Below are positions 1 through 64,000 of a DNA stretch of 64,000 bases, one piece after another. A program made the translations under genes and the position numbers. The notes under the pieces are model-generated. The model was not told where the DNA came from and did no database searches. It saw only the letters and a list, made by a program, of their open reading frames with translations. The stretch covers positions 551,522 through 615,521 of the forward strand of contig CATKHK010000012.1 of NCBI GenBank assembly GCA_949751835.1, given 5' to 3'. The stretch is from Blepharisma japonicum (Eukaryota; Ciliophora; Heterotrichea; Heterotrichida; Blepharismidae). Numbering within the stretch: position 1 is the first letter of the stretch; every line of letters begins with the position of its first letter.

Positions 1-399
1 AATAAAAATCATTGGGATTTTTAAATGCAGGTATTTAATCTAAATAAATAATAAATGCCAAGTTTTCGAATGCCATAAAGAGGCTGATATTGTTGAAAGT
101 CTAAAAAAGAGACTATTTTTTATGTGAATCGCATTGTCTTGAGCAGGTAATGAAGTCTAATTCTGTTTTTAAAATAAAATATTTAGCTCATATAAACCTA
201 AACAGTTTATCTCTTTTGACATATAAAATTATAGAAATTAAAAATAGAACGATTGAAGATAGGAAAAATTTGGAAAAGATATTGACATAATAATTGAAAA
301 ATATAAAAACAGCTGAAAATAGCTCTTAAAACTAAAGAAAAAATAGTAGCAGAAATGGATGTGCAATTCAAATGTTCAATTTTATTTTGGAAAGTTTCA

Positions 400-1067
400 A
401 AACTATTTAAAATTTTTTTATTGTCATAAAATTAATATTGTTATAAAAACTATGCTCAAATTGGCCAGACAAGTCATTTCATCAAGAAAATCGTTAGGAA
501 ATTAAATATTTCAGACGTGCTGATGTCCAATCCCTTTTTTTCTTCTTCCAATAAGCAAGAATTAGTTGGAATGCTATTTTGCGTGACTATATTATTTTTC
601 TTTCCAAAATATAATAGTTAAAATATAGACAAAATTCATCTCAAATTATATTATATTTTCAATTCCATTAATATCAGCTTTTAACCTTAGCATTTCTTCA
701 CTTAATCTTACCATTACTTCACTAATAGATTTCTCATTTAGTATCTATCAATTTTTTTTTCCTTTCTTCAGGCTAATCTCATTCAGTCTTCTGTAAAGCT
801 TATCAAAATTTAACTACTTAAAATTTTCATTTTATGATTGAGTATTATATTTAATGACGTACAAGTCTCAGAAAATTGGTTTAAATCCTCAAAGGTGCTG
901 ATCTCATCGTTTTTTTGAATATCAATTTTTTGACAATGATAAGTTAAAGTTTCATAGTGACGGATATGATGGCTAAAATGACCTTTAAAAAATGCTGAAG
1001 GAGATTGGCAAGTGCATTGAATTACAGGCAGATTTTGGTAGCTTTCGCTTGAACAAGTAAAATCCAT
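400..1067 (-). pseudogene. Relic of a zinc-module/pentapeptide/WD40 gene
   Basis: The first 85 codons from 1067 match the start of the intact gene at 3082-5013: the Cys/His module and the following coiled coil align residue by residue, although the fifth Cys of the module is lost (the stretch reads FFKGH where the intact copy reads LICKVH). Downstream, the bases around 440-510 and 540-760 still resemble the corresponding stretch of the intact gene (for example the segment around 4440-4505), but the frame is broken by stops and indels. The pentapeptide and WD40 parts are not recognisable. I read this as an old third copy of the cassette seen at 1785-5013 and 9750-13010. The left boundary is uncertain. 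Confidence 0.7.
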
Positions 1068-1784
1068 CTTTCTATAAATTATAAATTTATTATATAGACT
1101 ATAGGCTTAGCAAAAACTCATTTAGTAAATAAAAATATTAAAACTGATTTATTCAATTGAAAATTATTTAGCTTTGAATTTATAAAAGATATAGATTTAA
1201 CTGGTGAGTGATTTTAAAACTCTTATTATACGATAAAACTCAAGCAGAAGTTGATAAGAGCATAATATTCGTTCAAATTCTAATCTAAAAATTCTCATTA
1301 TATCTTTAATAACCGATATTTCATCTATCTTTGGGAACCAGAATAGTACTGCTTATAAATTTTTCATTTGAGGCAAAGAGTTGAATTTTTTTCTAAGATT
1401 ATTATGAATGTTTTAGATGCACTTGAAAGATTGTTTTAATCTTCAACACTTTTTCTCCAATAATTGATATATTTGTTAGTAACGCACCTTTTAAGGATGA
1501 TATTTACAAAGATCTGCTGGTTTATCAGAACATGAGCATTTCGAAAAGAAGTGATAGTGCATGCAAACAAGACAGCTGATTTCCATATATATTTTATTTT
1601 ATGAATTAAAACGATTTTGTAGATTCGTATTACCTCTACCAAAAAAATGCACTAATAAATTATTATTATTATCTTTGTTATTAATAACAGTTCCAGCTAG
1701 TTCAGCCTTTTATTTAGTGTAAACAATCTGCTGTTATTCTAATTTTACAAAAATAATTCAGAAAATTAATTAAATATAAAATAT
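1068..1784. other. Intergenic, no gene seen
   Basis: AT-rich spacer. I see no coding frame with recognisable similarity and no RNA gene. Short open frames on the minus strand near 1436-1642 have no supporting features. Confidence 0.5.
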
Positions 1785-3110
1785 ATGGCTTCTTGCCAAA
1801 TATCAGAATGTTTAAACAATCCTGAAGTATACTGCAAGTGCTCTAGGAATGATCTCTTTTTCTGCGAATTTCATTTCCCTGATCATTTAGTGTCTTGTAG
1901 CTACGATCATAAAATAAAACATCTAGTCCCAAAAAATCTAAATAACCTTTCTCAACTATTGGCTAAAATAGACGATGTTCGTAATGGAATAGCAAGAATT
2001 CAGGAAAAATTAGAAAATAGTATTCAAAAATGTGAGATCAAATTAAAGCAAGCACTTGAGCTTAAAAATAAATTAGCTCCCGAACTGGATGCAGCAATTA
2101 AAGCGTGTGATATTATTGAACAATTGGCTAATAAACCAATTTTTGAAAGAGAATATTACACTCCTTTGGAATATTTAATTAAAACTAATGATGATGTTTG
2201 GGAGATTTTAGAACAAATTAAGCCTCCTAGAATGGAAAAGATAAAGCCATATGAAGATAAATGCAAAAAATGAAACTTTTATAGTACAACTGTCTGTCAC
2301 TTGCTAAATAATTATAATTCTTATTGCATGTTTTTTGAAGAAACTAAAGAAGCAAATGTATTCTCCCTAAGCTATTTTGACGGAGAAAATAGCGGTAATA
2401 TAGATAGTGATAAATTTGAACCTCACTCAAGAATAATGCTAATAAGTCCTTATGAAGTATTAATGACTGGAGGATTTAAAAAGCCTAAGACATGCAGAAT
2501 TATCAACCTAAAGAGTAAAACGATCTCAGAAGAGGCTGATTTGAATTGCGAAAGGCTATGACATTGCTGCGCCTTTATTAAAGGCTATCCTGCAGTAATT
2601 GGTGGAAGGTTTAAAGCACAAGGAACTAAAAGTGTTGAAATTTTAAAACATGAGAAGTGAAAAGAAATTGCTCCGCTTAATTACCCTAGAAGCTCTCCTG
2701 CAGCTTCTACATTATTTGATAAGGTTTATGTATATGGAGGGGGTTTTGCAATCTTCGAAGTTTTCAATGAAAAGTTAAAAGCATGGCATGAATTAAAATG
2801 TAATATAGCTGAAACCCCAACAGTAAGTGTAGGCCTTATTAGTCTATACAATGATTTTATACTAGTTTTTGGAGGAGTTTTTAATGCTAAAATCCTTTAC
2901 AATGATATTAAAAAAGCTGATCTTACCACTGGAAAAGTAACTCCTATCATCTCGCTAAAAAAAGAAGGGAAATTTTCATATGGAAATCATATAATCAGAC
3001 GCAAATTTATAAAATCTTTCAATTCTTCAGAAATAATCGAATTTGAAATAAGACAAGAAATTAGCTTACTTAATCAAGAATTTAAGCCTTCTTTTGCTTT
3101 ATCGAATTAG
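1785..3110 (+). CDS. Zinc-module protein with Kelch/beta-propeller-like C-terminus (copy A)
   Basis: A 441-residue protein read through three in-frame TGA (Trp) codons at 2271, 2559 and 2658, ending in TAG. Residues 4-42 form the Cys/His module (C4, C9, C17, C19, C27, H30, H34, H42), suited to two zinc ions and resembling B-box or AN1 fingers. A Lys/Glu-rich coiled coil follows at about residues 60-115. The C-terminal 270 residues contain recurring blocks such as VYVYGGG and LVFGGVFNA, typical of Kelch blades, so I infer a degenerate propeller. The closest relative in the window is the broken copy at 9750-11059. Its 3' end overlaps the tail of the convergent gene 3082-5013 by 29 bases. Likely a cytoplasmic adaptor or E3-like protein by analogy with TRIM/Kelch proteins. 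No catalytic residues are visible. Confidence 0.85.
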
Positions 3111-5013
3111 CTATAAGAAGCTGTGATGCTGGAGAAGCCCATAATAAGTCTTCAACTAATGATATTAATTTTGATCATATAATTGATTCTTCGATTTTTT
3201 TCCTTGCATTTGAGTCATTATCGATTTTTCAAATTTTTAACGTACCATCAAAGCTGCCTGATACAAGTAATTGATCTGACCAGGAAAGAGATGATACGGT
3301 TTTAGAATGGCCACAACATAGTAATTCTGGGTGATTTTCGATCAAAACAGAGTTATTTTGTCATAAGCTTCAGACTGTTACTGACCCTCCAAAATTTCCA
3401 ACAGCTAAAAGTTTTCACTTTTGGTTTCATTTTATTGCATTAATCTCATATGCTTCACCATTATGAAATGCAATAGGTCTTTCGGTAGACAAAAAATCCC
3501 AAATATAAATATATGCGTCTTTTCCTGCGAATGCCAGATAATTATCCCAATAAATTCATTCAAGTGCATATATATCGTTTATGGGCCATTCTTTTATATG
3601 CAATTCAGGCCTTATTAGGTAGGTAGAGTCTCATATATTAACACTTCCATTTCCAGAGTATGCAAGATATCGACCTGAGGGTGACCATGCCACTAGTGTT
3701 GGACAGAACTGAAGATTTTGTTGGAAAATATTACTCTCTTCATCATAATACGTTACTACTACATATTTTTCATCATTACACCAAGCAATTCTATAGTCAT
3801 TTGGAGCTCATGAAATATTTGATATTCGCGCATTGCATACATGCAATTTTTTAACTAGGTTTCTAGATGATGGCTCTCATATAAAAATATATCCCCGATA
3901 ATCGCCTGATATTACAAATTTATCGTCATATGACCATGATGTAGTTTGAAGACATAAATATATTGTCTCATCTGTTAGAATACCTACAATTTCTTTAGAG
4001 TGAATATCTCATATGTTGATTCTTAATGTTTGGGATACAGCAATATATTTCCCACTATGAGAAATTGATAAATCTTTTATTTCATCAACCCATTGCTGGT
4101 TTATTTTTAAAGTTGGTAGATTGACATTATTGGATGTAATATTTAAAAATTGGGCTCTTGATATGTTGCAATGATCTAAGTCTGAGTCACTAAAATCTGT
4201 CTTATAAAATATCCCTCCAGATAAATTTGCATAAGGTATTTTAACATTTTTAAAATCCTTATTATTGAATGAGTAATTTGCCTTAACTAAAATAGACACA
4301 GAATTTGACGCAGCTAAGGCTAAATTTTCATTATTCCTTGTTTGAAAAATGATATTGCAGAGTAAATTTTGATGATTTTGAGTTAAAGTTTTAAAATTAT
4401 TTAAAAGCTCTTCATCGTTGCATAAATTGATATTGTTATAAAAACTACACTCAAGTTGGTCAGGCAAGGTATTTTCATCAAGAGAATTGAGAAAATTTAA
4501 TATTTCAGGAAAACTAACTTTTAAAGCTTTTTCTTCTTCTAATAGGTAAGAATTTGTTGATTCAGCAATCTGTACATTTTCAATTCCATAAATATCAGCT
4601 TCTAAGATTGCTATTTCCTCAGTTAATTTTTCTATAGCTTCAATACCAGATTTCTCATTTAATGTTAATTCCTGATTTAATGCTTCTTTTGTTTTTTCAA
4701 TAAAATTGTTTAGCTCAATCAATCTCCTGTAAAGCACATCTATACTTGATTCCATAATACCGGTTATTTTCTGATCAAGAGTTATTTTTAACAATTTACA
4801 AGTTTCAGAAAATTTGGTTAATTCTTGAATAATTCTAGACTTCGCCTCCTCGTTCTTATGATAGTCAAGTTTTTTAGTGCGATGAGTTAAAGTTCCGAAG
4901 CGGCGTACATGATCGTTAATATGAACTTTACAAATAAGTGTTGGAGGATTTTTGCAAGAACATTGAATTACAGAAATATTTTGGCAGCCTTGGCTTGAAC
5001 AAATAAAATTCAT
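3082..5013 (-). CDS. Zinc-module/pentapeptide/WD40 protein (copy A)
   Basis: A 643-residue protein in one frame with many TGA-encoded Trp. The N-terminus has C5, C10, C18, C20, C28, H31, H35, H44, the shared zinc module. A coiled coil spans about residues 65-165. A helical block follows, with the motif ALAASNSVSILVKA near residue 230. Next is a short pentapeptide-like run (PYANLSGGIF, then YKTDFSDSDLDHCNI), then a WD40 propeller of about seven blades from residue 310 on, with TGA supplying the Trp of most W-D ends (for example VNIWD, IYIWD, LKIWK). Known use of such propellers is protein scaffolding. It converges with the Kelch-like gene and shares 29 bases with it. Related proteins lacking the zinc module lie at 34897-37101 and 37326-39707. 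Confidence 0.88.
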
Positions 5014-5406
5014 CTTTCTATAAATTTAATATTTATGCAATAGTTATAGAATTAGAAGATATTCTGCAATAGCGGTAAGAGAAGTAGTATATTTCTTTAA
5101 AGATTAATCCTTTAATGATGACTTAATGTTTATATGCTGTTATATTATTTATATAGCACAGGTGAAATTTGGAAACATCATTGAACTAAAGAAATATTTG
5201 CTTCTGGCTCTAACTCAGCAAAAAGCAAATCCTACGATACTACAAAAATTATATAAGAGATATAAAATGATTACTCAGAATGACCAAGCCTTGCATACAA
5301 ATAATGAAGGAGGATAAATTCAAAAATTATCAGTGCAGCTTATGTAATTGGATACAGAAACAAAGAGGAAAGACCATAAAACTAGCAAAAAGAAATATTA
5401 AAAATA

Positions 5407-5788
5407 TTATAATTTTTTAAGCATTGAATGTATTATTCTTTCTATATCTAAATCTTGATGATCATAATCAATTAATATATAAACTCTTAGTTTATAATAC
5501 TTTTTTTTCATTATCAAATATAATAGCTAATCTTGTTATTGTATCTTCTAACCCTTTCGTTCCTTTAGTTTGGACTGTCTTACATAATTTTCGAAAATAT
5601 TTATCATCTGAAACACATCTTCCATTATATACAAATAATCCCTGGAAATACAAAAGACTATCAATATAATTCCATGACATTTCTGTCAGAATTTCTTCTC
5701 CTCCATCAAAATAGCCAGCATTTATTGGATAATCTCAGGTACTATTTGAATGCATTGATTGATAGACTTGACATGGATACAAAGAAAA
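5407..5788 (-). pseudogene. Fragment of an unrecognised protein-coding gene
   Basis: About 105 codons on the minus strand look genuinely coding, running from FSLYPCQVYQ through INAGYFDGGEE and SWNYIDSLLYFQGLF to TRLAIIFDNE. The frame then breaks in a run of eight A (near 5508-5518) and continues one frame over as YYKLRVYILIDYDHQDLDIE to a TAA at 5407. There is an in-frame TGA, fitting Trp. The upstream end meets a TAA before any ATG, so the N-terminus is missing. I do not recognise the family. It is either a decayed gene or one with a sequencing slip in the A run plus a lost start. Confidence 0.5.
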
Positions 5789-6913
5789 TTAAGTGAAAAA
5801 TCACCTAGAAAATCGTTCTCTTAGACATATAGCAAACAAATTTAGATTTGTCAGACTTATAAAACATTCTGGAAATTAAGTAATTTTTGGATTGGGCTTC
5901 ACTCAGCAAATTTCGCAAGAAAAATATAACACTATTAAAATTGCGCAATAATTTGGCATGGAGCCATTTCTCTACTCTCTTGTGTTTAAAATGAAAGGCG
6001 ATACAGACTATTTTATAATTTCATCTACTATGAATTATGATTAATATTTGTATGGATAACTGTTGATTAAGAGACTCCATAAGGCCATATAATTTCTTCA
6101 ACTTTTTGTATATGTATTTTTTCATAATAAGAATTATATTGCTGTTTGCAAAGATAAAAACATCCAGATATGAAGTGCTGATAATAGAGAAATAGTTTCA
6201 TGCCAAATGTTTGCGAACTTTTAAATAATGTGTTTTTTTTTGGAAATTTGAGAGCAAGGTTTTCTCCGAAAATTTACATGCCCATACATACATCTTTTTT
6301 TTTGTGGGAGTAAATCAAACGATCTCTCAACTTAAAGAATGCAAAATCTGGATCCCTTTATTTTTATAATGGCAAGCAATGAATGGCTAAAGAGATCATT
6401 AAAAATTTAGCAGATAAATTTTTCAGATAAATACTCTTTTTATAATCCAAAGCCCCCTAAATTGCATGCTGCAATTCTATAATCATTTTCAAAAGAGACC
6501 ATAAACAGTAGATATACTGTAAGGATTCCATCTTTATCATCAAATAATCATGACACTGTCTTAAAACTCTCATATACAGATTTATGCATAAAATATAAAA
6601 TTTTTGAGAATATGCATCTAAAAATCTAATTGTGTTACAGCAGGGTGCTCACTAAATTCATAAGAAAAATTGTGCTAAATTACAAGTTTTCTGCCTTATT
6701 TGCTTGTTTGAATTTTCCATCAAGGAAGCATCTATCAAGCATCTGTTCGACGACAAATTCCATCTTCTCGTTGACTGACTCGATTATCAGGGTTTTAGCT
6801 TTGTAATTTTACTTGATCACATTTATTGATCGATCCATCGAGAGACTAGGGTTTAGTGAAATCTGTTTATATGTTGAAATAATAGATATATTTCAAGGAT
6901 AATTGAAGGACTT
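5789..6913. other. Spacer with scattered coding-like scraps
   Basis: No intact gene. A short plus-strand frame at 5958-6044 and a minus-strand scrap around 6440-6560 that reads like a WD40 piece (a string ending FENDYRIAACN, similar to NDYRIA in the intact WD40 genes) suggest old gene debris. The rest is AT-rich. Confidence 0.35.
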
Positions 6914-7472
6914 CTAAATAGTTTCTAAATAATAGTAGATTTGAGCTGCTAAGCAAGTCGCCAGCTTATGAGAGTATATGATGGATTTATTCCAGCCTAT
7001 GGATCTCTTGGAGCTGGCTAGAGATTGCAAAAAATACTGGGCTAAGTCTGAAAATTTTTGTCGCGCGAAGGCTTTCACTACTAGGTCTTCATCTTTAAAT
7101 AGATGAATCAAGCTCTTAACTGAGGATAGTGTACTGCCATTTTTTAATATGTTTAGAATAGATTTGCTATAAGGGGTTTTATTTAGATAATAATATAAAA
7201 CATTTGATTCCAGAAAATGCTTAAAATCATAATTTCTAATATTAAAAGATTTCAAGTTTTCTGCTTGCTTTTGTGACCTCCAAGTTATAGTTTTGCGACT
7301 TTTGCTTCAGAAAATTTTTCTTGATGAATTTAGTGAATACTTTGATAGCTGGCCCCCAATCAATTTTCAGGGTGTTGAGGGCTTGATAATTCTTTTCAAA
7401 GGTTTAGCTGATGAGTCTTCTGAAGCTAATAAATTACTGAAAGAAAATGTGCAGAAATATTTGCAGAAGTAG
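6914..7472. other. Two opposed coding-like fragments, unrecognised
   Basis: A minus-strand open frame at 6914-7255 ends in TAG or TAA-type termination and contains SVKSLIHLFKDEDL followed by FSDLAQYFLQSL. A plus-strand frame at about 7300-7472 contains GVEGLIILFKGLADESS and ends VQKYLQK before a TAG. The two resemble each other, so they may be inverted pieces of one helical-repeat gene family. Both lack convincing starts. Function unknown. Confidence 0.3.
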
Positions 7473-7537
7473 CATATATTATAAAGTATTAATAATCATC
7501 AACATTAATATTTAAAGGCATTAAAAATTACTTTTTA

Positions 7538-9214
7538 CTAATTATTTGTGATTATTTTAATTTCTTCAATCTCTTTTTTATTCAAATCAAACTTGAAGTA
7601 GCCCTCTGCATTAATGTATATATATCCTTTATTATATGAACAATACACTTGATTAGGATCATGATTGATTGTTGAGTCAGCTATTCGTCTCCAATTGGTG
7701 TCACTTCCAATTTCGCTTTCATAAATTGATCCCTTTTTGCATTCAATCAAAAATAGTCTATCTGCATTTATCATTATTTTTTTTCTCTTCTCTGTAAATT
7801 GATAAGGAATTGTTGAGAAAGAATTGCGATCAATTGAATATCGCAAAAGATTATTATAAGTTCATCTAGAAATCAAAATATTTCCATTAAATATTATACT
7901 ACTGCAAAGTCAATCAGCTTGTGGCATTCGAGCTAATTTAATTCATCGATTTTGATCCAAATCAAATCTAGTAGATAGAGTAAAATTACTATGTCCTTTT
8001 CCTCCAAAGCAATAGATACTATTGCTGAAATAGATACATGATGAGTTATAACATTTTTCTCCATATGGTAGCACTTCCACCCCACTATTCACATCAATTA
8101 GCACTGTAATTCCAGATAAATTCCAATCACCAAAACAGAATAGTTTGCCATTTGGAAGCTGAGTTATGCAAGTGGCTCAGCTTAGTGGTTGTGGAGTCTC
8201 AAAGATTTTGACTTCTTCAGTTTCAGTTTCAGTATTATAAATTACTAAATCAGTTTGGCCGTTATCATATCTAAGATTATAAAGAGATGTCTTTTGCCGA
8301 TAAGCATTGAGATAATCTTTATAAGCTTGCAGTAGTGGTGGATTATTAAGAGTAGAATTGTTCTGATATGCTGAGCAAGTTGCTCTGAAATCCAGCTCTA
8401 ATTCTGGATTGTTTGGTCTACTCAAGATCTCAGCTGTTTTATTTCTTAAGGTGTCTATATCTTCAAGTTTTCTGTTGATATCATTAGCAGCTGTACTTAT
8501 TTGAGAATTAGGAAAGTTTATTTTATCTTCTTTTGGCTCTTTTAAATTTTTAAACCCTTTCTCGTTTATTATTAAAGAAATCGATTCCTTAACTTTTGCT
8601 GCCTCCGCACTTGTAGCTTTACTATTTTTATTATGATTTTTGGGATCATTTTGCATTTTCCTATCTTCTAGATATGTCTCGCATCTTTCTGTAAAGAAGG
8701 ATCTATTTAAACTCTCGAGTTTTTCATATAATATGGAAAACTGTATTTCGCTGTCATCTCAATCTCTGCCGTTGATGGGAATCAATTTTATTTCTTTAAT
8801 AGCTTCTTCAGGGTGTAAAATCAATAATCCTAATATTGGATCTTCTGAATTTGATAATAGTTTAGACTGTGAAACCTGTGAAAATAAATCATTTATTTCA
8901 CCAAAGCAGCAATCCAGCCTATTTGTGAAAAAATCTAACTCTTTCTCTAAACTAGAAAGATATCTGCTAAAGGAATCGATGATTTTTATTCTCATCTCGT
9001 TATATTTTAACTTTTCTTTTGTAAGGAACTCAAGAATTGCTTCTCTTGTCCCTTCACAAGGCTGCATAAAAATTGATTCAAGTTTATGAATGCTATTAGA
9101 CAAGTTTACATGATTCACGATATGCAGTTCACAAGATAAAGTTTCAGGAGAGGAGCATTTGCATGCATATAGAACCTCTTTTATACACCCTTTCTTAAAA
9201 CATTTCTTCTCCAT
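7538..9214 (-). CDS. Zinc-module/Kelch-like protein
   Basis: A 558-residue protein, one frame with several TGA as Trp, ending TAG. Ligands C5, C10, C18, C20, C28, H31, H35, H43 form the zinc module. The linker carries CEGTREAILEFLTKEK, a motif nearly repeated in the TPR proteins at 58-62 kb (VEGTKEAILSFL). A coiled coil and a Lys/Asn-rich stretch follow, then the conserved block RPNNPELELDF and QAYKDYLNAYRQKTSLY. From about residue 340 there are Kelch-like blades (LPNGKLFCFG, IYFSNSIYCFGGKG). Relatives are 54116-55216 and 56517-57569, which have the C-terminal half but not the zinc module. Probably a cytoplasmic adaptor; substrate unknown. Confidence 0.87.
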
Positions 9215-9749
9215 TATATAATAATTATTAGATAACGATTTTTAAAGCCATTTGCATTATTCAAATTATGATTATTGAAAGCTAACTAAACTAATTTCCA
9301 TTTTCATTAATAAATATACAGGCATTTTCTTAAAAATTTTTCATGATCATTTGCTTGATGATAATGCATGTCTATTAAGTTACAATTAAGCTTGCGTGTA
9401 AAAATAATAAGCTCATATTTTGATCTTATATAGAAAAAATATGCAAAATTTAAATGCTCAAAAGTACCATTAAAGCTATAAATTCTTTATATTTTTAGCT
9501 TAATCTTTTAAATCAAGAGCATATAGGATTAATTTGCCTTCCTTTGTGACCAAACCATGCATTCCAAAACGAAAAAGTTTTTTTCATAAAACTAATTATT
9601 TTTTATTGTATTTTTTCTGATTCCTTTATATCCAGTGACTTCAACATTATTGAGCTATATAAAATGTTTTGTTTTTCTTAGCATCGTTACATTTTGCAGC
9701 AAACTCTCTGAGTCTTAAACTTAAACTTTTGCATTTTTAATAAAACTAA
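9215..9749. other. Divergent intergenic spacer
   Basis: 535 bases between two divergent genes, presumably holding both promoters. AT-rich; I see no defined motif or gene. Confidence 0.5.
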
Positions 9750-11059
9750 ATGGACGAATGCAAGATAATAGGGTGTCTTTCAAAGGCTGAAATGTATGCT
9801 AGATGTGAAGAAAAAAAGCATTATTTATGCAGAGAGCATTTTTCTGATCACATAATTAGCTGTAGCATTCCTCACAAAGTAAAGCGTATGATTCCAAGAA
9901 ACCTAAATAATTGCTTTCAGTTAATGGGTAAAATAGCAGAAGTTCGTCGTGAAACAGCAGAAACTCGAGAGGAGTGAGAAAATCATTGAGGAGAAATAAT
10001 TAGAAAATATCAATCTAAGCTGGACTTAGCCCTTGAGGCAAAAAATAAGCTACTCTCCGAGCTAGATTCTACAATTCGGATGTGCGATTTTATTTTAGGC
10101 AGGATTAAAACGCCAATTTTTGAAAAAGATTATTACACCCAATGGGAGTATTTACTTATAACTAATGATGATATTCAAAGAGAAATTTTAGATGAAATAA
10201 AGCCGGCTAGAATAGAAAAGGTAGAATGGCACAAAGGCATATGCAAAAAAATAAATTTTTATAGCTCAACATTTTGCCATCTTCTGAATAATTATAATTC
10301 GTATTGTATATATCTTGGAAATAATATAGAACTTGATTTACCACATTTAAGCTACAATCAAAATAAGTTAGATAGCCCCAAATTCGAATTTCATCAAGAA
10401 TAATGCTAATCAGTCCTCATGAAGTATTAATACCTGGAGGTCTTAAGAAGCCTAAGAGATGCAGGATTATTGATCTCAGATGTGGAACAATCACTAAAAC
10501 TGCTGATTTAAACTTTGAAAGATTTTGGCATTGCTGCACCTTTATTATGGGTTACCCTGGTGTTATAGGTGGGAAATTTGGAGAAGATGGTATAAAAAGA
10601 GTCGAAATTTTTAAGCATAAGAGATGAAAAGAAATTTCCTCATTAAACTACCCAAGAATAAGCCCTGTGGCTTCTTTATTATTTGACAAAGTTTATGTAT
10701 TTAGAGGTGATAATAGCAAATCCATTGAAATATTTAATGAAAATGATAGAAATTGGCACGAATTAAAATGTGATATTTTTGAAACCCCCTCAGTAAGCTT
10801 GGGCATGGTGAGTCTGTCAGATGACTTTCTATTAGTTTTTGGTGGAGTGTTTAATAGCACAAACTATTTTGATGATGCTCATAAAATTTGCCTAAGCACT
10901 AGAAAAGCAACATCCATAGAAAAATTGGAAAAAGTTGGAAAATTTTCATACAATTCTCATATAGTCAGAGGTAAGTTTCTAAAATCTTTTATGTATTCTG
11001 TTGATTGTGAAGTGGCAATTCAATACGATATAAAACAAGAAATCTGCTTATTTAATTAA
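9750..11059 (+). pseudogene. Zinc-module/Kelch-like gene, copy B, with a frameshift
   Basis: Aligns along its whole length with the intact gene 1785-3110, including the zinc module (C4, C9, C19, C27, H30, H34, H42), the coiled coil, PIFEKDYYT, and the propeller blocks LVFGGVFN and DKVYVFRG. TGA is Trp at 9975, 9987 and 10625. One base is missing relative to copy A near 10395-10402, where copy A reads H-S-R-I-M and copy B runs into TAA. The frame resumes at 10403. The third Cys of the module is replaced (YAR against YCK). It converges on 11095-13010 with a 35-base gap. Either a young pseudogene or a single-base assembly error; the parallel decay of its partner favours the former. Confidence 0.65.
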
Positions 11060-11094
11060 GATTAAGTCTCATTCCGCTTTATTAAATTTTCTAT

Positions 11095-13010
11095 TTAATT
11101 AAATGCTTGAAAAGTCCAAACCAACTGCTTGGTTAATTTTTCTATAGTCCAGTCAACCTCTATTTTTCAAACTTTTATAGTGCCGTCTGAGCTTCCTGAT
11201 ACTAAGAGATCGTCTGCCCATGAAAGAGCTGATATATCTTTTGAATGACCGCTAAATGACAATTCATGAAATTCACAAAATTCTTGAATCCAATTCTCTG
11301 CATTTGTTTTATGTGCAGGCCTAGTAAATTTATAAGTCCTTGGAAGCTTCCTACTGCTAAGAACTCTTTTCTTTTATTTCATTTTATTACTGTTATTGGA
11401 TGTTTTACTTTATGGTTAAGTTTTCTAGTAATTACTTCAGACAAAAAATTTCAAATATAAATATAACAATCTTTTCCAGCAAATACCAGATAATCATCGC
11501 CTTTAATTCACTCCAATGCATATATATTTTCTATATTACGTTTATATTTTCTTTCATCTTTTAAATCTCATATATTGATTCATTTATTTCCATAATATCA
11601 AGCTAGATACCTCCCAGAATCAGACCATGCAATTATGGAAGTATCGCATCCAAGATTATCTTCAAAAAGAATATTTTCTCCATCTAAATTTCTAATTGCT
11701 ACATTCGGATAGCTGCATAAAGCTATTCTGTAGTCATTTGGGGCTCATGAAATGCTTGGAATTAGGTTTTTACTATGTTGTATTTTTGCAAATAAATTGC
11801 CAGTTATTGATTCTCATATAAAAACAGCTCCTCCATAATCTCCTGTGACTATGTATGCATCATCATATGATCACGATACTGCTGTGAATCATAAACAGAC
11901 AGACTCGCTAGTAAGCTCTTTAATTTTTTCTTTAAAATGAATATTTCATATATGAATTTTTTTAAGTTGAGTTGCAGCGATATATTGTTGATCATGGGAA
12001 ATTGATAAATCTTTTATCTCTTTGGCACATTGCTCTTTATTTGGTTCCAAGTTTTGAATTTTGGTGCCATTTGATATTATATCTGAAAATTGAGCTCTTA
12101 TTATGTTGCAATTACTTAAATCAGAGCCACTAAAATCGGTCTTGTCAAATATCCCGCCAGATAAATTTGCATAAGGTATTTTGATATTTTTAAAATCTTT
12201 ATTATCAAATGAGTATTTTGCTTTAACTAAAATCGACATTGCATTTGATGCAGCTAAAGCCAAATTTTCGTTAAGTCTTGTCGAAAAAATGATATTGCAA
12301 AGCAAATTTGATTGTTTTTCAGTCAAAGTTGTAAAATTATTTAAAATGTCATCTCTATTACAAAAATTAATTGTATTAAAAATACTGTGTTCAAGGTCAG
12401 ACAAGTCATTTTCAGCAAGAATATCAAGATACTGGAATATTGAAGTAGCGTTAAATTCATCTACTTTTAATATTATTTTGTCTCCTAAACCTTTTTCTTC
12501 CTCTTCTAATGGAGAAGGAAATTTTGAAGCTGAAATTTTTATATCTTCAATTCCCTTTATATCAGCTTCTAAACTTGCTATTTCTTCAGCTATTAATATC
12601 ATTCTTTTATTGCCAGATTTCTTAATTAGCCTTGAATCTTGATTTTCTATATCTGCATTATTCCTTATATCTTCAATATAATGGATTGCATTATCTAATC
12701 TCATAGAAATCTCATCAATTTTCCCTTTAAAACTGTTAAATTTCTGGCCAAGAGTTATTCTTAACGATTCCAAAACTTGACAAGATTCATTTAACTCCTC
12801 CTTTTCCTTTTCCTCCTCAACTTCTATATTCTCAACATTAGAATCTTCGTTATTCTGAAGGTCAATTTTTTCGTAAAGATGAGTCAAAGTTCCATACCTA
12901 ATTATATGAGCGCTTATATGATCTTTGCAAATTAGCAAATACTGAGTACTGCAACTGCATCGAACCAAAGGAACATTCTGGCAGTCCGGTTCTGCACAAA
13001 AAAATCAATC
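11095..13010 (-). pseudogene. Zinc-module/pentapeptide/WD40 gene, copy B, start lost and frameshifted
   Basis: Similar to 3082-5013 throughout: zinc module (the piece FFCAEPDCQNVPLVRCSC at the N-terminus), acidic coiled coil, LAASNAMSILVKA, pentapeptides (YANLSGGIFDKTDFSGSDL) and WD40 blades. Two defects are visible. At the expected start the ATG of copy A is replaced by GAT in alignment, and no in-frame ATG occurs before the upstream TAG. Near 11325-11345 the frame of the WD40 part shifts; the tail (FSGHSKDISALSW, VSGSSDGTIKVWKIE) reads in another frame to the TAA at 11095. Most of the coding sequence is otherwise open, so the damage looks recent. Assembly error at two points is less likely but possible. 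Confidence 0.68.
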
Positions 13011-13831
13011 CCTATTTTTATAAATTTTATTAGCTTTAAAAGAAATAAGTGGCTAGATGCAAAAGTTAAAGGCCTTAAAAAAAGTAGAATTTTTGTAAAT
13101 GCAAAGAAAAATTTCTGCATTGTGGAATTGTATTTAGAATGTCATGCAATTGCTGAAATTAAATTATTCTCAAAAGAGACATTAAGACCTACGCATTTTT
13201 ATACTCATTATAATTGGCATTTTTCAAGAAAAATTCTTAGAAGTATATTAGCATACAATTTTGGACTAATTAAGCACTGTTGATATTAAAACATCAAAAT
13301 TAAGCTCTATATAAAAATTTTTATTTAAAAAGTAAATAATTTCCAATTTAATTAATGTTTTACATATTTTTCTATACTTCTTCACTCTTCTTTAGCTTTC
13401 CAGTAGCGATTTTATAGTCTCCACTATAATCCGTATTCTCTATTTTTATAGAATTCATTTATCTTTCATAAAAGCTCTATCATTTTCTTTTCATAGTTAT
13501 TTTCAGTATGATTTAATGATTTATAATATTGTTTGATTAATAAATTATTTTGGTTTTTATATTTCGAGTAATCCCTTTAGTTATATTTGGGATTCCATTG
13601 TGCTGGATTATATGAAATTTGCAGAATACTAACCAATGCAAATATTCGCAACTGAAACATGGAAATTATATTCATCCTACTGCTAAACAGTTTGATTCCA
13701 TAATTATAGTAAAAATTTCATTAGGAATATTATTAATAAAAGGTAGAAATAAATAAGAATAAAATTTTTATTTTTCCTTTATAAATTTTGTCGTTTTTAT
13801 TATCTTTTTTATCAACTTCCATTACTATTTA
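13011..13831. other. Intergenic, no gene seen
   Basis: 820 bases of AT-rich sequence upstream of the Rap-GAP-domain gene. No coding frame, RNA gene or repeat recognised. Confidence 0.5.
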
Positions 13832-16800
13832 ATGAAAGGACTTACCAGTTGGTTCATGGGCAAATCCATTGAAGAAGAAAGGGCCAGGCTTCTCTTTATG
13901 CTGGACCCAAGTAAACCTTTGCGCAAGCGCTTCTCTATTATGATTCAAATTGTAAGGAACCTTGAAAAGACTGTTACTTCCGGTTATAATGAAAAACTCC
14001 ACGAATTTTTCCAAGAAAATTGGGACACAGCGACCACTTTATGCCTTGCAATGCTTAAAAACGCTGACCATATAAAAACCAAAGGCAAAGGAGCAGCGTG
14101 GGAAGACGTTTCTAGCATCCTCAAAGTCATTATGGAGATTACTCAATACGGACAAATGCAAGATCTTGAAGAAATCCAAGAAATCGCTATAGTCTGCCTG
14201 TTTGACGACAATCGTTGGGAAATTAAAGAAATTGGCTTTAATCTAGTCCTTTTTCTATTAAACACAAACTTAGCACTTCAAGTGCCTCAACATCTGTTTT
14301 TAGCTTCCATAGATTTATCACAATTTCGCTCAGAAGAGCACGGAGAGCCTGTCTTCCCTGATCGGTCAATTTTGATCACAGGGTCAAACTCCCAGCATCC
14401 TTGGCTTAATTTAGCACAAGACTCTTTGAAAAAATCGTCACCTATTTATCAATCTGAAGTAAAAGAATTAGAAAAATTAGCAGGTCAAGCTTTATCACAA
14501 GGGGTGAAAGACTGTCTGAATTTTGTAAGTAAAGCATTGGATTTCTCGCTAGAGAGTGATTATCCGCCAAGCTTGGAAACAAGACAAGCACATTTTAAAA
14601 GATGGTTTAATTTGTTGAAAAGAACTATGCTATTTCTGATTTATCCTTATTATTGTACTCCTGGAGACAACATGAGCCCTGACTGAGGATTCCATAGCTT
14701 CCCCCCTCCAACCCTGCACTATCTAGTCGCAACATGGCTTATTAAAGCTATCAGAGACCAAGAATTACTAGACGCACTATTTATAACTCTTGAAGAATAC
14801 GATTTTGTCGGCAAAGTTTTAGGTCTTTCCTTCAGACTCACAGAAAGCTACAGCGGAATTTGCTACAAAACAGCCAACAAATGTCTAAGACTCTACGAAG
14901 ACTGGATTTTTGGCAAATTCCTGCCAAAAATCATCAAAAGTAACATGGACGCCCACATTTCTTCCAACCTAAAGCACACAATCGACCTTTTTGATTTTTC
15001 CAATGATTTCAGCCCAAAAAGAATCGACCTTTGCAAACTCCTTATAAATTTATTAGAAAAATATCGAGAGCAGCCTGAAGGATGGCCGACATTATTAGAA
15101 TGCGCTATAAATATTTCTAACAAATTAGCAGAAACCCATGACCTAAAAAAACCTTTCCACGACATAATAGAGCCTATGGCCGAATTTTTAATTTCTACGC
15201 TATCCACAGTGATGACTTCTATAGAAGTCGACTGAAATTCCTTCTCAAAAATCCTGCAAAAATGGGCAAGAAATTCTGAGCCAATTATAGAGCATTGGGA
15301 AAAAATTATGATTGATAATTCCACCAAGCTAAAAGACTTAAGTTTTAGACCTTGCAGCTTATTAGAAGGCTGGCTGAAATTAATGTATATATTGGGAGAT
15401 CCATTGAAATTTTCTGATAAAGTTCAGGTGAGATGGGCACATTCTTTGCAGGATTTAATAAATTTAATAGTGACACCACCTCAAACTGCGTCAAATCCTA
15501 ATAGACTTTTGCAGTTCTTTTTCCCGATTTTGTCGAAATTAATTAGAAGTGGGTCGGTGCAGGAAACTCAAGTTATTGCCCTGAATTCATTGACAGCGTT
15601 ATTTATAAATACTAAATGTGAAGAAATGCCTATGGAATGCTATATTCAGCATTTAAGCTTGATTTTATATCATGCAGCTCAGCAACCACATCTGCAAATA
15701 AGCGTTTTAGAGGCAGCGCCAAGATTGTTAGACTTTCCAGGTATGCATTTCTTGATAAACACATTTTTGCAAATTGCGTATAAAAACCACCTACAAGCGA
15801 CAAAGCTGATTTTTTATATAATGTGCTTCCCTAATTATTATAAAGATACAGCCTTATATGACCCTACAACACAATACATGACTTATGCTTCGTTAAAGCC
15901 AAAAATCAGAGGAGTCCTGCAAGCCTGTGCAGAAGACCCAGAGCTGTCTTCTACTGCTTTATATGGCCTAACTTGCTTCATATTGGAAGAAATAAATTCT
16001 GGCAACGACAGTGCATCTCAGCTTATTACTGAAATTATTCTCGAAAAATGTTTAAGCGACAACGACGATACTGCATTAGCAGCTTTTCGATGCTTAAACA
16101 GTTTAACTCCAGTTATGACGATGATTAATAAAACAGTGCTCAATTTTTTGATGTTTAAAGCATTAGAATCTATCCCTATCACGAGAGAAAAAGTTTTAAA
16201 GGCTGCTTTAGCGACAATTCAGCATTTAGTTATGACAAGCAGCACTGCTTTGGATTCAAATCTATTGACAAGTTTGTTTAGCAATTTATCACTATTAGAA
16301 ATAAAAGTAGCTGGAATTACAAGTTTGGAAAATGAGATAAGTTCTTTAAGCTCCTTTTTATCTATTTACTATTTGAATTTTCCATTAAAAAACCAAAATC
16401 CAGTAATTTTCCAATCCATTACCTCTGATGAAGAATTTGCAGAAGAAAAAAATTTCCGGACCCTGCATTTTGCATTAGAAACCAATGCAATAGTTACAAT
16501 GATTTTTCATTCAAATAAAGCAAAATTCATTATCAGAAACCAGTTTGGGAAATTCTGCTGGGAAGCAGAAGATTATAAGATTTTTGAGCCCAGCACAAGA
16601 ACTGAGGAATTTTCAAAAATTGTGGAAGAAATAAATTCAACATCAATTGAAATACAAAACCAAGACCCACCTAAAAAATTAGATGATGAGCCGCTGCTTC
16701 CTTTATTGATAGACTATATTGCTAACAATTATTCAGACTGCTACGTAAAAGACAAACAAATAGAAGCTGGCAATGAAATGCTTAGACTTATGGATAGCGT

Positions 16801-17638
16801 CGAAGAAATGGAAGCTGAATGTGAAATATTAGAAAGGAGAAGAGAGCGCGAAACCTCAGATTTCAACATCAGCAGATATTTCGTCTCAAATTTTGGGCTA
16901 CTCGAAAAATTAATTTTATTAGAAAGTGGCGAAAAATTAGACCGCGGCCTAAGCTTACTTGATAACTGCCAGCCTCGAGAACCTGTAAAAATAGGGATTA
17001 TTTATGTAGGGCCCGGCCAACAAGATGAAAAAGAAATTTTAGCAAACTGCTCAGGATCGATAGGATTTCAACAATTTGTCCAAAATATTGGAAGAGTGAT
17101 TGACATTCGTCAACATCTAGGCAATTTGGGAGGACTTGACCCGTCTGGCTCAGCTGGCTATTTGTCAGTTTCTTATTCTGATTGGCAATATGACGTGCTG
17201 TTTCATGTAGTTTCGTTAATGCCGACTGATTTAAATGACGAGCAGCAAGTTTTGAAAAAAAGACATGTGGGGAATGACATTGTCCATATTATTTGGAGTG
17301 ACCATTGGAGAGATTATAGACAAGATACCATGCTGACCCATTTCAACTTTATTTTGATAGTCATTTATCCATTATCACCTATGCTATTTAGAATCCAAAT
17401 TCTCAAAAAAGTCAATGTAGACTGCGGCCCTCTGCAAGATGGAATGGTCATTCCTTGGAGCTTGCTACCAATCCTGGTAAGACAAACTGCTATTAATGCA
17501 AATCAGCAGGTAAGAGCTATGAAACATGCTAATTATGAAAAGCAAATTCATATCAGACGAAAACAAATCCTAGAGCTTGTGCAAAGATATTCAGTTTTAG
17601 GAGCCCAAAAGAACCAAACTTATGCGCAAATGTTCTAA
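13832..17638 (+). CDS. Rap/Ran-GAP domain protein (tuberin/RALGAP-like)
   Basis: A 1268-residue protein with TGA as Trp at 14684 and 15233, ending TAA. The first 950 residues are helical and repeat-like, as in tuberin and RALGAP alpha. The C-terminal 250 residues carry the Rap/Ran-GAP domain: VKIGIIYVGPGQQDEKEIL, CSGSIGFQQFV, YDVLFHVVSLMPT and KKRHVGNDIVHIIW. The Asn of RHVGND corresponds to the catalytic Asn thumb of this GAP family, so the enzyme should be active on a Rheb-, Ral- or Rap-type small GTPase. The members of the family differ in substrate, and the sequence does not decide which. The next gene (E2) is in the same direction 69 bases downstream. No sign of decay or duplication. Confidence 0.9.
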
Positions 17639-17707
17639 ATTATCATATAATAATTATTTTTAGCTATAAAATTTACTAAATTTATGATTTGTAGAAAGTT
17701 ATATAAA

Positions 17708-18169
17708 ATGCAAGACATTATAAATCAATACAACAGCCTAATGACACAGCCAGAATCTTTATTTAGGGTTTCTATAGTTAATAACGACTATTCTAGATGA
17801 AATTGTGTAATGAAAGGGCCTCCAGATTGTCCATATGAAGGCGGGATTTTTCATTTTACAATGGATCTTGCAAACTACCCTAATACTTGCCCAGTAATTG
17901 TATTCCAAACACCTATTTTCCATCCGAACATAATTCCTGGAGGAGGGATGTGCTGGGAACTTTATTATGGAAAATGAAGAAGAACAATCCCAATTCGCAT
18001 TGTTTTTACCTATTTAATTGATATGCTTCTCAATCCTACTCCTCATCAAGACTCTTCACAGGAAGCTGACCATTTACTGAGGAGTAGTAAACAAATGTTT
18101 GATATAAGAGCAAGGGAATACACGCAAAGATATGCAAATTCACCATTAGAGTTTAATCAATTTTACTAA
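17708..18169 (+). CDS. E2 ubiquitin-conjugating enzyme (UBC fold)
   Basis: A 153-residue protein that only appears when TGA is read as Trp (two in-frame TGA, at the Trp of SRWNC and of GKWRR). It follows the UBC order: a strand motif KGPPDCPYEGGIFHFTMDL, then TPIFHPNI, then the active-site region GGGMCWELYYGKW, whose Cys is the likely thioester cysteine, then a helix before LLNPTPHQDSS. Length is typical of a class I E2. The N-terminal helix is short. Role: accepts ubiquitin or a ubiquitin-like protein from E1 and passes it to substrates with E3 help. The HPN triad, whose Asn supports catalysis, is present. Start is the ATG at 17708, just after an AT-rich 69-base gap. Confidence 0.9.
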
Positions 18170-18328
18170 TTTCTATTAGCAATAAGGTTTATTTTACTAA
18201 TTTTTCTATTGATAATAATAAAAAATAGGTTTATTTTATTTTAGCAGCTCTCTAATTTCATCGTCTGGACTTTTTAAATAGATATTTATTATAAATAATG
18301 ACAAAAAATAATTATCAAACCAATAAAA

Positions 18329-18793
18329 ATGAAATCGATGCTAGCGTCACTTCTGGAGCCTAGAACTACCTCAATCTACCCAATAGGACTTAAAGAAGTT
18401 TGCATAGGCCGCGAAAAAAAAGCTTTGGGGAATCAATTCGGCTTAAATCAATTCGGTGTTAATTTAGTAAAATTAAACCCAGGTGCAGCTTCATCTCTAA
18501 GACATTGGCATTTAACAGAAGATGAATTTATATATGTTTTAAGCGGAAGTATTACACTGAAAACAGATGAAGGTGAACAAATTTTAGGTCCTGGAATGTG
18601 CTGTGGGTTTAAGGCTGGTGAGCCAGATGCCCATCAATTAATTAATAAGAGCGATGAGCCGGTTGAATATTTAGAAGTGGGGACTAGAAGCCAGACTGAT
18701 GAGGCAACTTATCCAGATGTCGATTTGCATGCTATAAAGGAAAATGGAAAATTTCGGTTCTTCCATAAAGATGGAATCCCATACACAGAGTAG
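18329..18793 (+). CDS. Single-domain cupin protein
   Basis: 154 residues. The cupin motif 1 is visible as LRHWHLTEDEFIYVLSGSI (His, His, Glu ligands around residues 53-61, followed by the LSG turn). Motif 2 is around KAGEPDAHQLIN with the last His ligand. Metal binding is therefore likely. Cupins of this size are often annotated as sugar-phosphate or mannose-6-phosphate isomerase-like or simply as cupin_2; the sequence does not show a substrate. There are no TGA codons within it. It ends TAG. The start at 18329 is the first ATG in frame. Confidence 0.85.
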   Translation: MKSMLASLLEPRTTSIYPIGLKEVCIGREKKALGNQFGLNQFGVNLVKLNPGAASSLRHWHLTEDEFIYVLSGSITLKTDEGEQILGPGMCCGFKAGEPDAHQLINKSDEPVEYLEVGTRSQTDEATYPDVDLHAIKENGKFRFFHKDGIPYTE

Positions 18794-18829
18794 AGAATCA
18801 TAATGTTAATTAGGCATATTTCTTCAGCA

Positions 18830-19180
18830 TTAAAATGATAATATCAAGTCTATGCCTATGACTCTCTGGCAAATCAATTGTATTTTACTACGAGCATCAT
18901 ATTTTACTTGGCATCTCGGATAATTATAGGAAGTGCACACACTTGAATCTTGCCTGAATTAGCTTTCCATTGCAATACTCTGCACATATTATCATAAAAA
19001 TAAACAAATGATTTATCTTTTAGATCCTCTGAGAATTCAGTTTCTCATGAGTATTTACTCCAATCAATAATATCTAGCCTTTAAGCAGCCAGGTGTATAA
19101 AAACATAAAATGAGGATGAGGAATTTATTAGAGCCAGGAGCCCTTCCTTTATAATTTATTCACGTTTATAACAGTGGTGA
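18830..19180 (-). pseudogene. Heavily decayed thioredoxin/ZZ gene remnant
   Basis: Base-level resemblance, on the minus strand, to the ZZ part of the gene at 22153-24081. The stretch around 19040-19180 follows 22390-22550 (for example the segment with TGAGTATTTACTCCAA against TGAGTACTTGCTCCAA), with many substitutions and indels, and no open frame remains. It lies immediately upstream of an importin-alpha-like gene, the same order as seen near 25-26 kb. Confidence 0.55.
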
Positions 19181-19741
19181 TGCACTCCTTTTTTTGAGTT
19201 ATAAAATTTGATGACCTATTAGGATGATATCTATCGCTTTACAAAATTTTAGCAAATTTGCCTTGTATTAATGAATTTTACTCTATCCTTTTTATTTATC
19301 CAAAAATCAGACTCTTCTTTGGTTTATCTAAATGAAGAAATTGCGAAGATGAATACTTCTTTATTCATAAAATAGCTGTAATTCTAGCTAAGATAATTGA
19401 GAATATATTCTTTGATCTGTTAACAAGTAATTTTCTTTTAATCTTGCACTGTTAATAAAAATTTTATCATAGCTTCAATTTTTTTTATTGGAAATTCTTA
19501 AATTAGGTGCTTTCTCTATTAAAAGCACCGTCTGATGAGTAGATATCTAGCTTAATTTTGCATCCTACAATCATTCCATTTGTAAATCCGTTATATATTA
19601 GTTTTGAGCAATAATAACTTATGAAAAGCTTTCGAGAGTAATTAGCTAGTTCTTGAAACATCAAAATTCATGCCTTTATTATTAAATAAAACTGATAAAT
19701 AATCTATGCATTTTCATATATAAAATTCAATACAAGATTTC
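19181..19741. other. Intergenic, no gene seen
   Basis: AT-rich region between the ZZ relic and the first ARM gene. Nothing recognisable. Confidence 0.45.
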
Positions 19742-21136
19742 ATGGACTCTGATAAAAGCAAGCAGGCCCCAGTTCCTATAGACGTGATAACAGAATTATT
19801 CTCCTCTATGAACGTTTCGCTTTATCCTGACAGCATAATAGAGACCGAATTGCAAAAAGTTAATCTTTCTGAAGACGATGCTATAAAATATGCAATAACT
19901 CTGATAAGTTCCAATAATAACGATCAGCAGCTTGGAGCTCGAATAATACGCCGTCTTCTTTCTAAAGAAACTGAAATCCCCTTCGAAAAAGTTATCCGGT
20001 CTAATATCCTTCCTTACCTTATCCAATTAATTCCAAACTCTAATGAGCAGTTTGCATATGAAGTTTTATGAATTATCTCGAATCTTGCAGTTGGTGAAGA
20101 ATATTGTAATGATTATTTGATTTCTCAAAGATCATTAGAATTATTCAACTATATGCTGGAGAATAGCAAGTCAATTGAGATTTTCAATCAAATTATATGA
20201 GCAATAGGAAATATTGCTGGGACTAAGTATAACTATAGAGATATTGTTATCCAGAAAATAGATTTAACAAAGATTGTTTATTTTCTCTGTTCTTATGAAA
20301 AGGATTTTTCAACTATGAATTATCAGACTATTGCATGATGTATACATAATTTAGTCGTAGGTGAGCCACCTCCTGATTTTAATAAATTCAAAGTTTTTAT
20401 TCCTTTTTTGCAAAAACTCATAATATACCAAGAAGATGAATGGGTTTTAGAAGATGCATTATTCTCATATGCAATAATTATTGAGGAAGACACTGATTTA
20501 GATACTTATTTTAACAACCAATTATTAGCTAAATTTTGCTCACTTTTAGATCACCCAAGCCTAAAAATAATTGCATCTTGTTTAAAAAATATAGGAAATT
20601 ATGCAACCCAGAAAATTGATCAAGATTTTGTTATAAATTCAGGATTATTTCCAAAATTAATCAGCTTTATAGATTCTTCTGGTAAAAAAATCAGAAAAGA
20701 AGCGTATTGGGTTATGTCAAATTTAGTTTTAGATAGCAATATTTATTTCAGTTATCTAATAAATTCAAATTTTTTTGAAAAATTTAGAAAAACGTTAGAA
20801 AATGATAGCGAAGATATAATAAAAGAAGCAATTTGGGTTATTTGTAATTTTGCTGCTGTAAGTCATTTTGATCAAGCTAAATGGCTTATAGATAATAAAA
20901 TTATAGACTTAATTATAGAAAAACTGCTTGCAAATTCTACAATTGGAGATACGATTTTTGATGGACTTTTAAATTATTTCAAATTTGATAATATTCTTGA
21001 AATTAAAGAAATCTCAAGATACTTGGAAATGCTAGAAAATGCTAAAAGTCTTATAGGAAGTAATAGTAGAAAGCTAGAAAAAATATTACAGAGACTAAAT
21101 GAAATGAAGAATTGTGCAGATGTTACGATGGATTAG
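19742..21136 (+). CDS. Importin-alpha-like ARM-repeat protein 1
   Basis: 464 residues with TGA as Trp at three sites inside the W-x3-N motifs of ARM repeats (WIISNLA, WAIGNIA, WCIHNLV), plus TGG-coded ones later (YWVMSNLV, IWVICNFA). This Trp/Asn ladder is how importin-alpha grips nuclear localisation signals, so the fold call is firm. The N-terminal 60 residues lack the Arg/Lys-rich importin-beta-binding segment. Instead there is a conserved acidic start (ITELFSSMNV, IIETELQKVNLSEDDAIKYA). That makes classical import with importin-beta doubtful. Two paralogues lie at 26345-27772 and 27991-29388. Ends TAG. Confidence 0.87.
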
Positions 21137-21968
21137 AAGAAATAAAGTTATTTATGATGGGTATTTGCATGAAATGATTTTGCTGTTTAATTATGGCACT
21201 GTTTTAAAATTAATTCCTTATAAATAACATAAAATTATATCATTTTTAAATTGTTAGACTTAGAAGCTATCATTTGCTTACAAGAAACAGATAATTTTAT
21301 GCAATTGATTATTAACTTAAGGAATCTTCGCCTTATATTAATATGCCAAGGCCTATTTATATAACTCTCTGCTCAATCAATTATTTTTTCCTATTTATCG
21401 CACTAATTGCAATAGTCGTATTATTGGCAATGAGACACTTATATTTTGTCCTAATGAAGCTTCCTTCACATAATCCTGCAGCTTTATGATCCCATTGAGT
21501 TTTAACCTCTTGATCCTCTTCAGGCGCTCTGATTATCCTTGTAAATAATAAATAGAGAGTGATTCTTCTCATTGATGAAGGGAGATTTTATAGCTAAAAT
21601 TTGAAAATAAAGTCGATAGATACTTAGCTTTCCCTGTTGGGCTTTTTCTGCCTATTCCGTATTTGATATTTTATCTCTTCGCATAAGGCACTGAGAAGAC
21701 AGGCTTTCCTAAGGACCCACAAAAGCATAGTTGTGCCTGCATCAGCTAAAATTTTTTTGCCTAGCTGGTGTTCTAAGCAGCTTTCCAAATTTCTGGCCTA
21801 TATGTTCCAATATCCCGAAGCTAGAAAATACCAGAAGTAGGGGGCACTCTTCTAAAATGACGTCTCAAATCTTTTCCTACTTTTACGTTGTTTTGGATAA
21901 AATATTAACTTAAATTTTATCCTAATCTGCCCAATCTACTGTTTTTCTTCACAAGCTTCGCATTTTTC
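21137..21968. other. Spacer with a ZZ-domain scrap
   Basis: Between ARM gene 1 and the thioredoxin/ZZ gene. Apart from the remnant at 21381-21572, it holds no recognisable gene. Bases around 21600-21900 are less AT-rich than average but give no convincing frame. Confidence 0.4.
21381..21572 (-). pseudogene. ZZ-domain fragment
   Basis: A 63-codon minus-strand frame contains EEDQEVKTQWDHKAAGLCEG and then IRTKYKCLIANN. This matches the second ZZ finger of the intact gene (EEDQEDKQHWCRCDNQNTG, TRYKCAHCPDF) but with most zinc-binding Cys lost. A free-standing relic, truncated on both sides. Confidence 0.65.
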
Positions 21969-22646
21969 TTAAGATCGATTTGGCATTGGAGATATAATTT
22001 TGATGGACTTTTTATATATTTTAAAGCTGAAATTATAACCTCTTGTTGTTTAGAGATATCAAATCAATATTTTTAATAAAAAATCCAATATTTTCCTTAT
22101 GTTATAAATATTCATACTTCTAGAAATTAAGCGAATTGGTTAATTATGAAGATTAAGGAATCCTCATTTTGATCATTATATGCCAAGCTCTATGTCCGTG
22201 ACTATTAGCCCAAGCAATTGTCTTTTCTTCTTTAGCTTCATATTTCTCCTGACACCCTTGGCAGTAATCAAAATCTGGGCAATGAGCACATTTATATCTT
22301 GTCCCTGCAACAGTCCCATCGCAATGCCCTGTATTTTGATTGTCACACCTGCACCAATGCTGTTTATCTTCCTGATCCTCTTCAAATTCTTTTTTCTCGT
22401 GAGTACTTGCTCCAAACTTCAAAAAGTCGAGTTTTTGAGCTTCTGGATGAATAACAAATACAGAATGAGGGTGAGAAAACTTGGCAGAACCGACTACACC
22501 TTCTTTTATAACTTTTTCACAATTATCGCAATGGTAATGCTTAGGGTCACAGTATAAACACTGATATTGAATGTCGTTAGGGGTTAATGGAGCATTACAA
22601 ATATTGCATTGGGTGCCTCTTTCACAAGTATCTTCAGCAGTAATAG
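21969..22646. repeat. Direct repeat, left copy (3' half of thioredoxin/ZZ gene plus flank)
   Basis: About 680 bases that recur with high similarity at 24605-25287. The repeat includes some 180 bases of non-coding sequence downstream of the stop codon and the ZZ-coding part. It shows that the duplication involved genomic DNA, not a processed transcript. Confidence 0.85.
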
Positions 22647-24081
22647 CCTTGACTCTTATATCAGCTTCTGGGAAAACTTCTTTTATTTTGTCAACAAGAG
22701 GAGTTGCTGTATCTTTTTCAGTAGCTGAATATTCACCCCAAATGAAGGATTCTTGAGTTTCTTCATGAGAGTCAGCTGTTTGAATTAATTTTGCATCAAA
22801 ATTAATTAAAGGAGGTTCAGTGTATGAATTTGCTGATATAAATTCTTCATAAGCTTTTTTCAGTGCTTCGATTCTTCCATCATACTCTTCTTTGCCTATA
22901 AGATGGACTTCTTCTTGTTGATATTTAGTAGGTAATGGCTCTCCTTTTAATAATGCTTCCACATCTTGCTCAAATTTTCTTTCACTTGGGTGCCCTACCC
23001 AAAGAATTTTTCCTTTGTGAACTAGGACACAAGTTGGAATTCCAGTCAAATCAAAAATTTTAGGAGCTGATTCATCAAATCCTTTAGGACCAGCCCATAA
23101 GTTTCTTACCAAAGTCCAGCCTTTTTGATTACATCTTTCAATGATCTCATTTTTCCCATCATCCAATGAAATCGCCAAGATAATAAATTTTCCTGCCCAT
23201 TCTGGATGACTAGCAAGCATGTCTTGATTATGCTGCATTGGTTTTTGGCAAGGTCCACACCAGGTTGCCCAAAAATCGATTAAATAAACTTTACCATCGT
23301 CTTCTGGCCATGTCAAAGTGACCGCCTCTTCTGTATTTGTATCTAAAACGTTTAGTGAAGGGCAAGAATCCCCAGCTTTTGGAGGAGGTGGGGGTAAAGA
23401 TAAAGGACTCCCTGCAACTCCTTCATTTATTAATTTTTCTAGATCTACCTTAGATGGATGGCCACTCCAGAGAAGTTTTCCATTGCGGACTAAAAAGCAG
23501 CTAGGAATTCCCTCAATTCCTAAACTTTTTGCAGAGGTACTACCAAATCCTTCCGCGCCTGCCCAAAATGAAGAAATTTTGGTCCACCCTTTTTCTCTCA
23601 TTCTAGATTCTGGTTCTTCTTTGGTATCATCTAAAGAAACTGCAATGATCTCTACATGTCCTTCCCAGCCAAGGTTTCTTTCAAGCATTTCTTGGTTATG
23701 CTTCATAGGTTCTTGGCAAGGCCCACACCATGTAGCCCAAAAATCCAGTAAATAAAGTTTATTATCGTTGGAATCGAAATTCAATGTAACTGCTTCACCG
23801 TCAGAAACCTTAAAAACTGAAAGTGATGGAAACGAATCTCCAACTTTAGGAGCAACATCAATATAAAGCTGAACTTTCTTTTCTTCTTCAGAAAGCTGAG
23901 ATTCAAGCTGGGACAACTGGGAAAAACTCCCTTTTCCATTTAGGGAAGTCCATATGTTTTCTCTTACATCCATCCCTGAAAAGCCATAATGCTTTGTGGA
24001 GTTGAATTTAAGATCAGAAATGCCTAAATTGGAAGCTTTTGCTATGAATGAAGCACCAGTTTCTAATAGGTCGCCAAACAT
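22153..24081 (-). CDS. Tandem thioredoxin-fold / double ZZ zinc-finger protein
   Basis: 642 residues, ending TAA. Two thioredoxin-like domains of the TlpA/nucleoredoxin type lie in tandem, each with FWATWCGPCQ (active-site Cys pairs near residues 118/121 and 277/280). Each also has a downstream cis-Pro motif (GIEGIPSCFLV and DLTGIPTCVLV). A PPPPP linker joins them. The C-terminal part has two ZZ-type zinc fingers: CNICNAPLTPNDIQYQCLYC with HYHCDNC, and CDGTVAGTRYKCAHC with DYCQGC, ending near HGHRAWHIM. ZZ fingers bind peptides, often N-terminal tails. No signal peptide, so a cytosolic disulfide reductase or redox-dependent adaptor is inferred. Decayed copies surround it. Confidence 0.9.
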   Translation of the reverse strand: MFGDLLETGASFIAKASNLGISDLKFNSTKHYGFSGMDVRENIWTSLNGKGSFSQLSQLESQLSEEEKKVQLYIDVAPKVGDSFPSLSVFKVSDGEAVTLNFDSNDNKLYLLDFWATWCGPCQEPMKHNQEMLERNLGWEGHVEIIAVSLDDTKEEPESRMREKGWTKISSFWAGAEGFGSTSAKSLGIEGIPSCFLVRNGKLLWSGHPSKVDLEKLINEGVAGSPLSLPPPPPKAGDSCPSLNVLDTNTEEAVTLTWPEDDGKVYLIDFWATWCGPCQKPMQHNQDMLASHPEWAGKFIILAISLDDGKNEIIERCNQKGWTLVRNLWAGPKGFDESAPKIFDLTGIPTCVLVHKGKILWVGHPSERKFEQDVEALLKGEPLPTKYQQEEVHLIGKEEYDGRIEALKKAYEEFISANSYTEPPLINFDAKLIQTADSHEETQESFIWGEYSATEKDTATPLVDKIKEVFPEADIRVKAITAEDTCERGTQCNICNAPLTPNDIQYQCLYCDPKHYHCDNCEKVIKEGVVGSAKFSHPHSVFVIHPEAQKLDFLKFGASTHEKKEFEEDQEDKQHWCRCDNQNTGHCDGTVAGTRYKCAHCPDFDYCQGCQEKYEAKEEKTIAWANSHGHRAWHIMIKMRIP

Positions 24082-24604
24082 TTATTACCATTAATTGGAA
24101 TTCTGCCAGCTTATAAGATAAATAAAATGGATGACAATTTCCACAAGCCAATGAAAGATTAGCCAGCAAACTTATTGCATTAAGATAATTATTTTGCGAT
24201 CAAAAATATTATAAAATTATCATTGAGTTTTGCTTGCTTTTATAAATTTCTAGAATGCTATTCAAACAAAGTTATATTCTGAATTGATAAATTTTATAAA
24301 GTGATTTTCTCCAACAAAATTAAAAAATTTACGAACAAAAATTTTCCAAAGTAGCTTATCCCAATTAAATTATCCTTATATAAAGTCAATGATTGTTACA
24401 ATGATATCTATTAAATTTTAAGGCTGCTTGAATTCTTAATATAAATTAATTAGTTTAAATTAGGCCTATCTTTTCAAATATATCAAATTTTATATGATAG
24501 AGTCCTAAAAATGCTATTTTAATATCATTTTTTCTAAAAATAATTACTATTAAAAATAAGAAAAATTTATTAAATTTTTTTATTAAAGCAAAAATTAACT
24601 TGCT
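24082..24604. other. Intergenic, no gene seen
   Basis: AT-rich sequence upstream of the intact thioredoxin/ZZ gene, presumably including its promoter. Nothing else recognised. Confidence 0.45.
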
Positions 24605-25287
24605 TAAGATCGATTTTTCATTGGAGATACAATTTTGATGATGGATTTTATACTATTTTGAAGCTGAAATTATAATCTCTAGTTGTTTAGAAATATCAAA
24701 TCAATATTTTTAATCAAAAGTCCAAACAATATTTTCCTTATGTTATAAATATTCATACTTCTAGAAATTAAGCGAATTGGTTAATTATGAAGATTAAGGA
24801 ATCCTCATTTTGATCATTATATGTCAAGCTTTATGCCCATAACTATTAGCCCAAACAATTGTCTTTTCTTCTTTAGCTTCATATTTCTCCTGACACCCTT
24901 GGCAGTAATCAAAATCAGGGCAATGAGCACATTTATATCTTGTCCCTGCAACAGTCCCATCACAATACCCTGTATTTTGATTGTCACACCTACAATAATG
25001 CTTCTTATCTTCCTGATCCTCTTCAAATTCTTTTTTTTCATTAGTACTTGCTCCAAACTTCAAACAGTAAAGTTTTTGAGCCTCTGGATGAATAACAAAA
25101 ATATAATGAGGATGAGCAAATTTGGCAGAACCGACTACACCTTCTTTTATAACTTTTTCACAATTATCGCAATGGTAATGCTTTGGGTCACAGTATAAAC
25201 ACTGATATTGAATATCGTTAGGGGTTAATGGAGCATTACAAATATTGCATTGGGTGCCTCTTTCACAACTAGCTTCGGCAGTAATAG
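24605..25287. repeat. Direct repeat, right copy (ZZ part and flank)
   Basis: Second copy of the segment 21969-22646. Similarity begins at the AAGATCGATTT stretch and ends abruptly at GCAGTAATAG near 25287, where an unrelated stretch begins. Confidence 0.85.
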
Positions 25288-25876
25288 GGGAAAAGGGTAA
25301 AAGACTTGATGATGTTTTTTACACTACTTTTTTGCAATTAAAGTGACATATTTTTAACAATTTCAATTTCAAGCTGTTTTTAGAGGTGAAAAAACTTCAC
25401 ATGCAAAGCAAGATACTCTTAGGATAGTTTTTATTATTCAGCGGCAGCTTAATCAATTTTAATAAGCTATTTATGCGTACCCATTATTTTTAGCAAAATA
25501 CGCCACGTCTAATCTATATATAAGAGTGATTGGCTAAGATATTTTAAAGGAGGGTGGGATTTATAGATGATAGGAGGGTATGAATGGGTGTTAGGAATGT
25601 GCTTGACCAGGTGGTTCTCTGGTAAAGCTTCTGGAGGAGCAGTCTTAACTCTTATGTCAGCTTCTGGAAAGTTTTTTTTCAGCAAGGCATCTTGCTGCTT
25701 CTTTTTCAATATCTGATGAATATTAACCCAGTCTTATATTTTAAAGGTACTTTATATGTCATGGTGGAATTACATAAAAGTCAGCGCAATCACAATTTTA
25801 GCATTAATATGCATAAACCTTCTAAATTAGAAGCTTTTTTAAGGCGGAATCACGGTTTCTAATAAGCCACTAACAT
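24797..25876 (-). pseudogene. Thioredoxin/ZZ gene copy with both thioredoxin domains deleted
   Basis: Both ends of the intact gene are still visible. The ZZ region (24797-25287) retains CDGTVAGTRYKCAHC and HYCRCDNQNTG. A piece at about 25636-25710 retains NFPEADIRVK, matching VFPEADIRVK. The bases at about 25800-25876 match the first codons of the gene, including the initiator region. The two thioredoxin domains, over 1 kb, are missing, and an unrelated stretch interrupts the copy at 25288-25635. No continuous frame exists. Confidence 0.75.
25288..25635. other. Insertion inside the thioredoxin/ZZ pseudogene
   Basis: About 350 bases with no counterpart in the intact gene. Reading the minus strand, the left side matches through RVK and the right side resumes at ITAE, exactly where the intact gene is continuous. 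No open frame of interest, no clear terminal inverted repeats, and no TA pair at both ends as expected for a retained internal eliminated sequence. It could be a small non-autonomous element or filler DNA. Confidence 0.45.
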
Positions 25877-26344
25877 TTATACAGATGATTAGAATTCTTT
25901 TAAAAAATGGATAATAATTTCGGCCTTTTTGCTAATATTGCTATCCACAATACCAAGTTTAAACTAGCTAAAAGTCGCGTCATAAGATCATAAAAGAATT
26001 ATAAACTAATGATTTATCCAGCCTATATTTATAAAATAAAAGCCTTAAAAGTTATAATTTCCAGTTTAATTTGTGGATTTATAAAGATTTGGAAATAAAT
26101 TATATTGTTATTAATTCAATCAATTAATTTTCCTAAAATAAGTATACGTTTTGGTTTTTTTTTATAAATCAGAATCAATTGCTTCTGAACATGTTGTAAC
26201 AAAGAATAATGAAATATTAATTATTAAGTTAAAAAATTTCTTTTGATATTTTATTACTGCCTTCCAAAAATGTAAAGTCATTCTAATTAAATTTTGTACT
26301 TTTGATTGACATGATTCTGAACATTTCTTATATGTATTAAATCT

Positions 26345-27772
26345 ATGATTCAAGAACTTGAAGCACAATTTGAAAACCCACAAAGTCCAAGCACAGTAGA
26401 AAACGTCACCGAATTATTTTCTACATTAAGCGTGCAAAAAATTCAACTTTCCCCTGACTCTTTGATAGAAACAGAATTGCAAAGGGCAAATCTCACTGAA
26501 GATGATGCTATAAAATACGCTACAACTTTAATAAATTCCAGCATCAGCGCTCAGATGATGGATGGAGCTGTCATAATTCGCCGTCTTCTCTGCAAAGAAA
26601 CTGAAATTCCTTTCCAAAAAATCATTCAATCTAATATTCTTCCTTCCCTTATTCAATTGGTCCCATTCTCTGATGAGAAATATTCATGTGAAGTTTTATG
26701 AATTATCTCTAATTTGGCAATTGGTGATAAAAGCTGTGTTGATTATTTGGTTTCTCAAAGATCGCTGGAATTATTCAACTATTTTTTGGAAAAAAGCCAG
26801 TCAATAAGGGTTTTTGAGCAAATGATGTGAGCAGTAGGAAATATTGCTGGGGAAGGGCCAGCTTATAGAGATACAATACTCAATCAAATTGATATTCAAA
26901 AAATTATTTATATCCTTAATACATTTAGCGATTTCTCAGAAAGAAGTATCAAAACAATTGTATGGTGCATAAATAATTTAACTTCAAAACAACCGCACCC
27001 AGATCTCAATAAAGTCATCTTATTTCTCCCATTTTTACAGAAAATCATAATAAATCATAATCAAGATGATGAAATTTTGGGAGATGCAATAGCTTCATAT
27101 GCCTTTATGACTGATATAGCTTTCGAGTTTCAAGATTATTTTAGCAGTCAAATTTTATATAAACTCCTTTCTCTTTTAGATCATAGAAACATAAGAATAT
27201 CTTTATTCTCTTTAAGAGCAATTGGAAATTACGCAACAGGTGAAAAAATTGATAGAAATTTTATAAGGACTTCAGGATTATTCCCAAAATTAATCGAACT
27301 AATAGACTCTGGTAATAAATCTATGAGAAGAGAGACATATTGGGCTTTGTCAAACATAGTTTTAGAAGGTAATACTTGCTTCAGCCATTTAATAAATTCA
27401 TTTTTTTTTGAAAAGCTTAAAAGCACATTAGAATTTGACAGTGATGAAGTGATAAAAGAAGCAATTTGGGTTGTTTGTAATTTTTCTACTGTTTGCAATT
27501 TTGAGCAAGCTAAATGAATTATAGAGAATGGGATTTTAGAAATAATTTTGAGAAAATTGCTCATAAACCCTATTCTTAGCAATCCAATCTTTGATGGAGT
27601 TTTAAATTATTTTAAACTTGTTGAGCGAATGGATCCGAAAGAAATTTCAAAATATTCAGAAATAATAGAAAATACTAAAAATCAAATAGGAAATAATGAA
27701 ATACTTGAAAACATTTTACAAAGATTAGAATACATAGATATCAGTAATGATATTTCTATGACTTATGACTAA
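26345..27772 (+). CDS. Importin-alpha-like ARM-repeat protein 2
   Basis: 475 residues. Shares the N-terminal signature of its neighbours (NVTELFSTLSV, LIETELQRANLTEDDAIKYA) and the ARM ladder with Trp/Asn pairs: WIISNLA and WAVGNIA from TGA codons, WCINNLT and YWALSNIV from TGG. As in copy 1, there is no basic importin-beta-binding segment. ARM domains begin near residue 80 and the last 60 residues form a helical tail (ILENILQRLEYI). Same-strand neighbour ARM gene 3 starts 218 bases downstream. Ends TAA. Confidence 0.87.
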
Positions 27773-27990
27773 TATAATTATTTTTTATAATTCCTTTATA
27801 AGATTTTAGAGCTGATCAATATTTTTATTTATTATTTAAATAAATAAATAAATATAAACTTATTCCTCAGTTTAAGTACTTTATTTAAAACCGTGTATAC
27901 CTTAATCTCTAATTCTTTAATATTTTACACAGTCTTTATTAGAGATATATAATTTGTGCAATTAAAACATGATAAAGATTGAGATTTAGC

Positions 27991-29388
27991 ATGCAAGACC
28001 TTATGGAGACTGATGAAAATCCACAAAATCTAAACTCAATAGAAAGTGTCACTGAAATATTTTCTACATTGAATGTTCAGCAAGTTTATCAAGACACTTC
28101 AATAGAAACAGAATTACAAAACGTGAATCTCTCTGAAGATGATACTATAAAATATGCTAAACAGTTAATAAGCTCTAGCATAAGCAGCCAGCAATTAGTC
28201 GGAGCTGTCACACTTCGCCGTCTTCTATGCGAAGTAACAGAAGTTCCTTTTCAAAAAATTATTCAATCTAATGTCCTACCATTGCTTATTCAATTAATCC
28301 CAAGCTCAGATGAGCCGCTTGTATATGAGATTTTATGAATTTTCTTAAATCTCACAGAGGGTGATAAAGCCTGCAATGAATATCTGCTTTCCTTAAATTT
28401 GCTCGACTATTTCAACTATTTATTGCAGAAAAGCTGTTCATTAAGAATTTTCGATCACATAATGTGGGCAATCGGAAATATTTCTCTAACTGATATTTCT
28501 TATAGAGATTTTATACTTCAGAAATTAGATCTTCAAAATATCAGCTTATTTCTCAGTGCAAATGCAAATCAATTTTCAATAGAAAATTTCGGAATTATTG
28601 CATGGGGTATAAAATGTTTAACCTTTAAAAAAACAAATCTTGACTTAAATAAAGCCAAAGCATTTATTCCTATTTTACGAAAAATTATAATAAATACACT
28701 TGACGAAGTTATTTTGACAGATGCACTTACTTCACATTTCAGAGTTACTGATGGTCTCTCTAATTTGAGTCTTTATTTTGATAGTGAACTTTTAGACAGA
28801 CTTATATTACAGCTAAACCATCCAAATGCGCAAATTTGCTTATTTGCTTTACAGAATATTGGAAACTATATCACTGAAACTGAAAGCCCAGATTTTGTAG
28901 AATGTACTCTATTGTTGTCAAAACTAATTGAATGTATAGACTGCAATTTAGAGCAGATAAGAAAAAATCCATACTGAGTGATTTCAAATATAGTTGTAGA
29001 TGGCAATGTATATTTTAGCTACCTACTAAATTCAAATTCTCTTGAAAAATTCAGATATACATTAGAAAACGATAAAGAAAATATCATAAATGAAGCCATT
29101 TGAGTATTTTATAATCTTGTAGCTGTTTGCGATGCAGGCCAATCTAAGTGAATTATAGATAGTGGCATTCCAGATTTAGTTTTAAAAAAGTTATTCATAA
29201 ACCCTACTATTTGTGATGCCATTTTTCAAATAATTTTAGGTTTATTTAAATTCGATATCCCAGTTGAAATAGAGAAAATTCAGATGTGCTTACAAATTCT
29301 AAAAAATGCTGAAATTTGTATAGGAAAAAATAATCAGAAATTAAATAAGGTTTTGGATAGACTGGTTGAATTGATAATAGATAATTAA
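27991..29388 (+). CDS. Importin-alpha-like ARM-repeat protein 3
   Basis: 465 residues in one frame with four TGA Trp codons, starting at the ATG at 27991 (a longer frame exists only from a TTG). The most diverged of the three. The Trp/Asn ladder is partly degraded: WIFLNLT, WAIGNIS, WVISNIV and WVFYNLV remain, but one expected W-x3-N pair reads WGIKCL. The N-terminus keeps VTEIFSTLNV and SIETELQNVNLSEDD. Loss of an Asn in the ladder suggests altered or weaker cargo binding. Ends TAA. Confidence 0.85.
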
Positions 29389-30377
29389 TATAAAAGTCTT
29401 ATATCGTAATATAAATTGATTATAAATTCAGCATATAAAATAGTCTATATCAATGACTCTTTCTCATGATAGCTGAAAAGTGGGAATTTTTGTTCCAGAG
29501 GAATGCAAAACACTGCATTCTCTCAGATTTTGAAGTTAAGAAAAAACGAAAAGAATTACAATCTTTTCATTATATTTTATTATAGCTTCTTCTCGATTCT
29601 GGACCGGCTTTGAAGAAAATTATTCTTTTCAGTTCAATCCACTCTCTTAAGTTGGTGAGCCAATAAAATACGCAAAATTCAGATATATTGTGCCAAATTT
29701 GCTATCTTTCATTGTTCGACTACTTAGGCTAACAAGAATTGGAAAAGAGAATTCTTTCAAAGTTCGATATGAATCAGGGAAAATCTATATTTTATTTAAC
29801 TGTAGAATATTTGTATGAAAAATTCCTAAAGAAAATAGGAATAAAGAAATATTGCTTGTAGAAATTCATCTAATAGTTTAAAATTGCTCTAAGGCTTCTA
29901 GGATTGATATTTAATTAAAAATTAATGAAAATCCATAAAATACTGAGCTTTAATACTTTTTTAAATTATTTGATAAGTTCTTGGTTAGATCTTCATTCAT
30001 GCGATTAAATTTATTTTCCAGCTTTATCTCAAAGAAATATCTTAAGATATTGCGTTTGATGAACTGCTTGTCATTTTTAATTTAATATCATAAAAATAAA
30101 GAAATTCTTAAAAGAGTTAGAAAATTCTAAGAAGATTTTATGAAAAGACCTACTTCTAAATATCACTTAATTTATCGATAAAATAAAGATTTTGATCATT
30201 AATAAGTATTTTTTAAAATAACCACAAACTACTCTTGCTTAAAAATTCTCTTTAAAAAGGCGCACCCTTATTAATCACTCTCTCATATTTATTTTGCCAT
30301 TTAAATTATTTTCCTTCGCTATCCATCTATCTTTTAAATATCCAAATTCCAATCTCCTTACTCTTTACCACTTAAAT
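29389..30377. other. Spacer with one unassigned open frame
   Basis: Mostly AT-rich. A plus-strand frame at about 29652-29881, with one TGA, reads VGEPIKYAKFRYIVPNLLSF and then NSFKVRYESGKIYILFNC to a TAA. It lacks an ATG and follows an in-frame TAA, so it may be a gene scrap. I recognise no family. Confidence 0.35.
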
Positions 30378-30406
30378 GAAAATAAGGCCAATAATTTTCA
30401 AATGGC
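30378..30406 (+). promoter_or_regulatory. Conserved 5' leader of Cys-rich gene 1
   Basis: Twenty-nine bases ending in the ATG context are identical to those before the paralogue at 32071, while sequence further upstream has diverged. The core is AATAAGGCCAATAATTTTCA. Such conservation of a leader suggests a shared translational or transcriptional element, or very recent duplication of this part. Confidence 0.55.
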
Positions 30407-31466
30407 AAAATTTGGATTTCTTATACTTTCCTTCTTAGGTTTTGCTATTGCCCTAGACACATCAAGTTGTAGGAAGGTTTCCTGCGGTAGCACAGCCTCT
30501 ACTGGCGGAAGTTGTGTCTCAACCACGACAACTGACATAACTGTCAATGCATGCCCATCAGACGAATATTGCAGCAATACAAATCAATTTGAAGACAGAA
30601 GTGGGTGGGCCAATGCAGCCTGCCAAACAACTCCTATAGTAAATGCTACTGCAAAAGAATGCCCAGGCAAGCACACTTATGTAACCTGGGATCGATGCTG
30701 CAAGGACAAAGACTGCTACAGCCGCAGCTGCGCCAGTGATGGCAGATGCGACCCAGTCCCAGAAGGTGGAACTTGTACAGCTGACGAGCATTGTGATGCT
30801 TTTCATTACTGCGGCTCTGGAGTTTGTACACCCACATTATCAGAAAATTCCGCTTGTAGCTATGATAACATGTGCAACCCAGGGTTTGGCTGCGATAATG
30901 GTTACTGCACTCAATATTGGAGCCAAGACGTAGGGACAGTTACGAGCGATAACAAATTTTGCAAGACAAATTATAGAGATAAATACGGTAAATGTGATGC
31001 TGCGACTGTTTGGGATTCGAAAGGAGAGACTATTAATAATTTCCCATGCACAGTACCAGATACTTGCTCATGGAAATCAATAACAACCGGTGACACTTTG
31101 GAGACAGCAGCTTGCCAATGCGGTGGAGCGGATGCCACAAGTGGATTTTGCAGTGCCAGCTATCCAAACTTAGGCTGGGACGACGCACTGTACCCAAGAA
31201 TGCAATATTATACATCAGTATGCTCAGGAGCTAAAGCACATAGCACAGATATTTCAACTCTCTATAGCTGTCAGTCTATTTGGAGGGATCAAAAGAACTT
31301 TTATACCTGGGTACAAGCATTTTATACTTATTGGGTTCTTTACCACTCAGGAGCTATCGACAGCTGTGCCTTAGATCTGAACCTTTTCGACCCTGCTTAC
31401 GATATGGATGTTTATGAATCTGCTGGATATTTTGTTGTAAGCGCAATTATCCTTTATTTAAATTAG
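30402..31466 (+). CDS. Secreted cysteine-rich surface protein 1
   Basis: 354 residues from the ATG at 30402; a longer upstream frame starts only at TTG and would bury the signal peptide. MAKFGFLILSFLGFAIALD is a clear signal peptide. The body is Cys-rich with repeated small-loop motifs (CCKDKDCYSRSC, CDAFHYCGSG, CNPGFGCDNGYC), reminiscent of EGF-like or dickkopf-type Cys patterns. The C-terminus (SAGYFVVSAIILYLN) is a short hydrophobic tail after a small-residue site, as in GPI-anchored proteins. Probably displayed on the cell surface; no enzymatic motif. Forms a tandem pair with 32071-33141. Ends TAG. Confidence 0.83.
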   Translation: MAKFGFLILSFLGFAIALDTSSCRKVSCGSTASTGGSCVSTTTTDITVNACPSDEYCSNTNQFEDRSGWANAACQTTPIVNATAKECPGKHTYVTWDRCCKDKDCYSRSCASDGRCDPVPEGGTCTADEHCDAFHYCGSGVCTPTLSENSACSYDNMCNPGFGCDNGYCTQYWSQDVGTVTSDNKFCKTNYRDKYGKCDAATVWDSKGETINNFPCTVPDTCSWKSITTGDTLETAACQCGGADATSGFCSASYPNLGWDDALYPRMQYYTSVCSGAKAHSTDISTLYSCQSIWRDQKNFYTWVQAFYTYWVLYHSGAIDSCALDLNLFDPAYDMDVYESAGYFVVSAIILYLN

Positions 31467-32046
31467 ATTAGTTAAACATTATTTGAAATAATTATTTAAG
31501 AATTGAAAAATTCAAAATAAAATTATAATAATAGTCAAGCTTATTTTGCCTATTTCATTTTAAATTCACGTTTAACTGATGATTTATCCATTTTACTTTC
31601 TAGATTTATTTTAAAAGAGTGAAGTAATCTTAGGTCTGAAGATAATAAAGAAAAGCCTTAAGAATTTTATATGAATTACTCAAATATAGCCATTGAATTA
31701 GAGTTGAGCTTTGAAGCAGAATATTAATGCTTCAGCGAAAAAATTTCATATTTAATTCAGGATTGGGTGGACCTCACTGGCTACTTTTCAGCATTCTTTT
31801 TACTCCAGTTTTCCAAATATTTCAGCACTTTATATCAATATTTCCATAATTTCTATTTATACCACAACATTTGCCAATTTCTAGCTCACAATTTCTTCTA
31901 GACCGCGCATCATTTTTAACGTAATTTCCCTTTCTTCTCTTTTTTAGCCTTTTTGCACTAAAGTCTCATTCTTTTCTTTGAAATCCTTCAATCCTTTATC
32001 AGTCAACTTTAAATTCTTAATTTTTCTTTCACTTTATCTCTTAAAA
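31467..32046. other. Intergenic between Cys-rich paralogues
   Basis: AT-rich; no gene recognised. The last 100 bases are pyrimidine-rich upstream of the conserved leader. Confidence 0.45.
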
Positions 32047-32075
32047 GAAAATAAGGCCAATAATTTTCAAATGGC
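32047..32075 (+). promoter_or_regulatory. Conserved 5' leader of Cys-rich gene 2
   Basis: Identical over 29 bases to the leader at 30378-30406, ending in the ATG and first Gly-Ala-type codon context. See that entry. Confidence 0.55.
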
Positions 32076-33141
32076 CAAATTAGGATTTCTTATCCTCACA
32101 CTCTTTGGGGTTGCTTTAGGTCTTGACACATCAAGCTGCAGAACAGTCACTTGTGGCGCCACTGCAGCATCTGGTGGAAACTGTGTCACGATCGATTCGG
32201 GCGCAGTAATTGTAAACGGCTGCTCCTCAGGTGAACATTGTTCAAATACAGCCCAATTTGGGGACAACAATGCCTGGACTAGCACATTGTGCGTTGCGGA
32301 TACCACTACTTCTAACTCTCCAGATTGTCAAGGAACTGGCACTCTTTTGACCTGGGACAAATGCTGTGTCGATGCTGACTGTTTTAGCGGTGATTGCGGC
32401 GTAAACAATCGTTGCAGACCAGTTGCTGCTGGAGGTGCTTGCACCGTTGACGAGCACTGTGATGGCTTCCACTACTGTGGGTCTGGGAAGACTTGTGTTT
32501 CTACCGTCTCAGAAGGCTCACAATGCTCCACTTCAAATCAATGTGAACCAGGCTATGGCTGCAGCTTGGGATTATGCACCCAATATTGGAGTCAAATGGC
32601 CAGCACCAAGGTCAGCGCTGCTTATTACTGCGAAAGCAACACTCTTGACGCTTACAGCTATTGCGATAACTATACTGTCTCTGTAGATGGAACTACCCCT
32701 CTTTTAAGTCCTTATAATTGTATTGTAGTCTCACAGACCTGCACTTATAAGTCATATACCTCGGGAGCAACAGCTACTTTGGCTTGCCAATGCGGAGGAG
32801 GATCTGATACGACTTCAGGATACTGCCCTGTTCGCTATCCTTTAGAAGGAACCTATGAGAGTTTTTATCCTAAATTCCAATATTATACAACTGAATGCTC
32901 AGGAAGTAAGGCACATTCTCGAGACCCTAGTGTTCTTTATGATTGTGAATCAATTTGGAATGACCAACTCTTGTATTGGAACAATATCCAAGCAATATGG
33001 ACTGACTGGGCTCTATATAGCTCAGGAGCTATTGATAACTGCGCATCCGATCTAGGACTTTATGACCCTAGCTTCGAAGTCAGTTCTTATGAAGCAGCTG
33101 AATTTATGGTGGTCTCAGCCCTTCTTTTACTTTATTCTTAA
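32071..33141 (+). CDS. Secreted cysteine-rich surface protein 2
   Basis: 356 residues, with signal peptide MAKLGFLILTLFGVALGLD. Aligns with the upstream paralogue over its length, with the Cys pattern kept (CCVDADCFSGDC, CDGFHYCGSGKTC, CEPGYGCSLGLC, ACQCGGGSD) while intervening residues differ widely. The C-terminal EAAEFMVVSALLLLYS again fits a GPI-attachment signal. The start is set by the signal peptide; the longer frame begins at a non-ATG codon. GC content is visibly higher than the flanks, as in many highly expressed ciliate genes. Ends TAA. Confidence 0.83.
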   Translation: MAKLGFLILTLFGVALGLDTSSCRTVTCGATAASGGNCVTIDSGAVIVNGCSSGEHCSNTAQFGDNNAWTSTLCVADTTTSNSPDCQGTGTLLTWDKCCVDADCFSGDCGVNNRCRPVAAGGACTVDEHCDGFHYCGSGKTCVSTVSEGSQCSTSNQCEPGYGCSLGLCTQYWSQMASTKVSAAYYCESNTLDAYSYCDNYTVSVDGTTPLLSPYNCIVVSQTCTYKSYTSGATATLACQCGGGSDTTSGYCPVRYPLEGTYESFYPKFQYYTTECSGSKAHSRDPSVLYDCESIWNDQLLYWNNIQAIWTDWALYSSGAIDNCASDLGLYDPSFEVSSYEAAEFMVVSALLLLYS

Positions 33142-33464
33142 GATAAGCTAAATAAGTAGTTCAAATAAGCCTCTTAGTTAATAAATTAATAAAATTCTAT
33201 GGAAACTTATCAAAGATTTTCAATTTTCTAAAAAATTGCACATTTGAAGATAAAATAACATTTAATTCCTGCAAATAAGATTTTACTTAAAATATAAATT
33301 AAATTTACTTTAATATTACTTCAAATTTATGGGTTAAGCCCAAAAAAAGCTAAAATATATCGAATGCCCTCTTTTTTATTTGGAATATTGAAATTTATTA
33401 ACTCTTACCATCCTCCCTTAGTATTCTATGGATAGCAAATTAATGGGTTGAACATAATTATAAA
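33142..33464. other. Intergenic, no gene seen
   Basis: AT-rich spacer upstream of the dehydrogenase gene. Nothing recognised. Confidence 0.45.
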
Positions 33465-34394
33465 ATGCTAGAATGCATTGATTGCATTCTTTTTGCATTT
33501 GGATTATGAACTCTAATCAAAGGATTTCTATTCGTGCATTATTCCTTCAAATCTCTAAGGTCTAAAACAGACTTTTCTCAGTATGGTCTTAAAAGCTGAG
33601 CTTTAGTAACTGCGCCTACAGATGGAATAGGCTTAGGATTTGCAGAGAAGCTGGCTTCTCATGGGTTTAATATTATTCTTGTAGGAAGAAACTGTGAAAA
33701 GCTCATGAATTTATCCCAAAATTTAGAACAAAATTTTCCAATTAAAACTAAATCAATAGTAAAAGACTTTTCATTATCATCTAAAAATCCTCAGGAGTTT
33801 TTCCAAGATATAAAATCACAGACTGAAGGTCTAGATATTAGTGTTGTCGTAAATAATGTAGGATATGGAGCTGATGGGTTACTTCATACAGTTGCTGAAG
33901 CTGATCTACTCAATATAAACTCTCTGAATATTTGGCCTGTCGTTTATTTAACGAAACTATACATACCAGATATGCTTAACAGAAAAAATCGCAGCGCAAT
34001 CATCAATTTAAGCTCCCTTCTCGGTACCTTTCCAGTTCCTTATGGTAGCTGTTATTCTGCTGGAAAAAGCTTTATATCAGCATTTAGCTTAATAGCAGCA
34101 GAAGAAGCCCGCTATTTATCAGGACAAAAAAAAACCAATATTGACGTATTGACTGTTACCCCTGGATGGGTCGATACTCCATTGACCAAAAAATATAAGG
34201 ATATTCCTTGAATGATACAAAAAGAAGAGCATGTAGAAGGAGTCCTAAAAGCGCTCGGAAAAGTAAATTACACAAGTGGGCATTGGAAGCATCAGTTACA
34301 GTCAATCTATGCTAGCTTATGCAGAGACCAAGCATCGAGCTCATATGCAAAAAAAATGAAAAGAAAGCTTCAAAGAATTAAGCCAAATAATTAA
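33465..34394 (+). CDS. Short-chain dehydrogenase/reductase (17-beta-HSD/ketoreductase-like)
   Basis: 309 residues with TGA Trp codons at the N-terminal helix (FGLWTLIKG), at KSWALVTA and at DIPWMIQK. An N-terminal hydrophobic helix is followed by the Rossmann motif ALVTAPTDGIGLGFA, where TGxxxGIG has become TAPTDGIG. Then come NNVG, the catalytic-region Ser in INLSS, and YSAGK (Tyr and Lys of the catalytic tetrad). The order and the membrane-anchor helix resemble HSD17B12 and yeast very-long-chain 3-ketoacyl-CoA reductases of the ER, so fatty acid elongation or steroid reduction is a reasonable inference. Loss of the first Gly in the cofactor motif is slightly unusual. Ends TAA. Confidence 0.86.
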
Positions 34395-34896
34395 TTTTAC
34401 TTATAGGAGTAAATGCATAAATTATTATAGGCTAAAAAGATTTTCATTTCTTTGGCATCGGCAAAAGATTTCTTGGTGGACCCTCTATTCACCTATATTA
34501 ATAAAGGTCAATGCTTAGAAAGCCATAAAATATTCTTTTTTGTACGTATCTGAATTTTTCTCTCATATATGTGAAGCAATCTTCCAATTTATCAATTTAA
34601 AGTAAATTATTATATTATTTTATGTCCTATGAGCACATGCTCATTTAATCTATCTTATCTTGAAAATTTTATTTAATGAAAGATTTTCTAAAGCAAAATG
34701 GCTTAAAATTAGATTTTCTGATAATAGATTTAAATTATTTTAACAAGCTGATATCCTCTAAAAATCTTCTAAATTGAATTTATAGATTATGCCTCTTTTA
34801 AGGTTTTTAATCTCTAATTGACAATATATGACAATTTTGGATAAAAAAAAATAGAATTTTATTTCCAAGCCTATGAAATAGAAAATATAATTAATT
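34395..34896. other. Convergent intergenic region
   Basis: 500 bases between the 3' ends of the dehydrogenase and the WD40 gene. AT-rich; nothing recognised. Confidence 0.45.
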
Positions 34897-37101
34897 CTAA
34901 TACTTCTCCAATTTATAAATAACTAACTTGTTTTTACTCCCAAAGACAATGAAATTTCCCCTTCTTGAGGCATCAAGAGCAGTTACGCATTCTTTATGAG
35001 CTCTCTCACTATCAATCAATTTTTCTTTATCAATCACCAGCATCTGCCCCTCTTCATCTCCTGCAATAATTCTCTTTCCATCAGATGACCATGTAATGCA
35101 ACGAATAATATTTTTAACATAGAACTCTTTAACAACCCGATTTCCCTGGAAATTATAATTTCTGTCCCCTAAAAGTCAAATTTTTATATTCTTGTCCAAG
35201 TTGGTGGAAGCTAAAAATTTTCCACAGGGAGAAACGCTGATTAGGTCTTCATCTTGGTTTTGTTTAGCAAAAGCGGTTACTAATTCTTGACTTTTGGCGT
35301 TTCATATATATATTGATTTCTGAGCACTAGAAGTAATTACAAATTCTCCATTACAAAATCAGCAGCACATACTCACATGCTGCTTATTAAGTTTCGATTG
35401 TTTTTTTAACTCGCTTTTATCAATATCTATTATTGCAACCGCTCCTGAGCTATCACATGAAAGGATCTCTTTCCCGCTAGGAGAAAATTGAATTCAATTG
35501 GAAGGGCTACATTCCATTTTAAATACCTTGAAAAGAATATTTGTATAAATATCTCATACCTTGATGGTATTGTCATAACTAGAGGAAGCCATAACACTTA
35601 TAGACCATGAAATGCATGAAATCTCACGGTTGTGAGCGTCAAAATCTTTAAAGAGTTTTTGATTTTCCAGAAAATATATAAAAATCCATCCTTTTTCGGT
35701 TCCAGCAGCAAAATATTTGCTATCAAGTGAAAAAGAAGCCGATCTAATTCGATATTTGGTAGCAATTTTCTTATTTCAATTTAAATCCAAGCCGATTTTT
35801 CTCGATTTCAATGTGCCATCAGTCATTCCAAATGCCAGATGATTTGATGGAGAAAATGTAAGAGCTATAATATCATTTGCATTAAAAATTTCAAAAACTT
35901 GGCTTTGAATTTCCCGATCATACACATCAATATTATTATTCCTCAATTTCACCGCCAAATACTTCCCAAAATTCGACAAAACAAAATAATTGAAAGGCTT
36001 AATATGAAACTTTTGAATTAATTCAAATTTCTTAACATTGTATACACATATCGCAACATTCATTTGAGGAATAGCTAAATACCTTCGACACAAAGACACT
36101 GAAATTAAACTTGCATATTTGCTGGAGGTTTGAATGCTGTTTTTTATCTGATTTTTCGATAAATCTCATTTAAGAAGAGTGCCGTTTTTAAATAAAGTAA
36201 TGAGATTTTGACTTGAACATGAAAAAAATGAGAATTGTGGGATATCAATGCTATTGCAAATTTCTTGCTCTATTTTGCTTGATTTTATGTTATAGATAAA
36301 TATTTTTCCATTTAAATTAGACTGCATGATGCAGAGGTAAGTACTGCAAGGTGAAAAACTTGGAAAATTTTTTGAGCTAAATCTTGCTAATTCATGCTTG
36401 GTATAAGTATCTCATAAAAATATGCTTGAATCGGAACTAGAAGAAGCCAAATAATTTCCATTATCAGAAAACAATAAATGTATTACATAATCCATATGCC
36501 CACTTAGAAAAGCAATTTCTTGATATGTCTCTGAGCTGTAGAGAAATACTTTTTCGAAGTTTGTTGTAGCAAAAAATCTCCCACAAGAGGAAAATGCCAA
36601 ATTATCAATAGCTTCGCCCAATTGAATGGCAGGGGCTTGCTCTCCAAAATTTGTGTTAGTCATATTGCAGTTTTTAAAATTCGAGTTATATATGTGGGAT
36701 TTGGAAAAATCCACCCTAGAAAGGTTGCATGACTCGAAGTTTGTATTAATGAACATACCATATGATAAGTCTGCGCTTGGAATTCTTATTCCGCTAAAGT
36801 CTCTATCTGTGAATACAAAGCCTGATTTATTAAGAAACGTAATTGCATTGCTTGCGGCTAGATCTACTAAATCTGTTACTTTTGATAGTAAAATTATGCT
36901 GTAAAGCACTTCTTTTAGATTTTCTGTGAGAGAATCCTTTATTAAGCTGCTAATAAACTTGAGATCAATTTTATTGAAATAGCTTTCTTTTAAATAAACT
37001 AAATCTTTTAAGCTTGGCAAATCTTCTATGCACTTCTTTGCTATGAAAAAATCTAGATCTTGTTTAGTCACAGGAAATAAAGAAAATCTAAATATTATCA
37101 T
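34897..37101 (-). CDS. Helical/pentapeptide/WD40 protein 1
   Basis: 734 residues in one frame with TGA as Trp (for example at the 36412 and 35776 positions), ending TAG. An N-terminal helical block with LAASNAITFLNKSGFVF precedes five-residue repeats (ADLSYGMFINTNFESCNLSR, then DFSKSHI and NFKNCNMTNTNFG). About 12 WD40-like units follow, enough for two propellers, with sites such as NTIKVWD and KNIKIWLLG. The same helical-pentapeptide-WD40 order occurs in the zinc-module proteins at 3082 and 11095, but this one has no Cys/His module. Likely a scaffold; no enzymatic motif. The paralogue at 37326 is upstream on the same strand. Confidence 0.87.
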
Positions 37102-37325
37102 ATTTTCTTCAAAATTTTATTTTTTGATTCTTTTATCAGCTTTATAAAGTTCAATGATCATATATTTGGGTTTTTTTGAATATGAGTTTGAACAGCATTT
37201 TGTCTCAAAAATAGATTATTCCAATTAACCATTTAGGGAAAATTGGATTTATCAACATAATATTTATATTGGTGGATTAATTTTCATAAATATAAATGAA
37301 TTATTCTTCAATGTTATAAAGAAAG

Positions 37326-39707
37326 CTACTTTATATCTAACTTCCATAGCTTCACAGTCCTATCATTGCTCCCAGTAACTATAAAATCTCCACATCTTGA
37401 AGAATCAATTGACGTTACAGCATCACTATGAGCATTAATATTAGTAAACTTGCCTGTGCACTTATCCCATACCACTATTTTTCCTTCTGAATTACCCTCA
37501 AAGCATTTTGCTCCATCATGAGACCATTTAATTGAGCTTATCAAATTTTCGACATAAAAATCTTTGATTATGCAAGCTCCTTCAAAATTTTTATCAGCAT
37601 TTCCTAAATACCAAATCTTTATATTTTTGTCAAGGCTATAAGAAATCAAAAATTTTCCACATGTAGAAAGACTAATCAAAGATATTTCATGGTAATGCTT
37701 AATAAACTCAGTTATTAATTCTTGATTATCCGCCTTTCAAATGCTTATTGATCCATCAGCACTACAAGTTATCACAAATTTTCCACACTGAGACCAGGTT
37801 CACATATGAACTTGTCGTCGATTTGCTTTTCAATGGTTGATGATCTGGCTTCTTTCAATGTCAAATATGATAATTAAATTAAGCCTATCACACGAAAGAA
37901 TTTTCTTTCCATCGGGAGAAATTTCGAAATATTTGGTTATATTTTCATTTGTTTGGATTATCTTTAATGGGGAGCTGCTATAAATATCTCAAATCTTAAT
38001 TAAATAATCTGCACCTGAAGTGGCCATTATATTTCCTGATCACGAGACACATGTAATTGAATAGTTGTGAGCCTTGAATTCTTTAAAAAGTTTTTGATTT
38101 TTAACAAAAAATATAAAAACTCATCCTTCTTCATTAGAAACAGCAAAATATTGGCTGTCAAATGAAAAAGAAATATTTGTTATAGCTCTTCTCATATTTT
38201 TCTTTGCATTTATCTCAATATTTGGATAGATTTCCCAAGACTTTAGTTTTGGATCAGTTGCTCCTACAAATAAATAGGTTCCATCTGCAGAAAAGGCAAA
38301 AGGTTTAATCCTCAAATTTTTTTTATTGAAAATACGATAAATGTTTCCTTTTGATGAAGACAGATCAAATACCTCAATATTTCTATCTTCAGATCCCGAA
38401 GCTAAAAACCTGCCACAAGGTGAAAATGCTAAATAAGATGAGCGGGGCATTATATACAGCTTTGCAGCAAATTCGAATTTGTCCACATCATATATTTTTA
38501 TTTGGCAATAAGTATAAGGAACAGCTATGTATTTACGGCAGCTCGATATTGCAAAGCAAGCCTGGATATGTTGGCACTTTAAGCGCTCTTCACTGTTATT
38601 GTTTAATAAATTTCACTTAATCATGGTTCAACAATCATTATATAAAGCTATTAAGCTAGTCCCAGTGTGAGAAAATAAAGTAAATCTTGGTATCAAATTT
38701 TCACAGCGTATTTTATTTATTACTTTATCTAAATTTATATCATAAATTGATATATTCCATTGAGGAGAGCAAAGAGCAAAGCTAAGGTATGTGCCGCAAG
38801 GAGAAAAATTCACAAAACGCCTGCAGCTAATAGCCTTAAGTCTAAGTTTATTATAAGTATCCCACAAAATAGTCACTGAATCTGAGCTTCAAGATGCTAA
38901 ATATTTACCATTGTCAGAAAATGACAAAAAAGTTATCTGCTCATTATGCCCCTCAAGTTGAGCAATTTCCTGATTTTTTCCCAAGCTATAAAGTCATATT
39001 ATTTTATTAATGACAACAGCAAGAAATCTACCGCAACGAGAAAACTCGAAAATCTCTGTGGAAGATTTTAGATCAAACACTTTTTCTCCGAAATTTACTT
39101 CAGTCATATTGCAGTCTTTAAAATTTGAGTCATAAATGTGAGCCATAGAGAAATTAACTCTATAAAGGTTGCTTGAAGAAAAATTTGTGTTATAAAATAT
39201 TCCATACGATAAGTCTGCATTTGGGATTTTTATCATGCTTAAGTCTTTATTTGTAAATACAAATTCTGCTTTATTGAGGATTGTAATCGCGTTGCTCGAG
39301 GCTAGGCTTAATGAATCGGTAGATTTAGATAATAAAACTATTTTGTAAAGAATTTCTTTTAAGTCTTCCGTAAGGTAATCTTTGATATAATCACTTACAG
39401 GCTTTAAATCAACTTTATTGAGATAGTTTTCTTTTAAAGTATCGAAGTTTATTAAATTGGACAAATTTGCTATAAACTTTTTCGCTAAACATTCATTTAT
39501 ATGTCCTTTGGTAATAGGAAATATATAATCAAACTTATTGAGTAAGAGAGCTTTAGGTGTATTTCCTATTGGATTGTCAAAAAAAACATTCATTCTTTTC
39601 TTAGTAAAATTTGACTCCCTTTTGCAAGTTTTATTAAATTTCTTGATTATGAAAATTTCTTTCATTAAAGACAATTCTTGGTGATCAGTTGAGCTTCTTT
39701 TATCCAT
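37326..39707 (-). CDS. Helical/pentapeptide/WD40 protein 2
   Basis: 793 residues, ending TAG. An N-terminal Lys/Ser-rich extension of about 60 residues is absent from its neighbour. Then follow the helical block (LASSNAITILNKAEFVF), pentapeptides (ADLSYGIFYNTNFSSSNLYR) and about 12 WD40-like repeats, among them GRFLASGSEDRNIEVFDL and VTGSNDRTVKLWKLD. Several W-D Trp codons are TGA. The last repeats are the best preserved. A decayed third copy lies just upstream at 40195-40620, so this is a tandem array with birth and loss. Start chosen at the first ATG of the frame; a later Met (about codon 15) is also possible. Confidence 0.87.
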
Positions 39708-40194
39708 GGAAATATTATATTACTAGGTATCATAATACCCATCTTTTTTCTTTTAATTTTCAGTTTAAATTAAGAAAACTAATAATTAATAGAATTATAA
39801 TTCAGTTGAATCATAATTATTTTGCATTCCTTTTCTAGATATAAATTGTTCTTCTATAAGAAGATGATTTCTTATCACTCATTAAAGCACTCTCGCTTAT
39901 GGCGTTTAATTCTTCCATGTTTATTTAGTTTGATAATATTTAGAGAGCATAAAGCATGATGATTTGTTGGGTTTAATCTAATAAAGGGATATTGATCATA
40001 TAGGGACTTTGCTGTTTTCTTTGGTTACCTTTTATATTTTACATAAATAAAAATTATTTTTTCTATATTGGTGTGCTGGGGTTCTAATATCTTAGGTCTC
40101 TAAATTTCGCAATTCCCCGATTTCTAAATGAAATTACATCTTTAACTATTCTATTTTCAAATGTAGAAAGCCTATTTTATTTAATTTAATTTCA

Positions 40195-40620
40195 ATATCT
40201 TTAATGTTCTATCTTTACCTGCAGAAATCATGAACTCTTTGTTTGCTAAAGCACGCAAAAAATTGAGTCTTTGCTTTCGAAAAAAACTGATTTATTGAAA
40301 AGTATAATCGCATTAATTGCTATTAAGTTTATCTGCAGTTCTTGATAATAAAAGAATACTACAAAGATTTTCTTTTAAATCTTTTATTAGAAGACCCTTG
40401 AAAAAAATTGTGAGCCGTCTTAGCGCTTTGAAAACAATTTAATTGAGATAGCTTTTTTTATGGAATCTAGATCTTTTGAGTGAGGCAAATATTTTGATGT
40501 TAATTTTTTTGCTATAGGTCTGCATACTTCTCTGTAATATGCGATTTTTGACTGACATTGAATTTTCTTATTAAATAATTATTTTGGGCTTTTGCACAGG
40601 TCTACCTCCTTGATTTTCAA
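40195..40620 (-). pseudogene. Remnant of a third helical/pentapeptide/WD40 gene
   Basis: On the minus strand, bases at about 40290-40520 follow the helical-block coding region of the gene at 37326-39707 (the segment equivalent to 39260-39490). Bases at about 40195-40260 resemble the final WD40 repeat, so most of the gene has been deleted between them. No open frame persists. Confidence 0.6.
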
Positions 40621-40817
40621 ATTTCAACTTTCAAATCTTTAAAGTATCTTAATAATTTTAATAATAGGTTAGAATATTTGCCCAGTAAAATTTTTATTTG
40701 AACTTACCATAGAACCAAAATTATATTTAATATTAATATACTTACTATTAATTTTAATAATAGAGTTGGCCACTACATAATATTTTACGTTTCAAAAATG
40801 TAAATTAAACTTAAAAT

Positions 40818-43800
40818 TTAATTCATTTGCAAATCATTTTGGATGCTATCTATTGGTTGACTGTCACAAAATTGTTGTATACTATCTATTTGATGACTGG
40901 CATTATAATACTGACTCGTGTCATTAATAGTCGTTCTGTTTACAACTACATATTTGCTATCAGGAATTTTCGAGATATCTCTCGCAGAGACCACTGACGA
41001 AAATTGGAATAAGAAATACAGTGCGATATTATTTGCTTTAGGGGTGTATAAAGGGTTTTTTATAATATTCAAATGAACAATAAGAGTTACTAATCCAATT
41101 AATGCCCACCCAGTTAATCTCAATATATATCAAATTAAATGTCCTTTGAAATTCTGTTTTGACCAGTAAATGGTTGAAATAGAAGCACTTCAAATGATGG
41201 CAAATAATGATACGCGAAACCACATATTTGTGACATTATGATTAGAAGGCTCAAAAATTCAAGTGTAAATTGATAGAATGCTTATTATTACAATAAAAAC
41301 AAGTCCAAATAAAGCTTCGCTGTAATTTTTGAGCGTCAAGTATAATGCAACCAATGCAACCTGGAAAATACCTCTTATAACTAAATAATGAGGGTTTATC
41401 ACAACATTTTGATCATCATACAAAAATTCCCATCTTGGTCTAAAGCCTACAGTTGAAATCATAAAGGAAATTAATGCAAAAGATGAAGCTATAGCAAAAG
41501 CCAAATGCTTTCCTTTCCAGCAATAGGTTTTGCAATCATATTCCCAATAGCTTTCAGTTATGCTATCTCCGCTGCCGTTTTCACATTTAAATAGCGTAAA
41601 TAATATCATTACTATAGGAATAAACCCAAAATTTGCGATAAAAGGCAAAAATTGCTTGATAGTCCAAATGCAGTAATTTAATAAAAAAAAATCCAATTTG
41701 GCTAATTTTTCATCAAAATCTCAGCAGATAAATAAGCATGAAGCAAATCAAAGAAAAATAAATCCTAAAGCAAGATAAATGCTTGTCCAAAAGCTTTCTT
41801 GGCTTATAACAAACTTTGATGCATCTCCAATTAATGCATATAACATATCAGTTAGATTCCAATAGTTTTGATCAAAATTTGGACTTAGCCCAAGAAATTG
41901 GAGAAAGTCAATAGCAACATATAAGTACTTAACAAAGTCCCCAAACTTTGCCAATTTTTTATGTGTTATCTTAGGAAATTTGAATTTTCAAACAATTTTC
42001 AAAAAAATAAGAGAAAATGTTAACGATATAAGTGAGAGAATCCCTATAAGTAGGTAATAAAGCATTTTGCCAAGCCTAGATTTTTGTATCAGGTGAAGGT
42101 CAAAGGCACAATCATACTGATCCAGCCTTTTGTCGGCTGGATTTATTGATGTTCCATTTGGCCAAATCATTACTCCTTTTATAGTGATAAGAGGATTTTT
42201 ACCAATTTCATAGAATCCAACTTGATTGTCTTCTCAAACTTCAGCTGTTTTGTTATATATAACATTATTAATTGAAATGATTTCATCATTGGGCTCATTA
42301 GAATCAACAGCAATTTTTACTTTTCCAGAACACCCAACTATTTTCTGCTTCCTTATTGCAGCGTTCATAACATCGGGGTCTGTATAATCTTCTCCATACT
42401 GGATCAAATTGTTTAATGTGTATATCCCCAACATTGCTGCATTAAATGAATAGCATGTTCCAACTGCTCCTAACTGTTTAGTCTCATCAAGTTCCGGAAT
42501 CAGCATTTTTTCGATTTCTTTCCCATATGATCCAATAAACTCTCCAGGGCTCAGAGATATTGATCCTTCAACTAGTTCACTTATTTTTGCAAGAATATTC
42601 CCTGAGAAAGCAGAAATATGAGTAAACCAGCTTGCTTGCTCATAAATAATAAATACTGCGTCACCCCTTCTGAGTCCCATGTCATAGAACTGAGAAATTA
42701 AATAAAATTGCTCATTATTTTCCAAAAATACGAAAAATGCGAAAATTCTTCCAGTTGTCTTGATCGCATGTGAAACTACATAAGCGTAGTCATTAAAATC
42801 TGCTGGAGAATAGTAAGGCTTTATCATTCTCTTATCTTCATCGTTCAAAATATTAATTCCTGCAGCTTTTGCATTAGTCAGAAAAGAATTATAAAGGCTG
42901 AGACCAAATGTTGAGTTTTCATATATGACAACAATGTCTTTTCATCCAAAAATTGACATTAAGTTTGGAATTATGGCGACATGGTAAGCAAAAGTCTTGA
43001 GAGTCCTTGAAAATTTGGGATATTTCGACGTGCTTGTTAATAATGGGCTTGGACAACCATCTGCTATCATGGGAATTTTGATGCCTAAAAGGGTAAAGTC
43101 ATTAATTGTGCCAATACATACATCATTAATTATAGAAGGTATATAAAATGACCCAAAATTTTTTACTTCTTTAGCTAAGCAATTATAGGAAAAGTTGTGA
43201 TTGTAAAGTTCAGCGCTACAATCTGTACTATGTGTTTTTATGATGTAATTTGGGATCGCATTTATAGAGTTTGCATACCCAATTGCAAAAAGAGCTCCTG
43301 TTTTAATTCATATATTCGAATAATATCGCACTCCATTATAGTTGCTATTTCCAGAAGCTACTGAAACTGTTACAGCAGCATTCTTTGAGTCAGGGTATTC
43401 TAAAGTATTTCCTGGGAAAATTGGTGAGGTTTGAATTTTTACATTGTTTCCCTCTATCGATCCTATAATGATTCTTTTGCCATTTTGCATATTAATAATT
43501 GAAAACTGAGGCAATGGATGATTTTTGTTTTTGAGCATTGTTTTTAGCTGATTTTTGATTGCATATTTTGAATCATTTGTTAAATCAATATTATCCAATA
43601 TTTTAAGCACTGACAAAACCTTATAATTAGGCAGACTTGTTGCACTCTCCAAGCCTTTGTCAACAATGATAATTGAGCCATCTATATCAGCTCCTCACAA
43701 ACCTTTGCTGCTAAGCAGCACTCCTGAATTTTTTGTGTAAATTTTTTTTGTAATAAGAGAGGACAGGAGCTTCACAGCACCTTCTCCTTCATTTAAAATA

Positions 43801-44408
43801 AGGATATTAAGCAACCCTGATGGTTTCACTTGAACGCCTACCAAATCGTTAGCTACATTTTGGCTTTGGGAATTGGAAAAAGAGAAAAATTTAATATTCT
43901 GATAGAGATGTTTTCCTTGGAATATATTTGCGAGTTGGATTGACTCAAAGGACTCACTGTGAATTATTACGTATTGTGACCAATTAAATAATGTTAATAC
44001 GCTATTTAGAGCTTCATAATGACTCACTTCAGGATGCATGGTAAAATAATCCCATTCTTGGAAGGAACTGTAAGGCTTATCCAAAACTAGATGGATAAAC
44101 TCAAGCTCCGAAGAAACTTTTGATATTTTGCTGCTAAGAGTCAAGCTAGACGTTGAGTCTATAACTATACTTGAGTTTACTAGTAGATTTTGAATTGAAG
44201 TTTCTTGAGTAATTTCAATAGCAATGGCATCAACCAGTTTAGAGTAGTTATTGTTCAGTGAATAAACTAATGATTCTAAAAGCTGCTCATCAGTATCTTG
44301 ACTGTATAGAATGTGTAGAAATTGAATTGCTGATGCATGAATGATAAGAAACCAGAAATTTGTCATGCTAAATAAATAATATATATTTATTAAATGCTGC
44401 TTCATCAA
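40818..44408 (-). CDS. Receptor with ANF/periplasmic-binding-like ectodomain and multiple membrane helices
   Basis: 1196 residues in one frame with numerous TGA Trp, ending TAA. A signal-anchor-like start (FWFLIIHASAIQFLHILYS) precedes a region of about 670 residues resembling the receptor ligand-binding (type 1 periplasmic-binding) family: IFGWKDIVVIYENSTFGLSLY and the late KQLGAVGTCYSFNAAMLGIY are typical. From about residue 745 there are roughly seven to nine hydrophobic helices (LLIGILSLISLTFSLIFL, FGFIPIVMILFTLF, ALFGLVFIVIISILSIYT and others), then a polar tail. Similar ectodomain-plus-helices proteins are common in ciliates. Ligand and output are unknown; GPCR-like signalling is one option, a channel another. 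No cyclase or kinase domain follows. Confidence 0.82.
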
Positions 44409-45068
44409 TTCTTGTTGAAAAAGCCAGCAATTAGTTTTTGCATGCTAAATGCCTCAGATTTCCCTCTTACTTATTAAAGAATCAGTAGTAGAGAATTAAA
44501 AATTTGGAAAAATACAAATATAGTAAAAATCAGTTTGTTAAAATATCCATCATAAATTTACTTAGGTAAACATTAAGAAAAAATCATAGGCATTTTAATT
44601 TTATATATGCTTAAGAAAAATTAATAGCATTTTGAATACTTATAAAAATTATAATTATATATTTATATATGTTTTAAATTTATTATCTTTAATTAAGTTT
44701 AGAATTTATCTTAAATTAATTTTTTAGCTCATAGACTAAGAATATTAAAATTTAATACTATTATATTTCAATATTTTTTAAATTAGTTTATCTATTTGAA
44801 CTAAATATATTTGAATAATAATGAGCAAAATATATACTCTTAATTAATTGTTCAAAGAAATTTGCCAATTAAAATGACTGACAATATTGTAAGAATTCAA
44901 TGAAGAATTTAGGCACGTAAATTGAAGATGGCTATAAAAACCCCAAGTGAAAAAAGATAAAATCCCATCTAACAGTTTTACTATTGACTTACACTCTAAT
45001 ATATACTATGATCATTACTAATTGCTATTTTACCTTTTTGAGACAAAGATTTTATTCTAAAAAATGCT
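44409..45068. other. Intergenic, very AT-rich
   Basis: 660 bases of extreme AT content with runs of TATA-like sequence. No gene recognised. Confidence 0.5.
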
Positions 45069-45545
45069 TTAATCCAATTTAACTATAGGTCTTCTCAGTT
45101 GTTCCTTCAAAACTTCTTGAACCCGCTCTGAATCTTTTGGTGCATAATTTTTCTTATGTCCATCCACTAGAAATACGGTGTTTGTTTCCTCTTGATATTG
45201 AATTTGGTCCTTATAGAATTGTATTTTATCTTCAACGTCTTCATCTTTGTATATTTTATCATGAATTTCGACCATCTCATCTCCATCTAGTTCAAGATCA
45301 AGAATGATCAAGTCATCAATATCCTTCTTAAGATCGTCTACAGTAACAACGAACGGATCTATATACCAGTCATAACGTTCTCTAATCTTCTCAACAATTG
45401 CTGCTTCTGCAGCATCTTCCTGAGCTTCTACGTCATCTGCAGAGGCGACATCACTTAAAAGGATAAAGCTTGGTTTATTTTGAGTAGCACACATTGCTAG
45501 AAAAGAGCATAAGAAAAGAACTGTGAGGGTTAGCTTCATTTTCAA
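45069..45545 (-). CDS. Small secreted acidic protein, unknown
   Basis: 158 residues, no TGA codons, ending TAA. The N-terminus KMKLTLTVLFLCSFLAMCATQ is a clear signal peptide. The mature part is rich in Asp and Glu (VTVDDLKKDIDDLIILDLEL, KDEDVEDKIQF) with only one Cys, in the signal peptide. It might bind calcium or be a granule or lumenal protein, but there is no EF-hand loop and I recognise no family. GC content is above its surroundings, which supports it being a real gene. Confidence 0.75.
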   Translation of the reverse strand: MKMKLTLTVLFLCSFLAMCATQNKPSFILLSDVASADDVEAQEDAAEAAIVEKIRERYDWYIDPFVVTVDDLKKDIDDLIILDLELDGDEMVEIHDKIYKDEDVEDKIQFYKDQIQYQEETNTVFLVDGHKKNYAPKDSERVQEVLKEQLRRPIVKLD

Positions 45546-46639
45546 AATTTAACGATATTTTTATTAAGCATAAAATGGAAGAAAAATAAATGTTTGACTT
45601 AAGTTTAGAGATTATTTACTTTAAATGCTTTGAAGACTGTGAAAGGCAATTTTTACAAGATTTTATGTATAAAAATGGGTCAATGAGTTTGAACAAAATT
45701 TCCTTGAATTATTTCTTTGATTAATTCTAATTTTAGTTACACATTGATAACGATGCATGTTTTAAATATTATAGTAACGAAAATCAGCTTAAACTAACTG
45801 AAATTAGCAATATATATGATAAAGTTAAACTTTCAAAATATTATTTTTTCCGTTAATTAAAGAATTCTATATCTATACTATATGTGCAAATTAATTTTAT
45901 TAGAAATGCAGTAATTATTCTAATTTTAATCATTTCTTGCCATTTAAGTGAAACTTGTAGCATTCTCTGATTCCATGCAAAAAAATAGCAATATGCTTAG
46001 TCAGATTTTGTAGCACAAACTTATTCAATTAAGGTGAGCGAGTTATTTATTCTTTGAACCAAAGTAATAATTTGCCTATCGATTTAAATTTGATCATTTA
46101 AATTCATTTCACTCCAGCCTTATAAGAGGCAATAGATATTTACTTATATAAGATGCTTGATCAAGACTTTAGCAACACCCTCAAAAAAAATTCATGGGTG
46201 ACCATTTCACACTTGATGCCGTTTGATGAGCTGCCGAGATTAATAAAAATACTTGAAGTTGTTTTCTCCTACTAAACTCATCACAAAATGCTATCATAAT
46301 TGCTGAAAATGAAGTGTTACCTGAAATGATTTGGGGATGTCGCAAACACCTTACGTCTATGTAAAAATTTTAATTTATACTTATGGGAAAAATGAGTTAA
46401 TTTGTTAAATTTATTTGCTATATTAATATAGTTTAAGCACTTTTTAACACGCGCTGATAATAGCAATTATTTGTTTTATTAATTTTATCAGCTTAAATCT
46501 ATAATTTTTTATATAATAAATTAGGTTAATTTTAATTTTAATTCTAATTTTGGATTTTTTAAATTTTTCGTTATTAGAGGTCTATAATTTAAAATAAATT
46601 AAGCCCCTCTAAAAGCGAGGAATTTTTTTCATTCACGGA
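45546..46639. other. Intergenic, no gene seen
   Basis: About 1.1 kb of AT-rich sequence. I find no coding frame or RNA gene. Confidence 0.45.
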
Positions 46640-47560
46640 GGGAAAGGGAAGTTAACACTCAGCTTAAATAGCTATCAAAAACATGAATTAAAGAATCTCA
46701 AATCAAATGAAGAGCAAAAATAATATTGGAAATACAACAATGGAAATTTTAATAAGCAAAGTAAAAATGAGGCAAATGAGATTCTAAATAGAGCAATTGA
46801 CCAAAAAGAATAATAGGATGCCAGAAAAACTTGCATATTGTGCGAAAGAGAGCTAAATAAAACCAAAAATCCTAATCTAAATCAAGATTATCAAAGAGAA
46901 TACCATAAAAATGCATCTTTTTATTTTATTAAAAATTCATCCACTGTTAGCATAGTTCATCTTTCTAGCAAATAGCTCTATCCATTAGTGCAAATAAATC
47001 TTTATTAGCTATAATATAAGGGTGTATTTAGTTCACTAAAATTTTTAAGATCTTGAAGATATTACCAATTATGGCTGATTAAGTAAGCTCTCCAAGTTTG
47101 AATTTTCCAACTCTAAACTTGAATTGCCAAATGGATAGTCTTTTATAACCAATTGTATTGGCTCAAATAATGATCAACTAATTTTTTCACCACGCAAGAT
47201 AAATGCTGGCTTAGGCAATATCCATTATATTATTGCATAACGAATAGAAAACATTATCAGCTAGCAGCAATTATTTCATAAAATTTCCTTTTCAGATTGT
47301 ATAGGATAGGAGAAAAATATTGTTTAGGGTAGAGAGAATTTATTTAATTGAATGTGGAGTTGATGGACTAATAAATGAAAACGGAAAAGGAGTGATAATA
47401 TTTGAAAATAAATAGCAAAGGCAATAATCTGCTGGAGAGAATCTGATCAAGTTTATTTGTAATTTGGTGGGGGATCGATATATATTGGGCGCAGAGAGAA
47501 AGATTACTATTATAAAATAAAATAGAATCAAAAGAATGACCAAATTTGAGAACTAGCTAC
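46640..47560 (+). pseudogene. Decayed Kelch-like gene
   Basis: Plus-strand sequence resembles the gene at 56517-57569 at several points in order. The bases at about 47120-47140 still encode a LPNG-like block. The stretch at 47333-47360 encodes ERIYLIECG, against ERLYLIECN in the intact gene, and 47470-47490 encodes a YI-like strand before a short tail. Many stops and indels break the frame. The left half (46640-47050) is only weakly recognisable. Confidence 0.55.
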
Positions 47561-48051
47561 TTAATGCTTTACAATCTTGTCTAGATATAATTGAGCAGCG
47601 TGCTAGTTATTTAAGGAAAGTAATAACTAGAAGAAAGCTATAAGGAAGAAAGTTAATTTTTAAATTGTGCCAAGAAATTTATAAAAAATTAAGACATTTG
47701 CTTTGGGGTAATTGTATATACTTTGAAAATTAGTTAAACGTCTATATTTAGAAGAATAAAAATCTACGTTTTTAAAATTTTTGCTAAAAATTGTTAACCA
47801 AACGTTAAAGATCTTTAAATGGCTCAAAAGGATTCTTTTGAATATATCTTCAAGTATAATTGCTAAAAAGCAGATTAAATAAACATTTTACTCTTTATCC
47901 AAAAGGCAGCAAAAAGCAATATTTAGTAATAGTTATTTTAAATTAATTGTAGAATTAAAGATTTAATCTTAATTAAGGATAACTTTTCAATAGATTATAT
48001 TTGTGGTGAGAGGAAATAATAGTTTAAATTCTTTTAAATTTCTTTATATAA
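47561..48051. other. Intergenic, no gene seen
   Basis: AT-rich region between the Kelch relic and the surface-protein pseudogene. Confidence 0.45.
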
Positions 48052-51000
48052 TTATAATATTTTTGTTATAAAATGAGTAAGTAAAAAAGCTGCTAATAAA
48101 CCCAGAATTGCTGCGCCACTGTCACTAACTTTAGTCGTAATTATTAGTTTCACCAATGAGCTGCCAGCTGAGTAATCCATGCAGGAAGGCCAAGCTGAGT
48201 AATTGTCACAAACAGTGAAATAGCACTGATACAGTGTTCCTTGAGTTAATCCTAAAACACTCAAAGTTGTGTTCTGGTTCTTTGTCAAATTTCCATAACC
48301 TGAATATGCAAGATTCCAGTTTGCATTGAGGCCATCAACAACTTGCCATGCATAAGTGTTCAAGTTTGACTCTTATCAGTGCACGACACATAAACTGTGC
48401 CTTCTCTATCAGAGGTAGCCATAAAAGTAGCAGCAGTTTCTCCGATGTCTAATAAAATTGGAGTGGTAACCCATGATGGTGCTGTTCCCCTAGAGGTAGT
48501 TCCTGAGTCATATCTGGAAGTGGTATAGCCGTATAACTTGAAGAAGCCAGATGATGCTTGGGTCTCATCAAGATTGCCAAGAATTGTGTCAGATGAGTAG
48601 CTATCTGCTGAAGCTCTGTCATAAAGCACGTTATATGTAAATGCGGATGTTGACGAGGCTTGAAGAAGTCTGGACGAAGATGAATCATATGATGACAAAG
48701 TGAGCCATGAAGGGTTAGCACCCATATTCTTAGCTCATACGTTCCTGATGTTGCCAGAGTTAGACTGAAGCACGCTTCCTCTGAAAACGACAGTTTTTAT
48801 TGACACGCTTGGAAGTGATGAAGTGATGATAGAAGCGGTCTGAGCAGTGTAATTGGAAGTCTCGTTAATAAGCCTGCTATCTACATAAGCAGTGAAAAAC
48901 ATACTCAGTTCCTGCCATAAGGTTATCAAGAACTACTTGTGCTGAGCTGTCAGTATAGATGACCTGAGAGTTAGCATAATAAGTAGAGCAGTGCTTGGCG
49001 CGCATTCTTCTGAAGAAGGAATTGATATCTGTGTCGCCCATTTCTGGATTAATGTCAGTCTCAGTGTCTTCATAATCCATATCTTTAAGTTCTTGATAAG
49101 AATAAGTGTTATTTTCTGGAGAAACTAAATCTGCAGCTGATGAAGCAAGCTCAGGGAAGATTGGGATGGCTGAACCTTTGCAAGAGAATCCCAAATAGAG
49201 AACTCCATTTTGAGGAGAGCTGATGATGGATAAGGTTGCTGAGTTTTTGGTTGCAGCGCTTTGGCTGATCATCAGGGTGGGTTGGGTTGCTTTTGAATTT
49301 GTGGAGGAGATATCAATTGTTTTAGAAAACATGGATCCATAAGCCGCTGCATCAGTTCCGGAGATTGTGAATGTGATGGTTGGAGCATTCTGAGTTGCAA
49401 CATAATTAGAAAAGATAGTGATTTCGAAGAATTTCACATCAGAATCCTTTGTGAACCTCAGAGAAGTTGGGGTTAATGAAACCCCAGCTGATGTCACTGC
49501 AATTTGAATACTCTTATTATCCTTTATAAAGATTGGGAATAGTAGCCACTGTAGGTACAAGAGTAGTTGCCGGAGTGCAGACTTCTACCATGATGCTTGA
49601 AGGAGAACTGTACAAATTAGTAGTAAATCCTGGCTGCTTGTTTTCATCAGCTGTTCAGTCAATGTAGTATATCCCTTGTGGAGTCCCAGTTTTTGCTAAA
49701 ACTCTGAAAGTGATTTGCTTTGCCATTTGGTAAACAATGAAGCCGAAGTGGACAGAGGTGTAATCCAGATTTCCACTGTCAGCGTAATTTGAGTTAGTAA
49801 CTGGCTTTAGTTTGAGCGACTTCGATCTCATTGGCCATAATGCGGAAATCGAGATGAGGATATCTTTGCTTTGAGTTCCCGGTGTCAGCTGGATCTTTCC
49901 ATTTCCATTTTCTGGAGTATAAGAATTAGCATTGAGATCAATCGCTGGAGAGTTGAGACCAATATAATCAGAGCTCAGGATATCATAGCTTTTTGCTGAA
50001 ATAGTGGTGGCAGAGGCATGGATGGCAGAAACTCCAAATCTGTTAGTCCATTCTGAAAAAGAGCCAAATACTGTTGTATTTTTATTGTCCCACATTGAGT
50101 CCATCCTGCTGAGCCCCCATTGTGCATTATTGATGCCTGACAGATTGACTCTAATTCTATCAGTAGCTAAAAACGTTTTAGTCACAGTGGAAGGAATAGT
50201 CAAGGTGACTCTTCCAGTTACCGCGTCTAGGCTGCAAGAAAAAGTGGCTGACTTCCAATCGTTAGCTGTTGTTTAATCAGTATTTGCTGTTCCTGATTCA
50301 TCATAATATTTATTGGTGCAAGCAATTGATGTTCCTGAGCCAGAAAGCTTAAAGTTGAACTGTGGAGGGAAGTGGATTTCGAAGGCATATTCACTGTTAA
50401 AAGTGCCAGCACAGTAGAAATCGAAAGAATAATTTGATGAGCTAGAGAGCTGAGTATTATCGATTACAAGATCTTTGAGTGTCAATGAGTTAGCAGCAGA
50501 GTCTGATGTCTTCGCACTGATCATAGTTTTGGAAAGCTTTTAGCGTTCCATTTAAGCCATATTGTCAAAAGTTGAAGTGCCCTGTAGTTCCTGATTTCGG
50601 ATTTCTAACACCTCTTAGAGTCAAATCTAACCCATTTGTAGTAGAACCTGCCTTAGAAACTCCTGAAGCTTTAAAATATCAATGATCCATGAGTATGTGA
50701 CGCTTCCCAAAGTGGTAGAGCTGCATGGTAAGAATCAGTCTCCAGGAGCACAGTCAGGATAAGTTTTATCTGCGTCACCGATATATGCGTCAAAATCTCT
50801 TAGGAACTGAATAATGAAGTAATCTCCATTCGCAATATCAGAAGTGCTTGAAAAATTAAATAGGTAATCGGAGGCTTTGCCAGCGTTGTCAATCTTGCTA
50901 GCTTTGACTGATCTAAGAGATATAGTTCCTGATGGCGTTGCATTTATTGTAAGGAGAGCACCTGGGGAGCTATCTGAAAGAATAGTTGTTGAAGCATATG

Positions 51001-53150
51001 TTGCAGTTAAAGGGAAGCCAGAATAAGACGCACCTGATGAGCTTGGGAGAGTTATAGCGCTATCTAAATATAGCTGAATTGAAGAAGTAGCTATTATTGA
51101 ATATTTTAGCGTTATTTGGACCTTTGAGTAGTAACTGTGCAGTCTATATAGACAACGCTTGACCAGTAATAGTCTTTGATATCGCCAGACTTAAGCCAAG
51201 TGCCAGCCCCATCTCGTGATATTGTAAGGACACTATTGGCTGGAAGTGTCTTGCTTAGTATAAATGAGAGGAAAATATCAACACTCCTTGCCCCAGCAAA
51301 ATGGAATCGCAGTTGGAGTAATTGTTGAAGTTCCTGGATCCGGAGCAGCTGAAAGATTTATGGTCTGAGAAAAGCCTTATCCAAAATCAATATAATTATT
51401 TTTGCTGTCTTGAGTCGTAATAGTGCTTACGCAGGACGCAGATATGCCAGAAGAAGGTGCAATGACATGCAAAAAAGAAACAGTGATAGTTCCTGCTGAA
51501 AAATCAGATGAAAAGTAATTGTGGTGGATGAGCCTGGTGAGCAACTACCAGACATCCTTGAGACTGTGCAAGATGCATAAGAGTATGACCAGTTAGTGCC
51601 CATGGTAAGAGCTACAGAGCCACCTTTAGGAGCTCCGTGAGGAAGGGCTACTGCAATTCTCATTGTTGAGTCAACAGAGTCTAGCCCTTCAAAGGTGCTA
51701 GCTGAAGATGTGCATGCTACATCACCATTTTTGATCATTCCAGTGCTGATTATATTAGAAAGAGATGAAATATCTGCTGCACTGCAAGTGCTTCCAATAT
51801 TAGCCTGGAGCACTACAAAAACATTAAAATAAATGCTGTTACTTCCAATACTTGTGCCAGCATACTTTGGGGCTACAATTCCTGCAACTGATATATCAGA
51901 ACCTCCTGAAGCAAGAGTGAAAGTCCCATCATCAATTCCCATGATAAAGCTGCCAACTGAGTATTCGTCTTCATAGTAGCTTGATAACTTGCTGTTTGAG
52001 ACTTAGTTGCCACTGTAATTCCAGATCCTGATAAGGTGAATCCTGCAGGCATACCTACTCCAATATAGCTTCCAGTAGCTGTAGCAGAGGAAATTTTTGC
52101 ACTAGAAACTGCTAAAATGTTAGTTTTAGATATTTCTCAGGTTGTGGTAGAAGACCCAGCTGATAAGACAACACTTGAAGCAGTGGCATATGTAGACGAA
52201 GAACCAGTGAAAAGATAATTTTTGGCATTGGAATCACCTGAAGTCATATAATAAATTGCAGTTGCAGGGGTCAAATTAATTGTTCCTCTTGCAATGTATA
52301 GTGTCACAGCATTGCCTGATTTTATTAAGCCCAATCCTTTCACAGTAATAAGGATATCGGCATTACTGTTGGTTCTTGCTATTGTGCACTTCGCTCCATC
52401 AACTGTTCCTTTACAAGGAAGGTTGCTGTTATCAGTCCCCAAGCTCGCGCCATTAGTGATCGTGATTTCAAGAGTGAAATTGTTGGAAGTCGATGTAAAG
52501 TCAATATCCATGCTCTGGGCTGTAAGAAGGGTTATAAGAGGAATGGCTCCAGAGGTAGAAGTGCACAAAGGCTTCGTGTAGACACCGCTTTCTCCTAAAT
52601 TTCTTATCAGTACTGAGAAAACAGAGCTTCCTATCTCGTTAGTCGTTGACTTGGCCCAACATTCATAAAATGTTGCCAAGTTTGAAGCGACATAAGGTAA
52701 AGCTGAGCTTCTGTGGTAAGCAAAAACGTAAAAATTGGATGCAGTTGGGACAGTAATGAAACTAGCAGTAATAGTGTTTCCACTCTTTAGATAGGTAATT
52801 TTTGAACTACTTGAGGCTTGAAGGGATATATCAGTTGAAAGAGGGTCTACTAGGTCATATATTGTTGCGTCTTTAGCTATATAAGAGGTAGTATACGAAA
52901 GCGAATCAGAAATTGAGAGATGAGCTGTTATGCTAGTCCCAGCAACCCATGAAATGCTTGAGCCAGGATAGAATACCCGGTACAAGTCGTATTGCTTATA
53001 CTCTCCCTTTAAATAGTTATTATAAAAAGAAGGTGAGTTTCCAAGTTTTGGATAGGCAGCAAGTGTCACATCTGAATACGAGTGATATTTGAAATAGCCG
53101 AAAATTTTGTTAGATGTTAGTTCTCATTCCAATAGAAATTTTTTCCTTAT
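48052..53150 (-). pseudogene. Large decayed Ser/Thr-rich surface-protein gene
   Basis: About 5 kb of minus-strand coding sequence with higher GC than its surroundings. It encodes an extracellular Ser/Thr/Gly-rich protein with Ig-like or beta-sandwich strands and ends in a hydrophobic tail (AAILGLLAAFLLTHFITKIL), as in GPI-anchored or single-pass proteins. The frame is broken repeatedly: shifts near 52000, 51515, 51250, 50530, 49510-49520, 48910 (a run of T) and 48362, and in-frame TAA codons at 50273 and near 51380. TGA is still Trp at many places. No ATG is found in frame at the N-terminal end before a TAG. With this many lesions a recent pseudogene is the best reading; lesions are spread evenly and the intact stretches are long. 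Confidence 0.72.
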
Positions 53151-53590
53151 TTTTGAAAAAAGAGTATATGGAGAACATATGAATGAAATTGAAAAATTTA
53201 ATTTTGCCTATGAATTTTCTAAAAATAATCTAGCAGTAGTTAATACTCTATTTATAGACTTTAAATCTACTTGGTGAAAGAAGAAGTTAGTACTCGTTCC
53301 AATAAAACATGCTCTATATATTTCTAAGTTTAATTCCGAATATTAATCACCTAAGTCTTTACAACATATTGCTTTTCTGCATATTTTTTAAAATAATTTA
53401 TTAAAATATTTATTTTAGAAAAGGGCAAAATCAAATCAGTTTGATCGATGAATATTTGTTCATGTGCAAAAATACATTTTGATTATTTATTATCAGAATT
53501 TAAAGCCATTTTAAAAATTAGCGCATTTGCTTTTCAACCATTAAATAACTTATAGCCTACTGCTTCAGCATCACTGCACTCCTTCTAAAA
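53151..53590. other. Spacer
   Basis: AT-rich; the start of the surface-protein pseudogene fades out here. Nothing else recognised. Confidence 0.4.
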
Positions 53591-53833
53591 TTAAAAATCT
53601 TCAATAAACTCCGTATTAAAGAAAGCTTCAAGACAGGCAATCCGTTCGAGAAGACAAAAAACAGCATCACCTGAACACAATAACTTCTCCGTATCACAAC
53701 ACTATTTGCTAATGAAATACCAGCTCTCTAACTTGGAACTTGCAACTTGTCCGAGGTCGGCCACTAGCATGCAGCACACACATTTGAAAATTCACCACCT
53801 GCCCATGCATTCTCTGCGCGAATCAAACATCAT
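53591..53833 (-). pseudogene. GC-rich coding-like island with an internal stop
   Basis: A minus-strand frame from ATG-ATG at 53833 reads MMFDSRRECMGRWWIFKC, then CCMLVADLGQVASSKLESWY. It meets TAG and continues in the same frame with CCDTEKLLCSGDAVFCLLER to a TAA at 53591. It is Cys-rich. The region 53560-53880 is much less AT-rich than anything nearby, and it uses G/C-ending codons rare elsewhere in the window. One in-frame TAG breaks it. Family unknown. Confidence 0.35.
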
Positions 53834-54115
53834 GATAATTCCCTCCTTCTTACGTTCCTAGGCGCCATTTTGTGTAGGATAAGAAAAAAATTTTTGCGAG
53901 CAAATAGCTGGCTCAAAGATTGACGAAAGAATATTTATGTTTTAAATTCATAAATTCGTAAATAATAAAAATTAATGGTAAAATGCATATTAATTGTTTT
54001 ATAAGAATATTGACGCTATCAAAGTGGAGTTTCATATATCTTAAGAAATTTAGAATTCATATCTGCATTAATGTAACGACTTACTGCAATAAAAAGGGCT
54101 ATTATATAATTATTC
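53834..54115. other. Spacer downstream of the Kelch-like gene
   Basis: Falls from the GC-rich island back to AT-rich sequence; nothing recognised. Confidence 0.4.
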
Positions 54116-55216
54116 TTATAAGGATATTGCTTTATTAGTGTTAAATTTCAATTGCAATTCATCTTTTTGAATCCTAATCATAAACTTTTTTCTTAAATCA
54201 AACTTGTAATACCTATTTTGAGAGCTTATTTTTATGTGTATTGCTCCTTTATTATATGAGCAGTAAGCTTGGAAAGGATCATTAAAAATTATTGAGCCTG
54301 CGATTTGTTTTCAAAGATACTCACTTCCTATATCGCTTTCATAGATTAGCCCTTCTGAGCCAGCACATTCAAATAAATAAAATCTCTCTTCTACGCGTAT
54401 CAGAACCTTTCTTCTTGCCACGCCAAATTCATAAGGAATTGTTGAGAAAGAGTCAATATCGACTGAATATTGCAATATATTTTTATTAAAACAGCCTGAA
54501 ATTAAAATATTACCATTATACATTGCACTGTTGCAAAGGAAATCATTTTTTGGCATAGGAGTCAGTTTGATTCATTGAAATTTATCCAAGTCAAATCTAT
54601 TGGATAAACTTAAAGCGTTACCCCTATATGATCCTCCAAAGCAATAGACACTTCTGTTAAAATATATGGCTGAAGATCCTGAGCAAGGTGCTCCAGACGG
54701 TAGCACTCTAACTCCATAATTACTGTCAATTATTAATGTAGTTCCTGAAGTGGGGTGGTCACAACCAAAACAGAATAGCTCAGCATTCGGAATTTGAGTA
54801 ATACATGTCCCAATATCTATTTTTTTAGGAGTTTCCAGCGTTTTCATATCTTCTTTTTCAAATTCAGTGTCATAAATAACCAATCTAATTCTCTCATTAA
54901 CTTCTTGAATAAGATAAAGAGACGTTATTTGATGATAAGCCTTTATATAGTCTTGATAAGCTTGACTTAGCGATAAATCAGGGTGCGGGCATTCATTCTC
55001 ATATAATGTGCAAATTCTTCTGAATAATTGCTCCATTTCAAAGTCATTATAAGTTCTACTCAAAATTGCTAATCTTTGGGACTTTAACTGATAAAAATTT
55101 AATAATTGATTTGTAAGACCTTGATTAAATTGGCTTGCTTCATTATCTGAATTTTCAAATCTTGAATTTTTTTGATAATTAAGCAAATTTATTTGGCTTC
55201 AAATTTTTTGCTCCAT
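54116..55216 (-). CDS. Kelch-like protein without zinc module
   Basis: 366 residues, ending TAA, with TGA as Trp (first at codon 6 of MEQKIWSQINLL). The start at 55216 is the only ATG before the conserved region. The block AYQDYIKAYHQITSLYLIQ corresponds to AYKDYLNAYRQKTSLY of 7538-9214. Kelch-like blades follow (IPNAELFCFG, IYFNRSVYCFGGSYRG, YNGNILISGCFN). Relative to 7538-9214, the N-terminal zinc module and coiled coil are missing. A different frame just upstream (55250-55320) carries EKLKFKFG-like residues that could be the decayed remainder, so the gene may be 5'-truncated yet still open. Confidence 0.78.
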
Positions 55217-55382
55217 TTATAAATTTTGAAGCCTTCATAAAATCCTGTGATTTTTGACTTTGACTTTGTATCTCTTTTCTACCAAATTTGAATTTTAACT
55301 TCTCTTTGAGAATTGCATAATTGATTTCACAGCAAAATTTTGATCCCCAAAGATAGCAACTCATCAGAAAGATTAGATCAGA

Positions 55383-55739
55383 TTAATCAAATTGAAATGA
55401 TATTGGAGGAATTATTTCAGCCCCCTCTATTCGCCTATAGACTCGCGCCCTATGAATCAGACTGCAGTTCACACACTTTTTTTTTCTTGATGTCCCCATC
55501 TTATAGGGTGGTTTATCCAGACACTTCATAGTTAGTTCCTCGCGGTCAGTGCCATCTTTCAAAGAGGAGGGTAGAATTAGCCTTCCGAATCTTCTTTCAG
55601 GTCTACTGCGCTTATCACACACTTCTAGTCTGAAGTATTCACCATCGGGCAGGGTAAAACCTTTATAACAACTAATAGGATCCATTTGCCCGGGTGCTAG
55701 TCACCGTAGATCTAATCAGCCCTCTTTTAAACGTTGCAT
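55383..55739 (-). CDS. Small protein in a GC-rich island, unknown
   Basis: 118 residues from ATG at 55739, reading two TGA as Trp (KEGWLDLRWLAPGQ), to a TAA. Sequence features: PISCYKGFTLPDGEYFRLEV, CDKRSRPERRFGRLILP, and a C-x2-C pair followed by His-Arg (CVNCSLIHRARVYRR). It is basic and rich in Arg. Codons such as CGG, CCC and GGG, otherwise rare in this window, are frequent, and the island of about 46 percent GC has sharp edges at roughly 55380 and 55740. I do not recognise the family. It may be horizontally acquired or part of a mobile element; it may also be non-functional. Confidence 0.45.
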
Positions 55740-56516
55740 GTGAAAGAATAAAAGTGAAATTATTGGAAAAATATTTGTATTTTCTATATGCTTAAACTAT
55801 ATAAAATTAACTTTTCGTTAAATTCTGTACATTATTTATAACAAAAACATGAGTCAGATAACTACTTGGGCTTAAAAATGAAATTCATAGTTTAGAAGAA
55901 GTTATTTAGGATTAAATTTTCCTTAAAAATGGATGTGAGAAACCCGAACTCCATAGTTTTCGAGTTACTTTTAATTCACGTAACTTTATCCCAATCAATA
56001 GGAGTAGAATATTAAATTTTATCTAGACACTTGAGAAACATATACTCGGGCATGAGGTGCTAAATACAAAAAGTGCTTCTTATTTCAGTATTGAAGACAA
56101 AGCAGCATATTAGGTATTTTTGTCAGTATTGCCATTCTTGGCGTTAATTAATTTAGCCTAACTTACTTTTTCAGTTAATGATTTTTAGTTAATATTACAA
56201 ATTTCAATATTTATATAAGTTTTTCATATAGGATTTCAAAATTCAAATTATTTTCACTTTCGCCTAATTATAAGTAAATTTCAATGTGCTAATATTAAAT
56301 CGATTATTTGTAAATTTTTGTGTGTAGAATCCTTAATAATACTCTTCTCTTAAATTTAATTTTCTGAGAAATCAAAAATGCAGTTTCTGAGTAGTAGCAC
56401 ACATTTTTTGAATTAATAAATAGAGAATTTCTTAGCTTATATGGAATAACTTCTATTCACTTATTAATCCTGCTATTATTATAGCTAGCAAATGTAATAA
56501 TTCTATTTTCAGCATT
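55740..56516. other. Intergenic, no gene seen
   Basis: AT-rich sequence upstream of the plus-strand Kelch-like gene. Nothing recognised. Confidence 0.45.
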
Positions 56517-57569
56517 ATGGAAGAGAAAGATAAGGGCTGAAAATTATTTGAAGATTGAAAAGAAGCATCAAAGTGAAAAACAGAAAATGAATATAGTTTA
56601 TTTAATTTTCAATTCTTTACTATCAATGATTTGCAAAATCAAAATGCCATGGCTTTACAAAATTTAATAGATAGGAGATCTCAGATTTTCTATAGACCCA
56701 ATAATCCAGAATTGGAGTATGAATTTAGAATAATGACCTCAGCATATAGGAACGACCCCAAAAACGATGATTCACAACTAGCAAAGGCTTATCAAGACTA
56801 CATCAACGCTTATAACCAAAAAACATCGCTCTATTTAATAGACCGATTCAATAATTTATATATTTATAACACTGAGAGCGATAAAAAGGAAACAAAGCCA
56901 TTGGAGACTCCAAAACCTCTAGTTCGAACTACTTGCATTACTCAGCTTCCAAATGGTAAACTATTTTGCTATGGTAAATATCCAGGTTCTGGGATAACAA
57001 TGATAATTGATGAGAATAATTCAAACCAAATACTTCCATCTGGAACACCTTGTAGGTCATCTTCAGCTATTTATTTTAACCATAATGTTTATTGTTTTGG
57101 TGGGAAAAATAAAGATGATGCTCGTTTAGCTCTATCTGCTAGGTTTGATTTATGTCAAAATAGATGAATCAAATTAACTTCATTGCCTCAACCTGAATCC
57201 TCTTGCAACAGTGTAATATTTAATGGAAATATTTTAATTTCTGGATATTTAAACAGAAATCTTTTGTTGTATAGCATTGATATTGACTCATTCTCTATAA
57301 TTCCTTATGATTTTGCAAAGAAAAAAAGAAAGATCTTGATAAATGCAGAGAGACTGTATTTGATTGAATGTAATAGTGGATCAATCTATGAAAGCGAAGT
57401 TGGAAGTGACACGAATTGGAGATGAATAGCAGATTCAACAATTAAAATTCATCCTTATCAAGCATACTGCTCATACAATAAAGGAAAAATATATATTGGG
57501 TGCATTCGTAATGAAATCGAATACTTCAAGTTCAATCTTGATGAAAAAAAATTGGTCATTTTAGATTAA
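56517..57569 (+). CDS. Kelch-like protein without zinc module
   Basis: 350 residues with several TGA Trp codons in the first 30 residues (KDKGWKLFEDWKEASKWKT), so the true start at 56517 lies well upstream of the first standard-code frame. The block RPNNPELEYEF then AYQDYINAYNQKTSLYLID matches the gene at 7538-9214 closely. Kelch-like blades include LPNGKLFCYGKYPGSG, IYFNHNVYCFGGKN and FNGNILISGYLNRN. It lacks the zinc module: the residues before the conserved block are a short helical extension instead. Ends TAA. Confidence 0.8.
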
Positions 57570-57719
57570 ACTCTTATAAACTTAAATTATTTCTGAATAC
57601 TCAATATTGTGGTTTTCTCTATTTTTCGATAATTGAGAAGCTCTTGCTTAGTTTTCGAAGACATCTTCTGATCTCTTCAAATAAAATCTTAACGATAGAG
57701 ATTATGATTAATAGACTTA

Positions 57720-58012
57720 TCTTTTGTAATTGTTTCAAAGGGTTTCTACTATCTACCATCATTGAAATCCTAGTCATATATTGCAATAGCAGCTTTACCT
57801 AAAACGTAAAGGGCATCATTATGGATTAAGGCTGTTTAGTAGGTCCCAATAGCATTTCAAAGAGCTGACTTATTTTTGCGCTATTTTTATAAGTAGATTC
57901 ATTTCTTTTGAGCTTTTATTTTAAAATTAGTAAAAAGTTTGTGACTTTAAAAATCTCTTTAAATTAATAAATAAATTGAGATCTAGTAAAATATATTTTA
58001 TTATTGATAAGA
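57720..58012. repeat. Duplicated 3' flank of TPR gene 1
   Basis: About 290 bases downstream of TPR gene 1 resemble 59830-60115, downstream of TPR gene 2, with many differences but clear collinearity (AGCAGCTTTACCT, GTAAAGGGCATCATT, CAGATTCATTTCTTTTGAGC-like segments). No open frame. The duplicated unit therefore extends past the gene. Confidence 0.6.
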
Positions 58013-59293
58013 TTAAACATTTAATAAATTTTCAGCTCTCTTAAAGAGTTCCATAGCTTCTTCTCTTCTGCCTAACTTAGCTAGAGCTAATACTTTATTT
58101 CTATAATAAATTGGTTCATTTGGATTGATTCTAATTGCATCGTTGTAATGTTTTAGTGCTTCTTCATATCTCTTTTCATTTTTCAAGATAATTCCTATGT
58201 TATTGTATGCATCAGCATCATTTGGATCAATTCTGATAGCCTCTAAAAAGCATTCTATAGCTTCTTCTCTTCTGCCTAACTCAGATAGAGCATTTCCTTT
58301 ATTTCTATAATAAATTGCATCATTTGGATTGATTCTAATTGCGTCGTTGTAATATTTTAGTGCTTCTTCGTATCTCTTTTCATTATAGAAGATATCTCCT
58401 ATGTTATTGTATGCAGGTGCATAATTTGGATCCATTCTGATAGCTACTTTATAGCATTCCATAGCTTCTTCTCTTCTGCCTAACTCATCTAGAGCCATCC
58501 CTTTATTTATATAATAAAGTGCATCGTTTGGGTTGATTCTAATTGCATCGTTGTAATGTTTTAGTGCTTCTTCATATCTCTTTTCATTATAGAAGATATC
58601 TCCTATATTATTGTATGCAGGTGCATAATTTGGATCAATTCTGATAGCTTCTTTATACTTGTCTAGTGCTGACTGTAAATTTTTCCCTTCATTCTTAAAA
58701 TTCATTCCCTCTTTAAGATTGATTTTTAATTCACAATGTATTTTATCTGAAATAAATTTGGACTTTTCTTCGTAGAAGCTCTTGATAATTATATCAATTT
58801 GTCTTCCTATATCACAAAATAACTCAATGCTCTTATTTGCTTTTGCTGTAAAAATTTTTCTAGCTTTATCAACAACATCATTCGATTGTAAAGCTAACAA
58901 ATTTAAAGCCGGATCTATCTCCAATTTAGATAGATTTTGTGTTGTTCAGATTTTTTCTACATAACTGGCAATTTTTGTAGAATCAGAGTCGATTTCTTTT
59001 AAAACTTGTTCAAGTATATTTTGATAACTACAAATAGTTTGAGAAAAAGTAGCGATAATTTTTATTTTTATTTGCTCAATTTTTGATTTTTCTTCTACAA
59101 GAAAGCTAAGGATCGCTTCTTTCGTACCTTCAACAGGCTCATAAAATAATGAGATGGGATTATGAGGTACTTTACTAGATATGCAATGACTCCCACAGTG
59201 TTCTCTGCAAAAATAAATATCAGAAGAAGCGCAGCTGCATGAAAGCTCAGCTTCTCTGTCACATTTTGACCAATCGCATTTTATGGTGCTCAT
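58013..59293 (-). CDS. Zinc-module/TPR protein 1
   Basis: 426 residues; one TGA Trp (EKIWTTQN). Ligands C6, C11, C19, C21, C29, H32, H36, H44 form the zinc module. The linker VEGTKEAILSFLVEEKSKI matches that of the zinc-module/Kelch gene. A coiled coil follows to about residue 175, then seven TPR units to the end, alternating between two types (YAPAYNNIGDIFYNEKRYEE and DALYYINKGMALDELGRREE), which makes a 68-residue super-repeat. TPRs bind peptides of partner proteins. Compared with 60116-61789 it has four fewer TPRs. Ends TAA. Confidence 0.88.
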
Positions 59294-59829
59294 ATTCTTA
59301 AAATTATATTTCCATTAAATTTAGATTCCTAGCAATTATCTAGGACATCAGCGTTGCATGAAATTTTGTAATAGTTATTGAAAGTTTAATTTAACTTAAT
59401 AAGTAATGATTAACTAACTCTAAAGAAAGAAAATTATATTTATGAGAGAGCATAATTTTCGATTATTCTTCTTGAGATAATAACGCTAACTATAAATAAA
59501 ATTATTCAAATTGAATGCCATAATGACACTTTTGAATCGGATTTGAGAACGAAATTTGGCCAGCTTTGCTTAAAATGAAAATCCAGCTTGAGCTGTAAAC
59601 TTGGCAAGAGTATGATTGTTCGAACTCTTGGATTAACTTTGGAATTTAAATGAAAACGCTATCTAACATTAGAGCTAAAGATGCGCATGAAATAAGGAAA
59701 ATCAATTATTCAAAATTAATTTGTATTTTCTTTAATTATCTTTTATTTTGAATATGACACTTATTTTAATCACTCAAACATATCTTAACCATTTAAGCCT
59801 ATTTTTCAGCAATTTTTCCTTTCATCATT
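59294..59829. other. Intergenic, no gene seen
   Basis: Region upstream of TPR gene 1. AT-rich, nothing recognised. Confidence 0.45.
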
Positions 59830-60115
59830 GGTTTAAAGAATTTCTCCTATCTACTATCCTTGAAATGCTAGTCCTATATCACAATAGCAGCTTTACCTGT
59901 AGAGTAAAGGGCATCATTTAGGATTAAAAGCTATTTGAGTTCACTTCAAAGGGTTAGTTACTCTTTGCTCTATTTTTATAAACAGATTCATTTCTTTTGA
60001 GCTTTTATTTTTAAAACTAAAGTTTGTTTCTTTAACTGCTAGCTTTAATAAATCTATATATATAATAAATCGAGATCTAGGAAGATATATTTTATTATTG
60101 ATAAGATTATGCATC
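59830..60115. repeat. Duplicated 3' flank of TPR gene 2
   Basis: Counterpart of 57720-58012; see there. Confidence 0.6.
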
Positions 60116-61789
60116 TTATAATATTTTAGCTCTGTTAAAGCATTCCATAGCTTCTTCTCCTCTGCCTAACTCAGATAGAGCTAATCCTTTATTTCTATAA
60201 TAAATAGGTTCATTTGGATTGATTCTAATTGCATCGTCGTAATGTTTTACTGCTTCTTCATATCTCTTTTCATTAGAAAAGATATTTCCTATGCTATTGT
60301 ATGCATCAGCATCATTTGGGCCAAGTCTGGTAGCTTCTTTATAGCATTCCGTAGCTTCTTCTCCTCTGCCTAACTCATTTAGAGCATATCCTTTATTTCT
60401 ATAATAAATTGGTTCATTTGGATTGATTCTAATTGCATCATTGTAATATTTTACTGCTTCTTCATATCTCTCTTCATTTTTCAAGATAATTCCTATGATA
60501 TTGTATGCAGGTGCATAATTTGGATCAATTCTGATAGCTTCCTTATAGCATTCCATAGCTTCTTCTATTTTGCCCAACTCTCTAAGAGCCATTCCTTTAT
60601 TTCTATAATAAAGTGCATCATTTGAATTGCTTCTAATTGTATCATTGGAATGTTTTAGTTCTTCTTCATATCTCTCTTTATTTTTCAAGATTATTCCTAC
60701 GGTATTGTATGCATCAGCATTATCTGGATCAATTCTGATAGCCTCTAAAAAGCATTCCATAGCTTCTTCTCTTCTGCCTAACTCAGATAGAGCATTTCCT
60801 TTATTTCTATAATAAATCGGTTCATTTGGATTGATTCTAATTGCATCTTCGTAATGTTTTAGTGCTTCTTCATATCTCTTCTCATTATAGAAGATATCTC
60901 CTATGTCATTGTATGCAGGTGCATCATTTGGGTCAATTCTTAGAATTTCTAAAAAGCATTCCATAGCTTCTTCTCTTCTGCCTAACTCAGAAAGAGCATT
61001 TCCTTTATTTGTATAATAAAGTGCATCATTTGGATTGATTCTAATTGCATCGTTGTAATGTTTTAATGCTTCTTCATATCTCTTTTCATTATAGAAGATA
61101 TCTCCTATGTCATTGTAAGCAGGTGCATAATTTGGATCAATTCTGATAGCTTCTTTATACTTATCTAGTGCTATCTGTAAATTTTCCCCTTCATTCTTAA
61201 AATTCATTCCCTTTTTAAGAATGCTTTTTAATTCACAATGCTCTAAAATAAATTTGGACTTTTCTTCGTAGAAGCTCTTGATAATTGAATCGATTTGTCT
61301 TTCTATATCGTAAAATAGCTTTAGGTTATCATTTGATCTTGCTATAAAAATTTCTCTAACTTTATCAATAGCTTCATTTGATTGTAAAGCTAACAAATTT
61401 AAAGCTGGATCTTTCTCCAATCTTGATAGATTTTGTGTTATCCAGATTTTTTCAACATAATTACCAATTTTTTTGGAATAAGAGTCAATTTCTTTTAAAA
61501 CCTGTTCAAGGATATTTTTATGACGGCAAATAGTTTGAGAAAAAGAAGCGATTATATTTGCTTTTGTTTCCTTAATTTTTGATTTTTCTTCAGCAAGAAA
61601 GCTAAGGATCGCTTCTTTTGTGCCTTCAACAGGCTCATAAAATAATGAGATGGAATTATGAGGTCCTTTACTAGATATGCAATGACTCTCATGGTGTTCT
61701 CTGCAAAAATAAGTATCAGAAGAAGTGCAGCTGCATGAAAGCTCAACTTCTTTGTCACATTTTTCCCAATCGCATTTGATGGTGCTCAT
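60116..61789 (-). CDS. Zinc-module/TPR protein 2
   Basis: 557 residues without in-frame TGA, ending TAA. The zinc module (C6, C11, C19, C21, C29, H32, H36, H44) and coiled coil are about 80 percent identical by eye to TPR protein 1. Eleven TPR units follow, alternating the two types that make a 68-residue super-repeat. Several units are identical in sequence within the gene and between the two genes, implying unequal exchange. Unit 6 (YNTVGIILKNKERYEEELKH) is the most diverged. Superhelical TPR arrays of this length form concave peptide-binding surfaces; the partner is unknown. Confidence 0.88.
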   Translation of the reverse strand: MSTIKCDWEKCDKEVELSCSCTSSDTYFCREHHESHCISSKGPHNSISLFYEPVEGTKEAILSFLAEEKSKIKETKANIIASFSQTICRHKNILEQVLKEIDSYSKKIGNYVEKIWITQNLSRLEKDPALNLLALQSNEAIDKVREIFIARSNDNLKLFYDIERQIDSIIKSFYEEKSKFILEHCELKSILKKGMNFKNEGENLQIALDKYKEAIRIDPNYAPAYNDIGDIFYNEKRYEEALKHYNDAIRINPNDALYYTNKGNALSELGRREEAMECFLEILRIDPNDAPAYNDIGDIFYNEKRYEEALKHYEDAIRINPNEPIYYRNKGNALSELGRREEAMECFLEAIRIDPDNADAYNTVGIILKNKERYEEELKHSNDTIRSNSNDALYYRNKGMALRELGKIEEAMECYKEAIRIDPNYAPAYNIIGIILKNEERYEEAVKYYNDAIRINPNEPIYYRNKGYALNELGRGEEATECYKEATRLGPNDADAYNSIGNIFSNEKRYEEAVKHYDDAIRINPNEPIYYRNKGLALSELGRGEEAMECFNRAKIL

Positions 61790-62789
61790 ATTCTTAGGAT
61801 TATATTTTCCATTAATTTAGACTCCTAAGTCAATTAATTCGGACATCAGATTATATCAAATCCTATAATAGTTATTGCAAATTTAATTTAGATGAAAAAG
61901 TTATGATTATCTCTATGAAAAGCTTGGCTTAACTATTAATCCATTCATTATATAATTCATTTTGATCTCTTGCTAAGGAAATTAAGTCTCAACATCGTTA
62001 TTATCGCAAATATAGCTTATTAGTATGAGTTGATAAACAATTAATTGATATCGAAATGAACATATAAGGCAATCGTTTATATTTACACATAAAAGTGCCT
62101 TATCAGTTCCAATAGAAGATAGGAATTCTGATCGTAAAAAGAATCTATTTATCAAAAGCTTAGCAGATCATTTGAATATTCTTATTAGCTGACTATCTAA
62201 TCACTTTAGATTCAACCAAATTAGCCAAACACCAATTAATTTAGATGTAAAATAATCTTACTACCCCCTCCTCTTCAGAAGAATTTCACAATCTTTCAGC
62301 AGATTTTCTGAAAAAGTATCCACAACTTCTTTCCCAGAAATTTTATAACAAAAAGCGGGGGAAATCCGAGTCATTTTTGGCTGCAGTCAAACTTAGAAAT
62401 TCCTCAAGCATGTATTCCTATACCAAAATGTTTTTTCTCGTTTTGGTTTGCACCATATATAGCTTAGATAACTCACTGATTAGGGTTGTCGTGATATTTA
62501 AGCTGAGTTTAGCAGAATTTGCATGTTTTGCTAATAAAATGAAAAGGCCAATTTCTTGATATTGGGCTGTTTTGGGAAGAAGGTATTGAATTTGGAAATC
62601 ATGCTATTGTGGTAAGGTGATGTGTTAAGCAGGTCAATAAGGATTTTTTGGAAGATTCTGATAGTAAAGTCCGCAAATCTTCGATGAAGTGCATAAACTC
62701 ACTTTTCTTAGGAGTATTCTGGTGAAAGTCATTGAGGTGCTCTAAAATCTTAGGATATCCATTTGTGCATATTCTGGAGCATAAGACTC
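61790..62789. other. Intergenic with no clear gene
   Basis: 1 kb. A plus-strand frame from about 62270 to 62640 is long and contains two TGA, but it has no recognisable domain. The minus strand around 62600-62760 has a coding-like stretch (NGYPKILEHLNDFHQNTPKK) with no start or homology that I can name. Confidence 0.35.
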
Positions 62790-63042
62790 CCAGATCTTGC
62801 TAATGCTAAAAATTGCTAAACTAAGCACAAAATTAAGACTATCAGTTAGACTACCTCCTCGGGTGGATGCTGAAGTGCTGCTGCCAAGTTGCACGAAGTT
62901 ATAGTAAAAGATCCTCCACATGGAGTTACAATTGAAGCAAAAATCCCATTCAAAGGAAACGGATTTGCACCAAATCCTTTGGAGCCATGGCTAAGCAGCT
63001 CCTTCGCTAAAATTGTAGGAATCATTAAGGCTGCAGAATAGA
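62790..63042 (+). pseudogene. Fragment of an M20-family metallopeptidase
   Basis: The frame SVRLPPRVDAE shifts by one base near 62865 into AAAKLHEVIVKDPPHGVTIE, AKIPFKGNGFAPNPLEPWL and SSSFAKIVGIIKAAE, ending TAG. This pattern (RLPP..D...A, KDPP.G, PW) is typical of the dimerisation domain of carnosinase-like M20 peptidases. Both ends and all catalytic residues are missing, and the frame is broken. The fragment runs directly into the opposite-strand M18 fragment. Confidence 0.65.
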
Positions 63043-63049
63043 CGATATT

Positions 63050-63565
63050 ATCAGTTCCCATCATTTCTCTAATAGAATGCATCGCCAACATCGAAGCTCA
63101 AATATCAACTGCTCTAATCCCAGTAAGTGAAGCCACAATTGGCCCAATGGTCGTTCCGCAAGGAGACTCATTTGTCACTATAAACTCCTGCGTTTTAATT
63201 CCATTGCTCTCCGCATGGACTTTCAATAAGCTTGCTCTCAGCATATAGGTCGCATCCCAAATTGGATTTCTTTTTATAAAAACCTCTCCTTGTGCAGTGG
63301 GCCCGTAGCTTACTTAATGCTTTTCAACATAATTTGAATGCATAGCATAAGCCATATCAGCTGAAATATGGAAACCTTCGGATTTATCTTGAGGGATTTC
63401 TTCTAGCTCAGGGATATTTTCTTCTTTTGAACTTTCTTCTTCAGGCTGCAGACCAGTCGTTACACTTTGAAATATAGTTCTTTTCAATATTTTCATAATC
63501 AGGATGGACTTTATACTCTTCTTTTTTGGCCAATATAAGAATTTTGATAGCCTAAAATTTTCCAA
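63050..63565 (-). pseudogene. Fragment of an M18 aspartyl aminopeptidase
   Basis: Minus-strand reading gives GFHISADMAYAMHSNYVEKH, an in-frame TAA, then GEVFIKRNPIWDATYMLRAS, TNESPCGTTIGPIVASLTG and MLAMHSIREMMGTDN. These match the M18 signature motifs: the metal-binding Asp in SADMA, the PCGTTIGP loop, and the metal-binding His in MHSIRE. The N-terminal half with the remaining metal ligands is absent, the frame has a TAA at about 63314, and after MGTDN the sequence becomes the antisense of the M20 fragment. A chimeric relic. Confidence 0.7.
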
Positions 63566-63756
63566 AGGGATGCTTGCAATTATTAATCCTTGGAGTACTC
63601 ATTTATGCAAGTTCAAGCCCCCTAATCAGTTATTCATAAATTCTTTATCATCAGAATGCAAATTATTTACTGAATATTTCTGTGTTTAGGATTGTCTAAA
63701 AAACGAGATTAATGTACATTTTTCATATAAATTAGCTACTTTAATAATAATTCTAG

Positions 63757-64000
63757 ATGGATCAAAAGAAGTGCTTCGAGCCAGGCTGCAAAAATGAAGT
63801 TGAGTATGCATGCAAATGCACCTCTCCTGAATCTCTCTTCTGTGAGCTGCATATCGGAATGCATATTAAAAAGAAAATTGCTGGCAGGGATCATTCATTT
63901 GACTCTATTTTTGCAGAGCCTAATGAAGAGACAAAACAAGCTGTTCTTAGATTTCTTATGAAAGAAGATTCAAAGTATAGGAAGCTAAAGAAGTTAATTA
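63757..64000 (+). CDS. Zinc-module protein, N-terminus (cut by window edge)
   Basis: 81 codons from ATG at 63757, still open at the edge. C6, C11, C19, C21, C29, H32, H36 then DHSFDSIF, the shared zinc module, followed by a linker (EPNEETKQAVLRFLMKEDSK) like that of the Kelch and TPR members. It most resembles the gene at 7538-9214 (MEKKCF, YACKCSSPE, CELHI), so a Kelch-like C-terminus is expected but not visible. Confidence 0.75.
   Translation, partial: MDQKKCFEPGCKNEVEYACKCTSPESLFCELHIGMHIKKKIAGRDHSFDSIFAEPNEETKQAVLRFLMKEDSKYRKLKKLI

Follow-up and report, generated by a model that had tools for sequence, protein, structure and literature searches.

A Blepharisma gene family that joins one conserved, putatively zinc-binding head to various repeat domains

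Animals, plants and fungi are known to carry immune-like receptor repertoires whose repeat platforms diversify. Nematodes possess large MATH-BTB and F-box ligase-adaptor families, in which selection acts on the substrate-binding sites. In TRIM (RBCC) proteins a zinc module is followed by long helices and then by a C-terminal domain, for instance Kelch or WD40, that serves in recognition. According to the excerpts of PMC4986451, selection in fungal NLRs with conserved WD40, ANK or TPR repeats acts on the repeat positions of the interaction surface. The family described here, from the ciliate Blepharisma japonicum, comprises hundreds of genes in which one conserved, putatively zinc-binding head is combined with various repeat domains. 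It has the look of a recognition or adaptor repertoire, in which some proteins have fast-changing binding faces. If this is true, a single-celled ciliate has a repertoire of a comparable kind, and the strategy would extend to a distant lineage. The organism can be cultured, the variable positions and the constant head are named and the donors of mosaic genes are traceable, which makes the idea readily testable. No description of the family was found among the titles and abstract openings listed, although one may still exist in print, nor in the passages of PMC10946202.

We analysed a stretch of 64,000 nucleotides (the window) whose position 64000 is the end of contig C12 (615521). It was translated in six frames, with TGA read as Trp, and scanned for the exact pattern C-x4-C-x7-C-x-C-x7-C-x2-H-x3-H-x7/8-H. 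Six exact copies were found, against 0 in total when the window was shuffled 300 times in three-base blocks. One further copy has a final gap of 9, longer than the x7/8 of the pattern. Together with two decayed copies, these bear out the claim of the first-pass annotation that one module family with a common Cys/His pattern recurs at multiple loci of the window. The features are the following.

831 to 1067, minus strand: decayed module of the pentapeptide-WD40 type (44% identity, E 4.2e-16, to the 3085-5013 module)
1785 to 3107, plus strand: intact member of 441 aa, exact module at 1794-1910 and Kelch tail (Kelch_6 E 1.8e-8)
3085 to 5013, minus strand: intact member of 643 aa, exact module at 4882-5001 and WD40 tail with a pentapeptide-like stretch (WD40 E 1.7e-16)
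7541 to 9214, minus strand: intact member of 558 aa, exact module at 9086-9202, linker EGTREAILEFL and Kelch tail (Kelch_6 E 2.4e-7)
9750 to 11056, plus strand: decayed relative of the 1785 protein, split over two frames (9750-10400 and 10376-11056), with a Pfam Kelch match in the second
11205 to 13007, minus strand: decayed copy of the 3085 type, exact module at 12879-12998 (WD40 E 1.4e-11, Pentapeptide E 2.7e-6)
22156 to 24081, minus strand: protein with two thioredoxin-like domains and a ZZ finger (ZZ E 1.1e-5)
54119 to 55216, minus strand: Kelch protein with no module in its open frame (Kelch_1 E 1.2e-4, 21.9 bits against a cut-off of 20.1)
56436 to 57566, plus strand: Kelch protein with no module in its open frame (best Kelch match PF24681, E 3.4e-8)
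58016 to 59293, minus strand: intact member of 426 aa, exact module at 59162-59278, linker EGTKEAILSFL and TPR tail (TPR_1 E 5.7e-51)
60119 to 61789, minus strand: intact member of 557 aa, exact module at 61658-61774, linker, long helices and TPR tail (TPR_1 E 1.3e-76)
63757 to 63999, plus strand: member cut by the contig end, module at 63772-63894, linker EETKQAVLRFL, frame open to the contig end

Three of the nine module copies are decayed, in agreement with the local expansion and decay proposed earlier. The copy at 831-1067, which corresponds to the own-genome match C12:552352-552588, has lost several ligands in its translation. In the 9750 copy, Ala replaces the third Cys of the module and the frame is broken between 10376 and 10400; Kelch is confined to the second frame, and the first (9750-10400) has no Pfam match. 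The 11205-13007 copy (the 11,095 locus) keeps all eight ligands, no ATG lies between the preceding stop and its module, and its last WD40 part is in a different frame. The Kelch protein at 56436-57566 scores below the cut-offs (PF24681, 33.5 bits against 50; Kelch_6, 21 bits against 25.3). The six-frame scan detected no module pattern near this protein or near that at 54119-55216; by eye, both are similar to the tail of the 7541 protein.

The family would share the TRIM order of zinc module, long helices and C-terminal platform, with the helices predicted, and the predicted fold of its module is nearest to a B-box. The nearest ATG in the six ATG-bearing window types lies 3-5 residues ahead of the first Cys, which leaves no N-terminal RING, and no RING was among the Pfam matches listed for 10 window proteins or fragments at E<=1. 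Unlike TRIM proteins, the family has no RING in front, its module has the spacing C-x4-C-x7-C-x-C-x7-C-x2-H-x3-H without a Pfam B-box score, its tails include TPR and pentapeptide-WD40 types, and it runs to hundreds of copies with a bias toward contig ends. Of the TRIM-like repertoire proposed at first, the build of head, predicted helices and repeat tail is supported; identity with TRIM is not supported (no RING and no Pfam B-box match). Pfam confirmed the Kelch, WD40 and TPR tails in window members, and a pentapeptide match above the cut-off was present in the 11205-13007 copy among the matches listed. The EGTKEAILxFL linker is common to the TPR copies and the 7541 Kelch copy, as had been noticed, with a variant in the 63757 copy; it is absent from the 1785 and 9750 Kelch copies and from the WD40 copies of the window. 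A coiled coil had also been placed behind the module. Long helices are indeed predicted there in a 197-residue model of one member, the 60119 protein (residues 55-119 and 138-195; moderate confidence, pTM 0.36 and pLDDT of the blocks 50-83 for head plus helices), and their pairing as a coiled coil is our proposal.

The module reaches no Pfam family cut-off, and the remark that its spacing is non-standard for B-box or AN1 agrees with the lack of a Pfam match to either. The B-box family PF00643 occurs at 65 places of the genome at E<=0.001, none of them on contig C12, and it was absent for 16 of 16 modules at E<=5, a setting at which the HMMER filters drop most matches above 0.1. AN1 was rejected as the identity of the module since no AN1 row appeared for the modules, and SCA7 since it reached 18.2 bits against a cut-off of 23 (E 0.0023) in one of 10 window proteins or fragments. 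Chance-level matches to Bee_toxin, Tc5 C-terminal and Rec114 were also seen. The PDB yielded no sequence relatives (two matches, E 0.31 and 0.7). The AlphaFold2 model of the module (pLDDT 79.7, pTM 0.57) found as its best Foldseek match the PML B1-box 6imq (TM 0.64/0.71, probability 0.89, E 0.81), and four more B-box-titled structures were among the best 50 of 112. From the predicted fold, the module is likely to be B-box-like; this kinship is not proven because it relies on a fold without a significant E-value. It is doubtful, in our judgement, that the module is no relative of the B-box but an independent two-zinc fold, or SCA7-like; even then, the protein as a whole could still act in recognition as proposed below. 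The missing Pfam B-box match, the hhalign probability of 1.3% against the B-box profile, the presence of ZZ, RING and ZFAND1 structures in the same fold list and the weak SCA7 match would suit it, but the PML B1-box match and the further B-box structures argue against it.

Searches of the own genome placed the family at 309 or more merged places on 112 contigs; 195 come from strong matches and 114 are weaker-based because they come from two weaker searches. These places derive from 150/150 rows of the 60119 query, 150/150 of the 7541 query, 140/150 of the 3085-module query and 27/135 of a fourth, with E up to about 9e-4 and matches within 200 bases merged. The 60119 and 7541 proteins each gave at least 150 genome matches, self included, the best 150 at E<=4.1e-10 and E<=9.7e-15, respectively. 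On contigs above 200 kb of recorded size, 52 of 77 family matches lay within 20 kb of a contig end (expected 8%), a bias that is partly an assembly effect because repeated families are places where contigs often break. The corresponding number for canonical B-boxes was 2 of 39, from a control set of 60 of the 65 PF00643 rows (five second B-boxes beside another match were omitted). Of 60 fetched loci, 52 contain an open frame that is 350 residues or longer, and tiny introns may interrupt some of the short frames. All eight ligands were kept in 134 of 144 candidate modules, which comprised 56 fetched loci pre-chosen by pattern, 8 window copies and 80 short stretches from the match lists, mostly one a contig. 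Among the 80, which were picked regardless of pattern, 72 keep the first seven ligands and 71 all eight; of the eight that fail the seven-ligand pattern, six have one ligand changed, one has lost several and one has a broken frame. No relatives were confirmed in viral contigs with a TPR-type query (22 pattern matches) or in prokaryote genomes with a Kelch-type query (28 pattern matches).

The earlier proposal of domain shuffling was borne out only in part. On a tree of 69 N-termini, made with the 'quick' method and carrying long-branch warnings, the tail label changes only 5 times, against a possible minimum of 4 and a mean of 22.1 after shuffling. For the most part, a tail is thus inherited together with its head, and free shuffling is ruled out. 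The tree omits 8 of 60 scanned loci (4 of them are present as window rows), another 10 TPR near-copies and the truncated 63757 copy of the window; tails of 20 loci were labelled by eye and two are unlabelled. On the other hand, there are two clear recent mosaics. A gene on contig C170 has an N-terminus 91% identical to a C19 gene, while its Kelch tail is 76% identical to L067 and 58% to C19. Another, on contig C88, has an N-terminus 88% identical to a Kelch gene on C177, yet it carries a TPR+ZZ tail. The lengths of 17 of the 20 TPR genes with an in-locus stop fit a 68-residue ladder (354, 422-426, 490-491, 557-559); the remaining three measure 362, 366 and 466 residues.

Purifying selection acts on the module (dN/dS 0.29 and 0.33 in the Kelch sets and 0.44 in the TPR set, the window's two TPR genes omitted). 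Diversifying selection on ligand-facing repeat positions, as in NLRs, was observed in the TPR class only. From 27 of 29 TPR loci, including the window's two TPR genes (L009 and L019), 184 of 211 units were kept; the 27 with fewer than 18/34 consensus matches were dropped. Ligand-facing positions (2, 5, 9, 12, 13, 33 and 34) were taken from the literature. Their dN/dS was 2.25 and 1.58, compared with 0.69 and 0.49 at the remaining positions, and their pN 0.408 and 0.330, compared with 0.092 and 0.086. The ligand-face ratio exceeded 1 in 200/200 and 199/200 gene bootstraps, and close pairs showed the same pattern (2.00-2.05 and 1.30-1.39). Random seven-site sets reached the observed pN in 0 and 10 of 20000 cases, which is significant, and the observed dN/dS ratio in 1734 and 2175 of 20000, which is not; the case for selection therefore relies on pN, bootstraps and close pairs. 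Kelch tails overall gave dN/dS of 0.40-0.87, none above 1. The dipeptides ahead of three conserved Kelch strands, picked after looking, have pN of 0.64-0.66 against 0.09-0.12, but they are saturated (dN/dS 1.63, 0.69 and 0.81) and their hypervariability is suggestive only. Within-gene homogenisation of TPR repeats is unsupported because repeats are hardly more alike within genes (0.862 and 0.872) than between genes (0.843 and 0.854).

Our best reading is that these proteins would be TRIM-like in build and fungal-NLR-like in evolution. TPR and WD40 tails, stepwise repeat number, recombining heads and tails and selection on interaction-surface positions would be shared with the fungal NLRs, as far as the excerpts of PMC4986451 describe them; the ciliate family differs from that description in its head, in its rarer tail swaps and in TPR units whose DNA is 84-87% alike, to much the same degree inside one gene as across genes. 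No NACHT or NB-ARC was among the Pfam matches listed for 18 proteins or fragments. We consider it fairly probable that this is a large recombining family of intracellular recognition or adaptor proteins with a constant head and a diversifying tail. The head would be a B-box-like finger binding two zincs, with ligands grouped as 1, 2, 5, 6 and 3, 4, 7, 8 after the model of the B-box, and the helices behind it, probably a coiled coil, may assemble into dimers or larger oligomers, as TRIM proteins do. The tail would serve as a repeat platform (TPR, Kelch, pentapeptide-WD40, WD40 or TPR+ZZ), in which selection diversifies the ligand-facing residues of the TPR class and different tails presumably bind different ligands. 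Acting putatively inside the cell, the common head would give one output, for which clustering, together with the recruitment of a ubiquitin or signalling partner, is the likeliest candidate. Sources of new variants may be recombination among the copies that crowd near contig ends, the gain or loss of TPR pairs of 68 residues and, now and then, a swap of tails. We hold more tentatively the idea that a heterotrich ciliate has evolved a somatic repertoire of its own, in which hundreds of receptors inside the cell recognise non-self (or tell self from non-self), with a B-box-like oligomerising head and hypervariable TPR, Kelch or WD40 sensors, formed by mosaic recombination near chromosome ends and convergent with animal TRIMs and fungal NLRs.

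It seems rather unlikely that the proteins are substrate adaptors that have expanded in this lineage to serve ordinary protein turnover or cytoskeletal work, with no role in non-self recognition and a variable face that follows the cell's own changing substrates. A B-box-like head combined with Kelch, WD40 and TPR platforms would suit a ligase adaptor, RING-B-box-coiled coil-Kelch proteins occur in the same genome (L006-L008, by eye) and one family member has a ZZ tail; however, a TPR face with dN/dS above 1, hundreds of copies and recent mosaics would be unusual for such adaptors. The nematode MATH-BTB and F-box adaptor families are likewise large and under selection at the sites that bind substrates, but they differ in head domain and lineage, and a ligase link of the ciliate family is our proposal. 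Less likely still is a recombination-driven burst of genes near chromosome ends with little function for the organism, in which TPR variability reflects relaxed constraint. Such a burst would be in line with the contig-end bias, the three decayed copies among nine in the window and the eight failing stretches among 80, but not with the low dN/dS of the module, the long open frames in 52 of 60 fetched loci or the TPR face, since relaxed sites tend to 1 and not to the observed 1.3-2.3. As for the ZZ tail of the family member on contig C88, it is 60% identical (92/154) to the ZZ tail of the 22156-24081 protein of the window.

The first-pass annotation had described a recurrent Cys/His pattern, C-x4-C-x7-C-x-C-x7-C-x2-H-x3-H-x7/8-H. 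This pattern occurs exactly six times in the window and in none of 300 shuffles. The local decay proposed with it is borne out by the nine copies of the module, of which five are intact, three are decayed and one is truncated by the contig end. The repeat partners were also recovered. Pfam detected Kelch repeats in the copies starting at 1785, 7538 and 9750 (at 9750 in a second frame), WD40 at 3082 and 11095, and TPR at 58013 and 60116, and pentapeptide repeats above the Pfam cut-off were seen at 11095. The linker is common to the TPR members, the Kelch member at 7538 and the member cut by the contig end.

The sequences were translated with TGA as Trp and TAA and TAG as stops, and under this code the window genes are read as long frames. 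For Blepharisma stoltei, UGA as Trp, CCCTAACA telomeres, introns of 15-16 bp and a 41 Mb draft with 64 telomere-to-telomere sequences are described (PMC9942806). The assembly of B. japonicum comprises 45.19 Mb in 224 contigs, with CCCTAACA repeats at or near contig ends (13 contigs among the matches listed). The window (C12:551522-615521) ends at a contig end because contig C12 stops at base 615,521.

We examined 144 modules (56 fetched loci pre-chosen by the pattern, 8 window copies and 80 short stretches from match lists). All eight Cys/His ligands are present in 134, and 88 of these 134 have gaps of 7, 7 and 7. Among the 80 short stretches, 72 retain the first seven ligands and 71 all eight; in the eight that fail, a single ligand is altered in six, several are lost in one and the frame is broken in one. 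Pfam and PDB searches found no sequence relatives of the module, and a profile of 59 modules matched nine B-boxes of the same genome with a probability of only 1.3%. An AlphaFold2 model built from window sequences only (mean pLDDT 79.7) has strands at 17-19, 26-28 and 46-48 and a helix at 30-39. Its top Foldseek match is the PML B1-box (probability 0.89, TM 0.64/0.71, rmsd 2.3, E 0.81); the lower ranks hold further structures of the B-box, ZZ and RING types as well as unrelated proteins. The module is therefore likely to be B-box-like by predicted fold, yet is not classed as a B-box. The same genome also carries RING-B-box-coiled coil-Kelch proteins (loci L006-L008; B-box from Pfam, remainder by eye).

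Four own-genome searches gave 150, 150, 135 and 150 matches from 497, 334, 155 and 525 first-pass candidates, the best 150 at most being scored in each. The two strong searches, with the TPR member 60119 and the Kelch member 7541 (worst E 4.1e-10 and 9.7e-15), merge into at least 195 places; all four united, with the weaker ones used to about E 9e-4, give at least 309 places on at least 112 contigs. Further copies lie on C12 between 537934 and 551372, directly left of the window. On contigs above 200 kb of reported length, matches within 20 kb of a contig end number 52 of 77 in the 195 set (7.9% expected) and 69 of 143 in the 309 set (8.5% expected), against 2 of 39 for canonical B-boxes (7.9% expected). 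Many of the ends, including the one that closes the window, are assembly breaks rather than telomeres. Within 10 kb of 13 telomeric ends among the matches listed there are five family matches on four contigs, where 0.56 (195 set) or 0.89 (309 set) would be expected. Dense one-strand arrays of module genes were seen at C6:678449-716406, C77:160853-208183 and C50:1998-23085; most of their genes have a single in-frame TGA inside the match, and the scanned tails on C6 and C77 are Kelch.

Sixty loci, four of them the window's own, were scanned for tails: 29 carry TPR, 23 Kelch, three pentapeptide-WD40, one WD40 and two a Cys-rich tail, and in two none was found. The proposed domain shuffling stands in part. 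On a tree of 69 N-termini (133 columns; 28 of its 66 internal branches left open, with long-branch warnings) the tail changes only five times, against a shuffled mean of 22.1, and 0 of 200 shuffles was as low; tails are therefore mostly inherited along with heads. However, two genes are recent mosaics. The first 190 residues of a C170 gene are 91% identical to a C19 gene (DNA 94.4%), whereas its Kelch tail is 76% identical to locus L067 (DNA 90.1%) and 58% to the C19 gene (DNA 79.2%); its head shares 40% with L067. A C88 gene is 88% identical to a C177 Kelch gene across 200 residues, and its tail is TPR plus a ZZ part 60% identical to the first of these window proteins:

22156-24081, minus strand: two thioredoxin-like domains and a ZZ finger in one protein, whose ZZ tail recurs on the C88 module gene
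24824-25372, minus strand: adjoining second, partial ZZ-like copy (by eye)
37329-39719, minus strand, with more frames at 34.5-37.2 kb: WD40 proteins (domain search) resembling the 3085 tail by eye, in the same frame without a zinc module

By eye, a coiled-coil-like repeated long spacer is present in 5 of 20 loci of one fetched set; L153, L158, L160, L163 and L164 carry a repeat of this kind of about 22 residues in long arrays of variable length C-terminal to the module. The tails of module genes L044 and L047 have Cys-rich C-terminal ends, RING-like by eye, for which Pfam gave no match at E<=0.01.

In TPRs generally, positions 2, 5, 9, 12, 13, 33 and 34 are concave-face and most variable (PMC1261162). 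At these seven positions of the family's TPRs pN was 0.408 (86 units) and 0.330 (98 units), against 0.092 and 0.086 elsewhere; of 20000 random site sets, 0 and 10 attained so high a pN. The corresponding dN/dS was 2.25 and 1.58 (27-gene bootstraps 1.70-3.01 and 1.11-2.62), against 0.69 and 0.49 elsewhere; the ratio at the seven positions was attained by 1734 and 2175 of 20000 random site sets. Close TPR pairs agree with the overall contrast. Heads are under purifying selection (dN/dS 0.29-0.44 for the module, 0.33-0.64 for the helices), and whole Kelch tails gave 0.40 and 0.87, none above 1.

A constant, conserved and probably oligomerising head with a diversified binding tail matches the layout of TRIM proteins and fungal NLRs. 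For the latter, repeat-number changes and selection at TPR interaction-surface positions are also reported (PMC4986451), and B-box oligomerisation is described for PML (PMC6706441). Most probably, the repeat tail would bind a ligand, whereupon the helices and the zinc module (zinc binding is predicted) would cluster and a common partner would be recruited. Candidate ligands would be intracellular bacteria or viruses, other Blepharisma cells, or endogenous substrates of the cell. We slightly favor the general model, in which the family consists of recognition or adaptor proteins; that it is a repertoire for non-self recognition is a tentative proposal, rather less probable than not.

The window also contains:

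30192-31622 and 31711-33708, plus strand: Cys-rich tandem pair, perhaps secreted (by eye)
40821-44444, minus strand: 1208-aa frame, by eye receptor-like, combining several membrane spans with a front that would bind a ligand
62849-63313, minus strand: fragment presumably like the C-terminal part of aspartyl aminopeptidase
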